Positions 1 through 64,000 of a stretch of DNA of 64,000 bases are shown here, in pieces (the first letter of the stretch is position 1; every line of letters starts with the position of its first letter). This DNA comes from Amphirosellinia nigrospora (lineage: Eukaryota; Ascomycota; Sordariomycetes; Xylariales; Xylariaceae). The notes under the pieces are model-generated. The model was not told the origin of the DNA, did not search any database, and saw only the letters and a list, made by a program, of their open reading frames with translations. The stretch lies in the NCBI GenBank assembly GCA_004123355.1, contig SCHM01000005.1, forward strand, positions 1,302,001 through 1,366,000. The letters are read 5' to 3'. A program made the translations under genes and the position numbers.

Positions 1-808
1 AGGCCGAACTGCGGATGCTAGCGTTGCAACAACGCGATACGGAGCCCACCTCATTGATATCGATTATCTACTAGTTAGCTATTCGCAACCTAGCCCAACA
101 CCGTCCGCTGGTTGCCGACATATTGAAGGAGGGCCGTGTTTCAAGCCTATGTGCATGTTCGGAACGGGGAGTAGGTATACCTTACCCCAAGTGCAACTCC
201 ACATCATGCGGGGTAATTCTACATGCATGGGCTACGTCCAGAATTAGGTATCTGAACTTGGGATCGACAAGGTATTGAGGCGAGCTGATAAGCTGCATAG
301 TAGGAACCATTTTATCAAGAGCAAGAAGGAAGAATATATAAGTGAAACTCTCGGAAACAGATATCGCGCCATGAGTCCTCTGACCCTACAGTAGTACCAG
401 AAGGCTCTCTCCTCTATGCTCTCCTATCTTTTCTAAGAGTCAAGCCATACTGCAAGCAAATATGCAATTCCTAAGGAATTACGGCATGCTTACCAACGTA
501 TTTATTGGATCGTAAGCTAGTCTATCCAGCTTGATTAAGTAAGTCTTCAACTCATTAGTCCATCAACACGCGTTCATGAAACTGCGATGCTCAGAAGGGC
601 CATTAGAGGAGGCTCTAACGCGTAATGATTGGTTGCGGACATAATCGGCTTATTCAGGGATGGGGCTCGGCAATTTCGTTACACTCGCAGAGCTCGGGAA
701 ATTCATTCCATGTCCACCACCGACCTGTGATAGATATGCATCCCCAAAACCGATTGCACAAAGGTGCACTCGTTGCAGTTTACGGCCGAAGGTAAATCGA
801 ACCCTATA
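1..808. other. Intergenic, no gene seen
   Basis: I see no supported gene, RNA or repeat here. The last part is presumably the promoter and leader of the Zn2Cys6 regulator that starts at about 809. Confidence 0.5.
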
Positions 809-3092
809 ATGGAAGTCGAAGAAGAACCCCGCCGACGCCGTAGACCCGCCTTGTCATGCCTTGCCTGCCGGCGTCGAAAGTTGAAGTGCGATCGGGCCAA
901 CCCTTGCGCACGGTGTGTTCTTACGAACACTCGCTGTACGTTCCGTTTTTATGGCGATGAAACCTCTGCTGTCCGGACACACGCCCATAGGGATGGCGAA
1001 GGGCCCGTAACCGTAACCCCAAGTTCAAGAACCTCGCCTTTAACTAGTACTCAGGTTTTCGATAAAGACATACCTACTACTACAAATCATATACATCTTT
1101 CATCGCCACTGGTCGCAAGTACTGCAGCCCCAGTAGCTCCTCGAATTGAACATGCCAATAGTACTAGTCAGATTGGGTCTTTATATTTGACCCAGACCCA
1201 TGAGACGGCATCGGACTTTCGGACCTCCAACAACGTGTACGGAGGCTCGAGGAGTCATCCGTCTCAGACCCGGCTCGTGGCCTTGCTGAAACTGGACGGC
1301 ATATACTCGCACGCCAGGCTGGCCTTCGGGACTCGGAGATAATTCTGAAGAAAACACGACTGCTGAGATGGAGTGACTGGTTGGGTTTCGCGCCTGAGGT
1401 AAATTATTCCCAGCCCTCAGAAGCACCCAACTAACCAACTCATATAAGTTTGGTTCATCTACAAATGCTTCGAGGCAGTCTGTAGCAGTAGTGATGGCCC
1501 CTCTTCCCGAAATGGCGAAACAAAGGCTGTCATCCTTGAGATCGATGATCTCTATAAAAAATGCAAGAGGATTGCCAGAAGTCTCAAGGTCAATCGGCCT
1601 AGTAGATGTCTGACATCTCTCAGGCCAGATCTTGAGCCACCACCTCGTGAGCTATCAGACACCATGGTCAATGTTTACTTTCGCTGTTTTGAGCCGGTGC
1701 ACAGAATTCTTCACGAGCCTAGCTTCTGGACGGAGTATGAAAGATTCTGGGCGAGCCCGGAAACCTTTACTACAGGCCAGCGGCTCAAGGTACTTCTTGT
1801 CATCGCCATAGGATCAAGTCTTTGTGACGAGGGCGGCCCAGATAGCGAGCTGCGAGGCAATGTCCAACAGTGGATATACACGACCCAGCCTGGTTGTCTG
1901 GCCCTCTCGAAAAAGACCGCTTAGATATCCAAGGGTTACAAATCCATTGTCTAGCGATGCTTGCGCGGCAGATCTTCTCAGTTGGCGGCGATCTTGTATG
2001 GATGTCTATGGGCTCACTCATCCATAGAGCTATGCAGATAGGGCTACATCGAGACCCTAAACATCTTCCAACAATAAGTTTATTGGAAACTGAAGTCCGC
2101 AGGCGCCTATGGTATACGATTCTTGAATTGATTGTGCAATCCTCTTTGGACTCTGCAATGCCACCGCGCATATCGTTCGAGGACTTTGATACGGAGAGCC
2201 CCTCAAACAATAACGACGATGAGATGGATGAGTCCACCACAGGACTACTACCACATCCCAGAGAGAAGTATACGTCGACTTCTATACAGCTTCTATTGAT
2301 CAAGTCTCTTCCTTGCCGCCTCCGGGTCGTTCAGCTTTTAAACGGGTTACACTCCGAGCTAGCTTACCCGGACGTCCTCGCCCTTAGCTCGGAGATTATG
2401 AACGCCTGCCAGGCATGTAATATAGTTCATGGTGGAGAATAGACAGGCTGGAATAACAGCATTCCAACGTAACCTGTGCGACTTCTTGGTACGGCGGTTT
2501 TTGATCCTCTCCACTGCCCCTTCACTAGCGAGGCACGCTCCAACCCTTATTCCATTACTCGCAAAAGGTCACGCTAGACGCCGGCCTAGCTTTCGTATCA
2601 CCAGAGCCAGACGATTATTTCTCACGACTCCTAGCGACCGGCGGAGGGATGTATCGAGAGGGATTCAGGTGCGCAGCATCTGCTATTACTCTCGAGTCCT
2701 CATACAAGCCCAGACTCAGCGCGACGACGGCACTTTTCACACCAGTAAGAAGCAACTAGACTTCCTCAAGCAAGCCTTTAATGACTTTGGTGCGCTATCT
2801 TGGGAGCGTATTCGGCAAGGCGAAACTAATATCAAAGGTCCTATGTTTCTGGATATCGTTCTCGCTGTAGTGAATTCGCCAGACATAAATAACTTGTGTG
2901 AGTTGACAATGGCGAAGAACGCACGAGACACTCTGATTCTCTGTCATCAACTCTTAGAATCTCGGGCGAAGGCTTGCTTTGCCGTCCCCTATTGACGGCA
3001 GTTTAACATCGTCAAGTCTTGATGGCGACCGGGATGATTTTGGGTTGGACTTCAGCTTGGACTTCTTTTTCCCCAGCGCAGGTGAATGGTAA
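809..3092 (+). CDS. Zn2Cys6 fungal transcription factor (frame-broken copy)
   Basis: Predicted nuclear DNA-binding regulator. The start at 809 puts a basic arm directly before a complete Zn2Cys6 cluster, CLACRRRKLKC then CARCVLTNTRC, spacing C-x2-C-x6-C-x5-C-x2-C-x6-C. An in-frame Met at 764 is the alternative start. The middle region (about 1450-2450) reads as a fungal_trans domain: WFIYKCFEAV, CFEPVHRILHEPSFW, AMQIGLHRDP, RRRLWYTILEL. The C-terminal part contains FLVRRFLI, LHCPF, ATGGGMYREGFRC, SWERIRQGETN and an acidic/aromatic tail ending at 3092. One intron is visible (1399-1448, GTAAAT, branch CTAAC, acceptor AAG). The reading frame changes at about 1260-1310, the intron join, 1886, 2420, 2508, 2564 and 2697. 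At most of these one lost base in a short run (for example CAG-GCC read as CAGCC, or FLIPLHC losing one C) restores the family sequence. I therefore favour sequence error over true decay. Targets are unknown; the flavin monooxygenase next door may be one. Confidence 0.85.
1399..1448 (+). other. Intron in Zn2Cys6 gene
   Basis: Donor GTAAAT follows the codon for the Glu of GFAPE. CTAAC lies just before the acceptor AAG, and downstream coding resumes at TGG TTC ATC TAC. The phase fits only if one T is missing from the run at the exon start. Confidence 0.6.
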
Positions 3093-3805
3093 CACATCAT
3101 AAACTGTATAACAAACATCTTGCTACGCATCTCAAGACGATTATAATGCATGTACATTGTACCAGGTTGAACACCTAGCTAATACGCAACCCTCTTGTAA
3201 ATTAAATAATAGAATAGCTCTCTACGCAAAGGAAGAGAAAACTTAATCATAAATAACAGCATCGGCTTAGAATCTAAACTAATTTTCATCTCTACGGCTC
3301 GGATGAGTATAGGTGGGTAGGTTGTGCCCGAGTGTTTTGCCGGAGTCGCGATTTAATGCCACAGTACAGAAAAGTCTTCGATCGAAACCTGCAAAAGATG
3401 CCGTAGAAGAGGACCGAATCGGTCATCGGGCGCCACCCAATTTCCGCAAGCAATATTGTATGATACGCCCATTGGAGAAGTCATACGTACTCACACGTCA
3501 GGGGTCTGCTTCGGTGAATTCACGGTCTATTCGGTTATATCGGCCGGAATCAGAAACGAGGCCATTTAATGCGTGGAATTATCAACACTATATCTTCTAA
3601 TATGCCGACATGAGCTCATGCGTCTTAAGCTGACGCGTAGTTATAAATGATGCGTACGCCGGTTGCCTTCTACTTTCTTGCACTCGGCATCCAGTCCTTC
3701 ATTAGCAAGGCGAGTTAACAGCATTAAGTAACAACACCTCACATGCTTACATACATTTCAACCACCATTCCTCCAAAAACTTCGAAGACATACACAAACA
3801 ATATC
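3093..3805. other. Intergenic between regulator and monooxygenase
   Basis: No gene is supported. The 3' half should hold the promoter of the flavin monooxygenase. Confidence 0.5.
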
Positions 3806-5217
3806 ATGCCGCGCTGAAGGTTCTGATAAGCGGCGCCGGTATCGCCGGTAACGCGCATCGCCTTCTGGCTGTCAAAGATCGGCCACGACATCACCGTGGT
3901 CGAGCGATTCTCCAGTTTACGAGATACCGGCCTTCAACTGGATCCCGAGGCCACGGCATCCAAGTCATGAAACGCATGGGTCTGGAGGATGCCTTCAGAG
4001 CACACACGGCGCCAGAAAACGGGATACAACTCGTCGATAAGAAAGGCCGACGACGCGCCTACTTCCCCGCAACCACGCCTGGAGAAGGCGTGCAGAATTT
4101 CTCGAGCGAGTTCGAGATCATGAGAGGCCAAATGTGCCGCATATTAAGTGACGCCGCTGCTGGGTGCGGTACAAAGTTCATATTTGGAACGTCGATCAAA
4201 AGCCTCGAAGATAAAGGCAGCTCTGTGGCAGTCCAGTTTGCGGACGGCAAGACCGATTCATTTGACTTAGGTAAGTGATTCTCGGGTTTTTATCTAATTT
4301 CTCAATTTGCAGCTGTCTTTAGTATCACAATACATCCTTCTCGGTGACTTGAGAGGAGACAGCACTTACCGTCCCGGATGAAGAATTAACTAACGTTCAT
4401 ATTTGGCAGTTGTCGGCGCCGATGGCCTTAATTCGCGTACCCGCAAGATGATGGTCGGGCCGGGCGCCGACGACGGGCTCCGTCCGCTCAACGGCATGGT
4501 TGCCGGCTATTTCACAATGCCACGGCCCATGCAAGAGGGGAAGAATACTGTGCTACCGTCTACGTAGCGCCGGGCAACAGGGGGCTGATGATCCGAAGGT
4601 CCGATCCCAAATTCTGGCAGGTGTATTGTGGCGGCAAGACCGACGCCTTCAAGGACGTCTCTCGCGGCGACATCAAAGCTGAGAAAGCGGCCTTGACAAA
4701 GATGATGGACGGCGCAGGATGGGAAACCGAAAACGTCATGGCCTCCATGAATACGGATAATGATTTCTATCTCGAGCGCATGGCCCTCGTGAAGCTCGAC
4801 TGCTGGTATCGTGGTCGCGTCGCCCTTGTCGGCGACGCGGCTTGGTGCCCCACGGCGAATACGGGCATGGGCACGACTTCAAGCATGGTCGGCGCTTACA
4901 TCCTCGCCGGCGAGATTGCGAAGCATTGTGGGAGAGGCACCCCAGGGCCCGGTAAGCCCACATCCGACGCCAACATTGGGAAGGCTCTCGCTGGCTATGA
5001 TGCGACATTCCGACCTTTCATGGACCAGGTGCAGAAAGGGGTCGGCGAAGAAGATGGGACTAGCTACGCATACTCGCTGATGTCGTCCTCCATCGGTATT
5101 TCCCTGGTACACATCTTCGCCGGCATCGCGTCATATTTCAAGGTCAACATCGGCGCGATGATGCTGAAGGAACAAGTAAAGGATTGGGATCTCCCTGACT
5201 ATCAGGAGCTTTCCTAG
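3806..5217 (+). CDS. FAD-dependent monooxygenase (PHBH fold)
   Basis: Predicted NAD(P)H- and FAD-dependent aromatic hydroxylase/epoxidase of the flavin monooxygenase superfamily. All three family motifs are present: the Rossmann GAGIAGNA with LKVLIS just before it, the DG motif VVGADGLNSRTRK, and the GD motif RVALVGDAAWCPTANTGMG followed by a helix SSMVGAYILAGEIAKHCG. A single intron (about 4271-4409, GTAAGT to CAG) joins DL to VVGADG. The start at 3806 gives MP(R)LKVLISGAG. The frame breaks near 3813, 3860, 3944 and 4538. The last two are explained by a C missing from CCCC (LQLDPRGHGIQ) and a G missing from GGGGG (EGEEYCATVYVAPGN). The product ends DWDLPDYQELS. Substrate unknown. Similar enzymes occur in secondary metabolism and xenobiotic breakdown, but no biosynthetic core gene lies in this window. 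Confidence 0.85.
4271..4409 (+). other. Intron in flavin monooxygenase
   Basis: Donor GTAAGT and acceptor GGCAG give the join D-L-V-V-G-A-D-G, restoring the DG motif. Confidence 0.75.
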
Positions 5218-5503
5218 AGGTAGACCATTATGTGGAGGAAACCTCTCTACTCAGGCAACTAGTTGTAACAATTGATGTATACTGTAGAAATATAATGACG
5301 ACTCTAATAAACATATACTATCTAATATCAAACTTTAGTATCACTACTCTCATCGTGTGTTTCTGTACAACTGTCTCAGGGTGTGGAGTCTAAGAGCGTG
5401 TACCTTCTCCTAAGCAGGGAGTTATTCCCAAGACCTTTGAATACTGTGTGGCATAACGAATTGATCTAGTGTACGGTGAGACACAAAATAAAAATAAAAA
5501 AGA
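5218..5503. other. 3' flank of monooxygenase
   Basis: About 290 bases between the monooxygenase stop and the tRNA. An A-rich run sits at about 5487-5500, downstream of the tRNA on its own strand: read on that strand it is a T run and is a plausible RNA polymerase III terminator. Confidence 0.4.
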
Positions 5504-5574
5504 CTCCGATACGGGGAATCGAACCCCGAGCTTCACGGTGAAAGCGTGATATATTAACCATTTACTATATCGGA
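5504..5574 (-). tRNA. tRNA-Glu(TTC)
   Basis: Read on the minus strand, the 71-nt sequence folds as a tRNA. It has a 7-bp acceptor stem (TCCGATA with TATCGGA), discriminator G, anticodon stem TCACG/CGTGA with loop CTTTCAC giving anticodon TTC, and T-arm CGGGG-TTCGATT-CCCCG. The D-arm is AT-rich with about three good pairs around the ATGGTTA loop, slightly weaker than usual, but the B box GGTTCGATTCC is intact. It has no intron. A T run on the transcribed strand just downstream fits a pol III terminator. Confidence 0.92.
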
Positions 5575-7911
5575 TGGTTTGTATTGGTTTGGTTTTAAAA
5601 GACCTATAACCTGAAGCCTTTGCCCGTGCTATTTTATCCCTACTATACTACTCCTGCTCAGTATTTACATAGTCTCAGTTTCTTCGATATGTTAAATAAT
5701 GCATTATAAGTGTGTTAAATGTTTCGCATGGGTTTCTAGTTACTTGTTGTTTTAACTTTGGAAATGAATTTTTCTCGAGCCACATAGCCAAAGCTTCCGA
5801 TTCGGGTGTTGGTAATAGTCAATGTTTTTTTTTATGCTAGCCCCGACAATTGTATAAATCTAACTGGTGAGTTTGGGCACCGGGCCGTAGGAAGCAGAGA
5901 ATGTAAGAGGCAAAGTGTAGCCATTTTGAAATCACGAAAGAGCACAATTGTTATTGCGGCTCTTTCGTGTTCAAGGTTTAGTTTGAATAAGGCACTCTCG
6001 CTTCCTCGCACTCGCTCAGGATAAACGAGAGGCGGAGCATGTGTGACCTTTTCAAGTTTCTCATATCTATTAATACCTACTAGAAATAGAAATATGTGCT
6101 TTGGTTGGGCGATACAAAGCCTACCTAGTGCGACTTGGAGGACTGAGTAGATTGCGAAAGCTAGCCTGGGGCACACCTGTAGAATGTCTCACGGCTAGTA
6201 GCATCACCATGTAGGCAATAGATTGGCTTAGATATGAACCGACCACATTACTCACTTACTATCTTATTTGTATCAATAAAGTGGTTGTCAGTTGATTCGG
6301 GAAACAGAGGTGGCGTGTCTATCTTACGTTGGTGGCTGCCTCCCGCTAGCTGCATGTTACATAGCGTGGCAGGTAGAGTAGAGAGTTGTAAATGGAATGG
6401 GAATGATAAGGTACATATTTAACCCTGCGATCAAGTTCCATAGCTGGTGACGAGGTAACAGATGTGTCTGTCGGTGACATCACTGCTCTAAAATGACAAG
6501 GGTAGGTATGTAGCCTGATGCAACGTTAGCCTTGTGATATAGCACCATGTTATGGCTACGGCGTAATCCCAAGCCAGGCTAGTGTAGTTGGGATAAATGT
6601 ACAAGCAAACGGTCAATATGCCATTATGCTGTCAAAAATCCCTGAGTTATTCCCAGAAGAAGGTTCTTGGACAGCAAAAACCCTTTGTGTGATCCTTTTA
6701 ACCTGCCAGAGTTATACTAGCCATCTGTTAGCCTAGATTAGTTGGCGGAGCAGTTGAAAGGTTTCATTGTCGCAGGCTAAGAAAATTGTGTGAAATTAAA
6801 ATAGCTACACATGTACAGTAGTTACTATGTAGAATACTTACCTCCTCGTAACACTTTCTTAGCTTGACCTGTTGAAGGTGTTATTATGTTGCGGACTCCA
6901 CATTGTAGTGGTCACGGTGGGAGCACCAAAGCTGAATGCAGCGTTTCTAATGATAGCTGCATGATATAAGTACGAGTGTAGATCCGGGAGGGTGGGGGAG
7001 AAACACGCTAAGCTGAGATAGGGTAAGTACATCGTCCTGAACGAGATGCTATGTCGCGCCCCACCAATTATCATCTCGTTCCTCGGGTGACGGGTGGGGT
7101 TTTATAGTGAGGGATCCAGGCCGGCCCTGGAGGTCCTTTGGGAGCTGCGACATGCATGGACAGCGTGCTCCGCCTCAATGATGATGTAGGTAGCAGTCGT
7201 CTAGCGACAACAGCAGCAGCAGCAGCTGTCCCCGGGGATCAATAGTTTGTTCGTGTTCCGCGACGACACTCTTCTTCCAAGTCCCACCATCATGTCACTT
7301 CTTTGACACACGAATAGATTGATTCATTCCATCAACGGTTTCGCTCGGGGTCGGCGCATATCCCATAATCCATAATCGCCCCAACGCAGCTACCCAAGAA
7401 GTACACAACCCCAGCGACGGCTGACAGCCAACCATTCAGCCGCTGCCACATCTTGGCATAGCCAACAACGACTACATCTCTTGGGTCCGCCAATCGACAT
7501 CGCTCCTATCCCACGACATTTGTTTCAGCGTTTCCCTCATAACAAGCGACATATTTATCCTATCCTCCAAACCTAGTCGACACTATTGTTACCGCCCTTA
7601 ATACACCCCAACTCCGTTCTAGCCGCCCTAATAATAAGTAGAACCGCCAGACTACTTTCAAGATTGAAAGACGAAGAGGGGAGGCAGAAGATAGCAGGCT
7701 TGTTGTTCCTTTCCCTACATCGATTTTGAGCCAACCAACTCTCATGGGCTCGCGACTGTAATACTTTGAATTCCGAGGGCCGAGACGAACCGACGTGCGC
7801 CAACCCACCGAGAACGAACATACAGCAGACTGAGCTCGAACCGGTTGGCTATACAGCTGTACGGAATTTGACGGGAGACGACCAGCGTCGTCGCCCCTCC
7901 TGCCCCTCAAG
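5575..7911. other. Intergenic; leader of NIPA gene at the 3' end
   Basis: No gene is supported in 2.3 kb. The last several hundred bases are GC-richer and probably form the promoter and 5' leader of the transporter starting at 7912. A short (CAG)n run lies near 7210-7224. Confidence 0.5.
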
Positions 7912-10203
7912 ATGACTTCTGCCATAGACAATACAGCTCGTGCGCTCATGGCGGCGCATGAGATATACGCCCGCGCAGATCTTACCGACCCAAATAAAGA
8001 AGGTCGACCCGCTTCCTTCAAAGCCATTGGTATCAGCTTGGCAGTCGGCTCGGGGCTCTTCATCGGGACATCGTTTGTGTTGAAGAAGGTCGGCTTGCTC
8101 AAAGCCAATGAAAAGTATCAACAGGCCGCCGGCGAGGGCTACGGCTACCTGAAGAATGCCTTCTGGTGGTCAGGTATGAGTCTGATGATCTTTGGCGAGA
8201 TCCTCAACTTCGTCGCATACGCTTTTACCGACGCTATTCTGGTTACATCGCTAGGAGCTATATCCGTTGTTATTGCCACGGTCCTCTCCGCCTTCTTCTT
8301 GAAGGAACGACTCAGTTTGATCGGCAAGGTCGCCTGCTTTCTTTGCATCGTGGGAGCCGTCATCATTGTCCTCAACGCTCCTACCGAATCATCTGTCGCA
8401 AATATCCAGGAGATGCAGATGTATGTTGTCACGCCTGTATTTCTATCGTATGCAGGTGTCATCATTCTGGTCTCTATTTTTCTCGCCTTCTGGGCCGGCC
8501 CGCGATATGGCAAGAAGAACATGTTTACATATATCTCCATTTGCAGTTGGGTTGGGGCCCTAAGTGTTGTCGCTACCCAAGGACTGGGGGCGGCGATAGT
8601 GGCACAGATCGGCGGCACTCCTCAATTCAACCAGTGGTTCCTTTACGTGCTCTTTGTCTTTATATTGGCAACGCTTGCGACCGAAATTATCTTCCTCAAT
8701 GTGAGTGTAGGCGAATCCCAGCCGAGGTTACTACTGACATAGCCATGTATAGAAAGCGCTTAATATCTTCAATGCGGCCATGGTCACCCCCACATACTAC
8801 GTCTATTTCACTAGCACTACAATCGTCACTTCGGCCGTGCTTTTTCGAGGCTTCAAAGGAACTGCAATCCAAATCATCACAGTTGTATTCGGATTCTTGA
8901 CCATCTGCTCCGGCGTGGTACTGCTGCAATTATCCAAGTCGGCCAAGGATGTGCCTGATACTGCTGTTTTCGCCGGCGACTTGGACCAGATCCAAACCAT
9001 TGTTGAGCAAGAGCAACCCGAGACAGAGCCCAAAGCTGATGCCTTGCGCGGCACGGCCGCGATCTTACGGCGAATCTCGACGGCTAGAACTAAAATGGAG
9101 CACGAGGAATTCAAACGTCTGCATGAAGAGAAAGAAATGGAACGGCTGGCCACAGTTAGCGAAGATGGCCAGTCTCAGCAGTTTGAGTGGGCTGGGCAGG
9201 AGGAGAACAACCATGAGTAGTACCAGGAGTCGTCCGTTTAGCCCCTAGTCCAGCTCAGACCCATCCACCGATGGGCCGAACGCGGTTACTGAGCGATGAG
9301 GAGATAGAGGAGCTTGAAAGGGAGCGGCAGATGTCGCCAGGCGTCCTTTCTAGCATTGCAGGCACTATTCGCCAACGTACGCGCAGTGTTTTGGTACATC
9401 GACCGGAGCTTCCTCATCAAGAGAGACCGGGCAACAGTGAATCTGTGCATCCAGTTCCCCTGACCCAGATTACTGTTCCTAGTCAAAAGTACGATACCGA
9501 AGCTAGCGCATACGGCTATGGATTGCCAGCCGGCTCACACCAGACCGAGTATGGCGGTGCGGCTAGTCTATCATCAAGAAACAGTGATCGTCATATACAC
9601 TTTACAGAGTCCCCGAAGCCGGGTGCCAGCGCCACCTCGCTCGTTCGCCGACGCTCCACCTCATGGAGAAGAGCCTCCTCGCTCACACGTCGGCAGTTCT
9701 CGTTCCAAAATGTATTCCGTCGGCATCAGGCTGACCGAGTACAGGATCCAGCGCTGCCGCCGATGCCCGAGCATCCATCCCGCCAAGGAATGAGGGGGCG
9801 AGGATACTCGGACCGGGGCGCCAAGGTGAAGAACGCGACTGAGGAGGAGAGGCTGGGGCTCGTCACCGGTGACTCACACTCGATGCCGGCACTACCTCGC
9901 TATGAGGAGAATTCAGACGACTGGGACGATGATGATGACGATGACGATGACGACGATATTTATCCAGATGAGAAACGAGAGGCGGGATATGGCAGAGTCA
10001 TTACAAGTAGTCCTCCTCGGAGAAAAGGCGACGAGAGTGATAGCAAAGCGGCCGAAGGGGCCACGCAGAACGTTGACCGGAGATGGGACGAGAGTCGGCA
10101 TCGGAGCGGAGACGGCTCGCCGCGGGGGACCCCGCCACCGCCACAACGACAGTCATATCGTCGCAATGCACCGTACGGTGGCGATGACGAAGCGTTTCTC
10201 TAG
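7912..10203 (+). CDS. NIPA-like magnesium transporter (DUF803)
   Basis: Predicted multi-pass membrane Mg2+ transporter of the NIPA family, within the drug/metabolite transporter superfamily. Exon 1 (7912-8700) encodes about six membrane helices, including AIGISLAVGSGLFIGTSFV, FGEILNFVAYAFTDAILV and the LGAISVVIATVLSAFFL-KERL motif. A canonical intron (8701-8752) leads to FLN-KALNIFNAAMVTPTYYV and the last helices (TSAVLFRGF, IITVVFGFLTICSGVVLLQLS). After about residue 340 comes a long cytosolic tail, as in filamentous-fungal homologues: a charged segment, then SITGTIR-like IAGTIRQRTRSVL, Ser/Arg-rich QFSFQNVFRR, TEEERLGLVTGDSHS and an Asp-only run (about 9928-9958). The frame changes twice between 9215 and 9271, so the tail join is uncertain. 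Expected in plasma or endosomal membrane. Confidence 0.88.
8701..8752 (+). other. Intron in NIPA gene
   Basis: Donor GTGAGT, branch-like CTGAC, acceptor TATAG; it joins FLN to KALNIFNAAM in frame. Confidence 0.9.
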
Positions 10204-11925
10204 GCACGGGAATGATGATGAGACACGAGTGCGATTTACGTCTATTTCTTGATCTACTTTGAGTAACGACTGTACCAATAGCCAAATCATCATCGGCAGT
10301 GGGGTATTTCACAGGAAGGGCACCTGTTGGTGAGTTGATATAGACAGAGGCTGGATAGGCTTGTTTCAATGGGGGCTTGATCGGCGCACACACGTACCAG
10401 TACATATAACCGGCTACAAAGTCAATAACAAATACTTGCAAACAAATCCCTCAAAACACAATTTGGTATGCTTGAAGTATGGAGGTTCGCTGGATTGTAG
10501 TCTCAATTGTGAGGGTCCTCCTGTAGCCCATTTGCTTTTGCCAAACAATGGGCTGACCCCAAGGGCCGAGAACACCGTCGCCCTCTCTGGGTATTCTATC
10601 GTACACTGTTACCATGATACGCATCTTTCTTTCCGCCGAGACAGGGGCCGCTTGGGTCATAATAGTATTCTCGTCGCATTGTCACGTCGTTCATTGGCTA
10701 ACCTATAAGATTAATTTGTATAAGTAGGTGCCCAGAAGGAAGTGCAACGTCTTACTCATCTAGTTGGGTGAAGTGCTACATGATTGTCTCACACAACCAA
10801 CCCCATATTCCCCATGGGCGACAGACTACGCTAGTCAAGCAGCTAAGAAAAAGAAAGAAAGAAAGACCTTTCTTCTATCCCAAGAGTCGTTGATTTGCAC
10901 TTTGGAGCTGATGCATAATTTGATCTACTTAGTTACTAGTTAGTAGTGACTGGCGGTGAAGTGGCGGTGGACCATGGTCTCAATACGAGGCTTCTAACTA
11001 GTAGCGTAAAGCATTCCTGTGAATGGATAGATAACGGTTAAGTTAGGTATCTAATTTGGCGTGACACAAACACGAAGTCTCCACTACCGAGTACATGTAC
11101 TTGCATTCAGTGCACAATGTGCAGTGAGTGACACGACTGTCTGCAGGTAGGACGTCAAGGGGCAAGAAAGGGCAAGAAAGGGAAATTTTACGCTAGCCTC
11201 AGGTTAAGCCTGCCTTTTTCTACAAGCCTTCCTAGGTAATATTATGGGCTGGCTATACGGAACGCCATGTCAAAATGCAGCACGGACCACATCCTGTCCC
11301 GTGTGAGTCGCGATATCGCGCCCCCATCTAAGCGTCTTACCAATCTTGGACTCTGTCAGAAAAAAAGTCCTGCAGTACATAACCAGGCCACAAATCGTCT
11401 AATTGAAACTGTGTTCGGTGGAAGGAAGTCGGTAGCACTTTGGATTGCTGTCACAGCAGGTACGATGTACCCTGTGCATGTGATTAAAGCTTCTGATAAA
11501 GTAGGGGCTGCCTTACTCGACTATAGTGTAGTACCTCTTCATCGTGTAGTCTAAATCGATAGATGTTGGGTAAGACAGAACGCCAACGGAAGGAAGGTGC
11601 AATTAGGAAGGAGGTCTAGTTTCACGTTCTAGAGTGCACTTGTACACACTAAATAAGTTAGATACTCTCCCACGCCCAATTGGCCAACTAGCACGTAAGA
11701 TGGTAAGCTCGTAAGCTCGCTAGCTCGTGAAGGCAGCCACCCTTCCTTCTACTTACTTACTTCTTCTGTCCTTGTCCTTGTCCGCCCTCGCCCTCACCTG
11801 GTCCTCTTCGACATGCAAGGCTCGCCATGCATTGAATTTCTCACGCCAACTCATGACGAACAACCAGGACTGGACGAGCGAGGACGCGCGCGGCGACACG
11901 CCCTATCACGACAAGGGCAGGAGTA
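10204..11925. other. Intergenic with short AAAG repeat
   Basis: No supported gene. A short (AAAG)n tract lies at about 10846-10865, and a direct repeat GGGCAAGAAA occurs twice at about 11160-11180. Confidence 0.45.
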
Positions 11926-13688
11926 GTGGCATCATGGGTACGCCACGGCAGTCAGGCTGGCGAGAATATCTTCCCCGTGCTGTTGAACCGCCGATTAAAC
12001 GATCTACGCCACCTGGCCCTTCTCGCCCTTCTCACCTTCACTGTATCCTTCGTCCTGTTCAAGGCGCACCGCGAAGTGGTGGGACAACCGGCGACAAAGC
12101 CGTCAATGTGCCAGACCAAAATCACCCAAGCATCCCTATCCCAGACGCGGAACGCCCCAAAGTCCCAGGACAGTGTACCACATGGCCTGTCGACTCAAAG
12201 GGCAACTATAAAGCGAGACCACAGAAATCGGACTTCGCGCTCCAGAGCTTTGCGCCACCGGGCGGGTGGAAAAAGCCTGATGGCATTGCCATCAAAGCAT
12301 TGGTCTTCTACGGCCGCAAGAGGACCGTGGATTTCCTCGACTGCTACCTGCAGCAGAATCTGGCCGTGAACGGCGGGTATCTTGACGAGGTGTGGTTTAT
12401 GGTGCACACAAAGATCGACGAGGACCTCGTATACCTCGAGGAATTAATTGAGCGAAGGAAACCGCAATACAAAGTGGTCATGACAGGAGCGTGCCAGGGG
12501 TCCAACTATGCTTGCATGTGGAATACCGTTGTGGAAGACGACACAATCTACGTCAAAATTGACGACGACATTGTAAGCAAGATTCCCTTTTACTTTCAGC
12601 ATCCAGCATAGCAGGTGCAGGAATGGCCTTAGTTACTTACCCTTCCCAGGTCTTCATTCATCCTGACACGATTCCCCAACTCGTGTCGACACGGATAGCC
12701 GAACCTCATCCTTTCGCCGTCTCCGCCAACCTAGTCAATAGCCCTCTCACAGGATACAAGCATTATAGCGTTGGCGCAATTCACCCCTTCCTCCCGATCC
12801 CAGTAGCAAGCCCTCTCATCAGGCCGGTCAACTCTGGCGTCCATCGGATTATAAATCCTTCCCGAACGAGCTGGTTCCAAAAATCAATGAGAATGGCACA
12901 ATCGACCAAATCACTGAGGAGGTTCTCAACAAGCATATCTATGCGACCCCCGGCTACGAAGGACATCCGTGGCTACTGCTTGAGAAAGATGTCCAAAACC
13001 CGCTCCTGAAGACCCGATGGGCATCAACAAATTAACGATGGGGGTTGATGGGGGCGCCGCGTACGGTGCAGCTGTAAGTTGTTCCCTGAGAATAGTCTAT
13101 TTTTAATTCCGGCACTTTTTAGTGTATCGTCAAGTCCAAAGTGCTTCTCATGCTTCACATCTACTCTTCCGCGACTATTGCTGACTCCAAATCCTACAGT
13201 GGAGATCATGGATGATCTCGGCCCAACAACAATATTCTCTGCTCCGGAATCTTGAGCTTGATGATATGTGGCGATATCATTTTGGCTCGCAGATCGACTA
13301 CCCTCAAGGCATCAACTCATCAGCAGATCCGGCTGCACTCAAGTTCTTCGACCCGAACCATCTAGGACCAGGAGCGGAGCAGATGCTTGACACCCATTAT
13401 ACCCGATACAACCTAAATTTTGTAGCGATATGGGGCCATGACATTAAGAGCGCCCTACCAATCGCTGAAGACGATGAGCAGGATATCACGGTTACCAAAC
13501 CAAAGCAGTTTCAGCGGCCGTTCGTGATTGACACTCGCGCGGTCGTCGGACATCTCAGCTTTTATCCTCAGCATGAGGGTATCCGACAGACAGATCTTCT
13601 TGATCGCTGGCGGGCTTTTGCAAACGACGTAGTTTGCCCAGCAGAGAACCAGAAGAAGCCATTTGATCTGCGGTGTCCCGGTTACTAA
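11926..13688 (+). CDS. Type II membrane glycosyltransferase-like protein
   Basis: Predicted Golgi-type single-pass protein with a lumenal catalytic-like domain. A short basic N-terminus (LLNRRLNDLRH) is followed by a hydrophobic anchor LALLALLTFTVSFVLF. The lumenal part shows GIAIKALVFYGRKRTVDFLDCYL, VWFMVHTK and KIDDDIVFIHPDTI. DDD is a DxD-like metal-nucleotide motif typical of glycosyltransferases. Introns at 12573-12649 and 13074-13199 restore DDDI-VFIHP and GAA-WRSWMISAQQQYSLL. C-terminal motifs are YHFGSQIDYPQG, YTRYNLNFVAIWG, GHLSFYPQ and a final FDLRCPGY. The frame breaks upstream of 12100 and at 12793 (a C missing from CCCC) and 13013 (a C missing from CCCC, restoring LLKTPMGINKLTMGVDGG). 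The exact start is uncertain: the Met at 11926 is in the anchor frame, while another frame offers a Met at 11851. The sugar and acceptor are unknown. Confidence 0.72.
12573..12649 (+). other. Intron 1 of glycosyltransferase-like gene
   Basis: GTAAGC to CCCAG; the join makes KIDDDI-VFIHPDTI. Confidence 0.85.
13074..13199 (+). other. Intron 2 of glycosyltransferase-like gene
   Basis: GTAAGT, CTGAC near the end, acceptor TACAG; the join makes YGAA-WRSWMISAQ. Confidence 0.85.
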
Positions 13689-16376
13689 TGGAAAGTATCT
13701 ACAACACCTGTAAAATAATGTAAGCCTCGTCACTTTGTAGTACTATCTAGATAGTATGGAGTAACATTTGGGAAGTGGTGTACGGGCCGGCGTTCAGGAG
13801 ATCTGTGGCAGGCTGTAAAAATATTGGAATAAGCGTTCGTTGGTGGGACCTAACGAAATTAACGAAAACGCCAGCCTCAGGAATTACAGTTGTCTAAATC
13901 GCCAGCACTGGCGGATACTTTAACAACTCTGGCAATTAGAAGATGAAAAGTTATCAGAGCTACGGCCGAAAGCCTGAAACTAAAACGTTGATTGTTCAAA
14001 CAAAGAGCCGGGCATTCGGACTGCATTCTGCTAGATAGAGAATAATGAGAGATGACAACAAGTGCCACAACCTCAGTTTGATTATCGCAATGCTACATTA
14101 TAATACAGGCGTCAGTAGTTTACAACCGTAACCCCCATTTTCATACCTGTATGTGTTTGCCAATATGCACATGTCTTCGCCATGAGCCAAATAAAGTACC
14201 AGTGCCGTCCAAAATCTTATCATTATATACATATAAATTGTGCCCCACAGAGAAGAATAAACTTGGGATCCGTCTATCTACATTAACCCCCTTATCATTT
14301 CTGTTGTTCTATATACATCATCACGTAGTTCATTCTTAAAGTTCAATCCTTCACCCGGCCTATATAGTTGAATAAGCGGAAAGACTCATGGTATCTCACT
14401 ACCCTTGTTTAATACATGATGTTGGTATCAGTAGGTAGTGTCTAGTAGGCAGGGGTTTTCTTCGCCTATTTATCCGATGTGACGTTTTCTTACAGTGTTC
14501 CGATTGCTAGTGTATCTAAAAACGACATCAGTTGTCAACTAGAAAATTTTTATCTTTATAGTAGAATTTGCACTCTCTACCTCGTTTATGAGATCATATG
14601 AGTGCCATATGACCCTGGTCTCTGGGGTCTACCCTATGCGGTTCCACAATAGATGCGATGCAACGATGAGGAGATGGTAGTAACGCAATGAAAGTGGCTG
14701 TATGTGAAGTTAGCTCATTGTATGTCTTTATATCATGAACAAGAAATAGGGACTCACATGGGAGTTAAAGGAAAGGGGTGATACCGACTGAGCTGCCCAC
14801 GATCTCTTTAACCTAGCTGTGAATAAGTATTGATCGGTCTCACCTCTTGACTACGGCTTAAAACCGGTGAAAGAAATACCGGAGCTAATTCAGCCGCCGT
14901 TTCATTTCTACCGACAATGGTTGACATAGATATAATAAGCTAACGGAGTTCACTTTAAGGTGTTATCGGAAACATTCATAAAAAGCGCTCTTCAGCAAAG
15001 CTACCTCTTACATTTAACATCATAGAATACGTCACCGATGTCTAACTTTCAAGTGTCGAGCAACTATATACGTATTAAGCGATCGCATGTGTATAGATGT
15101 GGGCAATTTCTCGAATGGGACTATGTTTGAGGCCCGGGATTTAAGGCGAACCTACACAAGAGACCTAGCTATCACGTCCCCTATGTCTATGCCTTTTGAG
15201 AGGCTCATTGCGTATAAGATATCTCACTTCAATAAAGATAACAACTTAACCTAAGGAGAGTAACTTCCAGCCACTAGTCCCCCCTTTCTGAAATAAGCCT
15301 TCTGGGTCATACTTCTAGCTCACATCTGCAAAAATGTCTTATTCTCGCTTCCGCGCGACTCAATGACTTCCTGGTTTTCCGATGCGTAGTTCATATATAC
15401 ATAGTCAACCTTCGTACCCTCCGATGTAGCATCTTGATGAATACCCTAGACAGCACTTTTCACCACGCCCAAGATTGTGTCATCGCCCTTCACGTTGGAC
15501 CAATGTGCGAGGAGAAGGGTCACTCAATCCAGATATCGCTCGGAAAGCTTGAGGACGAATACTAGAAGCTACCTTGATAGATGACCCTTTGCTTGGAAGT
15601 TCTTAGGTCGAAGCAAGCTATGGATGGCCCTCCCCAACTTTCAAATTCACGATGTCGCCAGATGCAAACACAATCTGATAATTCACGAGCTATCAATTTC
15701 TCCTAGTTCGCTTTATTGTAGTTTGCATATAATTATATATTGTTCGTTACAAAAGCTCGGGTCTGATTTCACAGAAGTATCAAATTGGATCTGTTGCAGA
15801 CCTGTGATCTACAATTTCAAGTGCCATTTTCGTGTATCGTAATTAATATGTGTTAGGAATGTTTTAATTGGGCTGGGAAGACGTGAAATTAAAGAATTAT
15901 AGAGTCAATATATAATGATCTAATGTGACAAGGGCTGGCGTCCAAGTGCTTGAAAATTGGAGTTCGATTCAGCTAATAATCTACTTGGGGCCCCTAGGGG
16001 CTCTGGGTTCCTAATTCTGACTCCAATGTAACCTCGCCGATGCTCTCAATTTATAGACGAATTTTAGGACCCTTTGCCTGTGGCTATGTCCTGTGGCTGG
16101 CATCTGTAACTGGTCCATGTGACATCTATAGGTGTGATGTTGCGTCTGCTAACGCTGTTACAGAGGAGTTATTTTACCAATATCGCATCTACAACACGAT
16201 AGTATAAGCAATATGACAAGAGAGCACAAGCAATACAGGCTATTATTCACAGCATGTTCGCAGAATGCTAGACGAGTCAATATAGGTACGCCAAAGCTGC
16301 GAAAATTAACCTGCATCTACGCCTGCTGAAACTAAAGATAAAAGCAGATAAGCAGTGTCAATTACCTACCTATCTA
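13689..16376. other. AT-rich gene-poor stretch
   Basis: 2.7 kb with stops in all frames, no motif-bearing reading frame and no long simple repeat. It could be old degraded repeat sequence. The MITE begins at its right edge. Confidence 0.5.
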
Positions 16377-16940
16377 CAGTCACTCTGGATTAATACCGAC
16401 AATGCTCTATTTCCCACCAAAACTTACCAACTTCAACGCTAAATATCTCAATACTTTAAGTAGCAACCATAGTCCAAGAAAATTAGCAAAATTAAATGAA
16501 TAGTTAAATTATAGTATCCGGCCGACAAAATATCTTTCTGATTTTTTTATATCAAGCTATAGTCTGTTAAATATATCGAAAATTTTTAACTCTGTTATTT
16601 TATAAGAAACTTATTTTTTTATATTTTTTATTTATTATTTAGATCATTCTAAGCCCGGATAAACTTAGTCGGATTGATTACTTAAGTAGCCGTAGATTTA
16701 TCAGAGTTTGAAACGTAATTTTAGCTCATTTTTAATTCTAATAAATTCAACGTCCAGTAGCTCGGTCGGAAAAGATTCTAAAAATATACTGCTCGTCGGA
16801 AAATACAGCCTAACTATTTATTTAATTTCGCTAATTTTCTTAAGCGATGATTATCACTCAAAGTATTGAGATATTTGGCGTTGAAGTAGGTGAGTTTTGG
16901 TGGGAAATAGAGAATTGTCGGTAATAAATATGACCCACTG
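16377..16940. mobile_element. Fold-back MITE, Tc1/mariner-like ends
   Basis: The two ends form a long imperfect inverted repeat of about 170-190 bp per arm. Left-arm segments such as CTCTATTTCCCACCAAAACT and AGAAAATTAGCAAAATTAAAT recur as reverse complements in the right arm (16860-16920 and 16800-16850). The termini are CAGT...ACTG, flanked on both sides by TA (16375-16376 and 16941-16942), matching the TA target duplication of the Tc1/mariner superfamily. The centre is very AT-rich, has no coding capacity, and differences between the arms include C/T-type changes that would fit RIP. A non-autonomous element; no transposase source lies in the window. Confidence 0.8.
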
Positions 16941-16942
16941 TA

Positions 16943-18184
16943 CTAATGAGAGGAAAGTAAGGAGAAACGCAAGTTGGAAACGTGGCCTTCGTGACTCGAA
17001 AACGTGTTGAAGAAAGGTTGTGTAGTGGAAGTGAAGGGAAAGTAGTGTAGTAAGTAGGAAAGACCACACCACGGCTGACAAAGCACGTAGAAGGAAACAA
17101 GTAGAGTTAGACAATTGAGATTAAACGAGCGCCCTCCTTTCACTGCTTCTCCTGGCCAACGGGATACGTAGGATTCAACGGCCAGCTTCGCCTGCTCGCG
17201 AATTTTGCCCCTAATCAATTGGTGGCATGATAACATTCTGCGCCACAATGTCCGCAGTACTACGCATAGCCCAATCACAAATTCGATACCCCTCTTATCG
17301 ATTTTGTGGCATACTCGGAGGTGCTGTCGCAAATGGTCGCGCCTATCAAAGCCCCGCTCGCCGTCATACTTGGTGCAAAGGGGACATTGGTACCTGGCCC
17401 CTATCCTGCTTGTTCCAGACGTAGCTGCTCTGGAGCCGAGATGGCGCGTGATGGTATAGAGCCTAGAGAAGGTTTCACCACAAGAGCAAGCATAGGGATG
17501 ATGACCTATATCCTTCCCGTGCTTGAAGAGCTCGGTGTTGGTCCGAAATGCCGTCTTGCATACCACGCAAGTGAGCGGAGTGAGATGTTCGACTCTACCA
17601 TGTGCTGCTTGGACGGATGGGGGTTCCTCTAAATTTCCGAGAGAATCAGATCCAAGTAGACCAAGTTGGCCAGTCACCCAAGAGAGAGATTGTACGTTGT
17701 TGGCATACACATCTCCAAATTGCGTGTTTTCTGGATGGGAAGGCTGTGCGTCTGGAAGCCGATTCCAGAGGCATAGCTGGAATTGACACTCTGCTGATAA
17801 GGGTCTAGATGTAGGGCGGGATATTCCTGTAGGTCGCCGGGGAAACCGAACCCGGGTGGAATAGTGATGCCAAAGCTCGGTGCCTGTTGGTTGTCGCAGA
17901 TCTGAAGTTGTGGCCTCAAAATGCGGGTCAGTAAAAAAAAAAGCTCACTGCATTCCTTCAGCTTCCAGATGGGCTGACGCTGGCCCGTTGAGAGACCACG
18001 TCGGGTGCCCCATTTCCGACGGACTAATCAACTGCTGAGGGTCGACGTCATTACTGTCATCACCTTCATCACCGGGGGTAGGGTTGGCGTCTTCGAGGTA
18101 CCAGGGCATGGTGAGGAACTTTGGGTGGATGAAATTGGCAAATCCTGAAAAGGGGGTATGGTGCGGGCGCAGTGCTGTCATCAC
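16943..18184 (-). CDS. C2H2 zinc-finger protein
   Basis: Predicted DNA-binding protein. Exon 1 (18184-17949) begins MMTALRPHHTPF and is acidic and proline-rich. A very short apparent intron (about 17915-17948, GTGAGC, a T run, CTGAC, GAG) gives the join GMQ-PQLQICDNQQ. Three finger-like units follow: CVVCKTAF...KHGKDIGH, YACSCGETFSRLYTITRH and YQCPLCTKYDGERGFDRRDHLRQHLRVCH. A frame change near 17730 (QTHSLP... to ...PSHPENTQFGDVY) is best explained by one missing base. The true C-terminus is uncertain. The open frame runs on through low-complexity codons to a TAG at 16943-16945, immediately beside the MITE, and the last 50 or so codons look like 3' UTR sequence. It is transcribed divergently from the finger-ankyrin gene at 18761. 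Confidence 0.7.
17915..17948 (-). other. Short intron of C2H2 gene
   Basis: Only about 34 nt as read, with a donor GTGAGC, ten T residues and branch-like CTGAC. The poly-T tract may be under-called, so the real intron may be longer. Confidence 0.5.
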
Positions 18185-18760
18185 GACAGACGAGGGTTGG
18201 ATGAACGCAGATATTTGTGCCCGAGACTCCAGTATCCTTTCAACTTGATGTACCTCTGCACCACTAGGTACATTAGAAGTAGGGTGGAGAAATAGGGTGC
18301 CAGAAGAAGCTGCGGCACCACCCTAATGCAGCCACTCACTTTCATGCCCAATTCAATACAACTTAGAAGCCTGTAGATTAACCCCTTATGCGTACATGGA
18401 AACGAGGTATGCGTATGCGGGCAAGGCGGGACTAAAAATTCCAGGCGAGGCTTTGGGGAGTTAGGACATAGGATCTGTAGATTTCCAACCTTGGCTGAAG
18501 AAATAAATTGTGTGGGATATAATGAGCTCGGTGCCATTCATGTTTCTCAGCAAGTCCTATTCCTGGGAAGTCACAAATCCCCAGTATAGCTACACTTCGA
18601 CAAGTTTCAAATTATTATATATTGTCCTAGGCTCTCTATTAACATTGTATCACTCAATTACCACCTTGATCCCTATACGCATACATCCCCACAAACCTAG
18701 CATTCATAATCGTTCTCAGATTAATCATTCTAGAAAGACTTTCCTTGTAGAAAGAAAGCA
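18185..18760. promoter_or_regulatory. Shared divergent promoter region
   Basis: A 576-bp interval separates the start codons of two head-to-head zinc-finger genes and must contain both promoters. No specific operator is recognised. Confidence 0.45.
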
Positions 18761-20077
18761 ATGCTTTGTGAGGAATGTAGTCGTATTTGCAAGTCATCAA
18801 GAGATCGCATGTAAGAATCCCGCATGTGCACTCATGTCAACTTTTTGCCACCAGCTCATACACCTGGTAACTAACTAATCAGTAGTCAGCATAAACGCTG
18901 TCACGTCAAAAGATTCCCTGTATGAAGGAGTCATGTCTTCGGAAACCCAATCAAGTCAGTTTCAGCACCAAGAGAGACTTGACCCGACACCAAGACCAAG
19001 TTCATGGCAATAAGATCACGCAGTGCCCGTACTGTTCAATAGGCATGAAACGACAGGATAACCTCGGAAGGCATATTACAAAATTGCATGGAGAAGAACT
19101 ATTAGTTACCGCCACAGGCGACGATGAGGCCGTCATCAAGCTAGTGCTCGCCAAGGGAACCAAGATCGAGTCAACAAGGGGATCCAACAGTCAGACACTG
19201 TTGTCGATAGCGGCAGCAGATGGTCGCGAGTCGTCGTCGAACTACTGCTTGGTAAAGGAGCTAATATCGAGTCCATAGATAATGAGGGTAAAACGCCGCT
19301 GTACTGGGCTGCCTTAAAGGGGCATACGCATATTGTTGAACTACTGCTCAATAAAGGAGCTAACATTGAGTCGAAAAATCGCTACGATCGGACGCCGCTA
19401 AGCAGGGCTGCTTTAAACGGGCATACGCCTGTTGTTGAACTACTTCTTAATAAAGGAGCTAATATCGAGTCCATAGATAATGAGGGTAAAACGCCGCTGT
19501 ACTGGGCTGCAACAAACGGGCATCCGCCTGTTGTTGAACTACTGCTCAATAAAGGAGCTAACATTGAGTCGAAAAATCGCTACGATCGGACGCCGCTAAG
19601 CGGGGCTGCTTTAAACGGGCATACGCCTGTTGTTGAACTACTTCTTAATAAAGGAGCTAATATCGAGTTTAAAGATAATGAGGGTAAAACGCCGCTGTAC
19701 TGGGCTGCAACAAACGGGCATCCGCCTGTTGTTGAATTGCTGCTCAACGAAGGAGCCAACATTGAGTCGAAAGATCGCCGGGGTCAAGCGGCACTAAGCT
19801 TGGCCGTTTTCAACAAGAATATACCTGCTATCGAATTACTGCTTAGTAAAGGAGCTAATATCGAGTCGAAAGATCGCCGCGATCGGACGCCTCTGATATT
19901 AGCTACTGAAAACAGGTATGAAGCGATCGTCAAGTTGCTGCTCGATAAGGAGCGAATATCGAGTCGAAAGATGACCATGGTCGGACGCCTCTGATGTTGG
20001 CTACTGAACGCGGGTATGAAGCGATCGTCAAATTGCTCCTTGATGCTCAAAAGAACTTAGCCCTCGCATCTTATTGA
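18761..20077 (+). CDS. C2H2 zinc-finger/ankyrin-repeat protein
   Basis: The start at 18761 gives MLCEECSRICKSSRDR. An intron (18811-18885, GTAAGA, CTAAC, TAG) joins to IQHKRCHVKRFPCMKESC. Two C2H2 fingers follow: FPCMKESC...FSTKRDLTRHQDQVHG and QCPYCSIGMKRQDNLGRHITKLHG. The rest is an ankyrin array of about nine repeats with the consensus GANIES-KDN-GKTPLYWAA-NGH-PVVELLLNK, ending in LLLDAQKNLALASY. Three 198-bp units (two repeats each) at 19257-19850 are nearly identical. Frame breaks near 18918, 19230 and 19947 each fit one missing base (FPC needs CCCC; REVVVELLL needs GG; LLDKGANIES needs AAA). Such finger-ankyrin proteins are common, variable and poorly understood in filamentous fungi. 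The role here is unknown; ankyrins imply protein binding and the fingers nucleic-acid or protein binding. Confidence 0.82.
18811..18885 (+). other. Intron of zinc-finger/ankyrin gene
   Basis: GTAAGA donor after CGC-AT, CTAACTAA branch, acceptor AGTAG. The phase-2 join makes R-I-Q-H-K-R-C. Confidence 0.7.
19257..19850 (+). repeat. Three tandem 198-bp ankyrin-coding units
   Basis: The landmark GGAGCTAATATCGAG recurs at 19257, 19455 and 19653, exactly 198 bp (two 33-codon ankyrin repeats) apart. The units differ by only a few substitutions, which indicates recent duplication or homogenisation. Confidence 0.9.
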
Positions 20078-20773
20078 CGTAGGCTCCAAACGAGCGGTTA
20101 GGTTGGTGAAACACCGAATCCTTGGTATTGTACATCAAACCTAGCTATTCACTTAGATATCCAGGATATTTACGCGTTGGGCACATAATACTATTGCATG
20201 AAGTAGTGCGATGTTAGAGTGACTGGTAAACCTATGATATATATAGCGGTTCTGACAGTCTAGTACATTTGAAACCTATAGCCTAAGTCTATTTTGATAG
20301 AGATTAAGATGTGGTATTGCTTCAAGGACAAGCTACCAAAATCCCGAGGCGGGTTTAAGACGCGACATAGTGTAAGAGACCATCAAATCAAATATATTAC
20401 CTAGACATCTAGGTATTATAGGTTTGATTTAAATGCTTGTTTCAACTTGTGGCCTGTTTTAAGAGTCTCGATAACTATAACGTAATTATAATCTCCTTTT
20501 ATTTAGTTAGTTCTATACTTTCATCTAATAGCGTATTCTAGCTTGGATACGGAGCTAGGTTACTAATGTAGATCTCCCAAAAGACGGGCGGCCGAAACGT
20601 ATTGGGCGTTAAGAAGCGAGTTTATTATCTCTCAATATAAATCTCGTAGCAAGCAACTCTTATGCATCTTCCCTACTTATTTATACGAATATATTCCGCC
20701 CTAATGTCCTGACAGCTCAAACTCCGAGTTTTATCGACTATATCGCGGTTGAAAAGGAACTTGAGATGATTGT
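20078..20773. other. Intergenic, AT-rich
   Basis: No gene recognised. A small palindrome CCTAGACATCTAGG lies at about 20400. Confidence 0.45.
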
Positions 20774-21721
20774 TTACGCCAGCGCGGTCCTCCAGCCTTT
20801 CATGCCGCTCTGCTCCTCTTCGGTCAATTGGATATCAAAATATTTTTCCAGAGCAGCAACCCTCTCCTCCTCCGTCTTACACTCGTAGATGACGGCGGTC
20901 TTGCCGCCGAGATTCTCCTTGACGAGGCCATTCACCAGCATGCGCTTGCCATAGATCTCCTCGACGCCGTCGTCGCGCGTCCGGCGGAGGAACTTGATGG
21001 CAATGACGGTCAGGGTCTGCCAGGACCTGGGGCTCGTGCTCGCGTAGACGTTGATGACCTCCCAGTCGTTGGGCATGAACTCGACCATGGTGAAGCAGTA
21101 GAAGGGGTTCCACTCGAGGTCGGGCCCGTTGCGGTACTCGTAGATCCAGAGCTTGGACTCCTCGGTGCGCTTCAGCTGGGTGGGGATCCAGTCGTGAACC
21201 AGGCGGATCTGCTGGGCGCCTATGTTCTGGTGCACGAGGCCGTCGACGACGGGCATGGGCGTGGCGCAGTCGCCGCCGAAGGCGATGTCCACGTGGTACT
21301 TTTGTCCGTCGATCTCGACGATGCTCACGATGTGCACCCAGCCCGGGAAGTCGCCCCTCGGAACGCCCCCCTCGCGCAGACGCGTCCGGACGCCGACGGT
21401 GTACGAGTCGAAGCCGAGACCGACCAGCATGTGGTTGTACAGGATGGCATTCTCCATGCAGTAGCCGCCCCGCCCTCGCTTGTTCAGTACGATCTTCCGG
21501 AACAGGAACTCCGGATTCAGCTCGACAGCATGCTTGGGGTTATAGTGTATGGCCAGATTCTCATACGGCACAGCGGCCAACATGTAGGTGTGCAGGGTCT
21601 TCAGCAGATCATAAGATGGGGCCGCATGGTGATAGCTCTTGGGGATTTTGATATAATCCAAGAACTGGTCAATCTGCTCCCTGGTATACGCTGAGGAAGA
21701 TGACATGATCAATCGAGTCAA
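20774..21721 (-). CDS. Arylamine N-acetyltransferase family enzyme
   Basis: Cytosolic acyltransferase that moves an acyl group from CoA to arylamine or hydrazine nitrogen; some fungal members use malonyl-CoA to detoxify aromatic amines. The gene is one uninterrupted frame of 315 codons. The Cys-His-Asp catalytic triad is visible: Cys in RGRGGYCMENA, His in GWVHIVSIV and Asp in YHVDIAFGG. The N-terminal motif VPYENLAIHY and the C-terminal extension are as in fungal family members. The better start may be the sixth codon (MSSSSAYTREQ, 21706) because the five residues before it are not family-like. It ends MKGWRTALA. It is one of the few long genes here free of frame breaks. The neighbours are unrelated, so it is not part of an evident cluster. 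Confidence 0.93.
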   Translation of the reverse strand: MTRLIMSSSSAYTREQIDQFLDYIKIPKSYHHAAPSYDLLKTLHTYMLAAVPYENLAIHYNPKHAVELNPEFLFRKIVLNKRGRGGYCMENAILYNHMLVGLGFDSYTVGVRTRLREGGVPRGDFPGWVHIVSIVEIDGQKYHVDIAFGGDCATPMPVVDGLVHQNIGAQQIRLVHDWIPTQLKRTEESKLWIYEYRNGPDLEWNPFYCFTMVEFMPNDWEVINVYASTSPRSWQTLTVIAIKFLRRTRDDGVEEIYGKRMLVNGLVKENLGGKTAVIYECKTEEERVAALEKYFDIQLTEEEQSGMKGWRTALA

Positions 21722-22595
21722 TCAAGTAATCTCAGGAAACCGGCCTAGATGGTGGCTTTAAAACCCTCACAATGGGACTTTTCACGTGGTACATTGAGAA
21801 TGAGAAATCCAATGGTCAATCACAGGAATATCCATCCGAGGGGGTGATCATTTGATGTTGTGAGCTGCCGGGGGTGACTCAAATTGTGTAGCTCCGGAGC
21901 CGGACGTGAACATATTCGGAGCGCGGAGCCGGTGTTGTTGGCTTCAAAGAGGACCTTCTGATCCTTCAGCTACGAGAAGCTCCATGTAACCAAGTTCCGC
22001 CTCACAAAGAGGGCTACTACGAGTAGATATTACATATAACATCTAGGTAGTTGTCGGCACCTATGATGCTAAAATGTGCCACTTACAACACGCAGGAGTA
22101 TGTAAGTTCATATTTGCGGCGTGCATCGACTACACCAGTGGACGTGGCGGGGCAGACCAGGATGGGTCCCCACTCAACCTTCGACCCCACGTAGCCCAAC
22201 CCCTCTGAAAACCCCACTCTCACCGCCTTCCTTTCTCAGTTCCAGGGTCTCAGTGCAGCATCTACAGCACCTCTAGCTCGTCTGGCCCCCCATCTGGACT
22301 GGTCTACCACCCCTCCACTCCAATCGCCGCCGTGTCTTGTCCCACACAAAGAACGAGGCTTGACTCTCTCTCTCTCGCATTGGCCCTGATCCAGTCCAAC
22401 CCCTTTCTACCAGGCCGAAACTACGAGAATCTCCTAGATACCCTTTGAGGTTTCGAGCCTCTTCGTTGATTCCCTAGCACCATTCACACGCCTCCCGTGC
22501 TGGCTTGTTTTTGCTATTTCTTTCGGCTTTAGATTCACCTGGTTTTTCCTCGTAAGCGGCTCGTTTAGACTTAGTAACGAATACATTTTTCAGCT
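21722..22595. promoter_or_regulatory. Divergent promoter between NAT and SGT2 genes
   Basis: 874 bp separate two divergently transcribed genes. The SGT2-proximal part is pyrimidine-rich, with a CTCTCTCT tract at about 22364-22376 typical of fungal core promoters. Confidence 0.5.
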
Positions 22596-23737
22596 ATGGT
22601 ACGTTAGCCCAACCCCTGGTCTTGAACACCCAACTGACCGCATATTGCGGACGATAGGCCACAACATCCAAGCAGCGCCTGGCGCTTGCCATCTGCGATT
22701 TCCTATCCAGCTCGCTCGAAGACGGCACCTTATCCTCGGATGACAAGGATAGCATCGATGTCGCCATCAACTGCATTGCTGAGAGCTTCAAGGTCGACCC
22801 CGCCGACAAGACCGCCGTACAATCCGCCATCGGATCGCAGAACCTCATGCAGATCTACGGCGTCTACGAGAAACTCAAGTCATCAGGGAAACCTCCATCC
22901 TCCGCCTCCGCTTCCGCCTCCTCCGCTGGCGCCAGCGCCGCCGCCCCGAAGGTCCCCACCGACCAAGAAAAGGCCAGCGCCGAGGAACTCAAGGTCCAGG
23001 GCAACAAGGCCATGACCTCCAAGGACTACGCCCGCGCCATCGACCTGTACTCCCAGGCCCTCGCCCTGCACCCCGGGAATGCCATCTTCCTATCCAACCG
23101 CGCCGCCGCCTACAGCGCCGCCCGGGACCACGAGAGCGCCCGCGCCGATGCCGAGGCTGCCGTCGCCTCCGATCCCAATTATACCAAGGCCTGGTCGCGT
23201 CTGGGGCTTGCGCGGTTCGCCCTCGGCGACGCACGAGGTAGCATGGAGGCCTACAGCCAGGGTATCGACCACGAGGGCAGCGGCGGCTCCGATGCCATGA
23301 AGAAGGGCTTCGAGACGGCGAAAAGGCGCGTCGAGGAGCTCGAGGCCGAGGAGCGTGATAGCAGCAATCCCATCCCGCGCGGTCCTGCCGGCGGCGTTAA
23401 CGCCGGGGCGGGCGGCGGCATGCCCGATCTGAGCAGCCTGGCAGGCATGTTCGGCGGCGGTGCTGGTGCCGGAGGTGGTGGCGGCATGCCCGATCTCGGT
23501 TCCATCATGAGCAACCCCATGTTCGCAAACATGGCACAGAGCCTCATGTCGAATCCCGATATGATGCAGAACTTGATGAGCAACCCTCGCCTACGGGAGA
23601 TGGCCGACCGTTTCACCCAAGGCGGCGGCATGCCTGACATGGCTTCCTTGATGAACGACCCCAACATTGCTGAGATGGCCCGGAATATGATGGGCGGAGG
23701 TGGCCGCGGGGGTCCTCCGGGCTCCGGCGGACAATGA
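22596..23737 (+). CDS. sgt2: Small glutamine-rich TPR co-chaperone SGT2
   Basis: Cytosolic co-chaperone that receives tail-anchored membrane proteins and passes them to the GET pathway, binding Hsp70/Hsp90 through its TPRs. The initiator ATG (22596-22598) is followed directly by an intron (22599-22657). Exon 2 begins ATTSKQRLALAICDFLSSSL, the N-terminal dimerisation domain that contacts Get4/Get5. A linker rich in Ala/Ser leads to three TPRs (about residues 100-215): ELKVQGNKAMTSKDYARAID, PGNAIFLSNRAAAYSAARDHESA and TKAWSRLGLARFALGDARGSM. The C-terminus is Gly/Met-rich with repeated NP(M)F/NPRL-type motifs (SNPMFANMAQSLMSNPDMM, MNDPNIAEMARNMMGGGG), the substrate-binding domain. No frame break is seen. 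Confidence 0.95.
22599..22657 (+). other. Intron directly after the start codon of SGT2
   Basis: GTACGT donor adjoins the ATG; CTGAC branch; acceptor ATAG. The join makes M-A-T-T-S-K-Q-R. Confidence 0.9.
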
Positions 23738-24488
23738 TCCGTGTCGGTAGCACCTAATTAATCGAAAATAGCTTCTTGGCGATGGACGGGGGTAGCATGG
23801 GTTTGAAATGGCACAGGGCGAGCGATATCTAACGGGAAGGCCAAGTTTCAGGCGTTCATTCAAAGGAGCATAGGGCGAGCAAGATGGGCCAAAGATAGAA
23901 AGGCAAATTCCACCGACATGATGTTGACATTCGTCATTCTTCATTCGGGCAGAACCTAGGATTTCCACCTCATAACTGGCGCTTTGAAAACGACCTTCCC
24001 AGTAATACTTAGATCACATATGTTACGAGTCATGATACTCGACGTTCCAATAGAACTAGTTTGGGAATTAGTCTGTATTGCCATGTCGGCCGTCTAATTT
24101 CTACCGTACCAAAAGCGCCTGTCTATGCTGCAATCTTGCCAATCCATGGCCGCCGTACGCCGGAGGGTGAAGGAGACCAGGCGGGGTCGAGATCCGACCA
24201 CGCTACCGTACAGTAATCCGCGTCCTGGCGCCCAACGCTTCATTATTTTTTCTTGAAATCTTTGTTGCAACTCTAGGCCATGTATATTCCCATGTCGAAA
24301 CCCTTCTTCGTTCGAGTAGTCCTCAAGCCGTGAGTACAACGTGGAAATTTTGCTGTACAAGATGCCCGCCAAAGAGAAAAAAAGAAAAAGAGTAAAAATA
24401 CGCTCCGATGGTTAGATGCATACATTTCCTCTAACACCCCGTGGCCATATGTGTTTCACATCAAAAGACAAAGCTAAAATAATATCAT
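23738..24488. other. Convergent 3' flanks of SGT2 and ABC transporter genes
   Basis: 750 bp between two converging genes. No gene seen. An A-rich run is at about 24375-24398. Confidence 0.5.
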
Positions 24489-27400
24489 CTAAACGCGAAA
24501 GGACGTATTTAAGACAGGAAAACGAGAAGAAGGCCTCACGTCGGCCCGGTGTGTGGGTCTGGGCGCCAACGACGGCTGTGGTTTGCTGATAGCCAGCTTA
24601 CCTTGGTTCTGTTTTGGATTGGATGTGTTGCGCCGTCCTTTCCCACGATAACGGCCACGATGACCTCGACCGCGGGAACCTCTACCACGAGTGGCTACCG
24701 GTATAGTTTTAGCCTCGACCATCGCTTCCTTGGGCGTGCCGGGCTTCTCGTCAAACTGTGCCTGCATTTTATACCGAACTTCAGGAGCTACGTTCTCCAC
24801 ACGAGACGGTGAAGACGCTCGCGGGTTTGGTTCGGGCTGACTAACAGAACGTGATGGGCTGCAATGAAGAGGAAGCAGAGAAGGGTCCGGGCAGGAAACA
24901 GATTGCGACGTGTTGCGACGAGGCCTAGGCTCGGAGGAATCCGAAGCGGCTGCCTCCATGGTCACGTCAAAGTTATTAGGCGAAGCAGCAGCTGTGTTCG
25001 GTGGAGCTCGAACGTAATTGTGAGATGTGTCCCATTCCGGGCTAGAGCTCAAGTCGCCCACAGGAGCCTTTGGAGGTAACGTGACCTCGTCTTCGACATC
25101 TTCGGCCCAGCTACTATGGATTGGAGATGCAGACGCCGGCTGGATTGCGCGTAAGGTGCGTGGAGTGAACTCCGGTGCGCCGGGATTCAATCTTGAGCCC
25201 TACAAGTCAGAGATTAGTATCAATCAAAAAATCAAGATTGATTTTTTGACGGATCTACCTCTTTCCTGTGCGCAACCGGAGTATTCCTATCCTCGCCCTC
25301 AGCCGTGTCCGATCCATTCACCTCCACTTCTACTTCCACTTCGTCCACTGTAGAAAGTGATCCTACCGCCTCAGACGGGCTAGCTTCGCTCACCTCACCG
25401 TCGGTGAGCTCATTCGTTGCCCATTAGGTATATGCAAAGATGTTTTAGCAATATCAATACCCTCTTTTCGCTCTTTAGGCCTGACAAAGAGCTGTTTAGA
25501 CCACAGTTCCGCATATTTACCATTCTTAGCGATCAGTTCCTCGTGGCTGCCTTGCTCTACGACTTGGCCATACCACGACGAAGATGATGTCGGCATTCAT
25601 CACTGTTGATAGACGATGGCTATATAAATGTTAGTCATTCCCAGCAGCTACGAGTCTCTAGTTCCAAAGAACTTACGCCACAATGAATGTTGTCCGATTG
25701 TCACATAAAGCACGTAAGCCTTCCTGAATTTTATGCTCTGTATCCGTATCGACAGCACTTGTTGCCTCATCTAGAAGAACGATCTCTGGATCTTTGAGTA
25801 TGGCTCGAGCAATAGCAACTCGTTGCAGCTCTCCCCAGATAATTTCCTGTTACTTGTTAGTGAACACATTCATTCCATTAGGCCAGGGAACTTACACGCC
25901 GCGCTCTCCAACTCTAGTTTTATATCCCTCGGTGAAGCCCATAATCTGGTCATGAATGGCAGCGGCTTTACAAGCGGCGTAGACTTCTTCATCAGACGCA
26001 TCCAGCCGAGCGTACCTGACATTGTTGATCACAGTATCGTCAAAGAGAATAGGAGACTGAGGAACGATGCCGATACAGCGCCGCAAGCTATACAGTCGTA
26101 ATCAGCAACACGAATTCAAACGAGCTCAACTTAGGAGGGTTTTAAACTAGTTCCCTTACCTAGATAATGTGACATCCCGGATATCTTGGCCATCTATCAA
26201 GATCGAGCCACCGGTTACGTCGTAGAATCGATCAAGCACTTTGAATATAGTCGATTTTCCGGCGCCTGTTGCCCCTACGAAGGCAACAGTAGTGCCAGGT
26301 GGTGCAGAAAGCTTTACGCCCTTCAAGATGTCCTTCTTCTTGTCGTAACTAAAGCTGACATTACGAAACTCAACCTTCCCACCCTTGAGTTTCAGAGGCT
26401 TGGCACCAGGTTTGTCGACAACGGTGGGTTTGGTTAGCATCACTTCTAAGAGCCGTTCGACTTGAACTAAACTTTGGCTGATGTTTCGTCCCATGGTAGA
26501 GAAAAACTGCAGGGGTGAGGTAAGCTGGCTCCAATACGTCAAGAGCATGACGAAGTCACCTGGCGTAGCCTTCTTCTGGGTGATCTGGTAGACAGCCAAA
26601 AATGCACCAGCAAGCAGGCCCGCGGTGAGAATTAGGTACTGGAACGCTTGTCCGACAAGATATCCCATAGAAATAGACTTGTAGGCCTCGACCTGAGACT
26701 TTACGGCTTTACTATACCGGCCCTCCTCGTATGGAACTTGGTTGAAGGCGCTCACAGTGTACCAGCCTTGGATACCGGCTTGGCGAGTGTAGTGCTCCTC
26801 AAAATATCTATCCAGGTATTAGAGTGTCTCCTAGATGAGGTGTAGGATAACTTACGTGCTGACCACTTTTTTTCTCTTCTCCTTAAACTTCGAAATGAGC
26901 CGAGCAGCAGACTGGATGAATGCTATGCCTGTAGCCATGGTGATAAAACCTTCATACGGACCGAATTTGACGGATAGATATGTAAAAGCCACAACCAAGT
27001 CAATAACCATTGGGACCGCCTGAAAGCAGATGGACTCCAGTAGGCTAGTGATATGGTAACCATTCGAAATGGCTACTTGGATATCAGACGAGCTCTGGCT
27101 ATCGTGGAATTCGGATGACAGGTTCATAACATGCGAATATGCCGCCACGCTGAGGGCCTCTTGGGAGTAGTATTCAACCGGCATCCAAAGCATGTATCGG
27201 ATCAGAGGAAGACCAGCTTCGGATGACAGAATTCGGAGGACTGCGAATATCATAACCTGCACCCAAGGGCTTTCTTTCGATATGCCTCCCAGTGAGTCCA
27301 GTACAGCACCATACTGACGAGGTATCAAGAAGTTTAGCCCATTGCCAGCGAGCAGGCATAGACCTACGAGGAGGACATGAAATTGCAAGCGACGGTTCCC

Positions 27401-28248
27401 AACCGGCCAAATATAGGGGAAGAACACCATGAAACCTTTGACATAGGCAATCCAACTACCTTCGCTCTTAAGCCGTTTTTCCATCTTCTGAGGAGACGCT
27501 GTTGGCGTTCCCAAGGCGATTCTGGATCTGTAGGTGAATTTGCTGTTTCTGTGTTGTTTGCATCAGTGTTAGTTGCCTCGGAACTAGTCCCATAGCCACT
27601 ATCAGCTGAACCGTTCCCATTGCTCAATTGTTGGTCGGACTTAGGTAGCAACGGAGAACGTTCTTCGTCGCAGCTGTCTGTATCGATATAGTTGTAGGAC
27701 GAGAAGTAGATCAAGATGATGCCGAGCATTACGGCGAAACGAAAAACCGAAAGAGCGGCATCCAACCGTATAAAGACAGGCAGCTCAAGCTCCGGGTGGG
27801 CGTCGAGATGAACTGTGGAGGCTTCATGGGCGATAAGGAGCTTTATCACAGCAATAGCCGGTTCGAATAGCGAGGCCATCAGCCATGAACCATAATACGG
27901 ATACCATACAATCTCGGCAGCATCTCCGATACTGTTCTGTTGCACTCCAAAGATTAAGACGCATGCTAGCAAGCCGATAATGGTAGATTGGGCGGGCCAG
28001 CGCGACCAGGCCAAGATCTCAACGAGCTTCAGCACAATCTGGACCCCATATAAAGTAATGAATAGGAACAGAGAATACCAGATGGCCTTGAACCTGACTG
28101 GTGGTGTCTTTGTGGAAGAATTCTGTAGGGCACAAAGAACGACGGCCGACGAAACAGCAAAGTAGATGAATACAGCAAGCGGATAAACGTAGTGCAGGAC
28201 TGCCTGCGCATAGTGCAGAGCGCTACTCATGATGTCGGCCGTAGGCAA
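24489..28248 (-). CDS. HMT1-type ABC transporter with PAM2/RG-rich tail
   Basis: Predicted half-size ABCB transporter of the vacuolar heavy-metal-tolerance (HMT1/ABCB6) group. It begins with about five extra membrane helices ([35 protein letters not shown]) and an acidic Ser-rich loop. The exporter domain follows ([43 protein letters not shown]), then the nucleotide-binding domain. Motifs: Walker [11 protein letters not shown]-loop [13 protein letters not shown], signature LSGGELQR (one G short as read), Walker [14 protein letters not shown] and H-loop AHRLST. Introns: 26808-26855, 26088-26159, 25847-25895, 25620-25676 and 25200-25258. After [14 protein letters not shown] an acidic spacer and the last intron lead to [13 protein letters not shown], a PAM2-type motif, and a tail with [13 protein letters not shown] ending NTSFRV. 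Frame breaks lie near 27478, 25834, 25575 and 25425. The start could also be 28230. Confidence 0.82.
25200..25258 (-). other. Last intron of the ABC transporter gene, with hairpin
   Basis: GTAGAT to TTGTAG joins AHRKE to [13 protein letters not shown]. It contains a perfect 12-bp inverted repeat (25224-25235 with 25238-25249) separated by two bases. Confidence 0.65.
25224..25249. repeat. Perfect 12-bp inverted repeat inside intron
   Basis: TCAAAAAATCAA, then GA, then its exact reverse complement. In RNA this would be a tight AU-rich stem with almost no loop; a two-base loop means the innermost pairs must open. Confidence 0.85.
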
Positions 28249-28896
28249 CAGATGCGAGGTCGGAGATGCGAGGCTGAGCCAACCAACCGGACAGCGGTAG
28301 GGCTTCTATGATATCCGATTTACGGAACCGTAACCGCGAGAAGACTTAACAAGTGATGAAGGTTGCCTAGAAGCGGGTTTAATTGTGTTAGTCGTGGATG
28401 GTTCTCGGTGCCAAACAGCATGGAAAACAAGCGCTACCGTTGGAAAGGTGATTTGCAAGTAAAGAAGAGAACAACTGCACAGTGGGAAGAGGTCTGGCCG
28501 CCAGGGAAATGGTAGAGGTGGAGGTAGAGGTGGAGGCAAGGAAATGCAAGCAGAATCGAGGGCGTTATGGACGAGTCAGGGACATGCCACTTTCCGGCGA
28601 CAACACACCGATAGAGAAATCACACCTCAACTCGAAGTCCAGCTGTGAGGGGCAGCGTTTAAGTGAGTCTCAGGTGGAGGTCGACACGGCGAGTCGACGA
28701 AGACCAAGACCAAGCGGAAGCTACTGCACCGAGGGTACGATGTGCTTTGGCCTGAACATAGGAGGCAGATACGACGAGGAATCCCTGGACGAATGCAAGG
28801 CAGATGCAAAGTATATGCAGATCAAGGCAAACGACAGGCATCGCTCGTGTGTTATCCAGCACGCAGAAGGCCTCCCCGTAGGCGTACAGACAGATG

Positions 28897-28930
28897 TAGG
28901 TAGGTGAGGTAGGTGAGGTAGGTGAGGTAG
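28897..28930 (+). repeat. GTAGGTGAG minisatellite
   Basis: Three and a half tandem copies of the 9-mer GTAGGTGAG. Confidence 0.8.
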
Positions 28931-31900
28931 GCAGGCAAGGGATATAGATGGGGGATAGGATTCAGGCGGCAGTGGAAACTCGAAGGGGTTTGATGGACTA
29001 GAGGTACCTAAATTCAAGGTTTGTTGCATGTAGAGAGACGCATAACACGGAAGGCAAAATTCCAATCAAGTTGGACTAACTACCTGAGCAGGCAGGTAGG
29101 CACTCTATAAGACGGGAGGAAAGGGGAAGCCGCGACGAGGAACAGAATAGTAGCAACACCTGGGCAATAACAATAGCGCAAGGAAACAGCATCGGCAGCA
29201 GCAGCCGCAGCAGCAAACAACGTCATACCACACACGCCTTGAGCCGTGAACAGTTGGCAGTCGCTTCCAAGAGGGGATCTAGCTAGGTAGAGAGGGTTCA
29301 GTCAACCAAGCCATCTCCCCTAACACGTACTAGGTAGTTTCTTCGCATGTCTGGCATTTTGGTTTTATGCCAAGCTACCATTGGTATTGCTGTTACTGCT
29401 GCTGCTGCTGCGCGCCGCCGATCTTGTTCTTTGTTGTTGTCGTCGTCGTCGTCGCTGTCACTCTTCTGAAACGACGTCGGGCTTTGAAGATACATGCACC
29501 CTTCCCATTCATGCCACCATCCGAACACCATTGCTTCTTACAGGACCAGAGGAGAGGAAGAGCCCACGCGGCCTACCATCGATGAGTCAATAAGAGGATG
29601 GACGTTATTCCACTTACTCGACCACTTCGTACATAGTCACCACACGAGAGTGAGATGGGAGACTAGCTGAGTGATGATATGTATTTTGTTTGCCTGTGGG
29701 CGCCTAAGTAGCCATTCAAAACTCCACGCAGCTCAGGCAAGACGGGCCTATCTCGGCTACGGGTCGAGCTAAGAATCCTCATGTCAGCTTGGAACCACCT
29801 CAAGGCGTCTTCGGCTATGCACATGTGAGAAGGAGCGAGGCATATATATGCGTATTAATGCAGACGAGTTCCGCCTCTCGTGCTGTCAGCCCTATGAGCA
29901 CAACCAGCAGATGTTGGTGCATAGAGAATGGGGGCCGAGAAGACGCAAAGCCAAAAGAAGTCAAGGGGGGACAGAGATGGGGCAACAAACAGACCAGCTT
30001 GATAGGTCGTCTCGGATCGACGGGGAGTGATATTACGCGACCAAGAGCAGTTTCGCTTTGAGGCGTGGACGAAGTTGATGTTTGCTTCTTTGGGGTCTGT
30101 GGCCAGCAGGAACAGCTACGAACAGAGGCGGAAGTCGACGACAAGATCGTGGGTTGGAACGAAAGGCAATTAGACAAGAACTCGGGGGTATGTATGTAGG
30201 CAGGTGGGAGTGGCCAGAGTCCAGACACAACCGGAGTCTCTAGCCCCAGGACGTCCTGAATCAGTGTGCCAGTCGTTGTGATCCGCGTCGAAGGTTCAGA
30301 GACTGGGATAGGCAGATCATTGTGTGCACACAGGCGGTCAGCGGCAGACGGCTTGGTACATCCAGTGTACATACATGGCCATACTAGATAGTAGATCCAC
30401 CGTCTTTAGCCTTCGCTGCCGTACCCGGAGATATGGACAACCGGCCTACAAAGTTGACGCTAGACCGTTCAGAGTATGGGAAAGTCAGGGATTGACGATG
30501 ACTGACAATCCTGTGACAAGACGCCGTTGGTCAACTCGTCCATCGCGACTCGATGCGTGGCTGTGCCCTCGCATCATCTGTGCCGTGTGCTTTTTCAAGG
30601 GATCGTTGCTCATAGATGATAAACAGCGAGCTGCTGTGCGAGTCTAGTGTGGTGTCACGTGTGTGTTGGCCAACACATCAACAAAAGGTCTCGGAGACGC
30701 AAGGGAAAGCGTCTTTTAGTATACTTTTGCCGGCTCTCTCACACTCCAGCAGCGAACCGTACACGATCACGCCACTGGGTACTTTACCTAGTAGGTAGTT
30801 GACTAAGTCCTCTGTTTGCGTGAAGCTGCACTAGAAGAACGCCTCATGATTATCGTATCCTGTCTTCCTTGGGGCTCACGACCATTGGTCAATCCTACCA
30901 TGGGGCTACTGCTATGCTAGGTGTTGGTGCTATTATCATTGCTTTTTTTATCAATTCCCAGGTGCGGAACCATTTGATGGACCCATGTGATCCGCTCGCA
31001 ACGAGGCCGGCGTCGGCACTAACAAGGGTGGCCCTGGCGAACAAAAATCAATAAAGGTCGAGAACCTTGCAGGCCGTTACATTTTCAGGGGTTGATGGCC
31101 ATCATTAACCTACCTTGGTCACCATTCAACCCGCTGGTTCCCATTTCGAGCCTCCCCCTGTCAGCTGTACTTCATAACAAATGTCGAACGTTGAACATGC
31201 TATCATTCAACATGGCATCGCCCGCCTCAAAGCAGCATCGACTATTACTCTCTTGCGTAAGCATGGGTGCCGGAAACAACGGTCCATACCCGGTGCTCTG
31301 TGCCCTGGTATTGCATATGCAGATGCGCGTGTACCGCGGTGTCGGCGTCGGTGTCGGCGTCGGCGGCATGATGGATCCTCGTCGCCAGTTATCTCTTCTC
31401 CCTACATAACATGGCTCTGCGCCTCATTTGTTGGCCGATGGCTACTTCTTTGGTCGATATCTGTGTCCATCCGAGTCAACTACGACGCTTGTTGTTGGTG
31501 GAAGGCGAAAACATCGCATATGCTATGACAAAGCTCCTGCTTATTCGTGGCGAAGTGGTTCACAGGCAACGTAGCAGAACGAACAGCTCACCATTATCGT
31601 AGGCTCCAGCAATTAATATCGCGCTTCGCAGCTTGAGCAGATCACAAGGTTTCACGCTATGGTTGCATTCAAATGCCATGTACCACTTCCCACGCCCCTC
31701 ACTGAAAATGCGGCGACTAATACCAACCAGACAGATGAGATCATGGGACATCCCAACGGCAAGACCCGGCTGAGTGGTCACCAATAAGATCCGAAATGAG
31801 TATATCGACTGTTTTAGACCGTTCCATCCATGTCTAGACACGTGGGAGACGGCTCACCGTTCCCATTCATCTCCATAACACTCCCCTTTAGGACGAGAAC

Positions 31901-33655
31901 TCTGAAGAGGGGCACGGGGCCATATCGTAAGTACAACGAAAAGGCCACCGGTGCAATTGCTGGCTGTCTGTGCTTTGCCCGATCCACTACCAGGACCGGC
32001 CTTCCCCACGGACCGTCTCTCTATTTGCCCTGAGGCACACCGAGCTCAGTCTCCGTCGCGATTAAGTTGCATAAAGTAAGCTCGTGTATCCTAGTCCCAA
32101 CGCCGTTTCACGGACTCGGCATGCATGCAGTAGGTGACGTCGATCAATGCGTAAGTCCTATTTGAGTGTCGTCATCCAAAGCAAGCATGACCCCAACGAG
32201 AGGCAACCTCGATATTCGAGCAGTCCGTGAGATACCAGACATGGCGGCTTGGAGTTTTCGTACCTACAGATCCTTTGCAATGCTGTCTAAAATCATACAA
32301 TCATAACCACGCACACGTTTTCATTCGAGGCGGAGTCCTACCTAGCTTGCCTCGGATCACGTCAGCATCTGACACCCCTCCTCTGCCAAATGCGCCATGA
32401 ACAAGTCATGCTATGGTTTGGATGACAAAGTTTGGATATCAAGCATTGTGCTATTGGCTAAATGGGGCTCACCGCCATAGGATGATACATTAACCTGAGT
32501 CAGAATAGGGGCTCAATCTACATAATCCAAATATCAGCGAACCTTGTTCCCGATTCTTTCACCTGGAAATACCATTAGAAGCTCAAAAAGATGACATTCT
32601 TAGTTTAGTTTCATAGCACGCACTTTTCAAGCACAATTATGCATTGAATCCATGGTATCCACACTCTAAAACAAGCACCAGAGCTCATATAGCAGGCATG
32701 AATAACTATGCCATGGCTCGCCTCGAGGCACCGCAGGCTGAAGTAGGAAAGAGGAGATCGATCCTACATGAGTCCTTTTGATAATATTCAGAGTCACCCC
32801 CACCCACCAAGCCCACAACTTCACTTTCGAAAGTCAATGAGCTGTGTTTTCTGAATTGACTTTGCGCACTGAACCTTGGCAATCGACAAGGTCGAGAAAA
32901 CACAATAGAGGACTACATTTAAGCAATTATCATTATAAACAACCATCACGAATAACACAAATACAGTCGGCTCAATACAACAACATATACCGCGGTGGGC
33001 GTGTGGCCGTGATAGCCTACAGAGTTCCTGACTAATACTGAGCAGCAAAAACTTCAAGATCTACCATAATACGCAAAGTTCCACACACACATCACGAGGA
33101 CAGCAAAGGTCACCCAGCCATGGATACCTTTCTGCCTTGCCATGTGACAGGTTTCTCAACCGGCGCTTCCGCAGCCCATGGTATCTTTTCTTTGGTAGCA
33201 TTGGTTATACTACTCCTTCGATACGTATATCTCATAAGTGAAAATTCTACAACAGTCGGCTTTCAAATATTGACTAACGACTACAAGCAATTGATTTAAT
33301 GGAAGAAGAGAAGGGGCAAAACTTACAAAAGCATTCCCGGTAATTTCAACATCGACACAACTCACAAGCGTATGTTATCTCAAACTTCTGGCGAAAGCTA
33401 AATCATAGGAAGTAAATCAGCGGTGTACTCAGATGATCTAGAAAGTCTGTATACAAGTGATCCTTCGGATCATAGTTAGCCCGATCTCTCTCTAAAGGAT
33501 CTGTCACGAGAGTCTATGTAAAGAGCTTAGAAATAGCTTCAATTGAGTAATAATCAATTATAGTTTCAAAAGCGCTATGAAGATCTAACTTCTCTATCTA
33601 TACGCAGCAAAATTCCATGCCTTTTATGCTCGAATATCCTTCTCATCTATCCTAA

Positions 33656-33790
33656 AGCCTCGCAGACCTCCGTAGACCTGTGTAGCTGGAGTCTGTGTGT
33701 CTCAGTAATCTATCTCGGTCCTTGGTGAATAACTGAGACTCGTGCGACTCTGTCAGCCTCGTAGGGTAGTATTTACCGAGATCTGTGTGA
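33656..33790 (+). repeat. Diverged direct repeat, copy A
   Basis: Begins AGCCTCGCAGACCTCCGTAG and shares ordered blocks (CCGTAGAC, CTATCTCG, CTTGGT, TCGTG) with copy B at about 34572. Divergence is high, as expected of an old or RIP-altered repeat; its family is unknown. Confidence 0.4.
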
Positions 33791-34571
33791 CAAGATCTCT
33801 ATGTCATGAACCTAGTATATAGTTTTAGAGATCTACCTGCAACAAAAAGCGTTTATTATCTCCATCATACGGCTAACATGTTTCGTTTATCTATTGACTT
33901 CATGTCACAAATCGGAGTATCCAATCTCGCAACCGATAAATTAAAAGCACTGGCTATATTTTTAAAACTCTTTAGTCTCTTCAATATTTTGAGTTTTTCT
34001 TTTCTTTGATACTTTTTTTAACTTACTTGACGCCTTGAAATGACGATCGACTGAATTTTGCTCCTGTGATAATTAGCAGCGGAACACTTACTAGTCGCAA
34101 CCAGGCAAAATAAGCTCTAGGCTCGAAATGAATGAAAAGAACTCATCCCTTGCTTTTTAGGATTTAAATTTGATATTGAGTTTTAATTAGACGAACTTGG
34201 GCATTCGGTTTAGACCGTAAACCTGTCGAAAATTGAAGGTCGTCTAGTTCAAGATAGTCCACACTCCTCCACGTCGCATCGTGTGTCTCAACATGGCATG
34301 TCCGATTGTATGTTCCTAAACTAGCCGCAGCCTGCTTGTTGAGCCGCATTTGTGGTACTTAGTTTTGCTGCATCAGCTTTCAGCCGGCTACTAGCGTCAA
34401 ATTCAACTGGCCGCTACTTCTGCGCAGACTTGCATTCTCTTACAAGTGCTCTCAAATATCCTACTAGGTTTCTAATAACAAGAACCTTTAACTGGCCATA
34501 TATTTCTCTACATTTACACGCCGGAGGATCCCATCCCTTTATATTCTAACAGCCTCGTATCTATTTCTATA

Positions 34572-34690
34572 GCCTCGCGGACCCCGTAGACTCGTGTCTC
34601 CAGAATCTAACCTATCTCGTTAGTCGGTATCGGCCTTTGGTAAGATTCGTGTAACTTTACCAACTTCATGTTCCAGGCCGTTGAACTAGA
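34572..34690 (+). repeat. Diverged direct repeat, copy B
   Basis: Begins AGCCTCGCGGACCCCGTAG and aligns in blocks with copy A at 33656. Confidence 0.4.
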
Positions 34691-35487
34691 TCCACGTGAC
34701 AATAGTGGCCTGGGTGCCATAAGACGAAATACTTTTTACGCTTTTCTAGATTTCGAGATGATTTCGTGCGTACGAAATGGGTGCTCAACTTAATCATGTA
34801 CTTGGGCTGGCTTTTTTTACCCCCGACTGTGCACGGGAATAATGCTGCCATCTAGGGCCCACATGTCCAAAGAAAATGCTTTGAATAAAATTCATCATCA
34901 AACGCGAATATTTCGTTTATACGAGCGAGAAAGTGTTGATTAAAGCTTACTGTTTTTATCACGCCTGCTCCATATCGAATGACCTAGGCGTAGACGGTTA
35001 TTGACAGGTCTGCGATGGTGGGTTAGGGTTTCTCATGCAGCAATAGTTTTCACACTTGACTATCTGCGAGATTTTGACAACTGTGATTAGTAGTTTCCTA
35101 TTTATTATTATTGCTTATTAAAGATACACCAGCTTACAAGTCTTGATATTGTTGACTACTTAATGGTCCATGATTATACTCCGACTCACCATGTAAACAA
35201 AGCCGAGGCAAGAGTCTTCTGTGATCCCTCATTTAAGCGCCGTTGTTAGATAAGCCGCCGTTATTAAATAAGCCATATTCGAAGTGGGGCCAGGAGGAGG
35301 GCGCAGGCCTAACCTGCAGTTTAGCTCTTTTATGATTGATGATGAAGATGTCGGACTTAGCAGAGGTCCAAATTCGCCCTAATAACTGCTAGGCAGCCTC
35401 TTTTCTCTTCTCCCCGCTGCTTCCGTCCTCGCCATGTTTATATACCTATCAATCATTTATCCCCGATGCGCAACTAAACTTCATTCC

Positions 35488-36263
35488 ATGAACACCCAGC
35501 CAGAGTCTACAGATTCTCACAAAGAAACTGCCTATGACACTGGCATAGAGGTAGCTCCCGAGCCCCCCAAACCATTCGCCTTTGGCCAGCCACCATTCTC
35601 TTCAACTCCCGGCCAAGAACGGACGATTTGCGGCATCAGGAGGACAACTTTCTTCCTCTCTGTCGCCCTCGCTGTTGTTATCATTGCTGCTGCGGTCGGT
35701 GGCGGCGTCGGTGGTTTTCTAGCAGTTCAGAATGTGAAGAAGTTTGTTTAACCCTCCTTCGCAATCCAGTAGGCCATGGGCGGATAAAACGCTGATTATT
35801 TCTTCTACTCGACAGTGCATGCATCAGCAACAACACCGGCGGGACGACGGTTGCAACGACCACAGCAACAGCAGCATCCGCCACAACTGGATCGGCGACT
35901 TCAACAACAGGGCCATTCGTTGCTCCAACAACAGTTGTGAAGTTGGACTGCCCAGGTCTTACCGATAACATAGATATAACACTAGGCGATAAAACATGGG
36001 TCTTCACACCCGCATGTGGCATAGACTATCATGGCTCCGACATTGGTGCCGTCATCGTGTACTCCTTTCACGACTGCTTACAAGCATGCGCAGCACATAA
36101 CCACTTCAGTGAAACAACAGATAAATGCACTTCAGTGACTTTTAATGCAGATCAACCGAAAGCCATCCAGTCAGACTATGGCAACTGTTGGCTGAAGAGA
36201 AACAATCCTGAAGGCATCCAGGTACCTGATGAATTAACGGCTGGAGCTCAATTGAGCAGCTAA
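35488..36263 (+). CDS. Single-pass membrane protein with apple/PAN-like domain
   Basis: Probable cell-surface protein. The N-terminal cytosolic part (MNTQPESTDSHKE...) is followed by one membrane helix, TTFFLSVALAVVIIAAAVGGG. An intron (35742-35815, GTTTGT to GACAG) then gives KN-ACISNNTGGTT, a Thr/Ala/Ser-rich stalk likely to be O-glycosylated, and a Cys-rich ectodomain: KLDCPGL, FTPACGIDY, VYSFHDCLQACAAHN, CTSVTFNADQ and NCWLKR. The pattern of Asp-Cys-x3-Cys and CWLK resembles the PAN/apple domains found in many fungal secreted proteins, where they bind carbohydrate or protein. An in-frame upstream Met at 35434 is less likely because it would place extra hydrophobic residues first. It is the only plausible gene between 28.3 and 42.4 kb. 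Confidence 0.7.
35742..35815 (+). other. Intron of the PAN-like membrane protein gene
   Basis: A 74-bp intron with weak donor GTTTGT, CTGAT branch-like site and acceptor GACAG. It keeps the membrane helix and Thr-rich stalk in one frame. Confidence 0.6.
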
Positions 36264-37110
36264 GGAGGAAGTGAGGACAGTAAAGAAAGTGAAGGGTAAA
36301 GCGCAATATTCAATAGACCAAGACATCTCGATTACCATTTTAGCAGATGCTCACAGCTATCATTCATTTGTGGCATTTGGAGATTGGGGGTGCCATAAGG
36401 CGGAACACAAGTTACATTGGGCGTTGTTAGCTTTAAGTATAAGTGGTGTAGTAAATCGTAGATTCTTACCAATAACAATACGTATTACCCAGTACAATAT
36501 TATAAGACTACTCTATACATTACTGTAGAGCCCATATTTAAACTAACCCTATTAATTCAACTCTTGAAAGTTTGGTATATATGGATAAAGATACTCCTTG
36601 TATATAGTCTGGTAGCGTCCATGAAAGTGGTTTTAGAGACCATCGTACAACAACAAGTGTCTATAATTATTCCTTTCGAGTGCAGGGTCCTTAACCCATC
36701 TGAGGGTCTAACTGCAACTTATAGCACCGAAGCTTTCCTATGACCTAAAATCTAAAAGAAATAACTTCTCACATTTTGACACGGCTAAGTGGACCTACAA
36801 AGTGCCAGGTATTAAAGTAGAAGTTCTAAGCTCCGAAAGCGAAGGCTTTAAAACACAATTAATCCCCCGTTGAAAAGAGGTTAAAGATCAATATGTAAGC
36901 TACCATTATTTTACTTTGAGAAAGACTACAATGGTATCTTAGCATAGCTATGAAGGTAGTTTTAATTATGTTTTAACTTCTTGTTAAGATAAAAACTAGG
37001 AGTTACTAAACCTTTCGTACCATCATCATCACTTGCATTTATCATGGATACATCAGTCACACCGTGTTTATTCAATATTATATTTTCTAGAACAAAAGGA
37101 CAGCGGGTAT

Positions 37111-37283
37111 TGTAACGAATAGATATACACCCGCTCTAATATCCGGGCATTATAAAAATGCTCGGATAATATATGTATCTCTTTCTGTTTATACAACCCT
37201 GCTATCCTGATATTGTTATGTGAACCTTATAAACTCCTTTAATACGCACATAAGTAATGTGTTTTCCCGCCCGCGTCGTTACA
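37111..37283. mobile_element. LTR of an LTR retrotransposon (relic)
   Basis: A 173-bp block begins TGTAACGA and ends TCGTTACA: the TG...CA ends of a retrotransposon LTR, with perfect 8-bp inverted termini. Inside is a TATAAAA box set in an imperfect palindrome (CCGGGCAT...ATGCTCGG). Five-base flanks do not match, so no target duplication is seen. It could be a solo LTR that lost its duplication, or one end of a degraded element. Family not determined. An old, broken fossil. Confidence 0.5.
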
Positions 37284-40200
37284 TGTTGCAGATTTGTAAG
37301 TAGAAGGCGTTTGCTCTGTAAGTTTTTTGATTATATTGCCAAGCCCAGCAAGAAATTTCTGCTCCTCAAAAAGCTCAAATGCTGCTAGAGTTGCAAGCCC
37401 AAGTGCTTAAAGCTGGTTCATGTAAGCCTAGGGACCTTGATTCTATGAGCTCTGAATAAACCTTAGAAGAAGCTAGTTAAAAACTACCACTGAACACTCA
37501 CACGATCCGAATTTCTGTCTAGATTCTATCAGACGCATATTGTAGAGAACCTTCTAATGACCCGCCTTGCCTAAAGCTTATTGTAAAAAAACTTATCGCG
37601 ACAGAGTTTCTAAGTTTAACTCTAAAAGTTATATGCCTTAATGATACATGGATCTCGCCTACAGATACAGCCTTCGGGAATTTGCATTATATGGGGCTCT
37701 GTAGTCTCGCTTTCACCGAAATATGTAGACTCTAACTATACGAACCTACGGATGTCCGTGGGGCGTTAGGAATTATTTCGTATATATATAGGCTAGTCAG
37801 GTCCCAAGCCACCCAAAGGAAAACCTACAGTGCAAGAGGTCCTTTGACGCTATAGCCGATTATTGGAATCAATCGGAATAAAGATATTCCCAAACCTTTC
37901 TACTAAGCCCTTATAACACCCGCTAAGAAGTGTTTAGGTAATAATATCGATAATAGTTATAAAGTATAGCTTCCTTAACAGTTGCTTTCTGCTATCAAGA
38001 ACACGAAATGCGGAAATTGCAACCTTGGGGTCCACGTCGGTTGAATGTAATACTATTGACAATTATTAGATTCAAGTAAATGATTCCTTTCCCGAATGGA
38101 GAAGCCAAAAGAAGATAACGTTGACCGGTCTAGCCCTCCCGTAAGATCGAAAAAAGCATAGAATGTCAGGCATACCGCCAAGGGCCTGGAATCTATTTGC
38201 TCGTGATACAAGAGGATGGTTGGAGCGTAACGTTTCATCTCCTCAAGAGCTTCTCATGTATACGAAAATCAGGAATAGGAGACACGGGATTGCCAGGTCT
38301 ACTGATTGAGCTCAAGTCTAGCGGTACTCTCACTTTATCATCAAGCTCTTATAATAACCAAAAGGCAGGCCAGCGTTACTGGAGAATCCTGGGCGTTCCG
38401 GGAGATCGGCGGACAACCAAGATGCCTTTTGATTGATGGTCAATTCAGGTACTACAAGCTTGACTTCATTTAGATATAATGTGATACTATCGCAACCTCC
38501 TATTGCCGGCAACGCCACTAAAGTTGGACTAGCGCAACATCATAAACTAACATCTTTCTTATACAATACGGCATTCATAGAGGATAAAGCGTTTTGTGAC
38601 CTGCGAGATCTGGTCAGTGGTAGGCATGTGTATGAACCTTTTTGCCGGTTGTTGCATGTGTAGTGTAGGAGAGTTACTTCCGCACTTAGGTAGTATAATG
38701 CATATGTTACGTTGCGTATGCTAGTAACTTCTAAGTAGGGACGGTAGCCAACTGCACATAGCAATCAGATCAGCAGCTGTCGTTGTCAAACACGGCGCGT
38801 CTGGCAACCCTGGTTTGGCATCATGCCCAGATGGAGCAGCGATATTCATATGTCAAGAACCGGCTTTAGACATGAAAAGAACCATCTTCTACGATCAACA
38901 AATATAGAATGCCTTGACCTGCCTTGAGATATGTAACCAAGGTTTATTAAACATTGGACCCGCCTCCGCACTTTAATATCCTCGTCCCTCATTGATTCAC
39001 GGCTGTCAATCGAGTTATTACAGGGGTATGAGCTCTCTATTCGCTCTTGGGCTCGTACTCATCCTATCGACGAGGAGTGGAAGGTCTGAGCGTGTTTTAG
39101 CTTAGCCTGATCTGTTGTCGTAGTGTACATATGACCCTTGTCGTTAAGATCATGCACGTCACGAGCTCATGTTCTAACTCCTGGTTCTTCAGATGGGAAT
39201 TAAATTCTTCAATTGACTGACTGTCTATACAGGCCTGTTATTGGTCTTTTCAACGAACACTTTTATCTTATTCTTGTCTTAAGAGAACTTGTAGTTGCGA
39301 GAAAGAACTAGGCAACTTCAAAAGGAATAGTAGTGAACTCTTGTCAAGAGATGCGCGGACATGTAAAACAAAAACATTTAGCTCCCTATCGTATAGGAGC
39401 TCTGAAACATGACGCAGGACGGCGGAACCACCCTTGGTGTACCTCAGCCGATCGCAACGGAAATAGTATATAATATTCGGGCGCCTTGACGTTGCTTTCT
39501 TATATGCCGAGATCGCATGCCCTTTCTTAAAGCCTGACCGTCTGTGATTCGTTTCGATTTTCATATCCGGTACCCGAATCCGAAGAGCTAAATGGCGTTT
39601 CTGCTTTCCAGAAGCTCAATATGCTTCTATGAAAAGGAGCCTAAAAATAAATTATGAGCCCTGGCCGCACGGATGGCTGGGCCACTGTCATGCAGCCTCG
39701 GTATGCGATATCTCCTCGCGTCATCCAATCCCGAGCTTAATGTGAAACATGTCATCCAGTCAGGTTGACGCGCCTTAAGCTTTGCGATTGATAGAGAAAC
39801 CTGTATCTGCCATGCACAAATCCTAGTAACGTTGGCCGACCCTGCATCGGCAGAATTGACAAGTAAAAGTCTTCGGCCTAAGTATGAAAATGTCACAGTA
39901 CCTGTCAGTAGTAATCGTAGCTAGAAGCACATTCGTCACAAGTTTCTCTTCGAACTAAAATCAAGAAGGTAGTGATATAGTGTAGATATGCTATGCTTTT
40001 TCGAGTGCAGACTGAACGATTGGTTGCCTCAAAATGCCAGCATTGCGAAAAGCCTGAGGAGCCTCAACTCAGGGGATTTAAGACGTGAACCGGAAGCCTC
40101 TTTGCTATGCATTTTCGGGCTGGGGTCCTGGTACGTTGATGAGTGGTTGCATGACAAATCCTCGGTAAGGATAGAGACTTCAAAGGGTCACCGAAAAGAG

Positions 40201-40587
40201 CTTGTAGGGTAGGGTGTCGTCTAGCTTATCTAGAGAGAAAACGGAATTCAGCGCGCAAGATGTTGCCCAAGGTTCGACAGCTCAAAAAATAAATATGCGG
40301 CTATCGTCAGTTTGCGCTAATAACATGGCAAAAGCAGCTACTACCTAGGTACAGTCACGACCTAATCTTGACTGTCTACTGCAGAGTACTTGCAGTGCGA
40401 AGACTAGGTAGCTGCCCTTAAGCAGTGCGCTAAATTTGTTAACATCAGACTTCGGCTCCGGCCCCAGCTCCGGGCCTGTCCGGGCCCTCTAGTGTGCTGC
40501 GTACCTACCTTAATGATGTGGAACTGCCGAGTTAGTGTATTTAGTAGTGTACATTAGGTAATATTGGCAGAAGACCCCGAAAGCCCG

Positions 40588-40623
40588 TACATACATACAT
40601 ACATACATACATACATACATACA
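40588..40623 (+). repeat. (TACA)n microsatellite
   Basis: Nine tandem tetranucleotide units without interruption. Confidence 0.95.
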
Positions 40624-42411
40624 AGGTAAAGTTAGAATCTCAACAGATCAATTTCCATCATACCGATGAAAGCTCTGCTGGGCGTTGGCGTTGCATGGTA
40701 CATGCGGAAGGGAAGTGATATGACAGGGGATCGATCATCTGTTCGCCGATTGAGGTGGTCGACCCTGATCTACAAATGGCAAATGAATCAGGATGGCTTA
40801 CGCATGTCGATGAAGCAGACGTGCTGTGTAGTGTACGTATATAGGAAGCCAGAGCCTGTCTGGGCGTGAAACATTGAACCTGGTTATGGTGCAGGAGCAT
40901 GGCAAGGCTTGGGACTGGGGGTGGCGTTTGTCTCGGTCCACCCTAAAAAAGACAGTCTCACTCTGTCCAAGTAGTTGTACTCACCAACAAACCGGGGCTA
41001 ATTTGGCGGCTGGCCTTGCTGCAAAGGCTCATAATCCGAACTAGTGTATCCGGGTAGCGGGAATCCGTAGCTGTGTCTTGTATATAGATAGATGATATAA
41101 TACAAGATAGAGAGAGTCCTGAACGTCGAATGAACAGGTGGACGATCATGATATAGGATGTGTGAGTTAGGTCCTCGCCTCTCGGCAAAGAGCAAAGCGG
41201 GGGCGTTGAACATTGATGGTGGTGGGATTATAGATTGCTTGCACGATTCGTGGATTTGATAGGCAGGTCGAGACACCGCAACCCTGTGAGAAGTATGTAC
41301 ACTACACTATTGCCTGCCTCGGCCGGCCGAGGCTCTGGATGGCTGACTGAGTGGACCAGTATCGGACTCCCGGGCGTTGCAAGATGCGCCCGCCCTCGGA
41401 CGGATCAGGTTTGTAGTTCTGCGACCGGCGTTGTTGGTGACAGCCCATACAAGGCAGTGCGACCCTACGACGGCGACACGTCGGGTGTATCACTGGAAAA
41501 AAGCATGGTTTGAATCTGCTTGAAGTATAGTACGGCATTTGAATGTACTTGGAATCATCTCTCAGCGGCTTGCCGACGGCGTGCCTTATTTTAGTAGAGC
41601 ACATTCGTACTTAGTCATGCAGCTGGGGGGCGAGGCATGCCCTTCGCCAGGGTATTTCCCCTCCCGCCTGCCGCTTGGGCAATAGCCTGCTTTCTAAGGG
41701 CCCGTCAAGGCGCCCGATTCCGAAGGAGAGATGGACACAATGCAACCCACGTATGTGCCGAGTAGACCAAAGGAAGCAGGCTGTCTTGGAGCACTTATCT
41801 TGGTCGAATAGATGAGCGGCACTATAGTAATTCATCGATGAATGAATGTGTTGCCTATCGTATGTACTTACTCATCAATGTGCGGCGTACATACTGACTT
41901 CATTCCCGCCCTCAGGGGTAGAACTTGGTCTTAATTATCCCTCATAACAACATGAACCAGAGGGAAAGTTCCATTGCGGACATGTTGATAGGCGTCAAAT
42001 GACCTACACAGGTCACAGGTGCAGACGCTATGGTGGGGACACCGTCGGGATAATGCTCCAAGGATCAGCAGGGATGTACACTTGTATCTCCATGGGTAGG
42101 TTAGCTGTCGAGCTTAAGTGCTCCCCCCGCATGTGCATGAGCTCTGTCATGTCGCAGTCGACGACCGGTGCATTATCCTGACCGTATGTCGGTCATCCCA
42201 AAGTGCCCGAATTGGCAGATCTACCTGATAATACCCTTAAATAGATGGTGCCCTTGTTGTTCGCGTGTAGTTGACCTCGATCCTGCTCGCAATTTGGCCA
42301 CACTGATCTCGCATCATTACTGTGAGACTGAGATAATGTTAGAGCTTCCCTACCGACACTGATTCGTGGGCGCCATAACCTATTATCGCTTCTTGAAAAG
42401 AGTCAACAGCA

Positions 42412-44720
42412 TTGAAGAGGAAACAGGCTGCACGACAGTCGACGAACCCGGTTATTATGAAGATGGACTCACCGTGGGTATCCTCTCCTTCAAGAACTCC
42501 CTCACTCTTTACTCATGATTGTAATGGAGAGTTCTCTGGAACTTTGGTAGCGCTAACTTGGATGATCAAAAGATCTATCGCCACCGAATGTATCGCACTT
42601 GACAGCAAAATCGCCAGTCTTCTCTCAACATTAACTAATTTTGTGCGAAAAATCCGCGAGGCGAGGGCGGATGTTGACGCTGTTTCGCGAGAATTGCACT
42701 CACTACAGACTGTTCTTGGGTTATTGAAGGAAGACGCTATCTTATTCCCCCAGATCTTGCTGAGCATACGCCAGCCATCATCGAGCAATGCTCTTGCGTA
42801 ATTGATAACCTCGATCGATCCGTCTCCGTGTTCGACAGCCCACAACTGTCCAAACAGGAGAGGCGAACGCAATGGCTCGGCGTGGGAAGAATAGAGGCTG
42901 CGCGTTTTCGAACATCTCTAGAGGCACACAAAGCAGCAATCGGCCTGGCGCTTGATTTGGTTGGAGCGTATGTCCTCTCAGCCACCCGGCAGAGTCTTGA
43001 TGCTCACCATGACTAGGACAACTATTCGGGATTTAACATCTGATATGAGACCCGGCAGGAGAACAACAATCGAGAGACACAATATTGACAGTGAATTAAT
43101 GACTGATATTTCGAGAATCTTAATCCAGATGGGCCAACTCCGTATGCGGCTGCCCAGTGAATTTGAGAAGTCGTCTTCACATTTCAGTCTGCACGAATAC
43201 ATGGGTTATCTAAAGCTCTACGCCGAGGCCATAATCCGCCATAAGGAGACGGAACACGAGATCGAGTCGCAAGCCAAGCAACAAGTCAAACAGTCGAAGA
43301 GGACAATAGAACCCGGTGCCTTTTTAGGCGAGAAGCAAATGTTTGGAGCTTATGTGGGAGACGCGCCGGATAGCGCAATCGACATTGACACGGAGTCGCA
43401 CTACTCGGTATCAGTAGGCCGAGTGGAGGATCGTATAGACGAGGAAGTTTCGCCCATTGAGGAGACCATGAACCAGAATATGGAGGTACCTAGTCGTGCG
43501 CCAACTCCACCACCAAAGGATGCGAAGAGGTTGGAGATGGCTCGAAGGAAGATGGCTTCACCGTTTGAGCACGAGCCGGACTCAACAACTAACCCGTTCC
43601 GAGTTGTCACTGAGATCACTTCTGACGGGCACAAATTTGCACCATCTATCGCGTCCCATAAGAGCAAGGGATTTGGGAGATTCCTCTCTCCCTTTAAGAG
43701 CTCTGTCCAGGAAATCCGGCCCCCCACGCAATCATCAAGCTCCTCGACAAGCACACCAGCCGATTTCAGACCGACGACTCCCATAATTCAAGCAAGCTTG
43801 GTAAGACGAGGGAGTCGGAGGCTTTCGGTTTCGATCAAGAAATTGCCGTTATGGAATATAGAGAAATCGGAAGAAGTAGCAGGAACCGAATCGAAAGCAG
43901 TTTTCGGTGTGTCGCTGCAGAAAAGCATGCAAGTTGCAAAAGGCGTATCGAAAACCCACCATGGCGACAATGGAGGGTCGTCGCGCAGGGACTTCCCTTT
44001 ATGTATGCAGAAGTGCTGCTTCTTTCTCAAGAACGAGGGAGTGACGGCGCCTGAGATTTTCGCGGAACCAGGTGATATCTTTCGGGTTGCGAAGCTAAAG
44101 GAGATTTTTAGCGTGGGCCCGACGTATGGGGAGGACGTCAACTTCATGAACTATACCGTGTACGATGCGGCTGACCTCATCATGCTATATCTTTCGCAGC
44201 TACCTCGGCCTCTGATTCCGGAGTCCCTGGCGAAGCGATGGATATCGCTTTCACGACAAGCAACATTGTCGGGTTCACATGCTACGCGACTTGATCAAGT
44301 GAGTAATTTCTCTTTACCACTACTTTTGGGGTATTCTCCTCGTTTGCGGGCCAAGATGGCATACCTGGGTAGTAAATCTTTACATATGACGCTCAACATA
44401 GAAGTGACTGACTCCGGATTACTGTAGTGCATAGACTTTTGGGAGGAGGCATTGAGTGGGCTTCGAGGACCGAGCCGAAGCTTGTTCAAACTGCTCCTAA
44501 ATCTTTGGCGGACGTGGCTACGGCAGAGGAGGAAAACGATATGACAGCCGAGAGACTGGCTGATGTGGTGTTGAAACCACTGATACACGTGTCGTCGGGT
44601 CAATACAAGACCGATTATATGCTCTCACTGGCGTTCTTAATTCGGAAGAGAGCAGAATATACGCACCTGATGACAGACAATCAATCAGCGGTCAAGCGGA
44701 TCAGCCGCGCAGCGTGGTAA
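42412..44720 (+). CDS. RhoGAP-domain protein
   Basis: Predicted GTPase-activating protein for Rho-type GTPases in polarity or cytoskeleton control. The N-terminal part is helical (SKIASLLSTLTNFVRKIREA, AVSRELHSLQTVLGLL, IIEQCSCVIDNLDRSV). It resembles the N-terminal helical domain that fungal STAND and GAP-like proteins share. A Ser/Pro-rich linker with RAPTPPPKDAKRLEMARRK follows. The C-terminal RhoGAP domain has AVFGVSLQKSM, CCFFLKNEGVTAPEIF, the arginine-finger segment PGDIFRVAKLKEIF, YDAADLIMLYLSQLPRPLIP and LLNLWADVATAEEENDM. An intron (44299-44427) joins RLDQ to CIDFWEEAL. Frame breaks near 42773, 43013 and 44507 each fit one missing base (a G for LWADVA). The start is uncertain; Met codons at 42412, 42457 and 42463 are all possible. 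Confidence 0.78.
44299..44427 (+). other. Intron in RhoGAP gene
   Basis: GTGAGT to TGTAG, 129 bp; the join LDQ-CIDFWEEALSGLRG continues the RhoGAP helix. Confidence 0.85.
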
Positions 44721-46777
44721 GATCACGATTGCTCTCGTTGATGAAACACGGCCAGGTTCTGCCAACATTGGCTTCAGATGCCTCGGCTTGCATGGACACA
44801 AGGCCCGAGCTATGCGTCCTTGAATTAAGAAGTTGAGCACGCAAGTTCCCGAGAAGACGTTCTGATGATACTACGACCAACGGCATCGGAGAAGTTTTAA
44901 GGGAACAAGAAACGCCCGCCTTCCCTTCCTTCAACTAGGGACAAACCAGCCATTCCATCGTTTCTAGTTTGAACGAGAAGAGCTCCATGGTGATACGTTC
45001 TAATGACTAGTGAGGCAAAACGGAGGCGTGTGGACTAGGAAGAAAATGGTGGTATTTTGAGTGCATTTTTGTCTTTCCTGGTGGCGTTTGGGGGAGGGGA
45101 AGCTGGATATCCGCTTTGCTTAAAATGATACCACGATAACCTAGTTTTTGACTACATCCACATACCAACCCCAAATTTGGCAGTTTGTATCATCGTGCAG
45201 CGTAAAACTTTGCTTGACTAAGGACGGGTGCGTACCTTATGCTGTACTGTGGATAAATACCTCGGTGACGTGGATTATTACTACAGCAAGCGCTGCGCCG
45301 TGACACTTCGCTAGACCAATGCTTGCTCTGCTTGTATTACTCGCATGAACAAGGGAGCGCGGGAGAAGGAGGGGACGAGGCCCGGATAGAGCGTACACGA
45401 AGCCAAGTAGACACGGTAAAGTCTAGACTGAGTTATCTCGGTGGTGGGTTTCAAGGAATACCTAGTCTGACGCAGTGTGTGGTGCCGAACAAATGAATGG
45501 ATGACCTCGGGATGTCCTGCCTATCTGATCTAGTCATGACGTAAGAAAGACAAAGGCTGACGGCGTACGGAAACGCACAAACGTAGGCACAGGCAGCAGT
45601 AGAACAAACTAAGAAGGAAATTGAGGAAGGGGTTGCGGTGAATAAGTATAAATCTGAGGTTGGTTTGCAGCATTTGACAAGTTTGACGACCAGTGAGGGC
45701 ACAGGACGCGGTGCGGGACATGCTGCTGGGGCTGTGCTTGCTGGTGCTTGCTGGGTGCTGGGATGGGTGCGATGGGCGCGATTCGAAAGCTATTAAAGGC
45801 ACGCGTCGAGTACAGGAAGCGGGGACCCTTTATTAATTTTTTTTTTGGCCCGCCAGCCCCCAAACCAGCCCATCAGCCCAATGGTAGCAGCCCGCACTGG
45901 CCACATGTAAAACACCGTAAACACACCTCTCTGCCCACAGCCCTTTCGTGCCACTATGAGCATAGACACGCCAATTCCATTCGACCAGGCGGGCCTCCTC
46001 ACTGCTAACCGCCCTAGGCTCTGCAAGTAGGCCACTTTCCAAGACAGGGAGACAGGGAGTTGCATTGGTTGCACCAAACAAAATTCTGATTTTTCTTCGT
46101 CTATCCGATCCCTTTCTTCTCGAGTGCGAATCGGCGCAATCGTCCATTTCAGAAAGCAGTAGGGCAGAGGAATAGGAGGCTGTTACTCGTAGCCAACACC
46201 GGACTAGCACTATAACTTATAAGCAAGTGGGGTCCTCTAGTCGCGAACGCGCCCAGCCAGTTCCACCTCCACCGCGAACCCCCGCACCGCTGGACACGCA
46301 CTTAAACGCGACTCTGCAGTGTGAGCTACATTGGCACGGCCTACAAGTCTCTGTCAACCATTCCACCACTCTACTCTACCTACTCTACCTAGGCCATACA
46401 TGCTCACTCAGTTGCACCAACAACAACCACAAACACCTCCTCTCCTCTCCTCCCACTTTTCGCTTTTCACTTTTCACTTTTCACTTTTCACTTTCCAATT
46501 TCCGATTTCCGATTCCAATTCCACAGATACCACTTCTGGCCTTGATAATTATTCTTCTTTTCCACATCTTGTCCTTCTTTCCATACCTTGCCAGCCAAAG
46601 AGCAACCATCTGATCATCCATCCACTGTCCCTCCCTCACCAGACCAGATCAGACTAGACACAAGACGCAGCGTTCAGGACAGACAGATACACACCCGTGC
46701 ACTGCTCAGATCATATCGATCCACCATCACACTCCTTTTGCTCCTGCTATGCCTCTTGGTAGCCAAACTATATCACT
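44721..46777. other. Intergenic and pyrimidine-rich leader
   Basis: 2 kb without a supported gene. The last 500 bp is C/T-rich and probably the leader of the gene at 46778; it includes a CTTTTCA minisatellite. Confidence 0.5.
46456..46497 (+). repeat. CTTTTCA heptamer minisatellite
   Basis: Six tandem 7-bp units, four of them exact CTTTTCA. Confidence 0.9.
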
Positions 46778-48348
46778 ATGAGCTCCTCCCCTCTCAGGTC
46801 CGTCGAGGACACGGCTTCTGGCGAGCCCTCCCTGCCGCCTGTCTCTGCCACCACCCTCCTGGGATCCAGGAAGCGTCCCGCCCCTCTTGCTTCCTCCCTT
46901 CGAACTATCCTCCTCGCCTGGTCTCCCCAGACCTCTGAAGCGAGCCGCTCTCGAGGCCCTGACGGACGGGTTCCTTTCGTCAAATACCCAACGCCCATTC
47001 TTACCTCCAGCACCGGAACTGTCCTCATCACCTCCTCACGCCCCATCCTCGAGGCTCGACCTGGAACGCGCCCAGTCCAATATATCAGAACGGGCGCCTC
47101 TCTCTATCGTTCCCTCACTTGAGCTTAGTGGAATGGTGAGGTGCTCTCCATGGGTCGGTCCAGCAACACCTCACACCACCAACTATCCGCGAACCGACTT
47201 ATATCACGCGTTCAGTCAAGGCTCGATATATTCCCGCCGAGTCACCCCTCGAACCGAACAAGGTAGAGGTCGAATGCAATGGCTGGAATGGCTTGAAGCT
47301 ACACTGCCAAGGTCGAACTTGGATTTGAGAAAGTATGATACTTTCACCTCGGAAACCGAGGGTGCTGACATCATGATCGACGTGCTGGACGCGAGGGTTA
47401 TGCTGCACTGGCCCCAGAAAGTCCGCCGCGGCTCGATAACCAATCTCTCCGAGTCCACTTGGGATGACTCGCCTCGCTCCAGAGCACGGCCTTCGGTCCT
47501 AGCGTTGGCATCTTTGCAATCGAGCCCCATCCGACGCCGCGCTCGTATTCACTCACCTGTGTCACCCACACCTGCCGGTAGATCAGCCGGCAGCCTAGAT
47601 GAGCTGCTAGCAGCCGACGACAAGGGCGAAGCCGTGCAGATATACGAGGACACGAACGCTGACGAAGTGGTTAACCTTGTGGCCGACGCAGATGCGACCT
47701 TTATTCAGCCAGACCTCTCCAACACATTTTCGAGCGACCTGAGTGATTTAGAAGAAGTGGACGATGAAAATTACCCAGATGAAGAGAATGACCCCGTCGT
47801 GTTCTCCTTTGGTCCCTGTGGTGCCGACCTCACCGGTCGTCTCGCAGCCGTCACAGCCGAGTCACCGAAACAGTCACCTCGGATAAGGTCGGGCAGTACC
47901 ACGATCAAAGCGTCAGTGGAACCGGAAGAGCCGCTTCACCCCGACATCGACGTGGAGGCCGTCACAAACCATGTCATCAATCAGCTCGCGTTTTCTCGGC
48001 TTTCGTCGAACCCGCTTACGGCCATCATGAACAATCTCCCGCAGAAGAGAAGAAAGACCTATCCAAATCGGCGTTACGGCGAATCATTGAGGGGTCAAAA
48101 TGTGTCGGGGTAATTGCTCGACAAGGAAAAGACGCGGCCGGCAAGGCGTTAGAGAGCGAGTATTACTATATCCCAGAACACGACACTGATGACTCACGTC
48201 GGATTGCTGTAACGGATGGCTTGCGCAAACCCAGTTTGCGGGCCTGTAGAAAACAACATAAGGTACTTGGACTCCGAGGGCATCGATTATGGAACGAGAC
48301 GTTAACTAGTGATAGCAATATTTTTGGAAGCGGCCCAAGACACCATAA
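46778..48348 (+). CDS. Conserved fungal protein, C-terminal basic motif
   Basis: I do not recognise a named family. The start at 46778 gives MSSSPLRSVEDTASGE, typical of Ser/Pro-rich nuclear proteins. The middle is low-complexity with SP/TP sites, a possible degradation-box-like RTDLYHAF and an acidic patch (DLSDLEEVDDENYPDEEND). The C-terminal 120 residues look folded: VNHVINQLAFSRLSSNPLTAIMNNL, LSKSALRRIIEGSKCVGVIARQG, SEYYYIPEHDTDDSRR and LRKPSLRACRKQHK. After an intron (48263-48315) it finishes QYFWKRPKTP. This winged-helix-like spacing suggests a nucleic-acid or chromatin role, but that is a guess. Frame breaks occur near 46890 and 48047, the latter one G short (NLPQEEKKDLSK). Confidence 0.7.
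48263..48315 (+). other. Last intron of the conserved fungal gene
   Basis: GTACTT, CTAGTGATAG acceptor; the join makes RKQHK-QYFWKRPKTP followed by TAA at 48346. Confidence 0.75.
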
Positions 48349-49265
48349 TGGCCTCCCGATGGTGTTGCTACTGTGAGCAGGACGGTAGTGGTAGACGAGC
48401 AGTGTCGGCGCGTGACTCCGCTGGTGGGGAAAAGTACCTGAGCCATTATTGGTTTTTTATTTCTGCATTGTTTGGGCGCGTGCATGGCTTGGGGCGTTGT
48501 TGGTTTTGTGTCTTTTCCAAGCTGTTGCCCGATTTCCCGGCCCAGCGTGTACAGTTTTGTGCTTGTGTGTCAAGTTTTTGTTTCATAGCTAACTGAAGGA
48601 GCGTACTTGGTTTGAAGAGATCAAACTGGGTAGAATGACACGATGAGAAACGGTACAAAATATGGTCGTGATGAAGACCATGGCGAAAGATGATGGATAT
48701 AAGCGATGAATAAGAAAACGGGTATAAATTCGTGGAATATGTAGGAGCTTTGATCACCAATATGCAGACTGTCGTTTGTTAGGCTATAGACCTCCTAAGC
48801 GGGAATAGATGATTGACCAACAAGGTTGCCACCCTAAGGAACCCCTTATCGGCAGAAGCTACCCCGCAGTTCCGCCCCTACCTGATCGCCAGAGCAGGTC
48901 CCCACCTGTAGATACAAGGTACCCCTCACTCGGTCCTGTACTTTAGCATCAACAGGACTGATCGACACTGCACTTCAGCGGTCTAGGAGGTTCTAGATTC
49001 TTGATTATCGAGGCACCCGATGAATTGTAGATGTACTATGGATAGTCGTTGACATCATTTCGTACATTGTTTATAACATCTTCTGTCTCTCAGTCTCGTG
49101 TGTCCTGCCATCTATATTCATTACAACTAGCCAAGCAGTCAATAAATTAACAAGGCCATCCATTTGTTTACATATATATATTTGGCTAGAGGGTAGCACC
49201 GCGAACATATTTCAATTTTCCAAGTTGATCGTATCCAGCATATAATCAGCTATCAAAAAAAAAAG
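48349..49265. other. Intergenic
   Basis: No gene recognised. An A-rich run just before 49266 lies at the start of the following small gene. Confidence 0.45.
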
Positions 49266-49547
49266 ATGTCTACACAGCAACAGCAACAGCAGCAACCCCC
49301 AGAAAAAGACCTCTCGGCTCTCCAGAGCGCCGAGATCGAACACGCGAAGCCGGGTCCCCAGAGCCCGCAGCTCGAGAAGGACGCCGCGCGGGCCATGGCC
49401 CACACCGCCGAGTGGCAGCCCTCGCTCGTCGGCCGACCGGAGGGGGCCTATCGCCAAGAGGACCGCAGGCGCCAGATCATGCTGGGCTCGGGCGGGGAGA
49501 ACAAGGGCAGGGGTTTAGTGAGAGGCGGGCTACGTGATTCTACCTAA
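49266..49547 (+). CDS. Small hydrophilic fungal protein (93 aa)
   Basis: Intact frame starting MSTQQQQQQQPPEKD. It is very hydrophilic and lacks signal peptide, membrane helix and cysteines. It has a Gln run, a central AHTAEWQPSLVGRPEGAYRQEDRRR and a Gly/Arg-rich end. Codon use is GC-rich in the third position, unlike the AT-rich surroundings, which supports real coding. The WQPS...R-QEDR pattern resembles short conserved ascomycete proteins of unknown role. Confidence 0.6.
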   Translation: MSTQQQQQQQPPEKDLSALQSAEIEHAKPGPQSPQLEKDAARAMAHTAEWQPSLVGRPEGAYRQEDRRRQIMLGSGGENKGRGLVRGGLRDST

Positions 49548-50260
49548 TACCTGCTCTGCTGCTCACTGTAATTCACCATGAGATGGTGTTGGGTCGTAGG
49601 GAGGAGCAGTTGGGATCTTTCATGATGGGCTTTCAAATCTTCTTGGCTTGGGGGGCGGTGGTGGAATTGATCGAGGTTTGGAATTCATGGGTCAGATGGC
49701 TTGGGTCATACAATCAAATGGTTTTTAGTCCCGGCGGAAAACAATCAGGATGATCAAAGTGTTTATTTTAATTGGATAAGTTTCAATCACATCTCTACAT
49801 GTCATTTATGATTCTACTATATCCCGTCTAGACTGACGGCCCAGCTACATACTTCGAGAAGAATCATCTGAACCTACCTAGGTACCTATACAGATGCTTC
49901 TCTATATGTAAAGTCCTTTCTCTGATAAGCATCATTCAGCCTTGGATCCAAGCGTCCACTTATTGTATTTCATGGTTGTGGCAGATGTATTAGGTATGAA
50001 GCTCACATATATTGGTGTAGACTGACAAAAGTAGTAGAACGCTAATTTACAATATAGGGGAGTTATATCCTGAATCACATGATGATAATAACAAATTCCA
50101 TAGACCCAAGGTAGAGTTATACGTAAACAAAAGTCAGAATGTCGACCGTGGAAAGACTGCAATGCGAAATCCCAAACGCCATACATCGGAGCAAGCAGCA
50201 AAAATTTTCCAAACAGTAACGTTATGAAGTTGTCAATCGAGACGCTGGATATTTATCCAA
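49548..50260. other. Convergent intergenic region
   Basis: No gene recognised. It carries one copy of TACCTAGGTA (49875-49884). Confidence 0.45.
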
Positions 50261-52947
50261 TCAAATGGGCGAAAAGCCCTCCGGCCCTTTCCCGTCAGCA
50301 CCGCCTGTAGAGAAGTATTCACCTACGACTCCAAGGGCGTAAGAAACACCTGCCACCCAAGCTCCTCCAACGACGATCCTCTTCCCCATGTTCATTCTTT
50401 TCTTCTCCTTTTTACCCTCAGAAGACGCCTGCTTCTCGCCGAGAACGAGATTGTGCCCTTCTTTGTGAGTGCCGACGCTAGAAAGGTTAGCCTTATCCGC
50501 AAGCTCCTCTCCCACTCCCGGCATATCGTAGTTTACAAATCCCGTTGGTGAGACGAATGCTGCAGCATTTGGTACAGCGGCCGAGCGTCCCATCATGTCG
50601 ATCGGGTTCACATAGGTGGTGCCGCCTTGGGTAGTCGCCTTTGCTGGTCGCATCTGACGAAAAACCAGCACATCCCCACTCCCTGAGACGATCTCGAACC
50701 CTTCGGCTTGAAGAGGGGCGAAGTGTGGAAAGAACTTGGTGGGGTTAGAGAGGCGAGGCAGGACATCTGTTGGGTTTAGGGGTGACGTCAAATCCGGCGC
50801 CACAGAACTCGTCTCGGCGATGTTGATGGACTGCGTGTGTGGGTCATAAGCCAGTATTTTATACACAGTTGGCTCATCCAGCCGGGCTGTTTTTTTATTC
50901 CGCTCTGTATCTATCGATTCTGTTGGTGGCACCCATCAATCTCCGGATCTCTGTGATAGTATGTATCGGGCAAAGGGTTAAGGGATTCTGTTGATTCGTT
51001 CACTGTGGTAGGCTTAGTTCTCGATGTTACTTGTCCGGGCTCACTGCCGTAGGTTCTTGTATATAAAGGCATGGTCTGCCTTCCGCCGCACTCCTCCGAG
51101 AACGAATTTCTAACCCCTGTGGTTGCTTTGAATAGAGATCCCCTTCAAAGGCACGGCTCAAGCGATTACCCTTCGTAGCAAATGCACGGCGATTCAAAGC
51201 AGGTTCCAGTCTTGAGAGATTGCAAATTTGGCCCGGAGCTACTTTCGTAACTTCCTCCTTCATAGCACCAGTTACGTCTTGCGGATTTTCTTCTGTGACC
51301 CGAACTAAGCTTTGGTCTTCCGCGAAATCCCGGCGAGTTTTCTGTAGATTGGAACTTATTTCGCGATCTATTGCGTCAAATGTTTCACTAAGCTCATTCA
51401 TCTGCTGGCCCATTTCCGCACGGGCTTTTTGGTTGGGCGAGGCAATATTCTGGGCGCCCGTCTGACTAGAATAGTCCTTAGAAAAAACATGCCCCTCAGG
51501 CAATGTCATTTTGGAATTTTGCCAGAGATACCATGTTCGCAGGCGTCATTGGTGTCTGGAATTCCGTCGCCCTGCTCTTTAGCGTCATATTCCTCCAGGC
51601 TCTCTGATACGGTGTCACGTTCCGGTGCTGGCGTCGCATCGAGATGTTGGGTTCTAAAAGTTTTGTACTTCTCAAGATCTCCATACTGTTCGAATAGCTG
51701 ATCGTGATCCTCGACTCCATCAAAGCTTCTAGGCTCATATTTGTGAAGATCTTCGTAGATCGGAGACGGTTCAGTTGAAGTCTCAGGTACTTCTGAGACA
51801 TGATGCCGATATTGCTCCAGGTCTCTAAACCCTTCAGGATTGGTATAGGTATGCGAGTCTTCCTATACATATATGGCCCATAGCTATGCAACTCGCTCTG
51901 TAGTTGCTGCGGTTTTGAATCGGACTGAAGAGGATGGGTGGAATTGGAAATATTTTGGGTATTTGAGGAATTCAAAAGGGATTCGTTGGATGCCGTGGTC
52001 CGATAATTGTTCAGATCATCATTATCCTCGATTGGGTCTTCTAATGGCAAATGATTCAGTGCGTACTCTTCGTCTCTTAGTTTCGAGTTATCAAACATAT
52101 AAGAAGTAGCCTCGGGGTGCACAGATGGTTCGGCGGAGCCCGCTGGAAGGGAGGTAACATTGGCGGGCCAGTCGTCAAATTTGTTTTCAGCATACTTGCT
52201 AAGCTCGGCCGCTGGGGGCGGACCGTTTGAGCAGACTGGTGGCCGTTCTAGGTCGAGGTTTGGAGGAACGAATGGCGCAAACTGCGACTTGTGCATATTG
52301 GAAATTCGAGGTAGAGGCTCAGGTCCGAGATCTGCGGGCCCGGGTTCTTCTTTTTTCGGTACCTTACGGTTAGTGATGGGATCAATGACATAATCTTGCT
52401 CTGATGCACTTGTAGTACCGCTCTTTTTCGGTTTCCAAGGCGTTGGCTTCTCGGGCTTGATGTTCACGTTGGTGTGCCCGGCCCTCGCCTATTGTCGCTC
52501 TGGAATGCCACACCTGGTGACGTTTGGTGGAATAGGGGCTCAATGAAGTCAAGATATGAGCCCCATAGTTTCGCGCTCTGAAGCCTAGCGTCGAAGGAAA
52601 GCGTGGGTATGTGAGACGAGAGGCTGTTTTCCGACTATCAATCTCGTCTTGGTTGACCCAATACGAACGGAATTTGGCGGCAGTCGGGGTCCAGGATTGC
52701 GTTGTATCTCGCTTCGGGGGGTCGGATGCTGCTCGTGCCAGGATAACCGTCTATTGATGCTATCAAATACTTGTGCTTTAGAATGCGGTGGCGGCGTCGG
52801 AGCTCACGATGGCAGGTAGGGTCGAGGTAGGAAGACCAGGCTGAAGCGAAAGGCGCGTGTTTGAATGGGATGGAAGACTGTGCCAGCCGTAGTGCGGCCT
52901 CGGAAAGGCGGCAACCTCTGCGTGGTTCGCGAAGCCAACAACATCAT
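50261..52947 (-). CDS. Large conserved mitochondrial-type protein
   Basis: Several frame segments on the minus strand read as one protein of about 850 residues. The start near 52947 gives MMLLASRTTQRLPPFRGRTT..., a basic, acid-free mitochondrial targeting sequence. ELRRRHRILKHKYFDSINRRLSW follows, then KPTPWKPKKSG, DYVIDPITNRKVPK, a long disordered charged middle, YKILAYDPHTQS, RLSNPTKFFPHFAPLQAEGFEIVSGSGDVLVFR, NPIDMMGR and FVSPTGFVNYD. Near the C-terminus is one membrane helix, RIVVGGAWVAGVSYALGVV. This arrangement matches a conserved Pezizomycotina protein of unknown function sometimes described as Ser/Thr-rich. Inner-membrane location is inferred. Frame breaks are seen near 52766 (T missing), 52470 (G missing), 51510 and 50940. 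Exact exon borders could not be fixed. Confidence 0.68.
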
Positions 52948-54066
52948 GTCCCTTGGTTCGATATCACCAGATATGTTCCCAGCTCCTTCACGAACATGCA
53001 CAAATCAGGTGTGGTTGTCCGCCTCGACTTGAGCTGTTGGTAGAGCAAGAAGCCGGTTATTCCCTCATAAAAACAGGCCGTTGAGTGGCACGACGAGGGC
53101 GGCTACAGGAGGAATAATGACGTACCATACCTATTAGCTTAGGTCAGGCAGACATGTGAGAATCATCCGGCGAAAGGGACAAGCATGGACATCGGCAGAT
53201 GATGTTGGGGCAAGATGTGTAGTACTGTAGCTCTTCAGGTCTGGTTGAAACCATACCTAGGTACAGATGTGATGTAGGTAGTAAGTTTGGCACTACATCC
53301 ATGTTGGCTGGTCTCTTGAGAGGGGTTGCCTCACAGCTTACATACCCAGGTGCATACTTACCTAGGTAGGTACGGACGGCGCGCGCAACCGCTTTCAGTG
53401 CAAACTTGCCCCCAAACCTGCCCCAACCCAAGCTCCTGTGGGTCTTCTATGGTCTCTTGCGTCTGTCTTGTGCAGGCCGGTGGGCATTTTGCGGGGCCTG
53501 AAACCCGGGACGTTCCGGGTTTGCGGGTAAATAAGACTAGGGCTCCATTTTGAGCGAAGCCATTTATGCACTAGACCCATTAGGTACCTTACTAAGAAGG
53601 TAGTAGGTATTATATGCATATTTTCTTTTACTTAAATAGGTATTGCATGGACTGTCCATTAGGTATATAGATACCTAGGTACCTATTCGGCGCACGGCAT
53701 CTATCGGCCTGAGTCACAACATGAAAAATGCAAAGGAAGCTGAAGAATAGAGCTGGGTTTTTCTCTTAAATACAATCAATTGGAAATTACTAGGTTAATT
53801 ATATGTGTCTTTTGGCAATTTCGTTTCACAGGCTGCATTGATGATTTATGGTTAGGAACCTTGCAGCTGTTGCAATACCTACGACGTCACAGGTACCTAT
53901 CTACAGGTACAGCCCGCCTGGAAAGTCGGCCAGAACAAAAATACCCATGGTGGGGTCGTTGTTGTTGAGCTCTTTCGCTTCGCATCGCACTCTGCTCTGG
54001 GCGCACACCCGGCCACTTGTAGTGCTGTCCTGTTCCCTCTCTCACCGTGTTCCTACATCGACCGCG
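52948..54066. promoter_or_regulatory. Divergent promoter with three TACCTAGGTA palindromes
   Basis: The region between two divergent genes holds TACCTAGGTA at 53254-53263, 53359-53368 and 53672-53681, plus many half sites (GGTAGGTA, GGTACCTA). The motif is a perfect 10-bp palindrome; function unknown. Confidence 0.5.
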
Positions 54067-57000
54067 ATGAGCCGGAAACCAGGCAAGGCTCGTGCCGCCA
54101 GCAGCAAGGCCGTTCCCGGCTTCGGCGCAACCACCTTCGGCAGCTTCGCGTCGGCTGCGAGCGGCACCAACCTTTCATATCTCGCCGAGCCTCCCGACTT
54201 CTCTTCCGTGTCCGACGCCAATGTCATCGTATCCCTCAAGAACCTACAGAAGAAGGACGCCACCACCAAGGCCAAAGCGCTCGAGGAACTACTTGCCATG
54301 TGCAAGCCCACCCCTATGAGCAGGACGGCGGCGTCGAGGAGCCCGTGCTGAAGTATGGGTAAGTTTACCAAGCCCGCCTCGCCTCGGCTCTCTCGTAGTA
54401 ACAGTAATGTTGTCGCAGGTCCAGTTATATCCTCGTGTGTCGATAGACAACTCGAGGCGCGTGCGCGAACTATCCCATACTCTTCAATTCGAGCTCATGA
54501 AGTCCGCCCGCAAACGAATGGAAAAGAATGTGCCCAAGATTGTGGGACCCTGGCTCGCAGGTACCTTCGACCGGGACAGGGCTGTTTCGAGAGCCGCTGC
54601 TGAAGGTCTCTCGTCCTTCCTCACCACCCCGAGAAAGTCGCTCAGTTTTGGAAGCGCTGCCAGCAGCAGATCCTCGACTACGCCGACGGTGCCGTTAAGA
54701 GACACCCGAAACATTAAGCGATCGTCGCTCCACCAACTCCGACGATGCAGATGCGAAATACTTCAGAGTTCTTGCTGGGTCTCTTGCACTGGTTTTAAAC
54801 CTCCTCCAACAACTAAGCACCACGGAGACGGAGAAATGTATGGACAGCTATGATCGATTCTTCGAAAATGACAAGGTGTGGATCAGCGTGACTCTCGACG
54901 ATCCACCGTGAGGCGGCTTGCGTCTCAGCTCTTATCAGTGAGTGTCGAGGTGAGGCCAGGTCGAGTCGAGGCCGATTTGTCTCGCATCAGCAAGGCGTTT
55001 GTGGCCGAGGGTCTTAAAAGCAACCAAACCGGTTCCGCTATTGACTATATTGATGCCCTGATCAAAGTGACCGTGAAATACCCAACAGTTTGGACTTCCG
55101 ATTATCGAAGCAAGAAAACGCCCATCTCGCGGCTTAGGATCTTCCTCGAGTCGGGCTCACAAAGTGGCCCGTCGCACTATTGGGCCAGACTTACTCAACT
55201 TTGGACACAATACCCAGTGACATATTTCCTAAAGATACCGATGGCGCCCTAGAACTCTTAAAGTCCATGAGAAAGGGAATCACGAGTCGAGACGAGCCTC
55301 GTGCCAATGCTGTCGAAGCTTGGTCCGCGTATCTTAGCCTAGCGAGGCACTTTCTACAAATAGCTCCATCCAGTGAGGCACGTCTCACGTTTTGTCAGGA
55401 CACTATCTTCCCATTGACATCACATTACCTCTTTCCATCGCCTGAGACGTCGATTTGGTCGTCGGGAGCCAGCTACCCATCCTGATCAAAGCGTACACCT
55501 CAACTACAACACTACCCTTCGAAGACCTAGTAGAAGTTACAAAGCTGGAATGGGATCGGCTAAAAGATGAGCTGAATGATCATATCCGCAACTCATTGCC
55601 AGAATCGTCAAAAGAGCACCATAAATCCCAGAAATCGGTAGCTGATGAGGGAGTAGATGGTTCTCTCTGATTGGTAAGATTCTGGATGCACATGAGAAAA
55701 CTGTAGCAGGTGACCGTCCATCCCAGATATCCCAACTCCATTGTCTCTGAAACTGCTTGAAGATGGCTTCAAACTACTCAAAATTAGGAATTGGAAACCG
55801 TTCGGTACTGCTATGGTCGTGGAATCCGCGTTTAAACAAGCACCTTTGCTTTTCAAGACTCATTCCTCCGCCAAGGCATACTTGATCAGCTGAATAATTG
55901 TCTCGCGGAGGGTCGAGAAGGGTTTCTGAAGTCATCGAGCGCACCGCACATCTTTTAGCATAACGCTTCTTGGTAAAATACCTCAGCGCCACAGCGAATT
56001 CGAACACATATGGAAATCTAGCATCTCGGTTGTTATGGAATGCTTGGACACCGCAGAAGCTATGCCTGCATTGAGTAAGCTCATTTCGAGTCCTCAAGCA
56101 GCCTTAATTGCGCTACAAAATCCCGACCTACAGGTGGAACTCATCCGCAGGTGCTTGATGTGTGCCGTAGGGAATGAAGGTCCAGTTGGGATTTATTTAA
56201 TAACGTGTTTGCCTTCGGGGCATTGAGCGAAACTGCCTCGAGCAAACTTGCTAAAGAGCTTAAAATCGTATAACAAACTCTTCAGGAGAGCCGAATAAAG
56301 GCGTTCTCAAAGCACTACGGATACTCGCAGAGAACAAAAAAGAAATATTGATGCAAGATGCGAACTTCACTTGATATTAGTCACGAGCTTGCTGAGCCTC
56401 TCAGAAAAGGGAAGCGGCTCCGAAGTGGCAATGTTGCAAGCATTGCTGGACAATCATTCGAGCGGGAAATCCAATGCTCATATTCTCATTCAGCAAAACG
56501 TTAATAATGCAAACTCAAATTCCCTCTCGTATGTATTCTTCCAGATTTTTTGTCATCGTTATATCTAATCTCTTTGCAGGTCGACACTCTTGTTCAGCAA
56601 GCCATGCAAGCACAAGAAATGCTCCGAACTTGTACACAAGATGCAAACTTGAATACACAGTTGCTTGCTCTTTTACCGGACGTCGCAACATGGAGACAAC
56701 AGCTTTCAGCCCTCTTCCAGGAAACCCCCATCCATCCTTAGCACTTACGAACAGTCTTGGGGTTCATGTTTTTTGCGACGGGCCAACCCGTAGGTTAGAT
56801 ATAAAAGTACAACGTGATATCCGAGGTTGCTCTATACCTGGTCGTATGGCTCTATATGTTACCAAACTTATCTCTTCTGGGTTCGATTTCAATCTTGCGG
56901 ACATTTCTACGAGGCTGATTTGGTTATAAGTTTAAGTTTGACGGCTGAACTGGCTGTAGATCAACTTACAATACTCAGCGATGACGCCTTTGCGTTCCAT

Positions 57001-59158
57001 ATCTTCTCACGATGCCCAGTCAGATCTAGAGAGCCTGGTTGTCTCTACTCAACGGTATATTATAGGTATGGCCGAGGATGCTCAAGGATGGCGTGATGGA
57101 ACCGGCACCGAGATGTCGCGGCTATTGCACTCCATTATTGGAAAATTAGCGGAAGGATCTCGTGTTTTGTCAGCTTTAGGCTTCTATTCTGCACGATCAT
57201 TGCAGACTTTTCTTCAAGCATTGACAGAGAGACATGGTTTTCCCAAGTGGTGAGCAATGGTTGGCCAATATGGACTATTTCAAGTCATCCCCTTCGACAG
57301 TATTCCAGCAGCCGCAATGTTAGCGGGCTTGGTGAGACTGTTTCAACGTCTAAAACTAAATAATTTTTGCAACCGCTTGGTGAGCGATATCGCCGGAGCT
57401 AAGCCTGGCCAGGAGAAGAGTTTGATCACGCTCATCTTGCTTAACCTTTGCATGCAAGTCTATGATATTGGTGAGCTACCAGTTGCAAAACAGGCTGGTG
57501 TTCGCTGTTAAGCAAATCATTTCTTGGCTGGATACGCCAGAAGATTTTGAGACCTCATTTGCTACGGAAGCCTGCCGTTGCTTGCAACGTCTTCTACCGT
57601 GTATCAAAGACGTATATGGGTCCTACTGGGAAAAGCCGTGGAATTCTGCATTTTTCTTTGGACGAAATCTCCCACCCAACCACTCGATGCTCGTTTACCA
57701 GAAATACATGCATCGCTACGCCTCATGGTCATCCTCCAATCGTTAGAGGATCCAACGATGATCTAGTAGACGCTCTAGACACTTCTGCGGAGAAAAGATC
57801 GGCTGCCCTAATCGACCTTCTAAAGCTGCCTAGAGAAAAGCATACCCAACCACTCGATATAGTAGATGCCATTCTTTGCAGGCAAGTTGAAAAGTTACCC
57901 CTCCAACGTTATGACGACCTCTCGGAACTCTACGGATTGGTGGCTAGTGATTCTCGCGCCATCCAGACGGCAGCGTTTACAATCTTAAACAGGCGCTTCC
58001 AGCTGCCCAAGAGACGATTTCCGTTGACGTTCTGTTAGAGAAACGAGACGCACGACTCCCAGATGAGCTCTTATCGCTTCTTCTCGATGCCCCGACATTG
58101 AGTTTGTACCCCGATACAGTCATAGCTCAATTCCCGACCCCAGTCCGCTCGTATCTGCTATCCTGGCACTTGGTATTTGATGTTTTTCAAGCTGCGTCCT
58201 TCAAAGTGCGAAGCGACTATGCTGAAAATCTGAAGGCTGAGGATTACGTCAGCCCTTTGATGAACTTCACTTTTGATGTATTGGGTCACTCAGCAGCCCA
58301 TGGGCTAAACCTAGACCGAGCAGGTTTTACAGCAGAAAACATCCGACATTACGATTTGAAATTGGCCGAATCAGAATCGGAAGAGAGAAACATGCAGTGG
58401 CTCTTCATACATATATATTATCTGGTCCTTAAATTTGTGCCAGGGCTTTTCAGGGCGTGGCACATTGGCTGTCGGTCAAAGCAGACCAAAATTGCGGCAG
58501 AAGGATGGATGGCGAGATACTTCTCTCCAATCGTCATCTCCGAAGCTTTGGACGACGTAGTTAAATGGAACGACAGCCAAGAAACGCCGGCAGATGACGA
58601 GAAAGAGTTGATTGTGAAGGTCAGTCGGCAGCGAGGGAAGTCATTGCTGGATATGAAGTGGATGATCTCCAAGCCTCGATCTCTATTCGAATACCCCCTG
58701 AGTTCCCACTTGAAGCCGTCACGGTTGTAGGAATCAATCGTGTTGCGGTAGATGAGAGGAAATGGAAGAGCTGGATCTTAACCACGCAGGGTGTCATTAT
58801 GTTCTCGGTACGTCCCCTTACGCCAATTCCATCATAATCCCTTTCTACGAAAACAGTTTGGTACAAAGTTTAGCTAACATGCGCAAAACAGGCGGCAACA
58901 TAATAGACGGCCTAGCCGCATTCCGCCGAAACGTTATCGGGGCTCTCAAGGGCCAGACCGAATGCGCCATTTGCTATAGTATCATTAGTACTGACAAAAA
59001 GATGCCAGACAAACGCTGCCAGACATGCAAGAATCTCTTCCCCGCACCTGTCTGTACAAATGGTTTCAGAGCAGCAATCAGAACACATGTCCCTTATGCC
59101 GGAATCCAATCGACTACTTGGGTGCAGACAAGGCAAGGAGGGTGGCGTTGGCGCTTAG
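54067..59158 (+). CDS. ltn1: Listerin-type E3 ubiquitin ligase (RQC)
   Basis: Very large cytosolic E3 ligase of the ribosome quality-control complex, which ubiquitinates nascent chains stalled on 60S subunits. The N-terminus is diagnostic: FGATTFGSFASAASGTNLSYL, ANVIVSLKNLQKKDATTKAKALEEL, and after an intron (54359-54418) VQLYPRVSIDNSRRVRELSH, LMKSARKRMEKNVPKIVGPWL. The middle is alpha-solenoid (HEAT-like) across several frames. The C-terminus is the RWD/RING part: FRRNVIGALKGQTECAICYSII, RCQTCKNLF, RTCLYKWFQSSNQNTCPLCRNPIDYLG. The gene is broken into at least ten frame segments. Those I could resolve fit one missing base (EELLAHVQAHPYEQ needs CCC; VLKVW needs GG). The end at 59158 assumes one more missing G (KARRGGVGA); as read, the last frame stays open to 59270. 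Confidence 0.88.
54359..54418 (+). other. Intron 1 of listerin gene
   Basis: GTAAGT to CGCAG, 60 bp; the join KVW-VQLYPRVSIDNSRR is the conserved listerin sequence. Confidence 0.8.
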
Positions 59159-59692
59159 ATTGGATATATGGCAACATGTAAGACGTCTGTCTGTCTGCAT
59201 GTTCAATAAAGTCAATAGTGCACATACGTTATGGCAATGGAAAAAAAAGCATGCTGATCATGCATCCTGACGACCAAGGCCAACCCATGCTCTACATTTC
59301 CACCTGCTAGCACACAACGACATCTTTGACTTGCTCCACGGTGATATAGGAGCCTAGAAACACTAATGCAATTTACCTGTCAGGCAGTCCCCGGTAGCCA
59401 CTCCCATTGTTGGCGAGCCGCTTGCCAGAGAGCAGGTATTACACAGTCAATGATGTCAGCAGCATACGTATGGCAACTCCTACCATGGTGAGAGTTCAAT
59501 GCGGGAAGGCTACATTACGTACTCCCACTAGCTGTTAGATTCTTCTCGCTTTCGAAATATGAATAGAGTGATTCACTCCATGGTCGCGCCACCTACACCT
59601 CACCTTTTTACGAATTTGTCATAGCTGACACGAACGCTTTGCCGTGAACATTACCTGCATTGCTACTTGACCCCCTTCAGACTATCACCATC
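59159..59692. other. Intergenic
   Basis: 534 bp between listerin and the next gene. No feature recognised. Confidence 0.45.
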
Positions 59693-61094
59693 ATGTCGCT
59701 GCTGCATCGATGGTCCCTGCCGAGCCGGGGCTTGACCCGTGACAAGTCTCAAGACGGGAAATCCCCTGACAGGACCAAATTCCCTACTGTCCACGTCGGT
59801 CAATCAGGGCCGCGTCGAAGGGGCAATCTCGCATCCGCTTTCTCCACGCTGTTCGAGAAGCCCGAGGATCGTCGAAGCGCACAAGACTCTGAGCACCGTA
59901 GTCCGGCTGTTGCTGATCTACCACAGTCCGTACATCGCCATGAGAATGTACCGCCTAACACAAACTCAGAGTACTCGCATGCCCATAAGTATCAAGACAA
60001 CAGCCCCATCGAAAACGTTGCTCTCCGGGAAAGTGGCGGCTTTGAATCTACAGGGAAGCGGGTTGACTTTGATAGACCTAGACCTCTATCATCCCTACGT
60101 CAACGGCGCTCAGTCAAGTCACTCAGGTCAACGAACCATTAAAGGCCCGTTCTTTCAAGCTCTCAAGCACTAGGGCCGATGATAAGAGTGATCAAGATGA
60201 GTCGACCAAACCAACGGGCGACTGTGTGAGAGTTCGCTCTGCGTCATCCTCCTACCCATCTGAAGTATACGTTCTCCCGTCGCTGGATTTCGTTCTCCAG
60301 AGCGGCGACCACCCGCTCAACAAACTACTTGTCTGAGTATCGGCGCTATGGCCAGTATCCTTCTCACAGCACGTGGCAACTATCCAGTATGGAACAAGTC
60401 AATCCTCAAGTGGGCTTGCGGTTAGAGAAGGCGCTCGGGCTGCTCTGGGTACCGGTGACACCATCTCTAGCTCTACAGCCGCGGGCCAGGGCTCCGGCCC
60501 CGTGACCTCCCCCTTCGTCGATCGGTCTCGAGACGATACGGGGTCAACGGAACCAGATACGGCCCAATCACAGTACACGCCTACAGTTACTCGCAGGGTG
60601 GAACAACAGCAGAAACCGTCGTCGGCCAGTGAGATGACGGTGCCAGTATTAGAGAACGAAGAGGCCATCTCTTCCCAACTTGACGTGAACTTCATGAGCT
60701 ACAAACAACCGAGCGCTCAGAGCACGCCTACTAATGACCATGACGACCATCTCGAAGCTAGCACAGCCCGCTCAGTAGACGGTCTACGTCAGAGTGTAGA
60801 TGCGAATCGATCGATGCCTACGGTAGTGAGATACCCTAGCGTATCCGACGCAGCCACGAGTTACGTCTGGCCTACCCCAGTGAATTAGGAATAGGAGTTT
60901 ATCCTCCGTATCACCCAGCGGCGTGGGTAAAATACCTCACCAAGCCCACCCCGCATGTGCCCGTAGACAACTTTGCCCAGCGTGTACAGACGTGGAGACT
61001 GCGGAAATGGACCAAGAGGGGTGTTTCCGAACCAAGGCCCATTTCGAACTCATCGGCAAGCCATTCCGGAGTCCAGGCGCAGAGCAGAGCCTGA
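59693..61094 (+). CDS. Conserved unknown, mostly disordered protein
   Basis: I do not recognise a named family. The start at 59693 gives MSLLHRWSLPSRGLTRDKSQDGKSP. The protein is polar and Ser/Arg-rich (RRRGNLASAFSTLFEKPEDRRS, KRVDFDRPRPLSSLRQRR) with a more ordered piece SYPSEVYVLPSLDFVLQSGDHPLNKLL and SEYRRYGQYPSHSTWQLSS. A Gln/Ser/Thr-rich part follows, ending in ELGIGVYPPYHPAAWVKYL, PHVPVDNFAQRVQTWRLRKW. Three frame segments (breaks near 60110, 60335-60380 and 60885) are joined on the basis of continuous coding character. No signal peptide, membrane helix or catalytic motif is visible. Confidence 0.55.
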
Positions 61095-61650
61095 AGAAGT
61101 AGAGCCAACAAGCTGGGAGAATACCCCGGCCGGTCCGGATGATTGGTAAAGAGAAGGAAGGTAGCGTTTAGTTAGTGACCAAGGGTCCTATTACTGTCCC
61201 TTTCGTATAGGATTGTAATAGGCGCTGTTCAGAAGCGACTACGGGTTTAGGTCATAGAGGAGGTGCGCAAAGCAATATGGTTTTTAGGTGCTGGTACGTC
61301 AGGGACTAGATTACTATACCAGGGTGCTTTGTCGCACCGTCGACACCATCGTCGATGTTGAGACAGCGTGCTTCTCTGAGAAGAACATGGTAGTGTGTGC
61401 ATCTAGAAATATGGCGAGAGGAGAGACCTGGGCACCTATATTACTTAGGGGGCAAAATCCTACGTCTCTGAGCAGAGCCTGTATGATAGAGAACCAGTCA
61501 CACACATCTTTCAAGAATGGAGGATGATTATGATGCTAATATATGACTTATCCTCCTCAAAATTCTTTCCCATCAACCTAACTCCAGAGTTTCCGACCCA
61601 GTGCCAGAAGAAATCACGTCCAATCATCAGCTCACGACCATGGTGGCCTC
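61095..61650. other. Convergent intergenic region
   Basis: No gene recognised between two converging genes. Confidence 0.45.
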
Positions 61651-62162
61651 TCACTCTACATGGGTTGGGTCGATCCATTTGACCGTGGTAGGCTTCTCGA
61701 CGGGCTCGAGATCAGGGAGATTGATGGCCACGGCCTCGCTGTCGCTGCGCATGAGCACGCACTCGAGCGTCTCGTCGGCGCTGGCGTTGATCTCCTGGTG
61801 CGGCACGTACGGCGGCACGTAGATGAAGTCTCCGGGGCCGGCCTCGGCCGTGAACTCGAGCCTCTCGCCCCAGCGCATGCGTGCCCGGCCCCGGAGCACG
61901 TAGATGACCGACTCGAGGTGGCCGTGGTGGTGCGCCCCCGTCTTGGCGTCGGCGTGGATGTGCACCGTCCCCGCCCAGATCTTCTGCGCCCCCACGCGCG
62001 CAAAGTTGACCGCCGCCGCCCGGTTCATGCCCGGCGTAGAGTGTGTGTCTGCGTCCAACGAGTCGCCCGGATCACGCGCACGCCTCCGTGCTCCCACCCG
62101 TCGTCAGGAGGGGATGGTGAGTGACCTTCGACTGGCGCATTTGTGCCGCTGGCGGTTGACAT
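61651..62162 (-). CDS. Single-domain cupin protein
   Basis: A small beta-barrel protein of about 170 residues, probably metal-binding. The cupin motif 1 ligands are visible in GAHHHGHLESVIYVLRGRA (G-x5-H-x-H-x3-4-E-x6-G) and motif 2 in GPGDFIYVPPYVPHQEIN (final His). The start at 62162 gives MSTASGTNAPVEGHSPSPPDDGWEHGG. The frame must change at about 62064, where one missing G restores VRVIRADSLDADTHSTPGMNRAAAVN. GC content is much higher than in the flanks. Cupins of this size include dioxygenases, isomerases and storage-type proteins; the substrate cannot be inferred here. Confidence 0.85.
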
Positions 62163-63085
62163 GATGTCGGTCTAATGAGTTAGGTAGGCGTGGATGATAG
62201 TGAATAGAAGGTTGTGTGTATGTGATGAGATACAACTTTGTCGTGTAAGTGAGCAATAAGGTTAGGTGGTATTCATTACCCGATATGAGAAAGCCGCCGT
62301 CTCCCATCAAGCGGAGTCGACCATGTAAGGATGCGGAGTTTTGGAGTTGCATTGGGGTTCCGTCTTAGATGCACTGTCAAGTTCTATTAGGTACATTGGA
62401 GAAGTTGGTCGTGTATGATCTGAGGTGGTATCACTAAGGGGCTGAACGCTTTTTGGAAGGAGAATCTTGTCATACGACTCAGCATGGAAAACGTGTCGCT
62501 AATAAGGACTTCCCATGTTGACAATAACCAGACAGCACGACAGGCAGTCAAGCATCTTGACTATGAATTTCTAGAGACACCTATGGGAAACGCGGACCTT
62601 AAAAGATGATCTAGGCGGGTTACCTACGGCGAGTCGCCTACAAAAACGACCCCATCACTCGTATGAACGCTATTCATCACAGGTAGATTCCTATTCTAAT
62701 GTACATTGGCTGGTGATGAATATGAGTTAAACATATTTGAGTGACACAGTATGGTGTTTCCTTCGTCAAAATCCAAGGTGCCATCAACAATCGTTCTCAC
62801 GCCTATACACTTCCAGGTCGCTCGCAGAGCAACCCAGCTAGCCAAACAATAGGCAGGGTTAAAATACAAACCTATCTATCCTCCGTTGGCCTGGGGAACT
62901 CATCTCATTCTCCATGTGCCGGTTTTGTACCCCCAGTGACCTTAGGCGCTGAGAGAGCAGGCTCTCGGCGGCAGCCGGGTGCCGTTGATGAGGCCAGAAA
63001 ATGCGTTACCACCATATCCCACATCGCCTTTATTCAGTTTATCATACTTATCGATTTGACCATCGTAGCCATCCACGCGGACGGG
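62163..63085. other. Intergenic
   Basis: No supported gene; a weak plus-strand frame at 62741-63154 has no recognisable motif. Confidence 0.45.
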
Positions 63086-64000
63086 TTACTGGAGGCCTGG
63101 GTTGTTGGCGACTCGTCTGAGACGATTCGAGGGATTGCGGTTGTGCAGCCCTAAAGCGCCACTCCCGTCTTCCATGGGCCTTCTCGTCTGGCTCCCGAGA
63201 CACCAAACGGTAGGGCTCCACCGGCGTGAGATCGCCGGCGAGGCCATGCGGGAAGGGTACCCCGACGGGCTAGGCGATACAAAGCCCTCTGCTATATCCA
63301 AGGCACGACCTGCGCCGCCAAAGTAAAATCCGGAGCTTCGTCTTCTAAAAGCCGCATCGGCGGCTAGACTAGCACCGGGCCCCGTTCCATTAGACGATGG
63401 CGGATGCATCATCCGAATAGCCTTGTACGGTGTGAACCTAGGCTCCGGAGCGTGATTTCATTTTGAAGCTTCTCTTTCCCGTCGGGCACACGATTGGCAA
63501 AAACGACCCTAATGTTTTTGTATAAGTAGAAGCGACCTCGTGAGGGACAACATATATGCAAATGAACAAGATATCTGAGAATGGGGCGGTCTGCCGATGA
63601 ACTACTTTTCAAGTCGGGCATATTGTCAATAATTGGACCTTTGGAGTAGCTACGTTGCCGCACAAAAGTCTTGGTGCCAGGTTCATCCCGGCGAGATCAT
63701 AGGGAACCAAGAATAACTTAACCGCTGTCCTATTCGGATTCTTGATGATGATTTGAATTTGCCCCTTCTCGGGATCCGGTAGCTTCCGCCGGAGGTGCTC
63801 GCGGCGAACCAGACGCGCGTTTCGTTCTCTGGGCTTTACGAGCGTCCCAACTGGATAAATTCGCGTCAGATTGATTTGCATCTATCACATCCGTGCCAGC
63901 CGCTCTCCTGCTCTGATGTTTCCTTTTTGATCGAACCTCGTCCCCTTGATTAGGCAAACCATTCTCTAAATCAATCTGTCCTACGTATGACTCGGCCCGT
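63086..64000 (-). CDS. ATOS/FAM214-like protein (DUF4210), C-terminal part
   Basis: Partial gene entering from the right edge on the minus strand. The conserved C-terminal block is clear: PEKGQIQIIIKNPNRTAVKLF, LVPYDLAGM, GTKTFVRQRSYSKGPIID, RPILRYLVHLHICCPSRGRF and YLYKNIRVVFANRVPDGKEKL, followed by PEPRFTPYKAIRMMHPP and a Gly/Ser-rich tail ending NNPGLQ. Animal ATOS proteins are nuclear co-regulators; the fungal role is little known. Frame breaks at about 63684 and 63447 each fit one lost base (MEPGTKTF needs GG; TLPEPRF needs CCC). Upstream of 63800 the sequence is basic and disordered (KRKHQSRRAAGTDVIDANQ). Confidence 0.85.

What the first reader, a model, noticed from the sequence alone, without database searches (positions are those of the whole stretch)
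809..63900. Window-wide one-base losses in homopolymer runs break most long genes
At least fifteen frame changes, in ten or more unrelated genes, each disappear if one base is added to a run of identical bases, and the restored protein then matches the family pattern: for example 1886 (CAG-GCC), 2507 (FLIPLHC), 3944 (LDPRGHG), 4538 (EEYCATV), 12793, 13013, 19230, 19947, 25834, 27478, 44507, 48047, 52766, 54297, 62064, 63447 and 63684. Independent decay of housekeeping genes (listerin, ATOS, ABC transporter) with this one mutation type is implausible, so an unpolished assembly is the simplest reading. A few changes (about 2420, 9215, 46890) are net +1 and less clear.
Basis: partly seen in the sequence, partly recalled or inferred. 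Interest (0 to 1): 0.7.

Follow-up and report, generated by a model that had tools for sequence, protein, structure and literature searches.

The report
Assembly indel errors, not gene decay
The broken reading frames in this fungal DNA are almost certainly small insertion and deletion errors left in a genome assembly, because the same breaks turn up in essential genes elsewhere in the genome; this is an ordinary data-quality problem, not new biology.

Summary
The window is part of an 11-contig, 48.1-Mb fungal assembly. Its frame changes are real, but not all are indels. Where a profile, a solved relative or a repeat anchors both sides, 8 changes in about 7.6 kb of matched DNA leave no room for an intron; the NIPA change is a genuine intron (net +52 bases).

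The same breaks occur elsewhere in HSP70, CCT chaperonin, HSP90, glucan synthase, RNA polymerase second-largest subunit and myosin genes. Of 47 adjoining match pairs, 30 leave no room for an intron, and 18 of these are short by exactly one base; they lie at 16 loci on six contigs. The one HSP90 locus found has changes in both directions. Dispersed 5S rRNA genes also vary in length, mostly in short runs. Local decay, programmed frameshifting or introns alone do not fit all this.

'Unpolished assembly' is supported. 'One-base losses' is too narrow, and 'mendable in a run' is weak evidence alone. Reads and platform could not be checked.

The parts
1835..1902 (+). frame change inside the Fungal_trans domain of a Zn2Cys6 transcription-factor gene; no room for an intron
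   Evidence: PF04082 positions 2-54 and 83-221 in two frames, net -16 bases
3943..3960 (+). frame change inside a FAD-dependent monooxygenase gene; no room for an intron
   Evidence: PRK05868 positions 14-48 end at 3955 in one frame, PF01494 position 50 starts at 3958 in the next
8701..8752 (+). genuine intron in the NIPA magnesium-transporter gene (contrast case)
   Evidence: PF05653 positions 4-232 and 229-293 in two frames, net +52; intron also placed here by the coding model
19932..20029 (+). ankyrin unit of 98 nt after seven units of exactly 99 nt: frame change
   Evidence: unit lengths; TRF period 98 versus 99
25820..25846 (-). frame change at the signature motif of an ABCB6-like ABC transporter gene
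   Evidence: alignment to human ABCB6 and three-frame reading
25847..25895 (-). 49-base intron that, together with the adjoining frame change, keeps the unspliced frame open
   Evidence: donor, branch-like and acceptor sequence visible; coding model; 17-residue insert against ABCB6
54304..54415 (+). intron-sized insert plus possible frame change in the listerin N-terminal domain
   Evidence: PF22958 positions 3-48 and 65-138, net +64
54638..54698 (+). frame change in the listerin N-terminal domain; no room for an intron
   Evidence: PF22958 positions 65-138 and 161-192 in two frames, net -5; the second match is weak, E 0.002
56154..56178 (+). frame change in the listerin-region repeat domain; net one base short
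   Evidence: PF23280 positions 1-77 and 70-104
56237..56261 (+). second frame change in the same domain; net one base short
   Evidence: PF23280 positions 70-104 and 97-138
57984..57996 (+). frame change in listerin sixth domain; net one base short
   Evidence: PF22999 positions 3-33 and 30-220
20777..21721 (-). open gene: arylamine N-acetyltransferase, 315 aa
   Evidence: PF00797 positions 4-237 of 240 in one frame
22658..23734 (+). open gene: SGT2/SGTA-like co-chaperone, 359 aa
   Evidence: SGTA_dimer and TPR matches in one frame

Best explanation
The frame changes are residual single-base (and a few larger) insertion and deletion errors of the consensus sequence of a long-read assembly that was not, or not sufficiently, corrected with accurate reads. 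Base calling miscounts bases, preferentially in short runs of one base; the consensus keeps some of these errors; each one inside an exon shifts the frame, and gene prediction then sees broken genes. The window is a typical sample of its genome, not a decaying region. Shown here: no-intron frame changes across the genome, in essential genes, in both directions. Inferred: that accurate reads would disagree with the assembly, and that long reads were used.
For: (1) 30 of 47 adjoining pairs of matches to HSP70, CCT, HSP90, glucan synthase, RNA polymerase Rpb2_6 and myosin profiles leave no room for an intron, 18 of them net -1; 13 fall in an intron-like class of 38-152 bases; 4 are outliers (from; 41.4 kb matched). 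They lie at 16 loci on contigs C1, C4, C5, C6, C7 and C8. (2) HSP90, for which one locus only was found, has nets of -1, +1 and +4; the DNA at the junctions shows changes in both directions (read against the HSP90 sequence from recall). (3) Density in the window (8 in about 7.6 kb matched) resembles the genome sample (30 in 41.4 kb). (4) 5S rRNA genes: 31 of 33 matches are 115-120 nt long, 11 of them 120 and 20 shorter; in 21 aligned copies 14 of 21 single-base gaps fall in runs of three or more, which hold 22 of 120 consensus bases. (5) No second copy of the listerin region at DNA level. (6) A nanopore-only assembly of a hypocrealean fungus showed the same symptom before short-read polishing (PMC7500977, passages only; also PMC9453082, passages only).
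Against: No reads or second assembly were available. Run lengths in 238.8 kb of GC-normal sequence are only slightly depleted (C/G runs of 7 or more: 5 seen, about 11.7 expected; A/T runs of 7 or more: 45 seen, about 29.7 expected), so there is no strong global run shortening. A coding model with frameshift states used introns for almost all changes in the window and a frameshift only once (its intron prior was lax and not trained). Several genes are open: two CCT loci, one HSP70 locus and ABC matches in open frames of up to 1153 aa. 5 of the 7 single-base gaps outside runs of three or more in 5S are at one column shared by several copies and may be true variants.
Confidence: 0.96

Rival explanations
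1. Genome-wide programmed ribosomal frameshifting or transcript slippage: the DNA is right and the cell reads across the shifts.
For: The changes lie in essential genes that must be functional, and the unspliced DNA is certainly out of frame there.
Against: Changes go both ways in one gene (HSP90); the five fetched junctions share no evident motif (read by eye; not tested formally); 5S rRNA genes, which are not translated, vary in length too; many genes are open.
Confidence: 0.01
2. Real decay of this region (pseudogenes or a degenerating duplicate).
For: Contig C7 ends and some stretches are AT-rich with a RIP-like signature.
Against: The window has normal GC and no second DNA-level copy of its listerin region; the breaks are as common in essential genes on five other contigs; RIP makes C-to-T changes, not indels (established knowledge).
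Confidence: 0.02
3. Overlooked introns: the frame changes are ordinary short fungal introns.
For: True for some: NIPA net +52, listerin net +64, the 49-base intron of the ABC gene, and 13 of 47 pairs genome-wide.
Against: 30 of 47 pairs and 8 places in the window leave no room for an intron.
Confidence: 0.01

Closest known systems
Uncorrected indels of long-read (nanopore) fungal assemblies, as described for Drechmeria coniospora (PMC7500977, passages seen)
   Same: Frame-breaking small indels in conserved genes across the genome, mostly in runs of one base, with chromosome-scale contigs.
   Different: Platform and polishing history of the present assembly are unknown; here losses predominate (18 of 30 net -1), whereas that paper reports more insertions than deletions introduced by polishing.
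Programmed frameshifting as in Euplotes ciliates (recalled, no call)
   Same: Genes genome-wide read across frame changes.
   Different: There the shift is at fixed motifs and one-directional; here changes go both ways and non-coding 5S genes are affected too.

Membership tests
Residual assembly indels | Not confined to one region or gene class | tested here: met
   16 loci on six contigs in six conserved families
Residual assembly indels | Hit genes that the organism cannot lose | tested here: met
   HSP90 (one locus found), glucan synthase, RNA polymerase second-largest subunits; essentiality is general knowledge
Residual assembly indels | Mostly single-base | tested here: met
   18 of 30 no-room pairs are exactly net -1
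Residual assembly indels | Preference for runs of one base | tested here: inconclusive
   5S: 14 of 21 single-base gaps in runs of three or more; global run spectrum only slightly depleted; fetched 5S copies were picked towards short ones (16 of 20)
Residual assembly indels | Also in non-coding genes | tested here: inconclusive
   5S lengths 115-120 in 31 of 33 matches; some copies may be true variants or pseudogenes
Residual assembly indels | Accurate reads disagree with the assembly | not testable with these tools
   no reads held
Programmed frameshifting | One direction of shift | tested here: not met
   nets of -1, +1 and +4 in HSP90
Programmed frameshifting | Common site motif | tested here: inconclusive
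   five junctions read by eye, none evident; no formal test
Local pseudogene decay | Intact functional copy elsewhere or dispensable genes | tested here: not met
   one DNA match only for the listerin region; essential genes broken as often elsewhere

The most novel reading that the evidence does not exclude
The assembly is right and this fungus tolerates frame changes genome-wide by reading across them (programmed frameshifting in both directions or transcript editing).
Probability: 0.01. Interest if true: 0.95.

Novelty: not a real feature. Interest (0 to 1): 0.06.

Why it matters
It is a warning about the source: gene counts, 'pseudogenes', family losses and any frameshift-based finding from this genome are unreliable until it is corrected. 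The profile-junction arithmetic used here (net offset near -1 versus 40-150 bases) separates indels from introns without reads.

Tried and rejected
A coding-potential decoder with intron and frameshift states explained nearly all changes in the window as introns and used one frameshift; the intron prior was lax and I did not tune it, so I set it aside in favour of homology. Run-length spectra against a second-order model gave only a slight depletion of long C/G runs. tRNAs were not informative, since types differ in length. Pfam found no family for the glycosyltransferase-like gene at 11700-13800, the gene at 46700-48600, or the regions 48000-50200, 50200-53000 and 59600-61400, so the listed sites there rest on inspection. 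A plasmid search with the N-acetyltransferase only confirmed its family. The other frame of the ABC gene had no solved relative. The organism was not identified beyond a filamentous ascomycete (inferred).

Full report
What was asked.

Where the window lies. It is C7:1302001-1366000 of a 48,114,038-base genome in 11 contigs. Zn2Cys6 and Fungal_trans domains, dispersed 5S genes and a RIP-like signature in AT-rich blocks point to a filamentous ascomycete (inferred). GC of the window is 0.49.

Checking the observation. I printed the three frames on the gene's strand around the 17 listed and 3 unclear sites. A frame change that vanishes on adding a base to a nearby run is not specific, because short runs are everywhere (28,145 of 64,000 bases lie in runs of two or more, from the counts). 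I therefore asked, for matches of one protein profile in two frames, whether the DNA between them has room for an intron. In the window the nets were -16 (Fungal_trans), -5, -1, -1 and -1 (listerin region), against +52 (NIPA) and +64 (listerin), which are introns or contain one. Three more no-room changes come from the FAD monooxygenase, the ABC transporter against human ABCB6 and the ankyrin array, where seven units of 99 nt are followed by one of 98. That makes 8 in about 7.6 kb of matched DNA (my sum of matched residues). The match after the net -5 place is weak (E 0.002).

Is it local? No. The same arithmetic on HSP70, CCT, HSP90, glucan synthase, Rpb2_6 and myosin head gives 47 adjoining pairs in 41.4 kb: 30 with nets from -10 to +8, 18 of them exactly -1; 13 from 38 to 152, the intron class; and 4 outliers (-56, -31, -22, -20). 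Four of the 30 rest on long overlaps or a 151-base unmatched stretch and are weaker; all 18 at -1 have DNA gaps or overlaps of at most 31 bases. The 30 lie at 16 loci on C1, C4, C5, C6, C7 and C8. These searches score only the best candidates, so counts are lower bounds. Some loci are open (two CCT loci and one HSP70 locus in one long piece; ABC matches in open frames of up to 1153 aa).

Direction. HSP90, found at one locus only, has nets -1, +1 and +4. Its junction DNA and two HSP70 junctions show, read against these conserved proteins from recall, changes both ways. So 'one-base losses' describes most of them but not all.

Non-coding genes. Of 33 5S matches 31 are 115-120 nt: 11 of 120, 12 of 119, 3 of 118, 2 of 117, 2 of 116 and 1 of 115; two are 127 and 132. 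I aligned 21 (20 fetched, of which 16 were shorter than 120 by choice, plus one held). Of 23 gaps 21 are single-base; 14 of these 21 lie in runs of three or more of the nearest relative, which make up 22 of 120 consensus bases. Five of the other seven share one column and may be true variants; pseudogene copies cannot be excluded. I take this as support, not proof.

Results against. The run-length spectrum shows little depletion, and an untrained coding model preferred introns. Neither addresses the no-room junctions.

Known comparison. [quoted passage not shown] after long-read polishing roughly one-fifth had an incorrect sequence; short reads corrected them. PMC9453082 (passages) says small indels frequently lead to frameshifts and reports a large gain of complete genes on polishing. 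The present case matches in kind; the platform is unknown.

Verdict. Residual assembly indels, genome-wide (0.96). The finding is ordinary and is no feature of the organism.

Noticed in passing
L011 (C7:1-10000), L024 (C7:1450001-1460000), L028 (C5:3000001-3010000), L029 (C6:3000001-3010000): 4 of 19 sampled 10-kb stretches have GC of 0.088-0.112 with RIP-like dinucleotide indices (TpA/ApT 1.20-1.25; CpA+TpG over ApC+GpT 0.18-0.28), a very low GC for nuclear fungal DNA (recalled comparison).
   Followed up: partly
L012 (C7:200001-210000): The first 4 kb have GC 0.15, the rest about 0.48 with open frames of 616 and 592 aa: perhaps a young mobile element beside AT-rich DNA.
   Followed up: no
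window 25820-25895: A 49-base intron and the adjoining frame change together keep the unspliced frame open, so that a stop-based scan would miss both.
   Followed up: partly
genome-wide 5S rRNA genes: Two or more 5S subtypes differ in paired positions of a stem while the rest is conserved (alignment).
   Followed up: no
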